Assembly (NCBI GenBank): GCA_027972325.1
Contig: JAPMOS010000044.1
Location: 1-64,000 of the forward strand
Reading direction: 5' to 3'
From: Paratrimastix pyriformis
Taxonomy: Eukaryota; Preaxostyla; Paratrimastigidae
Length of the DNA stretch: 64,000 nt
In this document: piece by piece, positions 1 through 64,000 of the stretch
How the letters are laid out: every line of letters starts with the position of its first letter
How positions within the stretch are numbered: the first letter of the stretch is position 1
Made by a program: the position numbers and the translations under genes
The notes under the pieces: model-generated
Told to the model about the DNA's origin: nothing
Seen by the model: the letters and a program-made list of their open reading frames with translations, nothing else
Databases searched by the model: none

Positions 1-3000
1 CTCATCATTCATCCCGCCTGCCGGCTGCCCGGCCCTCCTGACGCACCTCGCGTTCATCTGCTCCTCCCTCGCCGCTGTGCCGCCGAGAGTTCTTCGGTCA
101 CGGGACGGCCGACACCACGGCGAGCGCCTCAGCCTGGTCGTCACGGGCCGCGACGCCTACGGAAACGTGGTCGCCTGCACCGCCGCCACGGCCGCGACCA
201 CCTTTGCTGCCCTCGGCCTGGGGCTGAACTGGACCTGCTCGGCCGACGCCGGCCCTCTTCGTGGCCACCGTCACCCCGACGGGGCCGGCGCACACGGCCT
301 TGGCGGGGCCCTCCTGGGCAGCAACGGGGCAGCCGGGGTCGTGGTGGAACCCGGTCTGCAGGCCCTCGATCGTCGGCCATCCTCACCGCCATATGCATTC
401 CCTTTCATTCCATCTCACCGCCGCCCCCCGTTCCCACCGCCGCCCCGCTCGCCTCGTCATCCACAGCGTCCATCGCAGCCGGCACGAGCGAGCTGGTTGG
501 CCTCTGCCTGCCGGGGCACCCTTGCGGCGGGCAGCCCGGCCACGGTGCGGGTGGCGGGGCGCGACGCGTTCGGCAACCCGGTGCCCTGCACGGCCGCCGC
601 CACGGCCACGGCCGGGAGTCGCCCTTCACGGTGGCGGCCGAGGACGGGAGCCCCTGGCGGGCCTGAGCTGGGCCTGCTCGGCCGACGTGCCGGCCTCTTC
701 GTGGGCACCTTCACGCCCGCCCTGGCCGACGTGGGCCCCACACCCTGACCGTCCTCTGCGCCGGGCGCCGCTGCTGCTGGCGGGGCGGCTCGGCCTCGCT
801 CAACGTCACCGTCACCGGTCCGCGGCTGGGCCCCGCTTCCCTCTGACGCCACCCGCCACGCCCGCCCGCCCGCCCGCCTCCCGCTAGCAATCATATCTCG
901 TCCGTCCACCCTGGACAACAGGCCCCCTCGGCCGGCCAGAGCAGCTTCGCCATCGAGGGCGGGGACGGCCGTCCCTGCGGGCTCGCAGCTTGTGGTGACG
1001 GTGACGGCCCGGGACGCGGCTGGGACGGTGATCCCTGCACGGCCCCACGGCCAACGCCACCTTCGGGCTGCTGGTTGGCCTGGCGGCGCCGGCCGGCCTG
1101 ACCTGGAGCTGCTCGGCCGACCTGCCGGCCCGCTTCGTGGCCCGCCTGGCCGCGCCCGAGGCCACCGGCCCGACCAGCCTGGCCGTCACCCTGGGCGGGC
1201 TGCCCCTGGGCGGCGGCTCGGGGCCGCCATCACCGTCACGCCCGGTCCGCTCCCCGGTGGCCCCGCCCACCAGCCTCAGCTCCCCGCCAGCGGTGCCGCA
1301 TCACCCCTCGACCCCTGCCCCTTCCGGCGGAGCTGCTCATCATCTCATCTCGTCTGCGTCCCGTCCTCCCCCTCCTCCCCGGGCACCTCTCGGCAGCGGT
1401 GGTCTCGGCTGGGCGGAGCGGCTTCCTGGGCGGCTGTGGCGGCGGGGGCGAGTGCGCCTGCCTGGCCGGGGCGGCCTGCACCCTGCTGGCGGTGGCCGGG
1501 CGCGACTCGGCCGGGGCGGCTGTGGGCTGCACCAACGCCACCGCCGCGACCACCTTCGGGCTGCAGTGGGACGGGCCGCCCCACCCGCGGGTTCGGGGAC
1601 GGGCGGCGGCCCTGGGCTGAGCTGGTCCTGCTCGGCCGACGTGCCGTCCCTCTTCGTGGCCACGGGCACCCTCACCGCCGCCGGGTCGCACAGGGTGGCC
1701 GCCACCTACGGCGGCCTGGTGCTGGGCGGAGGAGGCGGGGCGGCTGTCAACCTGACCGTCACCCCTGGTCTGTCGACTGGCCCTGGCCTCGGCCTCGGCC
1801 TCGGCACTTGAATGGGCCCGCCACGCTCGTCTGGGGGGGCCATCTCACCATCCGTTCGGCCTTCTTCCCTTGGTCGCTCCCCTGTGTGTCCGTGCCCGCG
1901 CGCGCTTTGCAGGGCCCCCCGCGGCCAGTGCGAGTCGGGTGGTGGCGGCCCCTGCCGGGACCCTGACCGCGGGCAGCGCGGGGACGGTCGTCCTGGCGGC
2001 CCGCGACGCGTACGGCAACCCGATCGGCTGCAGCAACGCCACCGCGGCGGCGGCCTTCGGGGTGCAGTGGGCCGGCGGGGGGGCGGCGGCGGCGGCGGAT
2101 GCGGCGGTGCGGTGGAGCTGCTCGGGGGCGGCGCCGGCCCTCTTCGTGGGCGCCTTCGGGGCCCCCACGGCCAGCGGGGCCCACCTGCTCCGGGTCAGCA
2201 CAGCCGCCCACCCACCGGCCGGGGGGTTACTGCTGGCTGGGGGCGAGCTGGCGGTGGCCGTGGGCCCGGGTCCGGTCAGCCCGCAGCAGAGCGGCCTCAG
2301 CTGCCCGGCCCTGGCCACGGCGGGGGTGCCCCTGCGGGCCACCATCGCCGCCCGGGATGCCTACGGGAACGCCGTCCCTTGCACTGCCGCCTCCGATGCC
2401 GATGCCGATGCCGATGCCGAGGGGGCTGCCGCGGCCGCGGGGCTGGGGCTGCAGTGGGACGGCGGGGCGGCGCCGGCGGGCCTGAACTGGACCTGCTCGG
2501 GGGACGTGCCGGCCCTCTTCGTGGCCACCTTCACCCCGACGGGGGCCGGGCCGCACACCCTGGGCGCCCGGTGTGGGGGCGTCCCCTTGGGCGCCGGCGG
2601 GGCGGCCCAGGTGGAGGTGGGGCCGGGTCTGCCAGCAGCCAGCCGCCGCCCCTTCATGGCCAGCGGGTGACGGGCGGCGGGGTGGGAGTTGGGGTCGGGT
2701 GTGAGGGGAGTTTGGGGGTGAGGGGGTGGGAACCGCAAGCCTCACCTCGTCTTCGTCCCTTCTGTAGGCTCGCTGTCGGCGGGCACGAGTGCGTTGGTTG
2801 GCCTCTGGTCGGGCGGTGCGGAGGCCGGGGCGGCCGGGGGCACCCTTGCGGCGGGCAGCCCGGCCACGGTGCGGGTGGCGGGGCGCGACGCCTTCGGCAA
2901 CCCGGTGCCCTGCACGGCCGCCGCCACGGCCACGGCCGGGGAGTCGCCCTTCACGGTGGCGGCCGAGGACGGGAGCCCCCTGGCGGGCCTGAGCTGGGCC

Positions 3001-6000
3001 TGCTCGGCCGACGTGCCGGCCCTCTTCGTGGGCACCTTCACGCCCGCCCTGGCCGACGTGGGCCCCCACACCCTGACCGTCCTCTGCGCCGGGGCGCCGC
3101 TGCTGCTGGCGGGGGGCGGCTCGGCATCACTCAACGTCACCGTCACCGGTCCGCCACCGGCCACCCACCCCTCTGCCCTCTGCCTTCCCCCTCACCCACC
3201 CGGCTTCCATCCCGGCTTCCATCCCGCGCGATTCCGCTGAATGTGTGGGTGCGCTGGTGGGCGGCCTGCTGGCTGTGGTGCAGGCCCCGCCTCGGCCGGC
3301 CGGAGCAGCTTCGTCATCGGGGGCGGCGGCGCGGGGGTGACGGCCGTCCCTGCGGGCTCGCAGCTTGTGGTGACGGTGACGGCCCGGGACGCGGCTGGGA
3401 CGGTGATCCCCTGCACGGGCCCCACGGCCAACGCCACCTTCGGGCTGCTGGTGGCGGATGGCGGGCCCGTCGTCAGCTGGGGCTGCTCGGCCGAGGTGCC
3501 GGCCCGCTTCGTGGGCTCGGTCACGGCCACGGGAGCCGCCGGGTCGGCCCACGCGGTGACCGTGACCGCCCTCGGCGACGGCGGGGTTCTCGGGGGCGGC
3601 CCCGTCACGGTGACCATCAGCGCCGGTCTGCTGCCCCAGCCGCCCCACGCCAGCCCCTCCCGGCGGCCCGTTTTCGGCCATGGGATCTGCGGGATGCCCC
3701 ACGGTTTCGCTCACCCTACGGTACTGCTGTGCCGTGTGCGGGTGCAGCGGTGGTGGCTGCGGGGCGGAGCGTCTTCGTGGCCCCGGCGAGCATCCCCGCG
3801 GGGGCGGCCTGCACGGTGCTGGTGGCGGCCCGCGACGGGGCCGGGGTGGCGGTCCCCTGCACGGGCGCCCTGGCAGGCAGCACCTTCGGGCTGCTGTGGG
3901 ACGGGGCCGGGGGCGCCGCCGTGCCGGGTGGTGGGGGCGGCCCGACCTGGTCGTGCAGCCCGGAGACGCCCAGCCGGTTCGCGGCTGCCCTGGCCCCCAC
4001 CCAGGCGGGGCCCCACACGGTGGCCATCAGCTACGGGGGCCAGCCCGTCCCGACGGTGGCCACGGGGGCCGGGGCTGCGGCGGCGCCGGCGCCGGTGGTG
4101 GTGGCCGTGGTGTGGGTCACGGCCGGGGCGGCAGCCGCGGGGCCGAGCGACTTTGGGGCGCCCGCCACGAGCCGGGCCGACCCGACGGCGGCCGGGGCGA
4201 CGGCGGTCACCTTCACGGCCCGCGACGCGTACGGCAACCGGGTCCCCTGCACGGCCGCCACGGCCGGGGCCACCTTCGCCCTGCTGGTGGACGGGGCCCC
4301 GGCCGCGGCCAACGTCAGCTGGGGCTGCGCCAACGCGACCGCCGGCAGCGGCACGGGCAGCGGCGAGTCGGAGGCGTCGGTTTTCGTGGCCCGGTGGGCC
4401 TCGGGGGCGCTGGGGGCCCACGTCCTGACGGCCACCTGCGGGGGCGCCCCCATGAGCGGCCGGGCCGTGTGCACCCTGCTCCCTGGTCCGCGCGCCTCCC
4501 CCCTTCCCGGCTGCCCCGATCACGTCCTGCTTGGTGGTGGTGCGGCGTCAGCCAGCAAGCCATCACCCATCACCCGCACCTGCCTCTTGCCCTCACGAAC
4601 CTCCGTCTGGTCTCATCCCCTCTTCCGTCTTCTGCTGGCTGCCTTTCCCGCTGCTCGCCGCTGCTCCCCCGTGTTGCCGCCCTGCACGCCGCCACAGGGC
4701 CGCCGACGGCCGAGCGGAGCCGGTACGCCATCATCCAGCCGACCGCTGCTGCCGGGGCGGCGGCGGCGACGGGGGCGGCGGCGGTGGCAGTGCAGGTTGG
4801 GGTGGGGCAGCCTGTGCGGGTGGCGGTGGAGGCCCGCGACGGGTACGGCAACCGGGTGGGCTGCACGGCCCTGACGGCCGGGACCGCCTTCGAGCTGCTC
4901 TGGGACGGGGCCCCCGCCCCCCAGCCTGCCCCCGACCCGGCCTGGTCCTGCGGCGGCACCGGATCGTCGGCCTCTCTCACCCCCTCCTCGGTGGAGGAGG
5001 ACTTCGTGGGCGAGGTGCGGCCCCCTGCGCCCGGGCCTCACGTGCTGGCCGTGGGCACCCGGGTGGTCGCCGAGGGCGGCGTCGGGGCGTCGGGGCGGCT
5101 GGCACTGCTGGCACAGGGCAACACGACCCTGGCCGTGACGGCGCCCGCCATGGCCAACACCAGCCGGCTGGCGTGGGTGGTGGCCCCCTCTGGGGGGTCG
5201 GCGGCGGCGGCGGCAGTGGTGGTTGTGGGCCTGGGCCAGAACCTGACCCTGGGGCTGGAGGCCCGGGACGCGGCGGGGGCGCTGATCCCCTGCCCGTACG
5301 CCAGCCCCGAGCCGCCCTTCGGGGTGCTCTGGGACGGGGCCGCCCTGCCGCAGGTGGAGTGGGGCTGCGCCCCGGGCAACGTGACGCTGCCCGACGGGAC
5401 CCCCGGCCCGGGCTCGCTCTACCGGGCCCGCTTCGCGGCCTGGGCGGGGCTGCCCGCTGCGGGGGCCGCCAACGGGACGACGGCCGTCAACTGCACCCTC
5501 GAGGTGCGCTGCAGCGACGGTGGTGGCGGCGGCGGGTCGGCGGCGGTGGTGGTGGACGGGGGCCCGAGGCTCGTCACGGTCATCAACGGTCCGCCTCGCC
5601 CATCCTCCCTTCCCTTTGTTACTCTGCCTCTGCCTCTGCCCACTCACTGGTGACTGACTGGCTCCACTCTCCCTTCTGTGCCGCCCGCCGCCAGACACGA
5701 CCTCCCCCGTGGTGGGCGAGCTCCGCCTGACGAGCAGCAACCCGGCGGGGGACGGGGCCTGGGCCCGGCCGGGGGACACCCTGCGGGGCCGCTTCCTGGC
5801 CAGCGAGCCGCTCCGCTCGGCCGCCGTCACCATCGCCGGCCACCCGCTGGCCGCCCGCCCCACGACCACCACCACCACGGCGGCGGCGGCGGCGGGCGAG
5901 TGGTGGGAGGCGACGGTGGTGGTGGGGCCGGCCGACTGCGCGGCCTGGGAGGGGCCGCCCTGGGTTTGCCGTGACCGAGGCCACCGACCTGGCCGGCAAC

Positions 6001-8706
6001 GGGCTGCGGGCGGCCCCGGTGGTGGCGGCGAGTGGCGCGGGGCGGTGGTGCTGGACTGCACCGCGCCGGCCGTGAGTCGGCTGGCCTTCGGCAGCTCGAA
6101 CGCCAACCCGCGTGTGGCCCAGCCGGGCGACCTGCTGACGGTGGCCCTGACCGCCACCGAGCCGGGTCCGCCCGAGGGCGTCCGGCTCACCATCGCCGGC
6201 CACCCGGTCAACGTCATCCTCGCCCCCGCCGCCCGGGCCGGCACCATCGCCAGCACCAACCACAGCGCCGGCACCGGCACCAACCACAGCGCCGGCACCA
6301 GCAGCAACTCGGCGTCGGCTGTGGGGGTGGCCTTCGTGGGCTCGTATCGGCTGGGGGCGGCCGACGCGGTGGGGCCTGTGGGCTTCCTGCTGAGCGGGCT
6401 CGCCGACCGGGCCGGCAACAGCCTCGCGGCCGCCCTCAGCGTCGCCACCGAGGGCCCCTCGCTGATCTACTTCGGTCCGGCGCCACCGCCACCGCCACCG
6501 CCACCGCCGTCACCCCCGCCACTGTTGTCCCCCATCCCACCCACGGCGGCACCTGCCCCCTCGCGCTGCCTGTTGCCTGCCTTCGCCGCTCGCCCTCCCC
6601 GCTCGTGGCTCGATCGTCATCGCGGTTTCTCCATTCGGGGGGCGCGGCGGTGGTGGGTGGTGGGGGTGTTGCAGGGAGCAACTGCACGCTGGACGAGGAC
6701 TGCGGCGGGGGCGGGGCCACCTGCGTGGTGGCGGTGGCGGCGGGCAGCGGCAGCGGCAGCAGCGGGGGCGGCCTCCTCTACGGGTGCCGCTGCCCATCCG
6801 GCCGCACGGGGCCGCAGTGCCAAACCAACACCACAGGTCCGCGCCCCGCACCACCGCACACCGCACCGCTGCCTGACCAAGCCCCGTGACGCACGACCAT
6901 CAACACACGCAGTCACACACCCACGCTCCCCTCTCCCATGCTCCTCTCCCACCATTCATCCATCCTTGTTGCCTGCTGCTGGCGTGCAGTGCCTGAGGAG
7001 GAGACGCGCCGCTGCTGGGGGGACGCCGACTGCCAGCAAGGGGGCGACGGGGCGGCCCGGTGCCAGTCGACTGCCGCCGGTGGCGGGGGGGGCCTGGTCT
7101 GGGGGTGCCGCTGCACGGGCCCCCAGTTCGCCCTGGTCGAGGCGGCCGCGGCCAACAACCGCACCAGCGGCGACGCCTGCCTCCGAGTGGGGCCAGCCGG
7201 GGCCACGGGCCTCTGGGCGGCCTACCTGGGGGGCGCCCTGGGGGCCCTGCTCCTGGCCGGGCTGGCCGCCCTGGGCCTGCTGCTCCTCGTCCGGCGCCGC
7301 CGCCGCCGCCAGGACGACAAGGTCAGCCCAGCCAACCAGCCGATCCCCCCACCCCCCCCTGCCCCGCCTGCCTGCCTGCTTGTCCCACCCGCCACACCGC
7401 TCCTCCTTTTGCCCCCGCCGGCGCGCACCACCCGTTCGAGCCCCCCGAACATCGCTTTGGGTTTTTTTGTTTTTGGCATTCGATCCATTTGTCATTCGCT
7501 TTGGTTTGGCATTCGGTCCTTCTCATGCCCCTCCTTTCCCCCTCTCCCCGTCTCCTGTCCCTCCCTGTGCTGCGCAGCGGATCCACGTCGTGGAGGCCGC
7601 AGAGGCGTCGGGCCCGGGGGGACCGGCTGCCCTGGTGGCGGTCAACCCGCTGCTGGGGGCGGCGGCCTCCGATGGGGCCTTCGAGCTGGCCGCCCTGAAG
7701 GCGCCCCAGCAGCCCCAGCAGCCGCAGCAGCCGCAGCCGCAGCCCGAGCCCGCTGACACCAACGACGGCAAGCTCTGCCCTGACCCCTGGCCGCCCGCCA
7801 CCCCCGCCGTGGGGAAGTCCGACGACGAGGCCATCCCCCCGCCGGCACGGTCGGCTTCGCCCGTGCTGCTGACCGACTCCAAGCCCTTCCCCTCCCCCTC
7901 CTCCCCGCCCCCACTGGCCGAGGTCGTCCCCGCCCCCTCGGCTGCGGCGGCGCTGCTCGAGATGGCGATGGCGCGGCCCCCCGAGGACCTCGGCGCCGCC
8001 ACCTCGCTGCCGGCTGCCCTCCTCCGCCCCTCCGCCGCCGACACGGCGGCCACTCCGCCCCCGCCGCCCTTCTCGGCCTGGCTGGCAGCGGCCCCCAGCG
8101 CCCCGCCCCCACCACCGCCACACTCCTCGGGACCGGCCCTCGCCGGCGGGTGGCCGCCCACACCACCGCTGATGCTGGGAGGAGGGGAACTCACCATGTC
8201 CGACGTGGCCCTCCTGGGCGCCGCCCCTGGGGCCGGGGCCGCCGTGGGGGGGAAGGCAGGCCGGGTGGAGCTGCCCGGCTCGCTCGACCTGTCCCTGTCC
8301 CCACACCCCGCCTCCACCGCCGCCGCCGCCCCGGAGGCTCTGCTCTTGATGCAGACCCCGGCCCCTGCCCCGTCGCCCACCGGCAGCGGCAGCGGGACCA
8401 GCGGCCCCTCGCTGGACGTGCTGCTCCTGGGAGCGGCACTGGCGGCACGCAGGCCCCGGCCCCGGCCCCACGCACACCGCCCGCGGGTGGCCCTGGACAG
8501 TCTGCTGACCACAACGGCGTCCCAACCCCTCGACCACCCTGCCGGCCAGCAGGCCGCCATCTCTGCGGGGCCACGACCAGCGCTCCCGGACCCTGGAGAC
8601 TCTTTGGCCGCCGCTCCGGCACCCCTGGGAGGCAGGTTGCCCCCACCCCCTCCGCCCGGCCTCCCGGTCCGGCCGCGCCCGGCCGCCCTGGGCCGAGGCC
8701 ACATGG
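1..8706 (+). repeat. Left arm of large inverted repeat
   Basis: The reverse complement of 26485-17903 matches this stretch through exons and introns alike, with scattered small indels. The match starts at or before base 1 (CTCATTCATCCCGCCTGCC in both). It stops abruptly at about 8706, after the shared GGGCCGAGG(C/T)CACAT, a few codons before the stop. The left arm is about 120 bp longer, partly because of extra sequence in the tail exon. Confidence 0.93.
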
Positions 8707-8720
8707 CGGCCCACGAATAA
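1..8720 (+). CDS. Giant Ig/filamin-repeat surface protein, 3' part (left copy)
   Basis: This is the C-terminal part of a giant type I membrane protein; the 5' part lies left of the window. Approximate exons are 77-353, 480-822, 935-1246, 1400-1768, 1912-2626, 2768-3145, 3275-3630, 3752-4485, 4698-5588, 5694-6474, 6677-6834, 6989-7318 and 7577-8720 (stop TAA). Each early exon is one or two Ig/filamin-like modules with a RDAYGN-type motif followed by Cys and then W(S/T/G)C. They are followed by two invasin/cadherin-like Ig modules (5694-6474), an EGF-like exon (GCRCPSGRTGPQC), a second Cys-rich exon ending in a membrane helix and an R6 stop-transfer, and a Pro/Ala-rich cytoplasmic tail. Several exons before 1700, and one near 5960, lose frame at G/C runs where the right copy stays open. 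I read these as consensus errors rather than decay. The ligand is unknown; adhesion or a cell-coat role is inference. Confidence 0.82.
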
Positions 8721-8787
8721 CACGGCTGTTGGCGATTTGCTGCTTCGTCCCCTCTTTTCTTTTTCTCTCGGATTCTGTGTCGATGCG

Positions 8788-9166
8788 TCTGTCTGCCTGT
8801 GTGCCTGTGTGCCTGTGCCTGTCTGCCTGTCTGCCTGTCTGCCTGTCTGCCTGTCTGCCTGTCTGCCTGTCTGCCTGTCTGCCTGTCTGCCTGTCTGCCT
8901 GTCTGCCTGTCTGCCTGTCTGCCTGTGTGCCTGTGTGCCTGTGTGCCTGTGTGTCTGTCTGCCTGTGTGCCTGTGTGCCTGTGTGCCTGTGTGCCTGTGT
9001 GCCTGTGTGCCTGTGTGCCTGTGTGCCTGTGTGCCTGTGTGCCTGTGTGCCTGTGTGCCTGTGTGCCTGTGTGCCTGTGTGCTTGTGTGCCTGTGTGCCT
9101 GTGTGCCTGTGTGCCTGTGTGCCTGTCTGCCTGTGTGCCTGTCTGCCTGTGCCTGTGTGTCTGTGC
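8788..9166. repeat. 8-bp minisatellite, TGCCTGTS units
   Basis: About 45 tandem copies of an 8-bp unit. The first block is mainly TGCCTGTC and the second mainly TGCCTGTG, with a few mixed units at both ends. It begins about 70 bp after the stop codon of the left giant gene, just outside the inverted-repeat boundary. The long Cys-rich or His/Thr-rich reading frames here are translations of the repeat in different frames, not genes. Confidence 0.95.
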
Positions 9167-9830
9167 GTCCCTTTCCCCGTCCCCCTTCCCCGTCCCCCTT
9201 CCCTTCCATTCCCCGTCCCCCTTCCCTTCCAGTCCCCGTCCCTTCCCTTTGTCCGTCTGCCTGCGTCGTGTCTGCGTGTCTCTGTGCCCACCTGCTGTTC
9301 TGTTCATCTCCGGATCGGCTCCCTCTCGCGCGTCTGCGTCATTTCGGCTTTCTCTCCTTCCGTGTCCGTGTCCCGTGTCCCTTGTCCGTCTGTCTTTGTA
9401 CTGCCTTTTCGTTCCCCTTGGATTCGAGTGCGCCAACATGGTGGAAGCGTCGATCAATTCGATTTCTGTGGGGCCAGACGAGGCACCCCGAAGGCCGCCA
9501 CACAAGGCGGTCGCACCGCAATCGATGGTTGGCGAGGCAGGCGGGGGGGGCGCCGCCCCCCGGGAAGAGAGAAAATTAAAGCGCAGAGCAAATCCGGCGG
9601 GATGACGAGAGAAAATCCGTTCGCATCGGGTTATCGAGATATCGGGGTGGTGGCGGCGGGGGGACAACCGCGCCCGGCCACACACCAGGCCCCGCCGCCG
9701 AAGCACACGTCCCGATGGCCGGCCCCACACCCTCGTGGATCACGTGCGCGATGAGGGCGCGCGTCGCGGGGGGGAAGACGGGCCGCCTCGGGAACACGTC
9801 GGGCCTGTCGGCTCACCGGAGGGGCGTCGC
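9167..9830. other. Convergent intergenic region
   Basis: This lies between the 3' ends of the left giant gene and the helicase gene. The first 140 bp are pyrimidine-rich on the + strand (repeats of CCCCTTCCCCGT). The rest is unique sequence with no coding signal, tRNA or repeat that I can support. AAATTAAA at about 9572 may belong to a 3' end signal for one of the genes, but this is weak. Confidence 0.6.
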
Positions 9831-12800
9831 TCAGTAGTGGCCCCGCCCACCGCCATAGCCGCCCCGGCCGCCCCCATAGCCGCCCCGCCCTCCGCCATAG
9901 CCGCCCCGCCCACCGTAGCCGCCCCGGCCGCCCCCATAGCCGCCGCTGCTGCCGCCCCGGTGGCCCCAGCCCCCGCCTCCGGAGGACATGCCGGGCACCT
10001 CCTCCCGCTGGAGCAGCTCGGGGAGGCTGGTCGCCACGAGGACCTCGTAGAACCGGTTGCCCGCGAAGGCCTTGATGAAGGGGTCGACCTTGGCCGAGGG
10101 CACGTCGAAGACGGCCGCCTTGCGGTCCTTCGTCAGCCGCATGGCCTGCGCCTGCGCCACCCGCATGGAAAGCCGAGGGGGGTGAGAGGCAGGCAGGGGC
10201 AGGCAGGGGGGCAAGGCAGGCAGGGGGCGAGGCAGGCAGGGGGCGAGGCAGGCAGGCAGGCAGGGCACAGCGGGAGCATGCGGACCGCTGCGACGTCCTC
10301 CTCGAGCATCCACTTGCGGAGGCAGCCCCAGACGAAGCCCGGCCCGTGGAACTCGAGCGTCTCCACGGGGCGCGTCCAGCGCGACTGCTTGGCGGGCTCG
10401 GCCCCGGCGCTGGACCGCTGCCGGAAGAGCAGCGTCACCTGGCCCGTCTGGGCAGAGAGCAGCGAGCGGCTCTCGATGGCCTGGGTGTTCCCTGAGGAAG
10501 CCCGCGGAGGAGGACGGACAACAGACGGTGAGCCGGTCGGATTGGCCAAACGGCAATCCCAACCCCCACACACACACACACAGCAGGGCAGCGATGGGGG
10601 CGGACCTGAGACGAAGGCCAGGGCGCGGGCGAGGACCTCGGTGGCAGCCTGCATCTGGAGGGTGCACTGGCGGGCCAGGTCATCGGCCGCAGCGGGCTTG
10701 GGGGCCTCCTCGTCGTCCTCGTCGTCCTCGCCCTCCTCATCCTCATCCTGCTCCTTCGGCTTCTTCGCGTCGGTGGCCTCCTCCTGCTCGGTGGCCAGGG
10801 GCGTCTTGACGGCCACGGCAGCCACCCCGCCCACGGGCCGGATGGGGACGGGCTTCTTGATGCCCTTGGGGGTGTCCGCGTCCTCCTCGCTGCTGCTGCT
10901 GTCCTCGTCCTCGTCCTCGTCCTTCTCCTTGGCCTCCTTCTCCTTCTCCAGGCGCGGCTTCTTGCGGGCCTCCTCGGACTCGGCGGCCGGGGTGGTGGCG
11001 GCGGCCTTGGGGGCCGGGGAAGGCGACCGGGCCGGGGTCGGGGTGCGGGCCGGCGCGGGGCTGGGGCTGGGGCTAGGCGAGGGGCTCCGCTCGGGGCCCT
11101 CCTCGGCCGGGTCGGGCTCCTCGCCCGTCAGCTGCCGGTAGCGCTGCATGATCAGGTCGCGGGCCGTCTCGGCGAAGTAGGGCACGACGCCCCCGTTGAC
11201 GGTGCCCAGCGAATGGACGGCCTCGCGGCCCGCTGCGGCCAGAAGCTCAGCAGGCTGGGGCGGCCCCACGTGCTGCAGGGTCAGCTGCAGGCGCCGCTCC
11301 AGCTGGCCCAGCATGACCTCCTGCCGGGTGCCGAGTGCCGAGCCACGGGTTGCGGTCAGTCGTCAGTCCCAGCCGGGTGAGCGGGCGGGGGGCGGGGGGT
11401 TGGGGGTGGGGAGCGGCGGCGACGGACCTCGCGGGGCGAGTAGAAGATGATGCAGACGCCGGCACGGCCCGCACGGCCGGTACGGCCTGACCGGTGGACG
11501 TAGTTGTCGAAGTCCTGCAGCCAAACCCAAACCCAAACCCAAACCCAAACACGGGCGGGTCAGCCATGGGCTCCAGCAGGGGCGGAGGGACACAACCACG
11601 GGGCGGGGCGGATGGGCGGAGGAGGCCGGACCTTGGGGGCGTGGCAGAGGACGATCAGGTCGACCCGGGGGATGTCCAGCCCGCGGGAGGCCACGTCGGT
11701 GGCCACGAGGACGTTGAAGCGGCCCTCGCGGAACCCGGAGAGGGTCAGCTCGCGCTGGGTCTGGACAATGTCCCCGTGCAGGGCCTGCACCTGGTGCTTC
11801 TGGGAGAGCTCGGCGCTCAGGCAGAGTTCGTTGGCCTCGGCCTTCGTGTCCGCGAAGACGATCGCACGGCCCCCGGCGCCCGAGTAAACCTGCAGTGCCG
11901 CCCCCGCCACCACACACACCCAGGCGCACAGATTCGGATGAGGTCGCCAATGGTGCGGTGGTGGAGCCACGGGGGCAGTGAGGGCGGGAGTTGTGATGGT
12001 GGTGGGAGCAATGGTGCCGGAAGGTTAGTGGTAGCGATCGTTGTGGTGGTCGGTAGTGGTCGTCCCGGGCGACCAACCCTCTTCCGTGCCGCCTCCCTCA
12101 TCCTCCACTCCACGGGGGCGCGGGCGGACCTTAATGACGTCGGCCAGGGTGGCGGCGCGCTGGGTGTAGTGGACCTGCATGGCCAGGTGGCGGGTGCGGG
12201 AGGGCATCTTGTTCTGCTGGCCCTTGACCAGGTCGATCTCCTTGACGTGGTCCGCGGCCGGGGTGCGCATGTGGTTGCGGGACATGGCGCGCACCCAGGG
12301 CGGGATGGTCGCCGAGAAGAGCAGCAGCTGCCGGGTGCTGCCGGGGGGCGGCCGGGGGGCGGGGGTGAAGGCGGCCGGGCCGGCGCGGGGCGTGGGGGCG
12401 CGGCTGCCGGGGGCCTCGTCGTCCTCGAAGAACGACTCGATCGGCAGGCCCGACGCAACCTTCAGCACTTTCTGCGGGGGGCCCCGAGGGGGAAGCGCAG
12501 CCCCACGGGTGGGGGTGGGCAGGGCGAACGGGTGAGCGTGGGGGCCGGATAATGTACGAAAGGTGGCTGGGGGTGGGTGGGGACCAGACCTCGACGTCGG
12601 GGGCGAAGCCCATGTCGAGCATGCGGTCGGCTTCGTCGAGGACGATGAAGTCCAGCCGCGAGGGACCGCCGCTGCGGCTGGGGCGGGGAGGCGGCCGGCT
12701 TGGCGGCGCCGGCCGGAGCCGGGGAGGCCGAGGGCTTGGGGGTCGCGGGGGCCGGAGGGTGCAGCAGAAGGGAGTGGCGCTTCAGGTGGTCGAGAATGCG

Positions 12801-13739
12801 ACCTGAGGCAGCAACAGGGAGGAGACAATAGCAGCCGTCAGAAGGCAGAACGGGTGAAGTGGTCGTGGTATGGTCGTGGTAGTGTGTGTGTGTGGGGAGT
12901 GGCCGGCAGACCGGGGGTCCCGATCACGACATCGACGCCCTGCTCGAGGATCTCGCACTGGCCCTGGATGGGCGCGCCGCCGTACAGGCACACCGTCCGC
13001 AGGGGCACGTAACCCGCCACACCCGTGGGGGTGTTGGCCGAGGCGAGGACGGCCTCGCCGCCACCACGGCGTCCGCTCGCCCGCTTGGCGGGCCCGTGCG
13101 TGGAATCGGGGGCAGTGCCATTGATGAGGCTTTCGAAGTCCTTCCACACCTGCACGGCCAGCTCGCGGGTGGGCAGCATCACCAGGGCGCGAGGCACCCG
13201 CTGGGCCGGTTCGAGACGCCGGCGGGGGGTCCAGCCACCCGACGAAGGGGAGGAAGCCGGGGCCTTGACGGCAGGTTCGCTCAGCTTTTTCTCCCGCAGC
13301 CGCTCAACGAGGGGCAGAGCGAAAGCCAGCGTCTTGCCAGTCCCAGTTTTGGCACGGGCAATCAGATCGAAACCTTTATGAATAGGATCGAATGCCTAGT
13401 GTTCGTGCGTACGCCAGTGTAAGAAGCATGCCCTAACTGAATACCCAAGTCCTCCACAGACTGCAGCCTGAACGGGGAACAGTCCCTCGATACCGCGCCG
13501 ATGGAGCATCTCGACGGTATGCGGGGAAATCTTGAATTTATCCAACGGGACGACCTCAATATCGATGTGTTCATCTGGAGGGCAGCCGAAGAAGAGACCG
13601 TGAAGGACGAGAAGACACATGAAAAGATGGGCTGACCGTCGTCGTCATCATGCTGCGGTTTCTTGATAGCTGCTGCCGGGGACGCAACGGGGGCAGGTGA
13701 GGGGGTCTCTCGAGCGTGTTTCTGGCCCACGGTACTCAT
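9831..13739 (-). CDS. DDX21/DDX50-like DEAD-box RNA helicase
   Basis: ATP-dependent RNA helicase, probably nucleolar and acting in ribosome biogenesis by family analogy. Exons: 13739-13637, 13574-13462, 13395-12912, 12785-12590, 12471-12130, 11889-11632, 11514-11428, 11320-10606, 10491-10286 and about 10160-9831 (stop TGA). The order of motifs is a Q-motif ([20 protein letters not shown]), Walker [19 protein letters not shown] within [15 protein letters not shown], then [10 protein letters not shown] of the second RecA lobe. A long acidic/Lys-rich linker follows, then a segment resembling the GUCT domain ([15 protein letters not shown] ... GCLRKW), and a [10 protein letters not shown] tail ending at the stop. 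GUCT plus an RGG-type tail is the DDX21/DDX50 architecture. The frame slips once in the Ala/Pro-rich linker of the fourth exon, before the DEAD motif, probably at a G/C run. Divergent from the gene at 14234. Confidence 0.88.
10188..10267. repeat. GGCAGGCAGGGG-type simple repeat in intron
   Basis: Irregular tandem GGCAGGCAGGGGGC units inside the last intron of the helicase gene. On the transcript strand they read as C/T-rich CTGCC units and so may serve as a polypyrimidine tract before the acceptor near 10170. Confidence 0.7.
11521..11548. repeat. Telomere-like (AAACCC)n tract in helicase intron
   Basis: Four to five copies of AAACCC on the + strand, read as GGGTTT on the transcript strand. 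It directly precedes the acceptor GGCTGCAG of the exon carrying [10 protein letters not shown]. It is too short to claim a telomeric origin; a T-rich splice tract is the simpler reading. Confidence 0.7.
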
Positions 13740-14233
13740 TCGCGCTTTTTCCTTTCTGAAGGGTCTAGAACCGCGGAGACAGAATTCGGCTCCCTGGAAA
13801 CTGCTTGCAAACAAAACCTCTCAGCACGTTGTACGGGGCGCAATTTATGGGTTGTTCCAAGCAGAATCAGAGATGGACATGGTTGAATCGGGATAATAGA
13901 GCCTACTCTGAAAGTGGCCATTATTTTGTGAAATCAGCAGATTATGCCAAAAGAAAGGCCCAAGATCCCGTCCGAGGTTTTTCAGCATTTTATAATAATC
14001 CATGTTGCTTCCCTCGTTCCGTCAACATACATCCCGCCTCCATTCGTCGGAGAGGCAGTTAACCTCGTTCTGGGCGAATTTTCGTGGAGGATTCGTTTTG
14101 GCGACGTCAGAACCATGAATTCCCATGACTTCCATATTGGCGAGATTGGTACCATTTTTTTGGGCTGTCGGGATGGAGCCGCATTGTACACGACAGTGCG
14201 ACTCTTCAGGCCGCCACTGCCGCCTCGCCACGC
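13740..14233. promoter_or_regulatory. Divergent intergenic region (helicase / papain-like gene)
   Basis: A 494 bp AT-richer stretch between two divergent start codons, so it should hold both promoters. I see no TATA box at a convincing distance and no RNA gene. Short open frames in it (for example 13805-14062) have neither gene-like composition nor a splice signal. Confidence 0.55.
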
Positions 14234-16267
14234 ATGAAGATCAGCCGGAATTTTTTGCTCTTCGCCCTTTTTGTGGCGACGAATTCGCTCCAGCTCACAC
14301 CCGAGAACCGGGCCCATTTTTTGAGGCATTACGAAACTGTTGTTGAGGACGGCAGCAGGACAACAATTTCTGTCAACGAACCGTCCCCTGAGATGGTCCG
14401 AGAGTTTTCCCAAGCTCGTGAGGGGCGTTCAGCCAATGACCGATGGCAAAGTCGCCCACTCGATACCCTCATCACTTACGAAGGCTCCGTTGGCCCGACT
14501 GCGGATCGAACGCTCTCTTTTTCTGGACGGTGTTTTTCATCAATTAAGTTGGTTGTGAGTTCATTGACAGACACCTCGTGTCGGGTCCATGTTCAACTGG
14601 ACTCGCCCCTTTCAAGGACCTGTGGCGAGTACCTGGTGCTGATGGATGTCTGCACCCCATGCCTCCTCTCCACCATCACGCGCCAGCATCTTTGGGGCTC
14701 TTTAGGCATACGAGGTTTTCTTTGAACCCTATTGGGTCCATGGGTCCCACGACCTGACGCTGAAGTTTCAGGGGGAGAAGGCCGCTAAGGTGTACGAAGA
14801 CCTCCAGAGCAATGGCCTGCGGGTCTTCTCCGTTGCCACAGGGGCCCTGTCCTTCGTCGAGGACCTGGCAGAAGCATACGAGCTCTTCTTCCACCCCACG
14901 AATGGGACAGTCACCCTGGAGTTGTTCCAGCAGTACATGAATGTCACCTGGACCACTCGGCCTGATCCCACGCCCATCTTCCTCGACGAGTCCCTCATCC
15001 ACAGTGGCGATGTCCTGATCATGACGGTCCGCGAATGGCCGCCACCAGACACACAGACTCAGTCACAGACACAGGCACTCAAACCACTCGCACACGCACC
15101 CCTCGTCTCCAGGACCTCGAGGGCACCAGCTTCTTCATCCACTTCGTGACGGGCAGCCACGCCTCCCACGGGGCGCTGTTTCTCTGGTTCGAGGACGGGC
15201 TCTATGTGGTCGAGAGCACCATGCCGGTCATCACGCGAACCCCCTACCGGACCTGGCTGGCAAGCCACTTCCACGACGGCTACGACGTGGTCTTCCTGCC
15301 CCTCCGCGAGGAATATCGTCGACGCTTCGACGAGGCCAAGGCCCGGGAGTACTTCCGGAGCATGGAGGGCCTGCCCTACGGCTATCACAACGTCCGTGAT
15401 GATGCCCCTCGGGGCGTCGGGGAGAGGGGGCGGTGAGCGAGCGATTGTTTTGGGCTGGCCCCTGAGTCGCCTTTGATGGCTGGGTTGGGTGCAGTTTCTC
15501 TTCGCCCATGTGGACCGGGACGACGAGACCGACTTCCCGCCGCCCCTCTCGTCGGAGACCCTGATCGCCTACGCCACCATTGGCGACCGGGTCAGCCACA
15601 AGTGGGTGGCCACAGCCATCCTCGAGGGTCCGTCCCCCCGCCATCTCTCGGCCCACCTTCGCCGGTTCTGCGTCTCCCCACCTCGCAGGCATGTCGCAGC
15701 GGCTCAAGTACTACTACGGAGGCCTGGGCCCCGTGGGCAGCATGGCCGAGCTGTGGGACGTGTGCAACCGGGCCAACATCACCATCCGCCAGCTGTGGTC
15801 CTTGCCCGAGGTCTGTCACCAGCCCTCCTCATCTTGGGCCTGATCAACAACCCAATCTGGCAGCGGGACAGCTGGGTCTACAGCGACGGGCCATCCCGGG
15901 TCTGCTCGGTCTTTGCCGTGGACATGCTGCGGGCCGCGGGGGCCATTGACGGGGCCATCGACATTCAGGCCACCGAGTTCACGCCCCGGTCTGCGCCAGC
16001 CACCCTTGTGATTGTGGCAATGGTAGGCTCACCACCGCGTGTATCTCGCGGCGCAGTGACCTGTACATGCTGGACATCTACGATGTGCGGCCCGAGGCGC
16101 TGCCGGCCGTGTGTGCCAAGCGGGATCCCAGCCTGCGGTGGTGCCACCTCTGTGGACACTACCAGGTCGACCCGCCCGGGGTGAGCTCGGTCCCGCTGTA
16201 CCCCCGCATGAACGAGCGCTGCGGGGCGCTGCCCCTCGGGTACGAGCGGCTCCCCGAGGGCTGCTAG
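14234..16267 (+). CDS. Secreted permuted papain-like (NlpC/P60-superfamily) hydrolase
   Basis: Seven exons: 14234-14647, 14706-15026, 15113-15391, 15495-15627, 15689-15810, 15864-15988 and 16057-16267 (TAG). Their lengths sum to 535 codons with every junction in phase. The start is supported by a signal peptide, MKISRNFLLFALFVATNS. The centre reads SGDVLIMTDLEGTSFFIHF, then SHASHGALFLW and DGLYVVEST. A later segment is RVCSVFAVDMLRAAGAID followed by FTPRDLYMLD. Order and spacing fit the YiiX/YaeF-like permuted papain fold, with His in SHGAL and the nucleophile Cys in VCSVF. Such enzymes cleave amide or ester bonds; the substrate cannot be read here. The first 130 residues are unassigned. It is convergent with the coiled-coil gene. 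Confidence 0.8.
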
Positions 16268-16620
16268 AGGGCTGCTCTTGGTTGGCTGCGTGTGCGACGC
16301 GCCGAATCCTGAGCGCGGCTCTAGGGCCTGGAGTTTTCCTTGTAAATGAGACAGCAGGCTTTGGGGCTGCTTGTTTTGGGTTTTTTCCCGTTCGAGTTGT
16401 TTTTTCCCCTTGTTCACCCTCCCATCCTCTGCTTCATCCTTTCGTCATCCGGAGTGTTTTTCTCTGTCTCTGTTTCCTTCGGTCGCCAAGATTGGCGCAC
16501 CTCGCCATCCACCCGGCGAGTCGCCTCCCGACCTGTACGGGCTGGGAGGGAGGGAGGGGGGGGGGGGGGGGGGGGGGGGGGGCTTCATCGCCCGGAACTC
16601 ACCTCCGCACCGGCTGACCA
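16268..16620. other. Convergent intergenic region with T/C-rich tract
   Basis: This is the 3' flank of two convergent genes. It contains a T/C-rich stretch (16370-16450) and a long G run. I see no coding sequence, tRNA or terminator consensus. Confidence 0.6.
16556..16582. repeat. G27 homopolymer
   Basis: An uninterrupted run of about 27 G in the convergent intergenic region. The exact length is unreliable in any sequencing technology. Confidence 0.85.
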
Positions 16621-17481
16621 TCAAAGATAAAGGCCGCCTTGACCTTGCGTGTCAGCATCACCCGGGGGGGTCCCTCCTTGCTGCCCTGGTGCCGATGGAG
16701 CGGACGCGGATGGGGCCTGTGTCCCAGTTTCCGGCAGGGGATGATCCCCGGCGGATGAGACGGCCGAGGATGTGGGAGGGGGAGGTGTTGCTTGGCCCTG
16801 CTGCTCTGCGTGGGCTCTCTGCGCAGCCAGTTGGAGGGCGCGCAGTTCGGCCACCAGCTTGTCCTGCTCCTCCTTCAGCCGGGCCTCGAGGCCGACAATG
16901 GTCCGCCGCATGCCGGCGATGATGCTCTCGTTTTCAGCGACGTATTCGCGGAGCTCAGGGTCCCTACCAGGGGAGGAAGATGGCACACCGTTATTCGGGA
17001 GTACAGACTCCATCATGATGGTGTTGCTCTGTTCGAGATGTGCGATGGCATTGTGGAGTCGCTTGATCTCATCGGCTGGCTGTGGAGTGAGCGACAGAGG
17101 CGCTGGCTGAACACGGCTCGCCGAAGAAGGCGTTGGAGCTGGTGTTGGTGCTGGAGCTGTCGGAGTTGGAACGAGTGGAGGCGCCCCTGCCGGAGCAGAT
17201 CTGAAATCAGTGACGAAGACGGCATCTGCGTATTTGGTCTCCTGGAAGGCCGCAACAGGATATGCGCTGGGTGAGGTGAGAGAACCTGGAATCGTAGGGC
17301 GGCTCGGCGGTTCTGCGGCGGGTTGCGGATCGCTGACGAGGGGATGTTCGTAGGTCTCGCAGAAAATGGAGAAAGCAGACCGAAAATCGGTCAAATATAT
17401 CCCCGGTGCCATTTGTTTTTCTTCGTATTCTTCCGCCGACCGGGCATGCTGCTCCTCTGTTTGACGTCCGGGTGTGGACAT
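16621..17481 (-). CDS. Coiled-coil protein, unrecognised family
   Basis: An intronless frame of 286 codons (start MSTPGRQTEE, stop just before 16621). Residues 1-120 are low complexity but carry the motif TDFRSA twice (IYLTDFRSA and VFVTDFRSA, about 60 residues apart), each after a hydrophobic or aromatic residue. Residues 135-225 show heptad-like spacing (DEIKRLHNAIAHLEQ; IIAGMRRTIVGLEARLKEEQ), so a parallel coiled coil is likely. The C-terminal 60 residues are Pro/Ser/Gly-rich. I do not recognise the family. The absence of introns in a region where neighbours have many is notable. Confidence 0.72.
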   Translation of the reverse strand: MSTPGRQTEEQHARSAEEYEEKQMAPGIYLTDFRSAFSIFCETYEHPLVSDPQPAAEPPSRPTIPGSLTSPSAYPVAAFQETKYADAVFVTDFRSAPAGAPPLVPTPTAPAPTPAPTPSSASRVQPAPLSLTPQPADEIKRLHNAIAHLEQSNTIMMESVLPNNGVPSSSPGRDPELREYVAENESIIAGMRRTIVGLEARLKEEQDKLVAELRALQLAAQRAHAEQQGQATPPPPTSSAVSSAGDHPLPETGTQAPSASAPSAPGQQGGTPPGDADTQGQGGLYL

Positions 17482-17889
17482 CCTTCCAATGGTTCTCGTA
17501 TTTGAGCCGGAAAAAAGGGCGCATCAGTCAGTCTCGTGTTCATGCAGCCTCGTGTGAGACTAACTAAGGAACCATGAGAAAGAGATCGCCACAAAAGTTT
17601 TTATCCCCCAATTCCCCCGCACCTCATCACCCCCGATAGGCCTCGCCTCATCGTTGGTGAGCTTCTGATGGCCAACAACACCACCCTTGGGGCTGAAAAT
17701 GGACCCGCGAGAAGGGGAGAGGGAGGACGGAGCGAAAAAGAGGGTTCATCTCAAGAAAGGAACAAAAGAGAAATGCCACGCACACGCACAAGTATAAAAC
17801 CCACACTTGCCTATCAACGAAGGCGCATGTGATATCCGAAACGAACAGAAGGGAGGGTGACAAAAGCAGCAAATATACGGGGGAGTCGA
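17482..17889. other. Intergenic region between coiled-coil gene and right giant gene
   Basis: A 408 bp AT-richer stretch. It should contain the promoter of the coiled-coil gene and the 3' end of the giant gene, both read on the minus strand. No gene, RNA or repeat is evident. Confidence 0.55.
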
Positions 17890-18888
17890 TTACTCTGGAG
17901 GGATGTGACCTCGGCCCAGGGCGGCGGGGCGCGGTCGGACCGGGAGGCCCGGTGGAGGGGGTGGAGGCAGCCTCCCCCGAGGGGCAGGAGGGAGGTTGAG
18001 ATCAGTTCCCCGGGGAGCAGGCGGCGGGGTGTCCGAAGAGGCCACCCGAGGGCGGTGCGGATGGGGCCGGGGCCGGGGCCGGGGCCTGCGTGCCGACAAG
18101 GCGGCCCCCAGCAGCAGCACATCGAGCGAGGGATTCGGTGTCGGGGTCTGCATCATGCGGAGCAGGGCCTCCGTGGGGGTGGCGGTGGCGGCGGAAGGGG
18201 TGGGAGTGGGGGCGGCCGACAGGGACAGGTCGAGCGAGCCGGGAAGCACCCGGCCAGGGGCATCGGCCCCACGGGCAGCTGCGGCAGCTGGAGGGGCAGA
18301 ACCCAGGAGGGACACGTCGGCCATGGTGAGTTCCCCTCCCAGCGACGCAGATGGTTGTGGTGGTGGGGTGGTTGGCCCCGCGAGTGGGGGCGGCGGAGGC
18401 GGGGGCGGAGCGCTGGGGGCCGCTGCCAGCCAGGCCGAGAAGGGCGGCGGGGGCGGAGTGGCCGCCGTGTCGGCGGCGGAGGGGCGGAGGAGGGCAGCCG
18501 GCAGCGAGGTGGCGGCGCCGAGGTCCTCGGGGGGCCGCGCCATCGCCATCTCGAGCAGCGCCGCCGCGGCCAGGGGGGGCGGGGGGGAAGGGGAGGGGAA
18601 GGGCATGGCGTCGGTCAGCAGCACGGGCGAGGCCGACCGTGCCGGCGGGGGGATGGCCTCGTCATCTGACTTCACCACGGCGGGGGTGGCGGGCGACCAG
18701 GAGTCAGGGCAAAGTTTGCCGTCGTTCTTGTCGGCGGGCTGCGGCTGCGGCTGCTGCTGGGGCGCCTTGAGGGCGGCCAGCTCGAAGGCCCCATCGGAGG
18801 CCTCCGCCCCCAGCAGCGGGTTGACGGCCACCAGGGCAGCCGGTCCCCCCGGGCCCGACGCCTCTGCGGCCTCCACGACGTGGATTCG
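17890..18888 (-). other. Cytoplasmic tail exon of right giant protein
   Basis: About 332 residues, rich in Pro, Ala and Ser, with no folded domain visible. Short conserved blocks stand out against the fast-evolving background in both paralogues: NPLLG(A) near the start, ALLEMAMARPPEDLGA, LTM(A/S)DV(A/S)LLG and SLDVLLLGAAL(S/A)ARRPRP. The end is (A)ALGRGH followed by different last residues in the two copies. These blocks look like docking motifs; partners are unknown. Confidence 0.7.
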
Positions 18889-21800
18889 CTGCGCAGCACA
18901 GGAAGGGACAGGAGACGGGGAGAGGGGGAAAGGAGGGGCATGAGAAGGACCGAATGCCAAACCAAAGCGAATGACAAATGGATCGAATGCCAAAAACAAA
19001 AAAAACCAGAGCGATGTTCGGGGGGCTCGAACGGGTGGTGCGCGCAGGCGGGGGCAAAAGGAGGAGCGGTGTGGCGGGTGGCAGGCAGGCAGGCGGAGCA
19101 GGGGGGGGTGGGGGGATCGGCTGGTTGGCTGGGCTGACCTTGTCGTCCTGGCGGCGGCGGCGGCGCCGGACGAGGAGCAGCAGGCCCAGGGCGGCCAGCC
19201 CGGCCAGGAGCAGGGCCCCCAGGGCGCCCCCCAGGTAGGCCGCCCAGAGGCCCGTGGCCCCGGCTGGCCCCACTCGGAGGCAGGCGTCGCCGCTCGTGCG
19301 GTTGTTGGCCGCGGCCGCCTCGACCAGGGCGAACTGGGGGCCCGTGCAGCGGCACCCCCAGACCAGGCCCCCCCCGCCACCGGCGGCAGTCGACTGGCAC
19401 CGAGCAGCCCCGTCGCCCCCCTGCTGGCAGTCGGCGTCCCCCCAGCAGCGGCGCGTCTCCTCCTCAGGCACTGCACGCCAGCAGCAGGCAGCAACACGCG
19501 ACGGGGGGTGGGGATGCAGGGTGAGAGAGGAGCAGGGGAGGGAAGTGTGGGTGTGTGACTGCGTGTGTCGAGGGTCGTGCGTCACGAGGCTTGGTCAGGC
19601 AGCGGTGCGGGGCGGTGCGGACCTGTGATGTTGGTTTGACACTGCGGCCCCGTGCGGCCGGCCGGGCAGCGGCACCCATAGAGGAGGCCGCCTCCGCTGC
19701 TGCCGCTGCCGCTGCCCGCCGCCACCGCCACCACGCAGGTGGCCCCGCCCCCGCCGCAGTCCTCGTCCAGCGTGCAGTTGCTCCCTGCAACACAACCCCA
19801 CCACCCACCACCGCCGCGCCCCCAGAATGGAGAAACAGCGATGACGATCGAGCCACGAGCGGTGAAGGCGAGCGGCGAAGGCAGGCAACAGCGCGAGGGG
19901 GCAGGTGATGCCGTCGAGGGGATGGGGGACAACAGTGGCGGAGGTGACGGCGGTGGCGGGGGTGAGCCGGACCGAAGTAGATCAGCGAGGGGCCCTCGGT
20001 GGCGACGCTGAGGGCGGCCGCGAGGCTGTTGCCGGCCCGGTCGGCGAGCCCGCTCAGCAGGAAGCCCACAGGCCCCACCGCGTCGGCCGCCCCCAGCCGA
20101 TACGAGCCCACGAAGGCCACCCCCACAGCCGACGCCGAGTTGCTGCTGGTGCCGGCGCTGTGGTTGGTGCCGGTGCCGGCGCTGTGGTTGGTGCTGGCGA
20201 TGGTGCCGGCCCGGGCGGCGGGGGCGAGGATGACGTTGACCGGGTGGCCGGCGATGGTGAGCCGGACGCCCTCGGGCGGACCCGGCTCGGTGGCGGTCAG
20301 GGCCACCGTCAGCAGGTCGCCCGGCTGGGCCACACGCGGGTTGGCGTTCGAGCTGCCGAAGGCCAGCCGACTCACGGCCGGCGCGGTGCAGTCCAGCACC
20401 ACCGCCCCCGCGCCACTCGCCGCCACCACCGGGGCCGCCCGCAGCCCGTTGCCGGCCAGGTCGGTGGCCTCGGTCACGGCAAACCCCAGGGCGGCCCCCT
20501 CCCAGGCCGCGCAGTCGGCCGGCCCCACCACCACCGTCGCCTCCCACCACTCGCCCGCCGCCGCCGCCGCCGTGGTGGTGGTGGTCGTGGGGCGGGCGGC
20601 CAGCGGGTGGCCGGCGATGGTGACGGCGGCCGAGCGGAGCGGCTCGCTGGCCAGGAAGCGGCCCCGCAGGGTGTCCCCCGGCCGGGCCCAGGCCCCGTCC
20701 CCCGCCGGGTTGCTGCTCGTCAGGCGGAGCTCGCCCACCACGGGGGAGGTCGTGTCTGGCGGCGGGCGGCACAGAAGGGAGAGTGGAGCCAGTCAGTCAC
20801 CAGTGAGTGGGCAGAGGCAGAGGCAGAGTAACAAAGGGAAGGGAGGATGGGCGAGGCGGACCGTTGATGACCGTGACGAGCCTCGGGCCCCCGTCCACCA
20901 CCACCACCACCGCCGACCCGCCGCCGCCACCACCGTCGCTGCAGCGCACCTCGAGGGTGCAGTTGACGGCCGTCGTCCCGTTGGCGGCCCCCGCAGCGGG
21001 CAGCCCCGCCCAGGCCGCGAAGCGGGCCCGGTAGAGCGAGCCCGGGCCGGGGGTCCCGTCGGGCAGCGTCACGTTGCCCGGGGCGCAGCCCCACTCCACC
21101 TGCGGCAGGGCGGCCCCGTCCCAGAGCACCCCGAAGGGCGGCTCGGGGCTGGCGTACGGGCAGGGGATCAGCGCCCCCGCCGCGTCCCGGGCCTCCAGCC
21201 CCAGGGTCAGGTTCTGGCCCAGGCCCACAACCACCACTGCCGCCGCCGCCGCCGACCCCCCAGAGGGGGCCACCACCCACGCCAGCCGGCTGGTGTTGGC
21301 CATGGCGGGCGCCGTCACGGCCAGGGTCGTGTTGCCCTGTGCCAGCAGTGCCAGCCGCCCCGACGCCCCGACGCCGCCCTCGGCGACCACCCGGGTGCCC
21401 ACGGCCAGCACGTGAGGCCCGGGCGCAGGGGGCCGCACCTCGCCCACGAAGTCCTCCTCCACCGAGGAGGGGGTGAGAGAGGCCGACGATCCGGTGCCGC
21501 CGCAGGACCAGGCCGGGTCGGGGGCAGGCTGGGGGGCGGGGGCCCCGTCCCAGAGCAGCTCGAAGGCGGTCCCGGCCGTCAGGGCCGTGCAGCCCACCCG
21601 GTTGCCGTACCCGTCGCGGGCCTCCACCGCCACCCGCACAGGCTGCCCCACCCCAACCTGCACTGCCACCGCCGCCGCCCCCGTCGCCGCCGCCGCCCCG
21701 GCAGCAGCGGTCGGCTGGATGATGGCGTACCGGCTCCGCTCGGCCGTCGGCGGCCCTGTGGCGGCGTGCAGGGCGGCAACACGGGGGAGCAGCGGCGAGC

Positions 21801-24800
21801 AGCGGGAAAGGCAGCCAGCAGAAGACGGAAGAGGGGATGAGACCAGACGGAGGTTCGTGAGGGCAAGAGGCAGGTGCGGGTGATGGGTGATGGCTTGCTG
21901 GCTGACGCCGCACCACCACCAAGCAGGACGTGATCGGGGCAGCCGGGAAGGGGGGAGGCGCGCGGACCAGGGAGCAGGGTGCACACGGCCCGGCCGCTCA
22001 TGGGGGCGCCCCCGCAGGTGGCCGTCAGGACGTGGGCCCCCAGCGCCCCCGAGGCCCACCGGGCCACGAAAACCGACGCCTCCGACTCGCCGCTGCCCGT
22101 GCCGCTGCCGGCGGTCGCGTTGGCGCAGCCCCAGCTGACGTTGGCCGCGGCCGGGGCCCCGTCCACCAGCAGGGCGAAGGTGGCCCCGGCCGTGGCGGCC
22201 GTGCAGGGGACCCGGTTGCCGTACGCGTCGCGGGCCGTGAAGGTGACCGCCGTCGCCCCGGCCGCCGTCGGGTCGGCCCGGCTCGTGGCGGGCGCCCCAA
22301 AGTCGCTCGGCCCCGCGGCTGCCGCCCCGGCCGTGACCCACACCACGGCCACCACCACCGGCGCCGGCGCCGCCGCAGCCCCGGCCCCCGTGGCCACCGT
22401 CGGGACGGGCTGGCCCCCGTAGCTGATGGCCACCGTGTGGGGCCCCGCCTGGGTGGGGGCCAGGGCAGCCGCGAACCGGCTGGGCGTCTCCGGGCTGCAC
22501 GACCAGGTCGGGCCGCCCCCACCACCCGGCACGGCGGCGCCCCCGGCCCCGTCCCACAGCAGCCCGAAGGTGCTGCCTGCCAGGGCGCCCGTGCAGGGGA
22601 CCGCCACCCCGGCCCCGTCGCGGGCCGCCACCAGCACCGTGCAGGCCGCCCCCGCGGGGATGCTCGCCGGGGCCACGAAGACGCTCCGCCCCGCAGCCAC
22701 CACCGCTGCACCCGCACACGGCACAGCACCGTGGGGCATCCCGCAGATCCCATGGCCGAAAACGGGCCGCCGGGAGGGGCTGGCGTGGGGCGGCTGGGGC
22801 AGCAGACCGGCGCTGATGGTCACCGTGACGGGGCCGCCCCCGAGAACCCCGCCGTCGCCGAGGGCGGTCACGGTCACCGCGTGGGCCGACCCGGCGGCTC
22901 CCGTGGCCGTGACCGAGCCCACGAAGCGGGCCGGCACCTCGGCCGAGCAGCCCCAGCTGACGACGGGCCCGCCATCCGCCACCAGCAGCCCGAAGGTGGC
23001 GTTGGCCGTGGGGCCCGTGCAGGGGATCACCGTCCCAGCCGCGTCCCGGGCCGTCACCGTCACCACAAGCTGCGAGCCCGCAGGGACGGCCGTCACCCCC
23101 GCGCCGCCGCCCCCGATGACGAAGCTGCTCCGGCCGGCCGAGGCGGGGCCTGCACCACAGCCAGCAGGCCGCCCACCAGCGCACCCACACATTCAGCGGA
23201 ATCGCGCGGGATGGAAGCCGGGATGGAAGCCGGGTGGGTGAGGGGGAAGGCAGAGGGCAGAGGGGTGGGTGGCCGGTGGCGGACCGGTGACGGTGACGTT
23301 GAGCGAGGCCGAGCCGCCCCCCGCCAGCAGCAGCGGCGCCCCGGCGCAGAGGACGGTCAGGGTGTGGGGGCCCACGTCGGCCAGGGCGGGCGTGAAGGTG
23401 CCCACGAAGAGGGCCGGCACGTCGGCCGAGCAGGCCCAGCTCAGGCCCGCCAGGGGGCTCCCGTCCTCGGCGGCCACCGTGAAGGGCGCACCCCCGGCCG
23501 TGGCCGTGGCGGTGGCCGTGCAGGGCACCGGGTTGCCGAAGGCGTCGCGCCCCGCCACCCGCACCGTGGCCGGGCTGCCCGCCGCAAGGGTGCCCCCGGC
23601 CCCGGCCTCCGCCCCGCCCGACCAGAGGCCAACCAGCGCACTCGTGCCGGCCGACAGCGAGCCTACAGAAGGGACAACGAAGGCGGGGTCTTGCCCGCTC
23701 CCCGGCACCCCCCTCCCACATCCGCCACCCGCTGCCCATGGGGGCTGCCGCAGACCCGGCCCCACCTCCACCTGGGCCGCCCCGCCGGCGCCCAAGGAGA
23801 CGCCCCCACACCGCGCGCCCAGGGTGTGCGGGCCGGCCCCCGTCGGGGTGAAGGTGGCCACGAAGAGGGCCGGCACGTCCCCCGAGCAGGTCCAGTTCAG
23901 GCCCGCCGGGGCCGCCCCGCCGTCCCACTGCAGCTCCAGCCCCGCGGCCGCGGCAGCCCCCTCGGCATCGGCGTCGGAGTCGGAGGAGGCGGCAGTGCAA
24001 GGGACGGCGTTCCCATACGCATCCCGGGCGGCGATGGTGACGCGCAGGGGCGCCCCCGCCGTGGCCAGGGCCGGGCAGCTGAGGCCGCTCTGCTGCGGGC
24101 TGACCGGACCCGGGCCCACGGCCACCGGCAGCTCGCCCCCAGCCAGCAACCCCCGGCCGGCGGGGGGCCGGCCGTGCTGACCCGGAGCAGGTGGGCCCCG
24201 CTGGCCGTGGGGGCCCCGAAGGCGCCCACGAAGAGGGCCGGCGCCGCCCCCGAGCAGCTCCACCGCACCGCCGCATCAGCCGCCGCCGCCGCCCCGCCGC
24301 CGGCCCACTGCAGCCCGAAGGCCGCCGCCGCGGTGGCGTTGCTGCAGCCGATCGGGTTGCCGTACGCGTCGCGGGCCGCCAGGACGACCGTCCCCGCGCT
24401 GCCCGCGGTCAGGGTCCCGGCAGGGGCCGCCACCACCCGACTCGCACTGGCCGCGGGGGGCCCTGCAAAGCGCGCGCGGGCACACGGACACACAGGGAGC
24501 GACCAAAGGGAAAGAAGGCCGAACGGATGGTGAGATTGACCCCCAGACGAGCGTGGCGGGCCCATGCAAGTGCCGAGGCCGAGGCCGAGGCCAGGGCCAG
24601 CCGACAGACCAGGGGTGACGGTCAGGTTGACAGCCGCCCCGCCTCCTCCGCCCAGCACCAGGCCGCCGTAGGTGGCGGCCACCCTGTGCGACCCGGCGGC
24701 GGTGAGGGTGCCCGTGGCCACGAAGAGGGACGGCACGTCGGCCGAGCAGGACCAGCTCAGCCCCAGGGCCGCCGCCCCGTCCCCCGAACCCGCGGGTGGG

Positions 24801-27800
24801 GCGGCCCCGTCCCACTGCAGCCCGAAGGTGGTCGCGGCGGTGGCGTTGGTGCAGCCCACAGCCGCCCCGGCCGAGTCGCGCCCGGCCACCGCCAGCAGGG
24901 TGCAGGCCGCCCCGGCCAGGCAGGCGCACTCGCCCCCGCCGCCACAGCCGCCCAGGAAGCCGCTCCGCCCAGCCGAGACCACCGCTGCCGAGAGGTGCCC
25001 GGGAGGAGGGGGGAGGACGGGACGCAGACGAGATGAGATGATGAGCAGCTCCGCCGGAAGGGGCAGGGGTCGAGGGGAGTGATGCGGCACCGCTGGCGGG
25101 GAGCTGAGGCTGGTGGGCGGGGCCACCGGGGGGAGCGGACCGGGCGTGACGGTGATGGCGGCCCCCGAGCCGCCGCCCAGGGGCAGCCCGCCCAGGGTGA
25201 CGGCCAGGCTGGTCGGGCCGGTGGCCTCGGGCGCGGCCAGGCGGGCCACGAAGCGGGCCGGCAGGTCGGCCGAGCAGCTCCAGGTCAGGCCGGCCGGCGC
25301 CGCCAGGCCAACCAGCAGCCCGAAGGTGGCGTTGGCCGTGGGGCCCGTGCAGGGGATCACCGTCCCAGCCGCGTCCCGGGCCGTCACCGTCACCACAAGC
25401 TGCGAGCCCGCAGGGACGGCCGTCCCCCGCCCTCGATGGCGAAGCTGCTCTGGCCGGCCGAGGGGGGGCCTGTTGTGTCCAGGGGTGGACGGACGAGATA
25501 TGATTGCTAGCGGGAGGCGGGCGGGCGGGCGGGCGTGGCGGGTGGCGTCAGAGGGAAGCGAGGGCCCAGCCGCGGACCGGTGACGGTGACGTTGAGCGAG
25601 GCCGAGCCGCCCCCCGCCAGCAGCAGCGGCGCCCCGGCGCAGAGGACGGTCAGGGTGTGGGGGCCCACGTCGGCCAGGGCGGGCGTGAAGGTGCCCACGA
25701 AGAGGGCCGGCACGTCGGCCGAGCAGGCCCAGCTCAGGCCCGCCAGGGGGCTCCCGTCCTCGGCCGCCACCGTGAAGGGCGACTCCCCGGCCGTGGCCGT
25801 GGCGGCGGCCGTGCAGGGCACCGGGTTGCCGAACGCGTCGCGCCCCGCCACCCGCACCGTGGCCGGGCTGCCCGCCGCAAGGGTGCCCCCGGCAGGCGAG
25901 AGGCCAACCAGCTCGCTCGTGCCGGCTGCGATGGACGCTGTGGATGACGAGGCGAGCGGGGCGGCGGTGGGAACGGGGGGGCGGCGGTGAGATGGAATGA
26001 AAGGGAATGCATATGGCGGTGAGGATGGCCGACGATCGAGGGCCTGCAGACCGGGTTCCACCACGACCCCGGCTGCCCCGTTGCTGCCCAGGAGGGCCCG
26101 CCAAGGGTCGCGGCCACCGTGTGCGGGCCGGCCCCCGTCGGGGTGACGGTGGCCACGAAGAGGGCCGGCACGTCGGCCGAGCAGGTCCAGTTCAGCCCCA
26201 GGGCAGCCGAGGGCGCGGCCCCGTCCCACTGCAGCCCGAAGGTGGTCGCGGCCGTGGCGGCGGTGCAGGCGACCACGTTTCCGTAGGCGTCGCGGCCCGT
26301 GACGACCAGGCTGAGGGGCGCCCCCGCCGTGGTGTCGGCCGTCCCGTTGACCCCGAAGGAGCTCTCGGCAGCCGACAGCCCCCCTGCGGCCCCAGCCACG
26401 AGGAGGAGCAGATGAACGCGAGGTGCAGCCCCAGCCCGGGTCAGGAGGGCAGGTCCGGGTCCGGCCGGCAGGCGGGATGAATGAGGAGGAGGAGGAGGAG
26501 GAGGAGGAGGAGGAGGAGGTGGTGGTGGTGGTGGTGGTGGTGAGGGCGGGGCGGGGACGGACCCGGCTCGACACGGAGTGGCATGTGGGCGGCGATGCGG
26601 ACGCTGAGCGTTCGGACGGACAGCCGCTGGCTGCCGGCCATGGTGGGGGTGAACGAGGCCACGAAGATGGCCGGTCCGCTGCTGCCGTTGGCGGCCGAGC
26701 AGGACCAGGTCATGGCGTACGGCATGAGGCGAAACGCCAAGGGGCTGGCCAAGTAGATCCGGAACTGGGCAGGACCCTGGGCGGGGTCCTGGCAGGGCAC
26801 CGGGTTGTAGCACGCGTCCCGGGGGCTGATCCTCACGATGCAGGCCGATCCGGCCGTGACAACGCTACTGGCCAGGGCTACCGCGCTCGTCAGGAAGGCA
26901 ATCGGGCCTGCAGAGGGAAGCAGGGCGGGAGAGGGTCGCATCCTGAGTCAGGCGACACTGAATGTTCTCCATCTCGCTCGCTGTCTCTCCTCGGGCGGTC
27001 AGTGGCGGCGACACAACATGACCGGACATGGCGCCGGGGGGACAACACCATCATCATCATCATCATCAACAGCAGCAGCAGCAGCAGCAGCGCCCACAGA
27101 CCGGCCGTGATGTTCACCGCTGCCGGCCCGGGGGCGAGGGCCAGGCCGCCGTACGTGGGGGCCACCGTGTGGGCGCCCGCCTGGCTGACGGCGAAGCTGG
27201 CCGCGAACTGGCCGCCCGCTGCGCAGCTCCAGCTGACCGGCCCGATCTCAAGGCTGCCGTTATCCAAGGCGGGGGCGCCGTCCCACAGCAGGCCGAAGGT
27301 CCCCGCGGCCGTGGCCGCCAGGCACGGAACGGGCGCCCCCGAGGGGTCCCGCGCAGCCACCGTCAGGACGTAGGGCCCATCACAGCCGGTCGCGGGCGAT
27401 GGCGCCGTGAAGCTGCTCTGCGCCCGGTCCACCAGCGCTGCCGAGGCCAAGGGGTCGGTGGGTGGGTCGGTGGGTCAGTGGGGGTGGAGACGGTCAGCCA
27501 CCCAAAGGCAAGGCGGGCGGGGGCCACACGCCAAACGGGGCCACATGCCAACCGGGCCGGGGCGAGGTTTGTGGGAACGGATGCGCGGCATCGAGGCGAG
27601 GCTTCTTTGGGGCGAGGGTGTGACAGACGGGGGCCGACCACCGTCGGGGCCAAGGGGGCGCCCGCCAGGGGCACCCCGCCGCAGGTGACGGTCAGGTTGA
27701 CGGGCCCCAGGGCCGTGGGCAGATACCGGGCCACGTAGAGGCCCCCCGGCCCGCAGCTCCAGGCCACGGCGGCCGGGCCGGGCGGCGCCCCGTCGACCAG

Positions 27801-30800
27801 CAGCCCGAAGGCCGCCCCCGCGGTGGCGTTGTCGGTGCAGCCGGCCCCAGCCCGCCCGTAGCAGTCCACCGCGGTCACGGCCACCACCACGGGCGCCCCG
27901 AAGGGCCCACTGGCCGCCCCGCTGGCCGTGCTCAGCACCGTGGGGGCACCTGGATCGGGGCGAGAGGCAGGGCAGGTGGTACGGGGGGGGGGGGGGCAGA
28001 GGTGCAAGAGCCGGTGAGTGCGTGGTGGCGCCGACATGCGATTGGGTGGGTCGGTGCGGTGGCGGTGGGGCGGACCGGGCAGGATGGTCACCCCGAGCGA
28101 GACGCCCCCGTCGGGGCCCACCAGGAGGCCGCCGTAGGTCAGGGCCAGGCTGAAGGGGCCGGCCGCGGTGGGGGTGAAGGTCCCCTCGAACTCGCCCTCC
28201 GTGTCGCCCTCCGTGTCGCCGTCGCCGGCCCCGTCGCCGGCCCCGCTGGTGCAGGCCCAGCGCAGGTCGGCCGGGGTCAGGCCGCTCCACATGGCCCCGA
28301 AGGTGGCGTTGGCCGTCTCGGCCGTGCAGCCCACCCGGTTCCCGTACCGGTCGCGGGCCGCCAGCCGGAAGGTGTACGGCTCCCCCACCCGCCCCTCGGC
28401 GGTGGCGTTCAGCAGGCAGGCCGACCGGGCGATGGGCGCTGCGAGCGAGGTGCCGCCAGCCATCCGTTCATTCAGCCCCAGCAGCCAGGACAGGGTCAGG
28501 GTCGGTGGGGGTGGCAGATGAAGGCGGGCGGGCGCACAAAGGGGACGCGGGCAGTGGCAGGAGCAGGGGGGAGGGGCGGACCGGGGACGACCGTGACGTT
28601 GAAGGCGGCCGCCGCGGGGGCCCCGTCGAGGGTGCCCACCAGTCGGTGGACCCCCGCCACGGTGGGCACAAACTCGGCCATGAAGGCGGGCTCCCCGCCG
28701 CAGGGGGTCCCGACGGCCGCGGCCCCCAGCGGGTCGAGGAGACCCTCGGGCCCCAGCCAGCTGTGGGGGGTCGCTGCCGGGGTGGTCCCCGGGGGCGGGC
28801 CGCAGCTGAACCAGCGCCTGGGCGCGCCCGTGGTGGCGTTCAGGAAGCCCACGGCCCCGTAGGCGGCCGGGCCACCCGCGGTCGTCAGGGCCATCCGGTC
28901 CAGGGCCGCGCAGGCCAGCCCGCCCGCGGTCAGGAAGCCCGGGCCCGTCTCGACCCGCAGCCAGCGGCCCGACGGGGGCAGGGGCCCCATCTGGATCGTG
29001 TCGGCGGCCGGGGTGGCGCTCTCGGGGCCCCAGTGGGCGATCCGGCTGCCCAGGGCGCATCCCAGGAGGAAGCGCAGGTCGGTGACGGCCGGGCTCAGGT
29101 AGACCCAGGCGTACATGGGGCTGCCCGCGGGCACGGCCAGGGGCGATGACGTAGAGAGGAACGCCCAGGCCGACGGGGCCCGGACGGCCCCCGTGGTGCA
29201 GCTCCAGCGGACCCCCTCGTCGGCCGCCGTGAGGGCCGCCCCGTCCCAGAGGAGGCCACCCGCCGGGCTGGTGGTGCCGCCGCCGCCGCCCTCGTCACCC
29301 TCGCCCCCGTCGTCCGTGCAGCCGATCCGATTGCCGAGGGCGTCCCGGGGGGTCAGCGCCACCGCCAGCAGCTCGCCCGCCACCACCCGGCCGGGCGCCA
29401 GGGCCGAGCCGGCAGCCGGGTCCGCGGGGCCCGCCGCCACGGCCAGGCTGAAGGACCCGCCCCCCACCAGGGCCCCGTCGGCCGCCAGGCGCACCTCCAG
29501 CGTCACCGCCTGGGCCGCCTGGGTGGGCAGCACCGTGGCCACGGAGCGGCCGGCCCCGTCGCAGGACCACTGCAGGCCGGGCGGCGGCCCGCCCGCCCAG
29601 GTGACCGTGAAGGGGCTGGCCGCAGAAGCCACGCAGGGCACCAGGTTGCCCCACTGGTCCCGGCCCGCGATGGTCAGCGCGTACGGGGCCCCCGCCACGG
29701 CCCTCAGGCCGGCCGTCGTGCAGCTGCTCAGGGCGGCCGTGATCGGACCTGCCCAACAGCCGCCGGGCGTGGAAAGAGCGGGCAGACAGACATGATGAGG
29801 CCCCCCGTGCCTCAACCAACCGTTTGGTGATGCCGTTGTGTTCGTGGGGGTGCGTGCTGGGGTGGATGCGCTGGCGAGGCGTCCGTGGTGTGTGGGGGGG
29901 GTGGCGCAGACCGGGCGTGACGGTGACCACCAGGGGGCTCCCGGCCACCTCGGCCCCTTCGGCTGGGCCGGTCCCGTTGGCCGCCACGACGCGCAGGGTG
30001 AAGTTGCCCGCCCGGGTGGGGCCGAAGACCCCCATGAAGAGGGCCTCGTCCCCGCAGAAGCCGCTGGCCGCCGGGACGGGCGCCATCGGGTCCAGCATGG
30101 CCAGGGGCCCCAGCCAGTGGGCCGCGTCGGCGTCCGTGGTGATCGTCCCGCCCGTGGGCATCGCGCAGCTCATCCAGACGGCGGCCACCTCGGCGGCCGT
30201 GCCGGGGCTGGTCAGGACGCCCACCGTGCCCATGGCCAGGCGGCCCTGGCTCAGCGAGTACCCCAGGCCGGTCAGCGGGAGCAGCCCCAGCCCCGCCGTG
30301 GCCACGGGCACCTCCAGCCGCACCCAGCGGCCCGCGGGAGGCATCGCGGTCCCCATGTGGATGTAGCCCGGGGTCGGGTCGGCCTGCCCCCAGTAGGTGG
30401 TGGCGCTCGCCGAGGGCGTCTGCCATCGGATGCGGAGTGTGGCCCGGGGCGGGTCGACCGGGTCCAGGTGCACCCAGGCGAAGAGGCGCCCCCCCGTCGG
30501 CAGCACGAAGCCCGGCGAGGCGCCGCTGGGCGCGGGCCCGTGGAAGAAGAGCCCGTGCTGGGCGGGCTGGGCCTCGTCCCGGTGGCCCCCGGGCAGGCAG
30601 GCCCACCGCAGGTCGGCGGGGGTGGCGGCTGCGGCGGCGGGGGTGGCGGCCCCGGCGGGCTGGTCCTCGCCCCAGGTGATCGCGAAGGGCCCGTCGGCCC
30701 ACTGGGCCAGGCAGGTGTCCACGGTCCCCGCCGGGGTCAGGGCCGCGATCAGCACCGCGAAGGGCGCCCCCGCCGCCGTCACCCGCGAGGCCACCAGCAC

Positions 30801-33800
30801 CGAGTCGGCCGGGCTCACGGCTGCCCCCGCCCCCGCGCGCCGGTCGGCAGACAAACAGCACCCCAGGGGCAGAGGAGAGAAGCAGAGAGGAAGCCAAGAG
30901 AGCGTCAGTGAACGCGCATCCTCGCCCTCATCATCCCTGCACGCCCACCCAGCCCAGCCCCCTGTCCACGCGGCCGGCCACCCAGCGCGAGGGCCAGGGC
31001 AGAGCAGCGGCGGCGGACCGGGCATGACGGGCACGGTGATGTCGGCCCCGATGGCCGCCCCGGCGTACGTGGTGGGCCGCAGGACGCGCAGCCCCCACTG
31101 GGCATCGGCGTTCAGGGTGGCCGCGAACCGGGCCGGCAGGTCGTCCGTGCAGCCCCAGCTCACCGCCGGGGCGACGGTCTGGCTCCAGCTCAGCCCGAAG
31201 GTGCTGCCCGCCGTGGCGGCCGTGCAGGCGACCTCGTTGCCGCACCCGTCGCGGGCCCGGTAGACCACCCTCAGCGGCTGCCCTGCCACGGCCCGGCTCG
31301 GGGCGGCCACCGTGCACAGCGCCGCCACAATGGGGCCTGCGGACAGGGGGGGACATCGTGGTGAGTGATGGCGGTGGTGCTGGATGGCTGCGAGGAGAGG
31401 GATGGTCGAACGATGGGCCAGGTGGAGGAGTGGCAAGCGGGACGCGAGGGGGGCGAGCCCCACGGACCGGGGACGACCGTCACGGAGCGGGTGATGGGCT
31501 CGGCACCTGTGGCCACGGTCAGCCGGAGGGTGTGCGGGCCAGCCTGGCAGGGGGCCGTGAACGAGGCCCAGTGGAGGGCGTCTGCCCCGCACGGCCGGCC
31601 GCCCAGCTCCACCGGGGGCAGCATGGGGTGCAGCAGGTCCGTGGCCCCCAGCATCGTCGGTCCGGTGGCCGCACCAGCGCCGCCCGTGGGCACCCAAGCC
31701 GCGTCTGCGGGCAGGCCGCACTGGAACCAGGGCACCTCGCGCCCGCCGGCGGCCCCCACGTAGCCCGAGGCCCCGAAGGCGGCCCGGCCCCCGGTGGCTG
31801 ACCAGCCGAGGCCCGTCACCGGGCCCACCGCCGCTAGGCCCAGCTGGCCCTGGGTGGCCCCCACCCGCACCCAGCAGTCCGCGGGCACCTCGGCCATGGG
31901 CAGGGTCACCTGCCGGGCGGCGCCGCTGACCACCCAGCGCAGCGTCAGGGCGCTCGGCCGGGCCGCCGCGTCCAGGAAGACCCAGCTGTACATGAGGCTC
32001 TCCAGGCCGGGCGGGGTGGCCGCGAAGGCGGCCCCCGAGGTGAACCCGTGGCCCGCCTCGGCCCCCGCCCCCCCTGCCCCCGCTCCCGCCCCGGCATCCA
32101 GGTCGGCGGTCCGGTGGCCGCCCGAGGCGCAGCTCCACTGCAGGTCCGTCGGGGCGGCCCCGTCCAGCTCGAGCAGTGGCGCCTCCGTCGGGTCGGCCTG
32201 CGAGCACGCCAGCTGGGCCCCGCTGGCAGTCGCCAGGGAGACCAGCACCGGGTACGGGGACCCCGCCATGGCCGTCAGGGCGCCCAGCGCCACGGTCTGG
32301 CCCACATCGACGCCCTCTGGCCGTGCGGGGGGGGGGGGGGGGGGGGGGGGCGCGAGGGGCAGCGGGCAGCCCCAGGGAAACGCGAGAATCAGGATGAGGC
32401 TCCGGCACCCAGGCACCCCCCTCCCTCCCTCCCTCTCCGCCTCGGTTTCTCCCCAGGGACGGACCGGCGGTCACGGCGAGCGGCGTGTCCGGGGCGATGG
32501 ACAGGCCCGCGATGGTCACGGCCAGGTCGTAGCTGCCCGTGGGCACGTCGAGGCAGGCGAAGTGGACCACGAAGGCGCCCCCGCTGCCGCAGGACCAGGT
32601 CAGCCAGCTCGACAGGATCGCACCCGACTCCCAGAGGACGTCCGCAGTCGTGGCCGCGGTGGCGGCGGTGCAGCCGATCGGGTTGGCGAACTGGTCGCCG
32701 ACATGGATGGTCACGACGATGCTCTGGCCCACGGCGGGGCTCAGCGGGGACACCGCGTAGCTGCTGCCCAGGGCCGAGGCCACGTCTGGGGGGGGCCGCC
32801 AACAAGGGGCACATGCCGGGGCAAGACGATGAAGATGAGGGCATGCGGGTGGGGATGGGCGAGGGCCGGCGGAGGGGCGGCAGGGGCGGCGGACCGGGGA
32901 CGACCACGACCGGCATCTCGACGGTGACACCGCCGGGGAAGACCACCCCCAGGCTGTACGGCCCGGGCACGGTGGCGGCCGTCCACACGGCCAGGCTCAC
33001 GAACCTGCTCATGTCGGCATCCACCGTCCACGGATCGACCCAGCCCACCGGGCCCGGCCTCCCCGCCGCGACGGACCCCGGCAGCGTCGCGGGCTCAAGG
33101 GTGGTGTGCGGCCGCTCGCTGCCATCCGCCAAGATGACCCCGATGGCGCCCATTGTGACCCGGCCCTCGGCAATGGCCAGCGCCGTCTTGTCAATGGTCG
33201 TGCCCGGGGGGACGTTGAGCACGCTCATCGAGGCCGTGAGCCGGACCCAGCCCCCGGATCGTGGCAGGGCCCCCATCAAGGACCGATGGCCGGTCGAAAA
33301 GACAGACGGATCGATGGCGACCGGGTCGCCCCACACGGCCCGATGCTCCCACGAGCCACTCGCATGGGCCTGCATCATCATGGCCGTGGGCAGGTCGTCC
33401 GGGTCCAGGAAGACCCACGCGAAGATGTGTGTGGCCGCGGAGGCGGCCCCGCTGAAGCAGAGCTGCCGTGTGCCGGTCCCCGCGGGGATCTGCGCCTCAG
33501 ACAGCAATACCGCACACGACCAGGCCTGGCCGGCCAGGTAGGTCCCGTTCCAGGTCAGGGCCAGCGGGCTGCCCCAAGAGGACGTGCCACAGAAGACCCT
33601 CCGAGCGTCCTCATCCAGCGAGCGGACACCCACCAGGGCCTTCGACCCGGCCACCAGGGTCGCCGGCACGCGCAGGCCGCTATGGGACACATCGGGGGGC
33701 CCTGCGGGAGCGAGGAGAAAAGGCCCAACGGCCGGAATGGGCGGGGTGATGGGACGGAAGGAGCAGCAAGGGGAGGCGGCGACGCATCCTCATCGCTCTG

Positions 33801-36800
33801 TTGCCGACCGATCGTGGACAGCCCGACGGGTTTAAGGGTCCCGTCGGGAAAGTGCAGCTCCAGGGTGCCTGCGCTGGGGGGCCGAGGGGTCGTCCACCGG
33901 GCGAGCATCGCCCGCCGCCCAGCACCCGGGCTCGCAGTTGTGGGCGACACCCAGACGGCCGGGTCGACGATGGCCGTGGCCTCGAGGCCCGCCAGCAGCC
34001 CGCCGGCCGCCGTCATGGGGGTGGGGAAGGGCACCTCGGTCCCGTCGGCCCGGAGGAGCCCCATGGACCCCACCGCTACCTGCCCCCCGGCGATGGCCAG
34101 CCCCAGGTCGGTCAGCCCCGCGCCATCGCCCGGGGTCAGGCCGACGGCAGCCAGGGGCACTTCGACCCGCACCCAGGTGCCCCGGTCGGGCAGCCCGCCC
34201 ATGAGGGTCCGCTGGCCGGTGGGCGCCAACACTGCTGCATCGAAGGCGCCCGGGTCACCCCACACGGCCCGATGCTCCCACGAGCCGCCCGCCCGGGCCT
34301 GCAGCATCAGGGCCGTGAGCGGGGAGGTGACTGTATTCGCGATGACGACCCACGCGTAGAGCGAGTCGCCCGCTGCGGGGACGACGCCCCCCGCCAGGGA
34401 CTGGCCCACCTGGCAGCTGCCCGCGCAGTTGTCGATGCGCGCCAGCGAGTCGGCGCACGACCAGGTGGCCTCCAGGGGGACCCCTGCCAAGGTCAGGGAC
34501 AGCGGACTCACCCAGCCGGGCGCCCCGCAGAAGACCGGATTCCCGGACAGGTCGGCCGGCTGCACCGCAAGCAGGGCTACACCTCCCGGGGGCGACCCCG
34601 GGGGCTTGATGACACTCGAGCCCGCCGTGGGCGGCCCTATCAAAGGAAAGGGTGATGACGACGAAGGTGGTGCAATGGCAGCAACAACGAGAGGGCGGGG
34701 GGCGGAGGGCGGAGGAGGGCGGAGGGCAATGTGATGCGGGGCGGGGGCGGGGCGGGGCGGACCGGTGATGGTGACCGCGACGTCGGTGGGGACTGTGTGT
34801 GCGCCGATCTGGACGGAGAGCGTCCGGGGGCTGGCCGTGCAGGCTGCGGGCATAAAAGTGCTCCAGTAGATGGGCTCCGAGCTGTCGGCGGCCGTGGTGG
34901 GGCTCAGGGGGTGGGTCAGGCCCTCGGCCGGCACCCACTCCCAGGCCTCCATCCCCGCGGCGGGGTCGGCCGGCGAGGGTGTGGCCCCCGCGGGCAGGCT
35001 GCCCTCGAGCCAGGGCGTCACGCCGATCAGCCCCGTGGCGCCCCAGACGGCCTGGCCCCCGATGAGCCCGAAAGACACGCCCTGGATCGAGGCCCCGGCC
35101 AGCCCCACGGCCGCTGCGGCCACCTCCAGCCGCACCCAGCGGCCCGTGGGCGGCAACGGGCCCATCTGTTTGGGGGCCGCCCCGGGCTCGAGGCTGCCCA
35201 GCAGGTCGAGCCCCCAGCTGGCGCCGTGGTCGAGCCACCCCGTGCCCGCGTGCCACCGCAGCAGCACCGTGCTCGGGGCATGGGCCGGGTCCAGGTAGAT
35301 CTGCGGCCCCAGCCAGAGAAGAGATGGCTGTGTCTGTGTGCCTGTGTTTGAGGAGGAGCGGAGGATGCGTAGAGAGGATGGCCCCGGCCGCGGGGACGGC
35401 CACGGATGATCCCAGGGTGATGTCGTGGTGGTGGTAGCCCGATGCGCTGCTGGCTGCGGGGCTCCGGTGGCCTCCCCGGGCGCAGCGCCAGCCCACCGTG
35501 AGCGGGGTGCCCCCCCAGGTGATGCTGGCCAGGGTGCCAGCCGTGCCGTCGACGCAACCGATCCGGTTGTCGTACTGGTCCGCAGCCACCAGCATCACCG
35601 CCTGCCGCATCCCGACATCGCCCGCGGCGGACGTCGTCTGGATGCAGTGGGCCGGGTCCACGGGGCCTGCCGATGACCGATCCGTGTCAGAGATGGTCGG
35701 GAAGGGCGGGGCCAAGACAGACCGGGGAAGACCGTGATGACGAGGGGCGGGTCGCCGGCCGTGGCGCCGCTACTCTCCAGCACAACCCTGTAGATGTCCG
35801 AACGGGTGAGGGTCCAGACGGCCAGGTAGAGGCCCTCCGGGGTGCACGACCACACGACCGTGCCTTCAGGGATGGCCGGGGAGACCTCGATCTGCTCCCC
35901 AACCGCACCCCCCCGATCGGATGGCCAATCATGGGGCACATGGCGCAGATGCCCTGTCCTGTTGAGGGTGGTGGGGGGAGGCGGACCGTGAACGGGTGGG
36001 AGACCCCGTTCCTGCATACGAACTGGTCCTGGTTGGGGGTGGCCGCATAGACGGTGACGTTGATGGGGGTCCCCGCCACCACTGCCATCGTGCGGCTCGA
36101 CTCGGCTGCGCCCAGGCACCCACCACACCACCACCATGTGCGAATGAGTCTCCATCCCCCTGTCGACTTCTTTCCGCGCCCACGACCCCACGAGAGACAG
36201 GGCAGGGGCGGGGGCGGGTTGCGGACCGGAGGCCAGGCCGTAGCGGACGCGGGTCGCCTCGAAGAAGGCGGCAACCTCCATTGCGGACGCGGCCCCGTCC
36301 ATCAGGGCCACCTCCCAGAACTGGCCCTCAAACTCCGAATTCGCCCACGAGGCGCTGCTCCGGGCATGGGCCAGGGACCATGCAATCATCGTCTTGGCCG
36401 AGGGCAGGCCGAACATGGGGACCGAACCGACGGAGACGCCATTGATGTAGGCCGCGTACGCGCTCCCACTCCGAGTTGCGGTCAGCAGGAAGGGGGGCCC
36501 AACCCCGGCGATGGTGGTCCATTGGGTGGCCAGAGGGGTCGCCGAGCCGGCGAGTCTGATGTCGCCCGAGGTCTCCAGGACGACCGTGGGCAGGAAGGTC
36601 GCGCCATCGTCCATGGCCAGCACCGGGAACGCGGGGTTCGAGCTGAGGGACTGCATCCAGGTGTGCATCGTCCACTGGGCCCCGTCGGCCAGCTTCTGCA
36701 GGGCCCGCACGGGCAGGTCGATGCGCTGGCTGTTCTGGCCGGGCGGCAGGTAGTAGCCGCCCCCGTAGCGGTGGGTCAGCTCCAGGTTGGAGCCCACCAG

Positions 36801-39800
36801 GTAGCTGGCGTGGTGGTGGCGGGGCGTCTCGTCGCGCCACGTGGCGCCCGTCATGTGGCGCAGGTGCATCAGGGTCTTCGGCCCCGGGACGGGCGGGTAG
36901 GTGGCGCTCCAGCGGATGGACGAGAGCTCCCAACCCCAGTCGGCGGACCCGGTCTCTGCCGAGGCCAAAAAAGGGGTGTGTCACGGATGCTGAAACTAAC
37001 GCGGGGGGAGGGGAGGGGAGGGGGGGAGGGACGGACCGGCCACAGCGAGGTCCTCGTAGTAGCGAGCCAGCATAGCGTTGCCGCTGCCCCCGTAGAATAC
37101 GCTCAGCGCAGCCGCCCCGGTGGAGTGGAAGACCATCGCGAACTGGGGCATGTTGTACCGCTCGCCCGGCTCGGTGGGGCAGCTCGTCGTGAAGTCCGGA
37201 ACGACGCCCACGCTGCTGGGCAGGAAATTGGAGCTCGAGACGCCGCTGCACGTGACCGGGTTGCCGTACGCGTCGCGAGGGGTGATCCACAGGGGGAAGG
37301 AGGCTCCCCGGTAGGCCAGGCCCAGGTAGAGGAAGTCCGAGTTCGCCATGACCGCGGGCCCTGCCGGGAATGAGCAAAAAAAGGGCCATGGTCTCGTCAG
37401 TCGGTCACACAGTTTTGCGTCCGTGGGGTTGGGACGTGTGCGCTTGTGTGCTTGTATGTGGGGATGGGGATGGGGGATGGGGGATGGGGGATGGGGGATG
37501 CGGGGATGCGGGGATGAGGGGATGGGGGGATGGGGGGATGAGGGGATGCGGGATGGGGGATGCGGGATGAGGGGATGCGGGGATGAGGGGATGGGGATGG
37601 GGATGGGGATGGGGGATGGGGGATGGGGGATGGGGATGGGGGATGGGGGATGGGGGATGGGGATGGGGATGGGATGCGGGGATGCGGGATGAGGGATGAG
37701 GGGATGGGGGATGGGGGATGGGGGATGGGGATGGGGATGGGATGTGGGATGGGATGGGGATGGGGGATGGGGATGGGATGGGGGATGGGGATGGGGATGG
37801 GGGATGGGGATGGGGATGGGGGATGGGATGGGGATGGGGATGTGGGGATGGGGGATGGGGATGGGGATGGGGATGGGGGATGGGGATGTGGGATGGGGAT
37901 GGGGATGGGGATGGGGGTGGGATGGCAGGGGTGGGGGTATGGCAGGGGGGATGATGACGTCGTTGATGGAGACGGGGGAGGAGGAGAATGGGTGTGTGGG
38001 CGGGCGGACCAGGGCTGATAAAGACGCTGTAGCAGCCCTGCACGATGACCCCGTTCCCGATGGCCTCCGGCTCGACGGGCACCGAGGAGCCGGCCGTGGT
38101 GACGGTGAACGTAGCCACAAAGGTGTTTCCGGTGCCGCAGCTCCAGGTGGCTGTAACCGGGACCCGGTCGACCAGCACCCGGAAGGGGATCCCGGCCGTG
38201 GCGGGCGTGCAGGGGATGCCGTTGCCGGAGCAGTCGACGGCGGTGGCGGACAGGGTGTCCTGCGCGGGCACAGCGCCCAGCGCGGTCAGGCCCAGGCTGT
38301 ACGAGGACAGGCTCGCCGAGATGCAGCTCGGGTCTGCGGAGGGCGGCGACCCACGCAGCGGGATGGCCGAGTGCGGGCGGGGTGGGGGAATGAGAGTCTT
38401 GTGAGGATGCGGTATTCATCATCGAAGATGGCCAACAGCTGTCGACATGGGTGTCAGGGGAGGGGAGGGGTCTCAGGTGAGGGTGCCAGGGGAGGGTGGG
38501 GGGTTGGGTGTAGAGGTGCGCGTGCGGGTGGATGCAAGCGTGCCCACCCCGGACCTGGGTCAACGACCAGGGTCACAGTGATGCGGTCCTCTCGCAGGGT
38601 GCGCGTGCTGATGCGCAGGGTGATCGTCCCGGCGGCCGTGGGCACGACGGCCCCCACAAAGTTGTTACTGCTGCAGGTCCAAGTGAGGGAGCTGGTCCCC
38701 TCGAGATTGGCCCCGTTCATGTAGATCAGGAAGGGCAAGCTGGCCGTGGCTGTCGTGCAGGCGATCAGGTTCCCGTAGAGATCCCTGGCATGCATGGTGA
38801 CCGTGATGGCCCGGCCCGCGTAGTAGGGAGCGGACGACAGGGCGTAGCCACACTGGGCAGCCGAAGGATAACCTGGGGAGTGGGGAGTGGCGAAGGAGGG
38901 GAGGGGAGTGGGAGAGACGAGCGAATGAAAAGGATTGGCGCCTGTGGCGGCAGCTGGGTGGCGGGGGGGTGGGGTGGGGGTGGGGGGGGGGCAGACCGGG
39001 ATGACGGTCACCGGGGCGGGTGAGCCCAGCAACGGGACGCCCTCGGCCGTGGTGACGGATGTCGAGAATGGCCCCGCCGCGGTTGTGGCCAGGAAGCGGA
39101 CCATGAGAGGCGCCAGCACGGCCGTGACGGACGTGGGGCTGCTGAGCATGTCCGAGGGCCGCACCCACTCGGTCGCGGGCGCGTTGGTGGCCCCGACGGG
39201 GTACGCCCCCTCGAACCAGGGGTACTCCACCCCGCCCACCAGCACCCCGAACGACCCATAGGCGGCCACGCAGGTGACCTCCGGGTCGCCCGAGTCGAGG
39301 GCAATGGCCAGATCGGTCACCTGGAGGCCCTCCAGGCCCACGCTGGCCGCGGGGACCACCAGGCGCTGCCAGGAGCCGGCCGGGGGCAGGTCCCCCGCGC
39401 GCCAGCGGGCGGGTGTCCCGTCCACGCTGTTGGTGAGCAGGTTCTGCCCCCAATAGGCCCGGTGCTCCCAGGAACCGGCTGCATTGTATTTGAAGGCCAC
39501 CTAGGCGGGGGTGCGAGTGGGGTCGGAAAGGCGTATGACCGATTGGGTTCGGGCCGGCGAGGTAAAGCGGCCAGACCATCTTCGGCGGATTAACGGAGTC
39601 CAAATAAACGTAGTGGTAAATGGAGGACTCATAATGGGGCTGCAGCGTGTTCGAGGCCCCGCCGAAGCCAACTTGGAAGCCACCCGTGCCCGAGGGGATC
39701 CGGGACAGCCCAGGGCCACAGAGAAAGCTGATGTCGCCCGGCGTTGCTCCACCCCATGCTGTAGGAACGGAGAGCGCAGCAGAGAGACCAGTAGCGCAAG

Positions 39801-40080
39801 AAAGCGGCTGATCGCTGGAATCATGAGGAAAGATTATCATGGTGTATGGCTGGCCAGCTACGACGTTGGTCGGGGCAAAAAATTGTGTTTTGGTAGCATC
39901 GATGATACCTATGGGATTTTGCGGTCGCCAAAAGCAGGCAGAAAGCCGAGACGGACCATTGGAGGTTCCATTGTTCGATAGTGCAACTTCGAGGAGAAAG
40001 GTCTCGTGATTGCAAAAACAACAGAACAGACCAGAAATGCCAAACAAATAGCAAATAAAAAGAAAAAAAGAGAAGGACAT
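17890..40080 (-). CDS. Giant Ig/filamin-repeat, LamG and EGF transmembrane surface protein (right copy)
   Basis: A single multi-exon gene of about 35 exons, roughly 5,500-6,000 residues. It starts at 40080 with a hydrophobic signal (MSFSFFLFICYLFGISGLF) and stops with TAA at 17892-17890. Exons that I placed include 40080-39577, 39500-38997, 38852-38555, 38333-38010, 37360-37037, 36955-36227 (LamG-like), then about one per module down to 20755-19975, 19790-19635 (EGF-like), 19470-19139 (Cys-rich plus membrane helix) and 18888-17890 (tail). About 30 modules carry the filamin-like RDxxGN..(P/G)C motif and W(S/G/T)C; seven exons add a 'WEHRAYWG' module. Almost all module exons begin and end in phase 1. 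The extracellular location is inferred from the signal sequence, paired cysteines, NxS/T sites and the single C-terminal helix. Frame slips at G runs near 26095, 25425 and 24165 are probably sequencing errors. The family is not one I can name; filamin/ABP280-like folds in protist surface proteins are the nearest match. Confidence 0.85.
17903..26485 (-). repeat. Right arm of large inverted repeat
   Basis: This is the mirror copy of 1-8706. Beyond 26485 the right-hand gene continues for 13.6 kb into sequence with no counterpart in this window, because the left copy runs off the edge. Introns are nearly as conserved as exons, for example 21990-21750 against 4490-4700. That points to a recent duplication or ongoing gene conversion. 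Confidence 0.92.
19139..19470 (-). other. EGF-like/Cys-rich exon and membrane helix of right giant protein
   Basis: The exon encodes a Cys-rich segment (RRCWGDADCQ ... WGCRCTGPQF), then an Ala/Leu/Gly-rich helix of about 24 residues (AAYLGGALGALLLAGLAALG...) and six arginines. This is a classic stop-transfer with the C-terminus in the cytoplasm. The donor is GTCAGC in both copies. The left counterpart is 6989-7318. Confidence 0.85.
26486..26541. repeat. GAG/GTG trinucleotide tract in intron
   Basis: (GAG)n followed by (GTG)n, about 55 bp, inside an intron of the right giant gene. It starts where recognisable similarity to the left edge of the window begins. On the transcript strand it reads CAC/CTC and so is pyrimidine-rich. 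Confidence 0.9.
27048..27092. repeat. CAT and CAG trinucleotide tracts in intron
   Basis: (CAT)n then (CAG)n inside an intron of the right giant gene, just after a GTCTGT donor (minus strand). Low-complexity translations of it are not coding. Confidence 0.85.
32327..32350. repeat. G24 run (C on transcript strand) in intron
   Basis: An intronic homopolymer of the right giant gene, C on the transcribed-sense strand. It lies about 15 nt upstream of the acceptor CGGCCAG. Confidence 0.85.
36227..36955 (-). other. LamG-like (concanavalin A-like) domain exon
   Basis: One exon encodes about 240 residues with the beta-sandwich pattern of LamG/pentraxin domains: YYLPPGQNSQRIDLPVRAL, WTMHTWMQ, FLLTATRSGSAYAAYINGVS and FEGQFWEVALMDGAASAMEV. 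This matches the canonical order (edge strand, 'tiW.r', 'vaY.nGv..gs', 'G.i.el.ifnraLs..Ei'). It sits between Ig-like modules in the N-terminal quarter of the protein. Carbohydrate or protein binding is the usual role. Confidence 0.75.
37453..37920. repeat. GGGGATGGGGGAT minisatellite in a 650-nt intron
   Basis: Irregular tandem GGGGAT, GGGGGAT and GCGGGGAT units over about 470 bp. They fill most of the intron between exons 38333-38010 and 37360-37037. This is the largest intron I placed in the giant gene. On the transcript strand it is ATCCCC repeats. The frames that read as IPIPIPHPHP or MGDGDGG are repeat translations. Confidence 0.93.
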
Positions 40081-40575
40081 GCGCAGCGGTGCGCAGCGGC
40101 CCAAATATAAACGGAGTTAGTGCTGTCAACCCAACGATCTTGACACAGTGCCGGAAAAGAGGAACTGCGCCACCTCGCCACCCCGCGCGAACACTCGAGG
40201 CGGTCTGTCTCAGCAGGACCAGGGGGCATTGACCATCACCCGGGACCCAGCACCCCTCAAGTCCGTGGGCAACTTCCTCTTGGAAAGAAAAGGAAACCCG
40301 CACCGAATCCATTCACACGGCAGGGTGATTTGCGCGTAAAAATATAGGGGAGGAGGGGGGACGAAAATAACAACCGAGAAAGATCGCTCGGAGAGAGAGG
40401 GGGGGAGCGTAAACGAGGGCCACCACCACAAAACACAAAAAGCACAGTGGGGAGGAGGCGGCGTGCGGGGGTGCGCGCGCAATGAGAATAAAACAAGAGC
40501 AGCACAGAATGCCAGATGGAGCCCTGTGCCCCACCCGCCCGCCACACACCCCCCCGTCCGTTGGGCGTGATTACT
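40081..40575. promoter_or_regulatory. Intergenic region between HECT gene 3' end and giant gene start
   Basis: About 495 bp, AT-richer, between tandem minus-strand genes. It should hold the HECT terminator (AATAAA lies right over the stop, GAATAAAGT at about 40581-40573) and the giant-gene promoter. No RNA gene is seen. Confidence 0.55.
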
Positions 40576-43500
40576 TTATTCCTCCTGCTCGAAGCCACCC
40601 GTGGCCTGGAAGTCGTTGTCGATGGAGGTGCACTGGGTGATGGCGTACAGGAACTTGGTCCGGAGGGCCTCGTAGGACGAGTAGGCGGGCACCTCGATGC
40701 TGTTGAAGCAGGTGTGGCTGACGGGCAGGTAGCCGTCCACCGAGCCGTTGCCGCCGTGGCCGAACCGCTGGATCTCAACCATGTTGTTGGCGAACTCCTC
40801 CGGCGGGGGCATCCGAGAGCGGCCCGTGACGAAGCTACATTCCCCCCCAGGGACGAAAAAGACCGAGTGGTGAGCGGAGTGGCTCGGTGGAGACAAGAGG
40901 ATGTGCGCAAGGAGGGTCGGTCACTGTGCTGGGGCGGCATGGGCAGATGCACGATTTTGTGGCTGTGGGGGGGAAAGCGGACCGGAGGTAGGCGCGGCGC
41001 TGCTCCTGGGTGAAGGACTCGAGGGCGCGCCAGAGGTGGGCCATGGTCGGGGAGGAGGCCTCCCAGCCGCTGTACTTGGTGAACCGGCGCAGGGTGGGGA
41101 TGTCGACCTCGGGGCTGCCGCACACCCGCCGCTCCAGCTCGCGCCAGGTCAGGATGCCCAGCACGTCGCCCGGGACGATCTGGCAGATGCCCCGCCGGAT
41201 CTCGGCGATCTGGGGCAGGCCCTCGTCCAGGCGGAACTTCTCGCAGGCGTCCACGTAGGCGCAGCGCTCCTCGAAGGAGACCGGCTGCTCGGCGCCGTTG
41301 GGGCGGAGGGGCACCTCCTTGCCGGCCGACGAGAGCACGGCCCAGTGGAGGTCGAGCGAGTCGAAGTCATCGGGGGTGGCCCACTCGCGGATCATCTTGC
41401 CCTGGGTGAAGGCCTCGTCGATGGCCTCCACGTCGGCCACCTCGGGCTTCTGGTTGACCAGGTGCTTCCACACGATCGGGGCCAGGTCGAGGTTGAACGG
41501 GTTCTGCCGAGCAACAAGACGGGAAGGAAGAGACGGGATGTGAGCTCGTGAGAAACAACAGGCCATGCCAGGCCAGGCGTGACCGTGGGCGATGGTGGGC
41601 GATGGTGATCGTGGCTGGGTGGCGGCACTGACCTTGGTGCGGATGGCAATGCCCATGAGCTTGCCCAGGAAGCGGAACATGGCCAGGACCCGGGGCTCGG
41701 TCGACGAGGCGTCCACCACGTAGCAGTCGCGGTTCTGGCCCACGTTGTGGATGCGGTTGGAGCAGGGCACCAGCAGGGGCAGCCCGCCCTGGTACTGGAC
41801 GGTCGTCCGGGCGGTGAGCTCGTTGGCCATGTCAGAGAGGGACTCGCGGTAGGGCCCGCCCTGGTCGGTGGCGCCCTCGCCCACGAACTTGACCTGGAAG
41901 GCCCGGTTGGTGCTGCGCAGCTGGCGGGTGCGGTCCATCGAGGTGAACTGGTCCATCATCTGCACGAAGATGGTGTTCTCGGGGTTCTGCTTGTTGCGGG
42001 TCCGGTTGACGGTGACCGAGGGCATCCCGCCGGCGTACTTGGACCGTTCAATGTGCTCGCTCCAGAGGGCCATCTTGACCTCGCCCGAGATGAGCTGCCG
42101 GTTGGCGGCCAGGCCCGAGGCCAGCGACCAGGGGTTGGTCAGCTGGCCCAGGTTGAAGCCGATCAGGGACCGCGAGACCAGCCAGTTGTAGACGCGGAGC
42201 AGGTGGTACCGCAGGCAGAGCGCGTTGACGGGCAGGCCGACCAGGGGGTCGAGCTCGTCGCCGGCGGCGGACTTGTGGCCCTCCGACTTGTGGCTGGCGG
42301 CGTCCTCGTCGAACAGGCCCCGGGCCATGCTCACGCTCTCGTCGTCCTCCGACTCCTCCTCGTCGTCGCTCGACGCGCGGCCGGACACCTCGGAGGCCTC
42401 CTCGTCCTCGTGCTCGGCGTGGGCCGGGTGCTCCTCCTCGTGGTGCTCCTCCTCCTCGGCCTCGTGGTGCTCCTCCTCATGGTGCTCCTCCTCCTCGGCC
42501 GGCTTGGGCTCGGCCGCCTCGGGGGCAGGGGCCTCGCCGGGGGCGGCGGGGGCGGCGGCGGCGCCCTCGACGGGGGCGGGCGTGGGGATGTTCCGGTTGA
42601 GGCCGTACTGGACGGAGGGCTGCTGGCGGAGCATGTTGACCAGGGCCGAGGGCAGCCGGACGGGCTCCTCGTGCACGGCGGGCATGGGCGAGGCGGCCGG
42701 GACGGGGGTGCTGGTGGCCGAGGGGGCGGGCGTGGCGGCCACCACGGGGACGCCGCCCGAGAAGATCATATCGGGCGAGACGTAGAAGTGCTCGGTGCCC
42801 ATCTGGAAGGCGTAGTGGGCGGCCGCGTCGAAGAGGGCCCCGTCCAGCTGGGTCGACCACACCTTGTAGTCGCACATGCTGTCGTACAGCTGCTGGACAA
42901 AGTCCCGCTTGGCCATCAGCGACCGGGTCACGAACTCCGGCTCGTAGTCCGGGTGCACAGCCAGGAAGCAGCCGAAGTTCCGCTCGGACGAGGGCGCTGC
43001 GGGGGTCAGGTGAGCCAAGTGTGAGATGGGGCGGGCAGGGAAGGGTGAGGCAAAGAGGGCGGGGCGGGGGCAGGGCAGACCGCTGGGGGCCTCGAGCTTG
43101 ACGAAGAGCTTGTCAGTGGAGGAGCGGAGGGGCTCCGAGCTGCGCTCGGTCAGCTTGACAATGTCGTCCCGGCCGAAGGCGGTCTTGGACAGGAGGACGG
43201 CGTGGTCTGCGGGTGGGGGGGCGCAGGAAAAGGGGAAAAACCGGGTGAGCGGGTGAGCAAGCGCCACGAGACGACGAGAGAGCGAGCGGCGGGCCGGGGT
43301 GGGCAGAAAGCGGTCATGGGCCGGAGCGGTCATGGGCTGTTGGTGTTGGTGGGACGGACTGTGGTCACGGTCGACGGCGAAGCGCGGGTCGACGGCGATG
43401 TCGATCCGGCGGGCGTTGGGGAAGCGCACCATGGTCTGCCAGTTGGTGGTGTACGGGTGGGGGCTCTCGATGATCCGGTCGTGGAGCATGTTCCAGTAGG

Positions 43501-46500
43501 CCGTGGCGAAGAGGGACGGGGGCAGGGGCTTCTTCTCGCGGAAGCACTCGTGGATCCGGGCCACCTCGATCAGGCACTGGGTGAAGTCCATCTCGCTGGG
43601 GTACATGGCCAGGTCGTCCTCCGACAGGCGCTTCTCCGGGGCGGCGGGCTCGCCGCTCTCGGCGGCCTTCTTGGCGGCCTCGGCCTTCTTGTCCTTCTCC
43701 TCCTGCAGTCGCTCGGCCGTCGCGACGGCCGCCTGCCAGGTGAGGGGTGGATGTGGGTGGGAGGCAGAGGATGAGGTATCGGACAGGAAAAACGCGTGGG
43801 CGTGGGCCAGTCGGGGACGCAGGAGGAGCAGGGAAGAGAAATCTGGGACCCCTGTATCAGATGAGGCGAGGCACAGGTGTGCAAGAGCCGACTGAGCGGC
43901 AACCGCCCATCTTTCTATGGGGTCCGGCATCGTGTGGTCAGGGCCCACAAGATAAGAAAACAAAAAACCCACCCTCCCAAGACCAGGAGCGAAGGGGGGG
44001 GGGGGGGGGGGGGAGGCAAGGGAGCGAAGAGGAGGCCACACGGACCACAAGCTCCAGCTGGGCGTAGATGTTGGCGGGCAGGGTGCCGTCGTTGCGCAGC
44101 TGGGGGTTGGACATGCCCCGCACGCCGGACGTGAGCTCGCCCAGCATGTCGACCAGCTCCTGGTCGTCATCCGAGACAATGTCCCAGGTCTGGTCCCAGC
44201 GGGACAGCAGCCGGGTGATGATGCTGACCAGCTGCAGGAAGAGCGGGTGCTTGTCGGGCACGACGGTCAGGGCCCGCACCACCCGGGTGAAGGTGGCCTT
44301 GGTGTACAGGGCCGGGCACATCTCGACGGGCTGCTCGAGCAGCAGCTGCAGCACCCAGACGGAGAACTCCAGGGCGCCGCGCAGGGCCCGCTGCTCGGGG
44401 GTCATCGAGCTGGGGGCCGCCGCGGGGCCCTCCTCCTCGGTGGCGCTGGCGTCGACCACGTAGAACTTCCAGCCCCAGTCGTTGGAGCTGCCGTCCGAGC
44501 GGAACTGGAAGTAGACCGTGTCCACATTGGGGATGACGAAGCTGTCGTAGGCCCCGGTGCCGTGGAAGTCGCGGATGCTGCTGTTGTAGTCGGAGGACCG
44601 GTGGAAGAAGAGCCGATCGCAGTTGGCCTCCGTCCGGCAGCGCCGATCGAAGATGATCCGCAGCCCGCGGGCCCCGGCAACCCGCAGCGGAGTGCGGTAA
44701 TCCTGCAAGAGGCAGAAACGCGCGAGGGTTGAAGAGTGAGCGGGGGGATTGCACACCCGACCCAAGGCGGGGCGGCAAGATGGCGTCGCTCTGGACCACG
44801 GACCATGTTATCGGAGTAGTTGTGGTTGGACTCCTCGACGACCACCTTGGTCATGTCCAGGGCGGCCGGCATGCCGCTCTTCTTCTGGGTGGCCGCCGAG
44901 GCGGCCGTCGACCGGGCGACCCGCAGGGCCTTGCGGATGGCGCCCGGGGTGCGGAGCAGGTGCATGGCGTGGGACATCAGGAAGGTGATCAGGCTGCCGT
45001 CGTCGGCGGCGGCCATGCTGATGCCCTCGTCCTCCTCCTCCTCGTCGTCGTCCTCCTCGTCGGTCGACTCGGGGGCAGTGGAGACGGAGGCCTTCTCGGT
45101 GTGCTCCTCATCGTCGTGCTCCTCCTCCGAGCCGGAGTGCTCCTCCTCCTCGTGCTGCTCCTCCTCGGCCCCGGAGTGCTCGTCGTCGGAGGACTGATAC
45201 GAGGCGCAGCACCCAAAGAGGCCACCCCCAGACTGCAGGGTGAGTGAGAGCAGAAACACAGACACGCGCAGACACCCGGCAGCGGCGAAAAGCGCACCGT
45301 CCCCGACTCACCACCCCCCCGCGCGAAACCCGGCCAAAACAACGGACCTGGCGTTCCTGGTGGAAGCGCACCTTCTTGGCGGGCTTCTTCTCGGCCTTGG
45401 CCTTGGCGGGCTTCTTCTCGGCGGCCGGGGCGGCGGCGGCAGCAGCAGGGGCCGCGACGGGCACCACGGGGCGGCCCTTGTGGCGCTCGAAGTCCTCGCG
45501 CAGCCACTGGGTCATCTTGGTCTTGAGCATGTCCATCTCGTTGGCCGAGGCCCCCTCGCCCAGGGTCATCACCAGCGACTTGAGCATGTCGAACATGGCC
45601 TCGGGGGTGCCGAAGCTGTCCTGGGTGAAGGGCCGCCCGACGGGCCAGTTGGCCAGCAGCTGGGTCAGGGCCGACCCGGCCAGCTTCTGGGCGACCGACT
45701 GCTCGGCCCCGACCAGGGCGTCGGGGATCTGAGACAGCTTCATGGCCGTGGCCTCGTCCAGGATGGCCTGGGTGTTGACCCCAGACGAGCTCGAGGCGGC
45801 GGCCTCGTTGGCGGGCGACATGAGCTTCTCGAGGCAGCGGATCTCGACCCACTGGCCCGCGCAGAGGCCCAGCTCGGGGTGCATGATCTCCACAAAGGCC
45901 CGCGGGGCGGCCACCTTGCGCACGATGCACAGCAGCCCGTTGTACTCGCCCGGCCGGGCCCCACCAAAGGCGTGCGGCACCTCCGCGCCCTTGGCGAGCC
46001 GGTAGAGCTGGCCGGGGGCAATGGTCTTCTCGTCGGCCAGCTCGACGTTCTCCGAGGGCGGGATGGGGGCCGGGGCGTCGCTGCCGTCCGAGTGCACGCT
46101 GGCGTGGTCCTCCTCCTCCTCCTCGGGGCCCTCCTCCTCCTCGCCCGCGCCGGCCTCCTCGCCCTCCTCGGCGGCGCCCTCCTCGCCCGCAGCAGGGGCG
46201 GCGGCCGCGGCGGCCTGAGGCAGGGGCGGCATCTCACTGGCTGCAAGGCCCAGCCCGATCCGCATCCGGTCGCCAATTTCCTCGACAACGGCGGGCGCGG
46301 TGGCAGTGGCGGCGGCCGCAGCGGCAGCGGTGGCGGGGGCAGCGGCACCAGCGGTGGCCGCAGGGCCGGCCTCGGTCGGGGCGGCGGCGGTGGAGGTGGC
46401 GGTGAACTTGGCCTCCTCCTCGCGGGCGGCCATGGCCTTCTCGGGGTTGAGGTTCTCGAAGAGCCGGCCGCCCTCGCACTCGAACTCCTGCTTGCCGCGG

Positions 46501-49280
46501 AAGAGGCACGGGTGCCCGGCCCAGGTCAGCAGGCGGGCGTAGTGGGTGCAGCAGTAGTGCGGGGCCGACAGGTCCAGGCTGGGGCACACCCAGGCGTACT
46601 GCACTTGGCGGCCGGTGACGGGGGTCAGGGGCGCGTCCTCGGGCCACCACGACCGACAGGGGCCGCGGCGGGAGCTGGCGGGCACCTTGCTGTCGGGGCA
46701 GTCGCAGTAGAACAGGGCGACCCGGGTCAGGGAGAGCCGGTGGCCGGCGTGGCAGCGGGTCATGCAGGACTGGCAGACGCCCAGCTTGCCCGTCAGGCGG
46801 CAGGTCTCGCAGGCGAAGAAGGGCTGCTTGGTGAAGTTGTCGCCCGTCCCCTGATGCGTGCAAACCCCGCAGTCGACGCACTGCCGGGCCGTAAGCTCCA
46901 GCTTGATCTACAGGGATGGGGGGTGGCGGTGAGGAGAGCAAATGCAAATGAACGACAAGGTCAGAAGAAGGGCCATCATTGAATGGGAAAAAAGTGTGGT
47001 CCTGTCGGGGCAGGGACCAGCCACGGCACTGCTACCGTGGTGGCGGTGTGCCCGAAGGACGAGGTGAGCTTTTCTCTAGCACGGTTATGACCCGATTACC
47101 CCCAATCCCCACCACAAGGGCGGGCCCCCTCTCCAGCCCCACCCGTCCGGCCCCAAAGCCCGCTCCCACGTTCCCAACCCACAAGGGGCTGGAGGAGAGA
47201 CAGGCTCGGGAGCCGCCGGGCAAGGAGCCTTGGAGTGAGAGGGAGATGAGGGCAGTCTTAAGGACCGTGCGGCCACCCGGAATCGAACCGAGGACCTTAC
47301 GGATGACAACCTCACACGCTATCACGTTGCGCCACGACCACACTGAATAACGGGAGAATCCGGGAATGACGGACCTCACCGAGGGTCTTCTCATCGACAT
47401 CGGGCTGCTCGGGGAGGGACCGCGGGAAGACGGCCGAGAAGGAGTCCAGCCGGATGACGGTGTTGTCGGCGATGGTGATCTCGTCGGCGGTGGCCGGGCT
47501 CGTCCGGGTGGCCATGGCGATGCGCTCGGCGTCACGGTCCGGGTAGAAGAGCTGCCCATCGGCCTTCAGCAGGGAGGCCGCGTGCAGGATGGCCCGCCGG
47601 GGGGCGGGGTCCGTCAGGATGACCCGGTCGAAGGCCACGTCGCCGGGCTTGTAGGCGAACAGGGACCGCTTGACCATCACGGCCCAGTGGATCGGGTCCG
47701 TGCGCAGGTACAAGTCAAACCGCTTGACGGTGTCGCCCTCGGCCGTCAGAGCCAGCATCCAGCCCGTCTTGCCGACCAGCTTGGCGCAGCTCAGGGCCAG
47801 GACACCGCACTCGCCGCCGACGACCAGCACCCGCATGCCCTCGGCCAGGTGGAAGCTCTGCACCATGGCCAGCAGCACGGAGGGCTTCAGCGAGACGACG
47901 GGGCCCACCTGGGCGGTGGTGTCGTCGAAGATCTCGTCGTTGGGCTCCTCCTGGGCGGGCAGCAGGGCCGTCCGCTTGACCGACCGCACCTGGGCCAGGA
48001 TCTCGGGGACCGGGGCGCAGCGGAGCAGGGACTCGGCGCGGGCGGGGATCTGGCTCCAGATGGCAACCTCCTTGAAGCTCCCGAAAGGCCCGACTGTGCG
48101 CGAGAGAAGGGGGCGGAGAGGCGGAGAGAGGGAGGAATGAGCCACATGGCGCGGGCGCGCGGGCGGGAGATGCAAGAAGAGGAGGGAGGGGAGTACGAAG
48201 CTCAGTCGAAAGACGGTGTTTTGGCGGCAAGGGCCGCACTCGTCACGCGAACGGTCAGCCACCGAATGATGCATCACGGCTTCCAAGCAGAAACGGGGGG
48301 GGGGGAGGGCGGACCCTTGCGGAGGACGTCGCCAACCTCGTCGGCGAACTTCTTGGAGAGGTTGAAGGGCACCATCTGCCACTGCATCTCGGCCCGGGGC
48401 TTGCGGGGCAGCAGCGCCTTGCCGTTGGCGAACTCCCAGATGTCGCCCTCGGGCAGCTCGGGCTGCTTGAACACCGTCGGGCTGACGATGTCCTTGTCGG
48501 GGGCCCGCAGGCACTCCAGCTTCCAGTCCCAGTTGCAGGGGCCCTCGGAGACCGTGGGCAGCCGCATGACGCACTGGTTGGCGGGGCAGCGCAGGAAGGC
48601 GCTGGTGCGATCCTTGTTGTGGTCGAAGTCCAAGCCGGACAGGGTCAGCAGCTCCGTGCCCGAGAAGATGCCGAAGTAGAGGGTGGGCGTGCCCCGGCAG
48701 AAGGCGCACTCGAGCTCGCGGATGGCGCTGACCGACCGGCAGGCCGTGCACTGGACGGTGCCGCGCTTGGTGTACAGAGGCTGCACGAAGGGCACGTCGC
48801 AGCTGCGGCAGGTGGGGATGCAGATGTGCTTGCACCGGTTGCAGATGCCGACGGCCATCCGGATGCCGCCGCCCATGATCTCCTCGCCGCCCCAGTTGCT
48901 GAAGGCGGCGTCCTCGTACCGGGTGCCGCCCAGCTGCTTGGGGGCGGACGAGCCGGAGGCCTTGGGGGCCCCGGCGACCTCGAGGCCGTCGGTGAAGATG
49001 CGGTCGGACAGGGCGGCGCACCGGGCGACCAGGGCCCGGAGCGGGTCGCGCGAGCCCGGGGCAAGAACCAGCGGAATCAGCGAGGACACCAGGTCTAATG
49101 GGTGGGGGTGAGCGGGGACGTCTTGGTGGCGGGCAAACAGACGTTCCTCGATGATGAGGGCGATCCACTCGTGGGACAGGGTCAGCACCGAGAAGACGCT
49201 CATGACGGCCGTCCGCAGGCTGCTCAGCAGCAGCGTGGCCGAGGCCTGGGAAACGGGGTCCACCCCAACAGCCAGCGACA
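40576..49280 (-). CDS. HECT E3 ubiquitin ligase with UBR box (3' half or separate gene)
   Basis: Ten exons, all junctions in phase: 49280-48315, 48093-47375, 46907-45348, 45232-44804, 44702-44046, 43732-43360, 43206-43081, 42996-41633, 41503-40983 and 40834-40576 (TAA). That is about 2,324 residues after the first junction. Order: zinc-ribbon-like CxxC pairs (CNRCKHICIPTCRSC; CTACRS), a degenerate isoaspartate-methyltransferase-like Rossmann fold (GMRVLVVGGECG), a UBR box (CETCR, GVCQSC, CHAGH, FYCDC), and two acidic/His-rich linkers. Two CUB-like domains follow (ESNHNY, ESPHPY), then a complete HECT domain with FVGEGATDQGGPYRE, LRFVTGRSRMPP and catalytic Cys in HTCFNS (codon 40710-40708). 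HECT ligases pass ubiquitin through that Cys; UBR boxes bind N-degrons. The opening exon is unresolved: the first codon here needs one base from upstream. Confidence 0.87.
43994..44013. repeat. G run (C on transcript strand) in HECT intron
   Basis: A run of about 20 G in the intron between exons 44702-44046 and 43732-43360. It is poly-C on the sense strand of the gene. Confidence 0.8.
47268..47341 (-). tRNA. tRNA-Asp (anticodon GUC)
   Basis: A 74-nt cloverleaf with standard 7/4/5/5 geometry. The acceptor stem is 47341-47335 with 47275-47269 and discriminator A at 47268. The D-stem is GCGC/GCGT, the anticodon loop is TTGTCAT with GTC at 47307-47305, the variable loop is AGGTC, and the T-arm is CTCGG-TTCGATT-CCGGG. 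The A-box (TGGCGCAACGTG) and B-box (GGTTCGATTCC) fit the pol III consensus. Oddities are several G-U pairs in the acceptor stem, an A-G mismatch in the anticodon stem, a D-loop without the usual GG, and no downstream T4 run that I can find. It lies inside the HECT intron 47374-46908, on the same strand. Confidence 0.85.
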
Positions 49281-49294
49281 CTGAAAGAGAGCGC

Positions 49295-49317
49295 GGGGGG
49301 GGGGGGGGGGGGGGGGG
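49295..49317. repeat. G23 run upstream of acceptor
   Basis: Poly-C on the HECT sense strand, about 14 nt before the acceptor CTTTCAG at 49281. Confidence 0.85.
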
Positions 49318-49601
49318 TTCGGAATGAGATGGCGCGAATCAGGGTGATCGTGATCGTGACGATTGGAGAGCGATGATGATAGTGCAACCAATGTACCCGC
49401 ACGATACCTCACGGGGCTCAGGGCAACTGTGCCGGCCGTGTCGTGGCGTGCGGTCACCTGGACCGGGTGCGCCCCCGAAAGTGTAGGCAAACGGGGGTCC
49501 ATTGCATCTGCGTCGATGTTCGGAAAAGCCCGGGGCAGGAAGCGCAACGTCTGCCGAGCCAGTGTCCGACGCGTGTGTTATGCGGTGCAGTGGTGATAGC
49601 T

Positions 49602-49621
49602 GGGGGGGGGGGGGGGGGGGG
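49602..49621. repeat. G20 run directly after a stop codon
   Basis: Poly-C on the sense strand, immediately following the TGA that ends the 5' HECT-region frame. Confidence 0.85.
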
Positions 49622-52600
49622 TCACAAACCCTTCTTGGGCTCGGCGGCTGCCTTGTCGATGGCTGCGGTGAGCTCGTCCTTGGGGGCCTCCTCCTCGGCG
49701 GGCTTCTCGGACTCGGGCTCGGCCTCGGCCTCGGGGGCGCGCTTCTTCTTGTCCTTCTTGGCCTTCTTCTCGGCCTCCTTGGCCAGCTGGGCGGCCGACC
49801 GAGCCGCCCGGGACTCGTCGACGGCCTGCTGGTTGAGCTGGGCCAGCTCGAGGACCTCCACCAGCGAGCGCAGCAGGGCGGCCGGCTCGGGGAACTCGTC
49901 CGGGTCGACGGGGGCCTGCTTGCCCACCACCTGCAGCGAGTCCACCCGGCAGTCACGGGGGGCCAGCTTGGCGGTGCTGTCGAAGACCACCTTGCACATG
50001 GGGTCGCGCATGTTGAAGGCCACCACGGTGCCCTCCTCGCTGCTGTTGTTGTCCAGCACCCGGGCCCCGACCGTGATGGGCTGGGCCGTCCCGCCCACGG
50101 CCAGCGACTTGAGCATGACCAGGGTGCGGAGCAGGGTCAGAATGGCCTCCTTGACCTCCTCGGGCTTCGGGACGGGGCTCTCGGGGGGCACGGGGGCCCC
50201 GGGCGCCAGGGCGGCGCGTTTCTTGACCTCGACCAGCCAGGGGAAGGCCGTCAGGAGGGTCGTGGGCAGGGCCTTGATGGCGGCCGAGGTGCGGGTGCGC
50301 AGGTTGGTCCGCCACTCGTCCGCGTGGGACCCGGGCAGGGCCGCCTCAATGTCGGCCATCAGGAGCTGGTTCAGGGTGGCCTGGACGGCCGTCCCCAGGG
50401 CGCGGGTGCTCTGGGCGCTGATGTCGCGCAGCGGGTAGGCGATCCGAGAGGCCTCGACATGGGCGGCGTCCTCGGGGTTCTCCGAAGCGGACTCGGGCTC
50501 CTTCTTCTTGTCCTTCTCCAGCTCGAGCAGGTGCTCCTGGGTGCTGTAAATCGGGTGCCCCTGGGCGATCTCCCCCAGGGCCGTCTGGGTCAGGCCGCCC
50601 GCCTGGTAGGCGGTCGTCTCGGCCAGGGCGGTGGGCGACTGGCCGGCCGGGAGCCGGGCGTACTCGGGGATGGCCGAGAAGTCCATCAGGTAGTCCAGGA
50701 TGGACAGCTCGCCAATGCGGGGGGCGTTCTCGATGGGCAGCGAGGGCAGGACGGCCGTCAGGATGCGGGCCGCGGCGCGCTGGACGCGGGGGGTGGCCGT
50801 CCCGATGAGGGAGATCAGCGAGGGCACCACGGCCAGGGCCAGCTGACCCGCGATGCGGGGCTGCTTGCGGAGCAGCACCAGCAGCAGCGAGAGCACGTTG
50901 TAGGCCTGGATGTCCTCCACGGGGGGCTTCGGCTTGCCCTGGGGCTTCTCCTCGGCGGTGGCAGTGGCGGTGGCGGCGGCAGCGGGGGCCGCGGCGCCCT
51001 CCTCGGGCTTCTTGGCGAGGACGGCGGTCACGGCGGATGCCACGCGGCCAAAGAGCGACCGGCCGCGGCGCTCCTCGGCCTTGGGCTCCTTGCCCTTCTT
51101 GCCCTTCTTGGCGCCCGCCTCGGGCTTCTCGCCCTCGAACTGGGCCCGCAGCAGCAGCACGTTCTCGCGGTCCTCGCGGAAGACCTGGGCGGCCGTGTCG
51201 ACCATCCCGCAGAGGGTCTTCAGCAGGAGGCGCTGGTACTCGCTGGGCTGGAAGGCCGTGGCGGGCTGGCCCTCGGGGCGCTTCTCCTCCTCGAACAGGC
51301 AGATGGTCAGCGAGCGGAAGAGGGCCGTGGCGGCCGAGCGGAGCTCGTTGAAGTGCATGACATCGTGGGGCAGGGCCATCAGCTTGACGCAGTGGGCCAC
51401 CAGGTCGATCTGCTTCAGGTACTCGGTGTCGCAGGTGCGGAAGGCCAGGTTGAAGGTCACCAGGGCCGTGGCCCGGATGCGGGCATCGAGGGCCGTCTCG
51501 AGCGAGCCGGCCGTCAGGGCGCCCATGAGGTCGGTGTACAGGGCGGTGAAGGCCCCGCCCACCTGGGCGGCCAGGGAGCCAATGCCCTCCAGGTCGACCA
51601 TGTAGTGGGGGTTCTCCATCTGGGCCCAGGCCCGAGTCAGCCCGCGCAGGATGTCGACCGAGAGGACCCGGTCCTTGACCGACCCCACGAGGGTCTTGAA
51701 GTTCTTCAGGCCCTGGATGCGGCACCGGGCACGGTCGCGCCGGGCGGCCAGCAGGCAGACGACCTCGGCCTCGGTGAAGTAGCGCAGGAAGTTCATGATG
51801 AGGCTGGTCTTGACGTCGGCCACCTGCAGGTTGCTGCCCACCCGGCGGAAAGAGGCCAGCTTCTTCATCTGCACCACCGCGTGCATGTTCAGCGAGGAGC
51901 CCTCCTTCGAGGGGCCCCGGGAGAGCATGGGCGGGGCGGCGCCGCCCCGGGAGAGCATGGGAGGGGCGGCCCCGCCCGAGCTGGCCCGCATGAGCGGGTT
52001 GGACGAGCCGCGCAGGAGCGGGTTGGGCTGGGGCTCCACCCGGCGCGAGGGGGACGGGGTGTGGAGCAGGATCGTGGCCAGGTTGCGCAGCCGCCGCACC
52101 AGCTGGTCGGCCGTCATGGCGTCGGTCCGCTGGCGCTGCTCGGCCAGCCACGAGACCAGGCACTCGGTGCTCTTCCAGGCGGCCTTCAGCCGGGCCCCGA
52201 TGGGGTCGGGAGTCACCGCCGGGCCGGTCGCGCCGGCCGCGGGGGGCGGGGGCGGGGTCGTCAGCAGCCGCACGGCCGCCTGGGCCTCGGCGAAGAGCTG
52301 CACACGGGCGGAAAGAAGGAAAAATCAGCATTGTGACCGGGTGGGATGGCGGCAGCGGGAAGTGAGGGGGCGAAGCGGGGACGGACGATCGAGTCGGTGT
52401 AGAGGAGCGGGACCAGGCCGGCCCGCATGGCGTCGACCGAGAGCACGGCCCCGACACGGGCCGCCAGGAAGGGCTTGGGCTCGTGCTCGGCCAGGTAGGC
52501 GACCAGCTTGCCGCCGTCGGTGTTGGGGTCGCCCATGAGGATCTGCTGCAGCAGGGGCATCCCCTCGGTCTTCAGCTGGGCCGACCGGGCGCAGGCCTCC

Positions 52601-54757
52601 TCGAGGGCCTTCTGGGCGAGCCGCTCGAGGCCGGTGCGCTTCTCGACCAGGTTGGCGGGCAGCGCGGGGGCGTTCAGGATGGCCGGCACGCCGGCCGCGG
52701 GCGAGGGGCTCGGGGCCGGGGTGCCCTCGGTGGGCGCCGGGGTGGCCGACTTGAGGAGGGCCGCCAGGGAGGCCTCCGTCCCGACCACGTCGCCCTCCTG
52801 GTCGCGGTAGTGCTTCTCAAAGAGCGTCAGGAACTGCTCGTCCAGGCCGCCCTTGAGCAGCTCGCAGTTGACCAGCGCCGCGGCGTGGGGGTTCCGCTCA
52901 ATGTCCGTCAGGGGCGTGCTGGCCAGCAGCTGACCCGCGCAGGCGCAGGCCTGCCGGGCGACGGTCTTGGCCATGTCCAGGAGCCAGGGCAGGGCGACGA
53001 ACTTCTCGGTGATGATGGCGGTCACCTCGCACTCGACACCCCACTCGGTGTTGGACCCGTCCGAGTGGAACTGGAAGACCAGCAGCGGCGACATGATCGT
53101 CACCACGTTGTGCGGGAAGTCCGTGCCTGCAGAGCCGGAAAAACATCGGGCACGCGAGAAGTGTGAGCACAAGGAGGAATCACATCAATCCCCCTGAGGC
53201 CGAGGCGAGGTCGAGGGGTGCGGACCGGTGATCATGTGGACCGACTCGGACTGGTCGGCGCCCTCCTTGGTGTAGACCCGCATCCAGTCGTAGCGGTTCT
53301 CGGTCTGGGTGCGCGGGTCGAAGCGCAGCTTGTACCCGGTGGCCCCCGGGATGCGGATGGACTTGGTCCAGTCCTCGTTGTTCTGGTAGGGGTGCCCCGT
53401 CTTGATGACCTCCGTCAGGGCGGCCGGGGCCGAGCCGGCCTCGTTCTCGAGGTACTCCTGCTCGAGGGCCTCGATGCCCTTAAGCTGCACACAGGGCAGT
53501 GCAAAAAAGAAGAAGAAAAAAAAAAAAAGGGGGGGGGGGGGGGGGGGGGGGCAGAGCGGAGGATGAGCGACAGGCCCGAATGATCCGAGATCACGGGGGG
53601 GTGATGGCCTGGGCGCTCGCCAGAACAGACCTGGGCGACGATCTCGTCGAGGGCCTTGAGCATGTGGGTCAGAGGCCCGACCAGCTGGCCGGCCATGAGC
53701 AGGCTGCCCTTGAGCATGTGCAGCGAGGTCACGAAGGGCCGCACCATGGTGCCCACCAGCGAGTGGCGGATGATGTGCAGCGCCCGGTCGACGAACTGCG
53801 GCTGCTGCTCGGGGCGCTTGGTCTTGGCCTCGGCCAGCGCGCTGGCGGCCGCCTGCAGGAGGACCTCACCCCGGCGCAGCAGGGAGGCCGCGTACTGGCG
53901 CAGGTACTCGAAGAGGGCGTGGGCCTCGATGCCCTTGCGGGCGGGGTAGGTGGTGGGCAGCAGGGTCAGCGGGGTCCCGGCCGGGGCCTTGAGGAGGGCC
54001 TGGGTGTTGTTCGGGGTCTGCTCGGCCTCCTCGGCCGCGGGGTCGGTGGGGGCCTTCTCCTCCAGGAAGAGCGACAGGAAGTGGCGCTGGAAGTTCTGCA
54101 GGAAGGTCGACAGGGACGAGGGCGCGGGCTCCTCCGCGTCGAGCTGGTCGGGGGAGAAGGGGAAAGGGAGGGACGGGATGAGAAACGACGAAATGTCGGA
54201 GGCATGAGTGAAACGGCAGGACAAGACAGACGGCGCGCCCGAATTCGACCCCGGTAGCCCGACCCACACCAGGCGCAGACAGAGGTGCGGACCGTGCCGG
54301 CGGCGATCTGGTTGAGGAGCAGCCGGGACTCGGTCGTGTGGGCCTCGAGGAACTTGTCCCACAGCTCGGCCAGGTCCTTCGAGGGGTCGACGGCCGGGCC
54401 CGAGGCAGCCACAGCCGTGGCCGTGGCAGCCGAGGCGGCGGGGGCGGCGGCCGCGGGACCCGCAGGGGAGGCCTGGGCGGCGGCGGACTTCTTGGTGGAG
54501 GGGAGCATGATGTCGGCAATCTGCCCGCTGAGCATCGAGAGCATGCTCGACATGAGCTTCAGCGAGCGCTGCAGCCGCTCGGCGGCGGCCGGGTCGGTGT
54601 GGCCGTCCTGGGCGAAGGCGTGGTTGGAGGCCTCCAGGAAGCTGTTCAGGAGCTCCTTCAGCAGGGCGTGGCACGAGGTCGTGTCGAAGAAGACGTCCAT
54701 CCCGTTGGTCAGGATCTGCACGGCGGGTCGATCGCAGAGGGGCGGTGAGTGGTGAGT

Positions 54758-54789
<32 letters not shown>

Positions 54790-57700
54790 AAGAGGCACAA
54801 GCCGGAGGGTTTGGTGTTGGGGATTCAAGATGCAAGCTAGCAGGCGCTCGGGCAGGGAGCGGAGGGACGGACATCGATGGACTCGCTGATGAGGGGCGCC
54901 CCGATGGCCTTTTGGATGAGCGGGTGGGCGGGCAGCTCGCCGTTGATGTAGCGGAAGAGCAGCTTCTGGAAGGTCTCGCGGGCTGCCCCAAAGGCATTGC
55001 AAGGCGGACGGGGAGAATGGAAAGGCGGTGAGCAGAGGGGGGAAAGAGGGGCCGGGGTGGGTGCGTCAAGGGCAGGGATGGGGATGTGGGCAAAGAGGGC
55101 GAGGCTCCCCAGTGCGTGTTGAGCACTGGGGCGCAGTGGCCCTTCCGCCCGAAATTTTTGATGTGACACGGTTTCTACACCGCACGCGCTCATGAGGTCA
55201 GGAGCGGAGGGCTCTAACTCGTGTGGTTGTGGTCTGCGTGTGTGTGTGTGTGTGTGGGGGTGTACAGACACTCAGGGGTCAGGCCGACAGCGGCGTAGTC
55301 GACCATGCCCTTGGCCAGGTAGATGATGTTCAGCCGCAGGACCCGCATCAGGCCCAGCAGCCCGTCGGCCAGGCGGCGCACCTCGGCGTCGGGGGTGGCC
55401 GGCCGGATGGCGAAGAAGAGCTCCGTCAGCTGGCCGAACAGGCGGCCCAGCCGGCCGAAGGTGTCCTGATGCAGCTCCACCACGAAGGGCACCCTGGTGG
55501 GCAGGGCCAGGGCAGGGTCGAAGGGGGTCGGCGGGATGTGGGCGAACGAGAGCTCGCCCAGCTTGGCCAGCAGCACCGTGGCCAGATCCTGGGCCGGGAC
55601 AACGGCGTCGGGGCCGGCGAAGGCCGCCATCGAGAGGCGCACGGCCACGGAGGGGTCGGGGCACCAGGACTTGGCCGCATCGGCGTCCTGTCCGGCCAAA
55701 CCAGAGAGACGCGATTTTTCGGTGAGCACAGTCGGCCAGGGAGGCGGCACGAGAGGCGGGTGGCGTGCCGGCGGCGGTCCGTTTTTTGCTTCCCCCGGCC
55801 CGGCGAGGGGCACGGGGAGCGGAGCAGCGGATACCGAAAATGTGGCACCGGAAATAGCGCATCCCGTTCCTCACTTTCCCCCCTATAATGTGCGAGGCTG
55901 AGACCAGAGGTCGGGTCCTGTTGTTATGGTGCAGGCAGGGCGTGGGGAGGGCCAGCAAGGCGAGAGCAGAGGCAGGGGCAGGGGCGGACCGAGACCAGGG
56001 GGAAGATCGGGGGCGGGGTCGAGCGGAAGTTGGGCAGGACGAGGATGTTCTTGAACTGCTTGTCGACCGACAGCAGGGCGTTGTGGAACCGGTCGTAGGC
56101 CGACCAGGCCCGCTGCTTGCCCTCCTCCTCGGCCAGGTGGTCGTGGGAGGACTTCTCGATGAAGGTGTACTGCACCCCGGGGCCGGGGCTGATCTCGAAC
56201 TGCAGTGAGTGCTGCGTCCAGGCCAGGGAGAGCACGTAGCCGTTGCACAGAAGGCTGGCCTCGCGGAGGCGCTTGATGGTGACGTCGGCATCTGAATGAC
56301 GGGATCGTTGTGGGTGAGCAGGGGTTCGAGGGAGGAGGGGATGCGAGGGGGGCAAACGGCGCAGGACGGTGCTCAGCAATGGTTTTGGCATCAGCGGGCC
56401 CCGAGGGCCTCAAAGCGAATGATTGTAATGTGTCATCACAGCACAGGATGGGGCCATGTGGGGGGGCGAGGGGGCGCGTGACGGACTCTGCTCCGACGAG
56501 GAGACGACCATCGTCATGGGGTGCAGGGCCGTGTGCTGCAGGCTGGTGAAGCCGTTCATCCTGCGGGTGATGAGAGAGAACCGAGTGATGAGAGAGAACC
56601 GAAGGACGTCAGGGATGGAGCAGAGTTGCCGGAGCAGATGTGTCGGAACAAGGGGGCGGCGGAAGGGAAACAAGCAGTCGGTCCGGCGCCTTTGCGGCAG
56701 CACTCAAGAAAGCAGGCCTCGACACAACTCTGCCACAACTCTGCCACAACTCTGCCACAACTCCAGCTTCGAATAAAGGAGGAGGAGGAGGGAAGCTCTC
56801 AAAATTTGAGGAACTGAAATGGATGGATTTACCACACGTCAGGTGATCAGGGTGACATGGAGCCAGCCCCAATTGTTTTTAGTGCGGCTACTTCTTCCAA
56901 AGTGGATTGGCCTCAAGTTCGAAGTTAATGCGAAAATGGGTCACATTAGAAATCTTTGGTTTGCAGAATGACCTGAGCCCCCGGCGAGGCCCCAGTTGGG
57001 GTGGGTCGAGGCACCGAAGAATTATGGGTCATGCATAAAAAAATCTTTGGGAACAAGGGGGCAGGGAGACGGACCGGCAGGCGTGGCAGAGGTGGTAGTG
57101 GTCATCCGGAGTGCGCACGTCGTAGCAGGACTGGCAGGTGTACCGGGGGCCCCGGATGGGGTCCATGCCGCAGCCCTCGCACTTCATGTGGGGGTGCAGG
57201 GCCGCGTCGAGCGAGACGGGCACCGTCCGGATGACCTGCATGCTCTCGGGGTCCACGACGGCCATGTGGAGCGACAGGAGGCGCTCCTCGGGGTCCTTGG
57301 CGTAGGCCGACATGTGGTAGAGGAACTGGCCGTCGCTGGCCAGCCGTGTGTACTTCTTCTTGTCCTCGTCGACGGGGGCCGCCGCGCCGGCCGGGGCAGC
57401 GGGCGCCTCACCGCTGTGGGTCGAGCGGTTCTCCTCCTCGTCGTCCTCCGTGTCGCTGCTGGAAAAGCCGAGAAAAAACCAACCGAGAAAAACCAACCAC
57501 AAAATGAGCCTCTCGGAACGAGGCAGGGTGGTGCGGCGGGGGGAGAGCGCGTGGCCAGCTGACGGACGATGAGGACTCGCCCTCGTGGGCCTCGTGATGC
57601 CGATGGCGGTGCGCGGGCGCCGAGACGCGGGCGGTGGGGCCAGCGGCCTGGGCGGCCTCGGAGGCGGCCTGGCGGAACTCGGGCAGGGCCAGGAAGCCCA

Positions 57701-59740
57701 CGGTGACCTTGCGGGCGGCCTTGACAGTCCGGAAGGCCTCATCGACCTTGTCCACGTCCTCGGCGTTGAAGAGCACCTCGCGCTCCTCGAGGGTCTCCGG
57801 GTCCAGGACGGTGAAGCGCTCGATGCCCGTCGGGCCGAGCACGTCGTCCGGCATGCCCGCAGTGGTGGCAGTGGCCGTGGCGGCGGGGGCGGCCTCGGTC
57901 GAGTGCACCGAGTGGGTTGCCGACCCGGCCGGCGAGGCGGACCGGTGGCGAGAGCCCGAACGGGGCTGGGAGGTGGAGCGGGGCCGCGAGGTGGAGCGGG
58001 GCCGGGATGAGCGGGGCCGGGAGGTCGAACGGCGGCGCTCCTGAGAGGGCTGGCGGCCCCGGTCCCCGGAGCTCACAAGCGAGGTGTTCTCACTGCCGGC
58101 GTCGCTGGCGGGGGCCGAGCCGGCCGGCGAGGACGAGGCGTGCCGAGCACGGCGCTCGCGCTCCTGCAGGGAGACAAGGCGGGGCAGCAGCAGCAGCAGC
58201 AGCACAGCAAGAACAGAACACAGAGACATGCTGAGAGAGGGGAACGGTCCTTTCCCCAACCACCACCCGCCAGGTGGGGGCCAGGCAGACCTCGCGCTCC
58301 TCGCGGCGCTGCTCCTCGGCGTTGGGGGCGGGCCGGGGAAGACTCTCGGGGCTGGCCGAGGCGGCGTCGTTGTAGATGATCACCTTGCGGGTGCCCACGC
58401 AGACCACCCGGGGGGCCCGCTCGATGGGGCCCTCGTACAGGAACCGCTTGGCCACGGCGTACGTCCGGCCCGCGATGGTGCCTATAGAGGGGAGCAGGGC
58501 GGGGCGGGGCGTGTGGGTGAAGGCCGCCACCAGAGAGGGTCGACTTCACCCCCACCCAAAAACAAAGCATCCAGGCGGCCACAGACCGTTGAATCCGGTG
58601 CCGAGCTTCATGAGGCCCTTCTCGGTGATGACGAAGAGGTACTTGCCGTTGGTGTCCCCCGCCACGGAGCCTTTCAGCTCGCCCTCCTCGAGGCTGATGG
58701 GGGTGCTGGTGGTGCGCAGGTCGATCAGGGGCGGGAACAGGTACTTGTTCCGCTGCACGGCCAGCCGCTGGGCCACGTCCATCATGTCCTCCGAGACCGG
58801 CTCCGTGGCCGGCTGCATCAGCGACTCGACCACCTGCAGGGCCGGCCGCAGCTGCCCCGTGGCGATGGTCAGGGCCAGGAGCGAGGTCAGGGCAATGTCG
58901 CGAAGCTGGGCCTGCGGGGGGCTCTTCAGCAGATCGCCCAGCCAGCTGCGAATAATCTCCACGGTGTCCTGAGGCGCATCGGGAACGAAAGGGTGAGCCG
59001 CCCTGATCGTGTGTGAAAAGCAGACCTCAGATTCACCCTGGAGATCAAGGGGTTCCAATTCCTTCAGAACGCCCAGCAGAGAATCCACTGCGCAAGCAGT
59101 CACGTCGGGCATATGAGCCCCAACAGAGCGTGCGATGCTGAGCAGAAGACGGAGTGCTGTGCGAATCATGGGGTGATGCTTGCCCTTCACGCGGCTCTTT
59201 ACAGGCGCACCCTTCGTCATGGCGGCCTTCTACAGGTTCGCCAAAAAAAGAAAGAATATTAATAAATCAAAAAGTTAAACCACACAAAAAGACAAGTTCA
59301 AAAAATGTATGAGCATGAAGTTGAGGGGAAAACAGCTGCCGACCTTGCTCTCTTTCTCGTGGTGGCGCAGAGCGGAGCCAATCCGAAGAAGAAGCTCATA
59401 ACGCTTCTGCAACAGAGCCTGAAAAAAGGGAAGAGTTGTGGGTCGGCCGAAAAAGAACAAGGCAGCAGCAGACATTGTAGCCGGCCTTGGTGCTCACAGC
59501 GGCTTGAAGTTCTTGTGTCATTTGCTTCACATTTACATCGGGACTCAGGAGTGCGGAATAGTCCAGGAAGTTACGGATCTCGCGCTGGAGAATGTCTTCC
59601 TCACTTTCTTCATCACCCTTCTCCTTCTTGCGGGCTGGCGCAGAGGCGTATTTGTCAGCAACAAACTTATCATCGAACAATGAATCGAATGGTGCGTCGA
59701 GGAGCGCCTGGTCCTCTGGATTTGAGGGAAGATTCCCCAT
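49622..59740 (-). CDS. Giant ZZ/CUB-like ubiquitin-ligase-type protein (5' half or separate gene)
   Basis: Sixteen exons: 59740-59474, 59418-59344, 59229-59026, 58968-58587, 58481-58291, 58163-57568, 57458-57075, 56560-56487, 56291-55990, 55687-55270, 54982-54873, 54715-54293, 54143-53631, 53484-53226, 53126-52387 and 52297-49622. They sum to 7,614 nt, exactly 2,538 codons, ending KKGL and TGA. Start MGNLPSNPED is the first Met before conserved helices. A ZZ-type zinc finger spans two exons (KCEGCGMDPIRG, CQSC, CHAC, then FTSLQHTALHPM). A CUB-like domain spans exons 14-15 (HPYQNN, IPGATGYKLRFDPR, FQFHSDGSNTEWG). The remainder is largely helical, with Arg/Ser-rich and Lys/Glu-rich linkers. The same CUB-like fold recurs in the 3' half, and joining at GTTTGT would keep phase. 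A single ~4,860-residue HECT ligase is therefore plausible. With the stop as it stands, it is a separate substrate-recruiting protein. Confidence 0.82.
53529..53551. repeat. G23 run next to A run in intron
   Basis: On the sense strand it is C23 followed by a T-rich tract, leading to the acceptor GTGTGCAG at 53485. It is a long compound polypyrimidine tract. Confidence 0.85.
54758..54785. repeat. G28 run in intron
   Basis: Poly-C on the sense strand, about 45 nt upstream of the acceptor GTGCAG at 54716. Confidence 0.85.
56561..57074 (-). other. Long AT-richer intron with short tandem repeats
   Basis: A 514-nt intron that splits the ZZ finger. It contains an 18-bp tandem duplication (GTGATGAGAGAGAACCGA twice, near 56567-56603) and four units of a 13-bp repeat (CACAACTCTGC core, about 56718-56765). 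I looked for a snoRNA on the sense strand and found no C/D box pair. Confidence 0.7.
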
Positions 59741-59799
59741 TTACAATCCTAATCGAGGGTGACCAAAAAGCAAGGAGGAAATGCAGCACAGGGACTGAA
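59741..59799. promoter_or_regulatory. 59-bp divergent promoter space
   Basis: Only 59 bp separate the start codon of the HECT-region gene (59740, minus) from that of the small secretory protein (59800, plus). Either the two transcripts overlap at their 5' ends or both share one bidirectional core promoter with very short leaders. No TATA-like element is visible. Confidence 0.6.
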
Positions 59800-60420
59800 A
59801 TGAGCCCAGGAGAGCAACAAAAGAATGGCACAGACCGCACGGCACTGGAACCGGGGCGAATAAAACTCCGTGTGTTCGCCGCGTCAATCCAACACCCCAA
59901 GTTGCGGTTGTTTCTCGGCCTTCTCGGACTTTCCCTCCTTTGGGCGCTCGCTCTGGCAGAGCCAGTGGCCCAGCGTGTCATCTTGTTCGGACCACCAAAG
60001 TCTGATCACCGTCATTACATCATCCCGCTGACTCCCGGACAGGTGACAGTTGAAGAAATATCCGGGGCTAAACATATTTTTCAACTCTCGAGCCGAGCAG
60101 TTGTCTGTTTGGATGTGTCCATTTACTGGAGTCTTTTTTTTTTCCCTAGCCCTCAACTCATCAAGGTGGTTTCGCGTGAAGACCCGTATGCCATCTTTTA
60201 CGATGCCAACTCCGAGGAAATAGCGCGAGAGAAAGTCTCGTCCCTCTCAGCCGCAGAGATTACGGCCCTTCTCGCGAAGTTCTCCATCCTGCCAGCAGAG
60301 GGGACAAGCCCCAAGGCAATCTCGCCCGCCGAGGCGGCTTCGTGTCATTCTTCCCCTGCTGCTCCCCTCAAAATCCAGCCTCCCCCGGCTCCCGACGAAC
60401 ACCCGAGCTCAGATCTTTGA
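59800..60420 (+). CDS. Small secretory-pathway protein, possible SelM/Sep15-like C-terminal half
   Basis: An intronless frame of 206 residues ending in TGA. ATG 59800 is the last Met before a hydrophobic stretch at about residues 33-51 (LRLFLGLLGLSLLWALALA), so the N-terminal extension before it is unusual for a signal peptide. The segment LIKVVSREDPYAIFYD ... EEIAREKVSSLSAAEITALL resembles the C-terminal half of the SelM/Sep15 thioredoxin-like domain (the DP ... EE ... LS ... EI..L pattern). The protein ends ...EHPSSDL, reminiscent of ER-retention tails. The CxxC/CxxU redox motif of that family is not visible. A GTCTGT...CCCTAG stretch at 60102-60148 looks like an intron, but splicing it would break the frame. 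Family assignment is tentative. Confidence 0.6.
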   Translation: MSPGEQQKNGTDRTALEPGRIKLRVFAASIQHPKLRLFLGLLGLSLLWALALAEPVAQRVILFGPPKSDHRHYIIPLTPGQVTVEEISGAKHIFQLSSRAVVCLDVSIYWSLFFFPSPQLIKVVSREDPYAIFYDANSEEIAREKVSSLSAAEITALLAKFSILPAEGTSPKAISPAEAASCHSSPAAPLKIQPPPAPDEHPSSDL

Positions 60421-60918
60421 GGAGCGCCTGCCGTCATCTTCTCTGAATATCGCTTGCTTCCGACCAACGTGCCCCTGCCTTCTCCGCGCTTATGAAGCGT
60501 CGTCCCCAAAGCTGAATGGTCGTTTCTCGATCCTTCGACGGGATGGCGCCGATTCTTTTCTCATTTCGAGACTATTCCTGCATGCTGGGTGCCCCCACCT
60601 GTGAAAGCAGGTGCCTTCTCAGCGAGTGTGAATAGTGCGTCCTGAGAGAGGGTGGCTGCATTTGGTTGCGACTTTGCGATCTTTTTGAGTCGTCAATAAC
60701 TTTTCTCGATGTTTTTTTGTGCGGAAAAAACTCGATCGTTCCACCCTCGTCTCCGCGAAAACGGGCACTCACTGTTTGAACTCGAGCTACATCACGCCGC
60801 CGCGCTGGCGGCTGTTTAATTCCCTGTGGCAGCTCAGCCCACAGGGATTTCTTGCTAAGCCCGACCGGTGTGGGTTTGACTTTGTGCGTCGGGGCCACAC
60901 TCGATTGTTGGCCTTCGC
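60421..60918. other. Intergenic region before EF-hand/WD40 gene
   Basis: About 500 bp between tandem plus-strand genes. It is AT-richer, with no RNA gene or repeat that I can support. It should hold a 3' end and a promoter. Confidence 0.55.
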
Positions 60919-63279
60919 ATGGATCAGAACCAAACTGGCCCTCCACCTCTCCAGCCAGAGCAAGTTCCAGGTGCCTCTTCGGAAGCACCTGCTGCTCCGT
61001 CTGATCCTCCGGAAACCCCGGCCAACGAAACTCTCGAGCCCTCACAACTCCCACAACCCAACACGATTGATGCTTCTCCTCGACCCACGCTTTTGGTCCC
61101 ACCCACGCCGCTTCATACTGCCTCTTCAACCGAATCTCTCGTGACGATCGATCGTGCCGGGCCAGAACCAGTCCTTTCGCCGAGCCCTTCGGAGGCCCAC
61201 GTTGACTCTCCGGCTTCCCATAAACAGGGGCCGCAGCCTCTTCTCTCCCCATTGCCACATTCTCCCGTGGAGGAACCGACCCAGTTCTCATTTGCCCCCG
61301 AACCCGAGGGGGATGTCGACCGATCGGCCTCTCTCGACTCGGGCGACCGGCACGAGGTCGCCATCTCTTCGGGCGATGACGAGTCACGCTCCTCGGGATC
61401 GCGCACTCCGGCCCCACTCGGCGACATCCCCGGCGGGGGCGGCGTGGACGACAGTGGCGAGGAGGAACCCTCATCGCCCGAGGGCGAGGCCCCCGACCCC
61501 TACCAGCCACGGCCCTTCCCGATCAGCCCCGCCTCCGTCCCCGTCCACTCTCCATCTCCATCTCCCCCGACCCCCCCGGGCCCGAGGGCTCACTCAGCTC
61601 GTCCCGCTCGCCGGCCCACTTCTTCCCCTTCAACCCCCTCTCGCTCCACGTCGACCCTGCCCTCTCCCAGCGGGCCTCGACGGCCTCCCCGCGCCACCAG
61701 CCGCGGGCCCCCTCCATGCTGGACGAGCTCGACGCCAAGGCCAAGGTCCGGACCCCCCCCCCCCCCCACAGACACACGCACACACATTCGCCGCATATGA
61801 AATGACGCTGGCTTCACGCCTCTCGTTCCTGCTTGGCGGGCATGCAGGAGATCGTTCTGCGATCGCCCCACCTGGCCGCCATGGCGGCCCTCCCCATTCC
61901 CCGGCTCCCGGCGGGCCCATCCCCGCGCGTCGTCTCGGCGACCCCCGCTCGGACCCCGCCGCCAAGCCACCAGCGCCGCCACCTCCACCTCCACCCCACC
62001 AGCCTCCTCCGCGCCGCCCCTGGAACGGACGCACTCCCCCCGCCCCCCGTCTGACGAGCCACCCTCCGAGGTCTGTCGTCCCCTCTCATGTCCCCGCCGC
62101 CGCTGTCCCTCCGATGTGTCGCGCGCCGCTTCACCCAGCTGGACCGTTTTCGCTTTTGTTTTCTTCCCTCAGCGCCGGCCGCGGCACCACCACCACCGGC
62201 CAGCGGCCACCCCCCCGGCGGCAGCCCCAGCGACCCCGGTGGCCCCTCAGTCTGCGGCCCCGTCTGCTGTGAGCACCCCGGCCGCCCGCTCCTCCCGCGG
62301 CGACGAGTCCCCCGGGCCCCAAAGCCCTGCCATAAGCGCCGGTCCGCCCCCCGGGGGAGAGTCAATGTGGGGCCGTCAATGCCCTGGGCCGAGAGGGCGC
62401 CTCTTTGGCTCCCCCACCTTCGCCCATTCGCAGCTGCACGTCTCACACTGCTTCGGTTCTCCCTTCGTCCTCCTTCATGTCCGTCTGTGGCTCCGCATTC
62501 CGGTGGTGTCCAGCCACCCCACGCCTGGAGTCGCGCGGTCCGTGTGCGCCTCTGCCCCCACCTCCCCCTTTCTCCTCCCAGAAATCCCCTCACGTCACTA
62601 CCCCCACGTAGATACCCCCCGAAGCGTGGCCTCCTCGCGGGTCTCGGGCCACCCCCAGCCCACCCCCACTCCCATCCCGGAGGACCGCCTGCTGACGGTG
62701 ATGTCGCCCCGGTCGCCCCGCCGGCAGCGGATCAACCCCGACGGGTCCCTGGGCCCGCCCGCCCCCGCGCCCAGCCTGACGCTGGCCAAGCCGGCCCTGC
62801 CCAACCCCGAGGACCCCTTCCGCCACAGTCAGGGCCGCATCCGCTTCCTGGGGCTGGCCCCCCTGCTCGGCCTCGAGCCCCAGGAGCTCCAGTTTCGTGA
62901 GCAGCTGCTGCGCGATGCCCCGCCCGGCGAGTCGGGGCTTCCCCATCCCGTGGCCGGCCTGACGGCGACCCCGGTCGGGCGCGGGGCAGACAGCGAGGGC
63001 GGCGCGGGCCGCTTCCACCTGAAGGCCGACGGGCTGCGGGGCCTGACGGAGCACCAGGTCGAGCAGATCGGGGAGACCATCCATGCCGCCAGCCCCCAAC
63101 ACACCGTCAAGCTCTCCGAGGTCTGCATCCACACCCACCGCCACCCACCGCCACCCACCTCCGATCACGAACCACCCACCCTCCGCTTCAAACCACCGAG
63201 CAGTTGTCACACCGTCATCACCATCATCGCTCTTGTCCTGGTCTCTGCTTGTGGTTTTGTCGCTGATGATGATGTTGTT

Positions 63280-63326
<47 letters not shown>

Positions 63327-64000
63327 TGTGGGCCAGTTTGTGCGGATCCTGTCGGGCCACGTGACCCTGTGCGAGGACGACCTGGCGCTGCTCTTCCGGG
63401 AGATCGACGCCAAGGCCACGGGCCGCGTCTCGCGGGGCCAGTTCAACAGCTACCTGGCCGAGACCCGCCGGGCTGAGGATGTCCTGACGGCACGGGTCTG
63501 CGGGCTCGCCAGCCCCCATCTCATCGTTCATCGCTCGTCACTCATCGCTCGTCACTCATCGCTCGTCACTCATCGCTCGTCACTCATCGCTCGTCACTCA
63601 TCGCTCGTCACTCATCGCTCGTCGTACGCCACGCCCCGTTCATCACTCATTCACTCCTCAACCATTCAACCCCATCACGCACCACGCCCCAGCCACGTCC
63701 TTTGCACCATGCGCCGCGCGCTCACAAACTCACAACTCACCGCCGTCCGCTTTGCCCCCCCCCCCCCCCCCCCCCCCGCGTGCAGCGCTACAACCTGCAG
63801 ATCATGCCGCCCCTGAGCCGGCTGCGGCACCTGTCCAACATCGAGCTGATGATCTACGTGCCCCACGCCAAGGAGGACTACCTGCTCACCTGCGGGCGCG
63901 ACTCGCGGATGCACGTGTGGGTCCACCGGGGCACCCAGTGGGACCCAGTCATGACCCTGCTGACCCCCGACCCACACGTCACCCTGCCCGTGGACATGGA
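60919..64000 (+). CDS. EF-hand/WD40-type protein, 5' part
   Basis: Exons: 60919-61745, 61848-62070, 62173-62341, 62582-63120, 63337-63495, and 63786 past the window end. The first 400 residues are acidic, Pro/Ser-rich and probably disordered. Conserved blocks then begin: RFHLKADGLRGLTEHQVEQI, then CEDDLALLFREIDAKATGRV with a degenerate EF-hand loop (Asp at 1, Gln instead of Glu at 12). The last exon begins a WD40-like repeat (HLSNIELMIYV, DYLLTCGRDSRMHVWV). The order resembles WDR49/EFCAB8-type proteins, often linked to cilia; that link is inference. The lengths of exons 1 and 2 are each off by one or two bases from the required phase. The frame visibly changes in C-rich stretches near 61565 and 62030, most likely under-called C runs. 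Confidence 0.72.
63264..63328. repeat. GAT/TGT/TGC trinucleotide tract in intron
   Basis: (GATGAT), (TGT) and (TGC)n runs just upstream of the acceptor GGGCCAG at 63336. It is intronic and not a coding poly-Leu or poly-Ala tract. Confidence 0.9.
63527..63630. repeat. 14-bp tandem repeat TCATCGCTCGTCAC
   Basis: About seven direct copies in tandem within the intron 63496-63785. There are no spacers, so it is not a CRISPR array. Confidence 0.92.
63755..63777. repeat. C23 run before acceptor
   Basis: Poly-C on the sense strand of the plus-strand gene, 4 nt before the acceptor GCGTGCAG at 63785. Confidence 0.9.

What the first reader, a model, noticed from the sequence alone, without database searches (positions are those of the whole stretch)
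9831..63495. Uniform non-canonical 5' splice site GTCNG (mostly GTCYGY)
In five genes on both strands (helicase, papain-like, both HECT halves, EF-hand/WD40) I placed 44 introns by reading frame. Every donor starts GTC and has G at +5: GTCCGT/C/G, GTCTGT/C/G, a few GTCAGY and GTCGGC. The giant gene shows the same pattern. Exon lengths sum to whole codons, which supports the boundaries. Most eukaryotes prefer a purine at +3 and A at +4 (GTRAGT, or GTATGT in several protists). A fixed C at +3 implies a changed U1 5' end and/or U6 ACAGA-box pairing. It would also make standard gene finders fail here.
Basis: partly seen in the sequence, partly recalled or inferred. Interest (0 to 1): 0.88.

Follow-up and report, generated by a model that had tools for sequence, protein, structure and literature searches.

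The report
U1 RNA rewired for GTC introns
A microbial eukaryote with an unusually GC-rich genome marks the start of most of its introns with GTC-pyrimidine-G instead of the usual GTAAG/GTGAG, and the eight U1 RNA genes found in it all carry a two-letter change, in a stretch held to be nearly fixed across eukaryotes, that lets U1 read the new signal.

Summary
The donor pattern is real and genome-wide, though not absolute. A gene model with a neutral donor (only GT favoured) gives GTCNG at 160 of 341 GT donors in 20 sampled 10-kb stretches, against 13% of nearby GTs and 28 of 322 on reversed sequence; GTRAG is 3 of 341. Introns placed by protein homology in two chaperonin genes give GTCNG at 11 of 14; the exceptions are GTTGGA, GTTTGT and GTATAT. 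Positions 5-6 are AG, not UU, complementary to AG|GUCUGUAU. No canonical U1 copy was found. U6 is unchanged (ATACAGAGA, 4 of 4). U1 now shares the 7-mer AUACAGA with the U6 box, so both RNAs that read the donor in turn ask for the same sequence. 27 of 27 snRNA genes read share an upstream CCCATAA, so the U1 copies look live. Unexplained: the commonest donor is GTCCGC; C at +4 and +6 faces A in both U1 and U6. No RNA data; organism not identified. Eight literature searches returned no whole-genome U1 switch of this kind.

The parts
9831..13179 (-). DEAD-box helicase gene (DDX21-like); 7 introns with GTCNG donors once one donor is corrected by homology
   Evidence: gene model; solved 'Nucleolar RNA helicase 2' sequences 6l5m/6l5l
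12803..12911 (-). intron, donor CCG|GTCTGC, junction GTP|GRI
   Evidence: inside the ungapped aligned stretch 60-101
12472..12589 (-). intron, donor GAG|GTCTGG, junction DVE|KVL
   Evidence: ungapped alignment across the junction
11890..12129 (-). intron, donor AAG|GTCCGC, junction IK|VYSG; the gene model chose a false GATCGC donor, homology gives this one
11515..11631 (-). intron, donor AAG|GTCCGG, junction APK|DFD
   Evidence: ungapped alignment
11321..11427 (-). intron, donor GAG|GTCCGT, junction PRE|EVM
   Evidence: ungapped alignment
   Evidence: gene model only; one ORF of it had no Pfam hit
40576..46979 (-). HECT E3 gene; 7 of 8 proposed introns GTCNG
   Evidence: gene model, HECT PF00632, HECTD3 9r85
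41504..41632 (-). intron, donor AAG|GTCAGT, junction RTK|NPF
   Evidence: ungapped alignment to HECTD3
40835..40982 (-). intron, donor CCG|GTCCGC, junction LRF|VTG
   Evidence: ungapped alignment to HECTD3
   Evidence: gene model only
61313..64000 (+). gene cut by the window end (reader: EF-hand/WD40); 5 of 8 proposed introns GTCNG
   Evidence: gene model only
17890..39579 (-). giant repetitive gene; 29 of 39 proposed introns GTCNG, 32 of 39 GTC
   Evidence: gene model only
1..8720 (+). second repetitive gene of the same look; 10 of 16 proposed introns GTCNG
   Evidence: gene model only

Best explanation
The major spliceosome of this lineage has switched its 5' splice-site code. U1 snRNA positions 5-6 changed from UU to AG, so its 5' end AUACAGACCUU now pairs with AG|GUCUGUAU instead of AG|GUAAGUAU, and the introns of the genome have moved to GUC(Y)G(Y). 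U6 did not change: +2 to +6 of GUCUGU is the complement of the canonical U6 ACAGA box, so U1 and U6, which read the donor one after the other, now present the same sequence (AUACAGA). Shown: the U1 change in every copy found, the unchanged U6, U2 and U5 regions, the donor shift. Inferred: that these U1 genes are expressed and assembled, that pairing drives donor choice, and the order of events (probably +3 C tolerated through U6 pairing first with U1 following, or both together).
For: 8 of 8 U1 genes carry ATACAGACC. A search not using the U1 body (promoter element plus ATACNNACC) returned 12 hits, none with TT: 8 are the U1 genes; of the other four, two were read and show no U1. U1 matches the Rfam model over its full length, E 3.7e-13 to 2.0e-10. 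CCCATAA stands upstream of 27 of 27 U1, U2, U5 and U6 genes read. U6 ACAGAG canonical 4 of 4, U5 loop canonical 7 of 7, U2 GTAGTA region present in 8 of 8 read. Donors; homology-placed 11 of 14 GTCNG; ten further junctions supported by solved-structure alignments plus one weaker. Pairing: of 16 letter pairs at U1 positions 5-6, AG ranks 2nd for trained donors (mean -6.83 kcal/mol; canonical AUACUUACCUGG -3.83) and 3rd for neutral ones. Three contigs that carry U1 genes have many GTCNG donors in the neutral model: C24 42 of 68, C441 37 of 77, C388 7 of 18, so U1 and donors belong to one genome.
Against: The commonest donor outside the window is GTCCGC (87 of 385), while GTCTGT, the full complement, is 28 of 385. 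+4 is C about twice as often as U (155 C, 72 U of 249 GTCNG), the ratio of the intron body (2.15 vs 2.09, p 0.89), although U1 A5 and U6 A43 would pair with U; GG at U1 5-6 would pair better than AG (-10.1 vs -6.8). 3 of 14 homology-placed donors are not GTC. The C212 and C245 samples show little GTCNG (neutral 2 of 14 and 0 of 15; trained 5 of 9 and 4 of 14), though C212 carries a U1 gene. All 8 U1 scores (50.8-60.2) are under Rfam's gathering score 69.5. No RNA evidence.
Confidence: 0.87

Rival explanations
1. U6 alone selects the donor: GUC(Y)G is favoured because it suits the ACAGA box, and U1 has drifted or plays little part.
For: U6 is canonical and complementary to UCUGU. A pyrimidine at +4 without a U preference argues against strong pairing to A5. 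Literature passages say U6 pairing is the main selector and U1 can be dispensable in some contexts (PMC11732430, passages).
Against: Drift would not be expected to give a dinucleotide with G facing the fixed +3 C, kept identical in 8 of 8 dispersed copies. The C/U neutrality at +4 speaks against pairing with U6 A43 just as much.
Confidence: 0.15
2. The donor pattern is an artefact of gene finding in a 70% GC genome (self-training on GTC valine codons, C-rich introns).
For: Trained HMMs reinforce their own motif; some proposed introns are wrong. +3 C alone in the first 13 homology-placed donors is only modestly above background (10 of 13, p 0.020).
Against: Neutral-donor model 47% against 13% background and 8.7% reversed control; canonical-start training converges to the same motif; GTCNG in homology-placed introns 10 of 13, p 2.9e-7, 11 of 14 with one more; independent U1 complementarity.
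Confidence: 0.02
3. A canonical U1 exists but is missing from the assembly, and the AG copies are variants serving a subset of introns, as with an alternative U1 in one diplonemid.
For: The assembly may be incomplete; alternative U1 variants are known (PMC12621601, passages).
Against: 0 of 8 U1 genes canonical, while 9 full-length U2, 7 U5 and 4 U6 genes are present. GTRAG donors almost absent: 3 of 341 outside and 3 of 94 inside the window.
Confidence: 0.05

Closest known systems
Canonical U1 snRNA (Rfam RF00003) and AG|GURAGU donors
   Same: Full-length covariance match, 5' AUAC..ACC end, 3' stem-loop, promoter element shared with the other snRNA genes
   Different: Positions 5-6 AG instead of UU; donors GUC(Y)G(Y)
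Saccharomycotina +4A to +4U switches (Parker et al. 2023, PMC10581693; passages read)
   Same: Genome-wide change of donor preference beside an unchanged ACAGA box
   Different: There U1 ACUUACC was invariant in the 227 of 230 genomes and 9 of 10 outgroups where U1 was found, and the switch tracked loss of METTL16/SNRNP27K; here U1 changed and both proteins have hits
Second U1 of the diplonemid S. specki with a C-rich 5' end (PMC12621601; passages read)
   Same: Natural U1 with an altered 5' end
   Different: There it sits beside a U1 with the conserved end and canonical donors; here all copies found are changed and donors follow
Chlorarachniophyte nucleomorph (PMC6461891; passages read)
   Same: Donors without the usual motif
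   Different: U1 there keeps the fully conserved 5' motif
Entamoeba histolytica and Cyanidioschyzon merolae, reported to lack U1 (PMC13292270, PMC11732430; passages read)
   Same: Departure from the canonical U1:donor pairing
   Different: U1 lost rather than re-specified
Laboratory U1 suppressor mutants (recalled; such compensatory experiments are mentioned in a passage of PMC11732430)
   Same: Compensatory change in U1 restores pairing to altered donors
   Different: Natural, all copies found, whole genome

Membership tests
U1 spliceosomal snRNA | Sequence and structure match to RF00003 over the full length | tested here: met
   8 matches, model 1-166, E 3.7e-13 to 2.0e-10, but 50.8-60.2 bits against gathering 69.5
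U1 spliceosomal snRNA | Free 5' end that pairs with the organism's donors | tested here: met
   in silico only: complementary to AG|GUCUGUAU; better mean pairing than the canonical end
U1 spliceosomal snRNA | Near-invariant 5' heptamer ACUUACC (a conserved character, not what defines U1) | tested here: not met
   ACAGACC in 8 of 8
U1 spliceosomal snRNA | Expressed, capped, bound by Sm ring, U1-70K, U1-C | not testable with these tools
   only a zf-U1 (U1-C) hit, E 2.4e-8, in a search that also rang in one of 14 prokaryote controls, and an Sm-like AAUGUUUGG stretch (Sm reading recalled)
Major (U2-type) spliceosomal introns | GT-AG ends | tested here: met
   14 homology-placed chaperonin introns GT..AG, one more unresolved
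Minor (U12-type) introns | Long conserved RTATCCTTT donor (recalled) | tested here: not met
   donor consensus is GTC[CT]G[CT]; one sub-threshold U12-like RNA exists

The most novel reading that the evidence does not exclude
A complete natural respecification of U1: the U1 donor-reading end has become identical over seven letters to the U6 ACAGA box, so the U1 'compromise' code GURAGU is gone and the genome runs on the U6 code alone, read twice. An added, unproven possibility: since the U1 end now holds UACAGA, part of the METTL16 target UACAGAGAA (target recalled), U1 A5 may be methylated too, which would help explain why +4 U is not preferred over C.
Probability: 0.55. Interest if true: 0.92.

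Novelty: new variant of a known kind. Interest (0 to 1): 0.86.

Why it matters
The ACUUACC end of U1 is among the most conserved RNA stretches known. A recent study named exactly this kind of compensation (U1 position 5 to A) and, in 230 Saccharomycotina genomes and 10 outgroups, found U1 invariant wherever detected (PMC10581693). Here a genome carries the double change with the donors shifted to match. It offers a natural test of how far U1, U6 and U6 methylation each set the donor code. It also warns that gene finders and spliced aligners tuned to GTRAG would mis-annotate this genome and any relatives that share the switch.

Tried and rejected
Altered U6 as the cause: rejected, canonical in 4 of 4 copies. 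Loss of METTL16 or SNRNP27K as the cause of the pyrimidine at +4: not supported. A METTL16-type hit with NPPF (best solved match 6du4, U6 adenine-43 methyltransferase, E 4.7e-19; the Pfam family itself also rings in 5 of 14 prokaryote controls) and a partial SNRNP27 hit (29 of 56 positions) exist. A second U1 class with GG at positions 5-6, which would suit +4 C: a promoter-pattern hit ATACGGACC on C234 and an extra ATACAGACC on C459 were read and show no U1 match. +4/+6 and +4/exon-G compensation: no association (p 0.36, 0.55); -1 G and +5 G go together (p 0.0015), not against each other. Organism: not settled. GC near 70% recalls Fonticula alba (70.3%, PMC10752896) and Cafeteria (~70%, 34-36 Mb, PMC6972860), but nothing here ties this 56 Mb genome to either; an 18S stretch (L050) could not be placed without a reference set. 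Search of viral contigs for the U1 sequence: 0. Junctions rejected or left out: helicase GATCGC (contradicted by alignment), helicase GCCGGC and GLDC GCCTAC (in unaligned insertions), METTL16 and UPF1-like junctions (gapped, inconclusive), first RPL17 intron (inconclusive), TCP1 intron 4 (acceptor unresolved); GLDC GTCTGT is counted as weak (near a gap). Rows dropped before counts: 22 of 513 trained introns without full flanks; non-GT starts where 'GT donors' is said.
Full report
WHAT WAS CLAIMED. I tested the donor pattern and the snRNAs.

THE GENOME. The window is G000:C377:1-64000 of a 56,060,509-base, 495-contig genome, 62-78% GC per 4 kb in the window. It is a eukaryote with U1, U2, U5 and U6 genes and 18S-like rRNA. 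The organism was not identified.

DONORS WITHOUT HOMOLOGY. I wrote a small gene HMM (coding periodicity, introns, both strands) and trained it without labels on the window and 20 stretches of 10 kb from eight other contigs. Started with a neutral donor it converged to +3 C, +4 C/T, +5 G, +6 C/T. Started with a canonical GTRAGT donor it converged to the same. Outside the window, 385 introns with full flanks: +3 C .90, +4 C .58 T .28, +5 G .82, +6 C .54 T .32, -1 G .58; commonest hexamers GTCCGC 87, GTCCGT 52, GTCTGC 35, GTCTGT 28. Self-training can exaggerate, so I reset donor and acceptor to GT and AG with the other positions neutral: GTCNG at 160 of 341 GT donors elsewhere and 56 of 94 in the window, against 13.1% of 1362 other GTs within 40 nt. 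On the 20 stretches reversed, 28 of 322 (Fisher p 1.3e-29). GTRAG 3 of 341 elsewhere and 3 of 94 in the window. By contig the share varies; C212 (2 of 14) and C245 (0 of 15) are low, for reasons not followed up.

DONORS BY HOMOLOGY. A Pfam chaperonin search reads the genome exon by exon and knows nothing of splice sites. Exon ends were fixed by reading frame and by alignment of the joined protein to solved CCT eta (7ttn, E 9.5e-184) and CCT alpha (3iyg, E 1.6e-176). CCT eta, 8 introns: GTTGGA, GTCTGT, GTCCGA, GTCTGC, GTCTGC, GTCCGC, GTCCGC, GTCCGT. The third lies beside a small gap and was found by eye; the last is an in-frame, stop-free GTCCGT..CCAG segment, not removed in the joined protein, read by eye from an excess of residues. 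CCT alpha, 6 introns: GTATAT, GTTTGT, GTCTGT (exon end chosen by length match), GTCCGT, GTCTGC, GTCTGT, plus one with a GTCTGT donor whose acceptor end does not resolve, left out. Sum: 11 of 14 GTCNG, 13 of 14 with +5 G. For the first 13 counted (10 GTCNG), P = 2.9e-7 against the background rate; for +3 C alone P = 0.020. Alignments to solved structures also support ten junctions in RPL17 (1), VPS34-like (2), DDX21-like (5) and HECTD3-like (2), and more weakly one in GLDC, all GTCNG. Ten of these eleven were first proposed by the trained HMM, so they are less independent; the other, in the helicase at 12129, was missed by the HMM and given by homology. So the rule is strong but has real exceptions.

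U1. Rfam's U1 model finds 8 genes, all full length, all under the gathering score. All 8 begin ATACAGACCTTG; a pattern leaving positions 5-6 open finds the same 8, all AG. A pattern using only the upstream element and ATACNNACC finds 12 places, none with TT; 8 are the U1 genes. Of the other four, two were read and are not U1; two were not read. The copies have different flanks but share TCCCATAA 52-53 nt upstream. CCCATAA stands upstream of 27 of 27 snRNA genes read: 8 U1, 8 of 10 U2 hits, 7 U5, 4 U6. So these look like live dispersed genes.

U6, U2, U5. U6 has GATACAGAGAAGATTAGCATGG in 4 of 4 copies, U5 the loop CGCCTTTTACTA in 7 of 7, and the U2 branch-site region is ordinary in the 8 read. 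UCUGU is the complement of ACAGA, so U6 needed no change. The longest identity between the U1 5' end and the U6 stretch compared is ATACAGA, seven letters.

PAIRING. For 316 trained GT donors outside the window, the real U1 end (AG) has mean duplex energy -6.83 kcal/mol and 7.03 of 12 ungapped pairs; the canonical end AUACUUACCUGG has -3.83 and 5.96. Of the 16 choices at positions 5-6, AG is second to GG (-10.11); for the neutral-model donors it is third, after GG and CG. The G at position 6, facing +3 C, carries the gain. Position 5 is less clear: among 249 GTCNG donors +4 is A 8, C 155, G 14, U 72, a C:U ratio equal to the intron body. Purines are avoided, but U is not preferred over C as pairing with A5 (U1) and A43 (U6) would predict, and +6 behaves alike. 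A tolerated A.C mismatch, or a modified A (m6A in U6 through METTL16, possibly in U1), could account for this; none was tested.

PROTEINS. METTL16, SNRNP27 (29 of 56 positions) and U1-C have hits, so the state differs from the yeasts in which +4 moved with loss of METTL16/SNRNP27K (PMC10581693, passages). The METTL16 and U1-C families also ring in 5 and 1 of 14 prokaryote controls, so the family hits alone are not proof. A U12-like RNA scores below threshold.

LITERATURE. Seen as passages only: PMC10581693 (U1 ACUUACC invariant in the 227 of 230 Saccharomycotina and 9 of 10 outgroups where it was found; a change of U1 position 5 to A named as a possible compensation and not seen), PMC11732430, PMC12621601, PMC6461891, PMC9505925, PMC13292270, PMC10599564, PMC10752896, PMC6972860. 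Eight full-text searches returned no report, in the listings or passages that I saw, of a genome in which all U1 copies and the donors switched together. Listings were capped and the library lacks most subscription journals, so absence is weak evidence.

READING. Best explanation: a compensated switch of the U1:donor code toward the U6 code. Shown: the sequences and their complementarity. Inferred: function, expression, evolutionary order.

Noticed in passing
L001-L019, L042-L049, upstream of each snRNA gene: Shared upstream element (often a T-tract, then CCCATAA, mostly GTCCCATAA) in front of U1, U2, U5 and U6 genes; the 4 U6 genes also have TTAT(A/C)AGG nearer the gene. It recalls the plant USE (RTCCCACATCG, recalled).
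   Followed up: partly
window 1-8720 (+) and 17890-39579 (-): Two very large repetitive predicted genes made of recurring units with ARDAYGN and WSCS motifs; the three ORFs tested had no Pfam hit.
   Followed up: partly
window 8789-9165, 37458-37938, 63528-63623: Minisatellite arrays (CTGTGTGC x47.6, GGGGATG-type x69, a 14-mer x6.9 at 100% matches); the third lies in a predicted intron, the second apparently too.
   Followed up: no
window 47267-47341 (-): tRNA-Asp (anticodon GTC) at the 3' end of the 47312-56559 gene model, overlapping its last proposed intron.
   Followed up: no
genome-wide intron ends: Acceptor is GCAG-rich (-3 C .86, -4 G .52 outside the window) with a weak polypyrimidine tract; TCACC/CTCAC enriched at -50 to -8, a possible branch site.
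   Followed up: partly
G000:C432:103343-103517 (-): Sub-threshold U12-like RNA (44.9 bits, E 2.8e-6): a minor spliceosome may exist.
   Followed up: no
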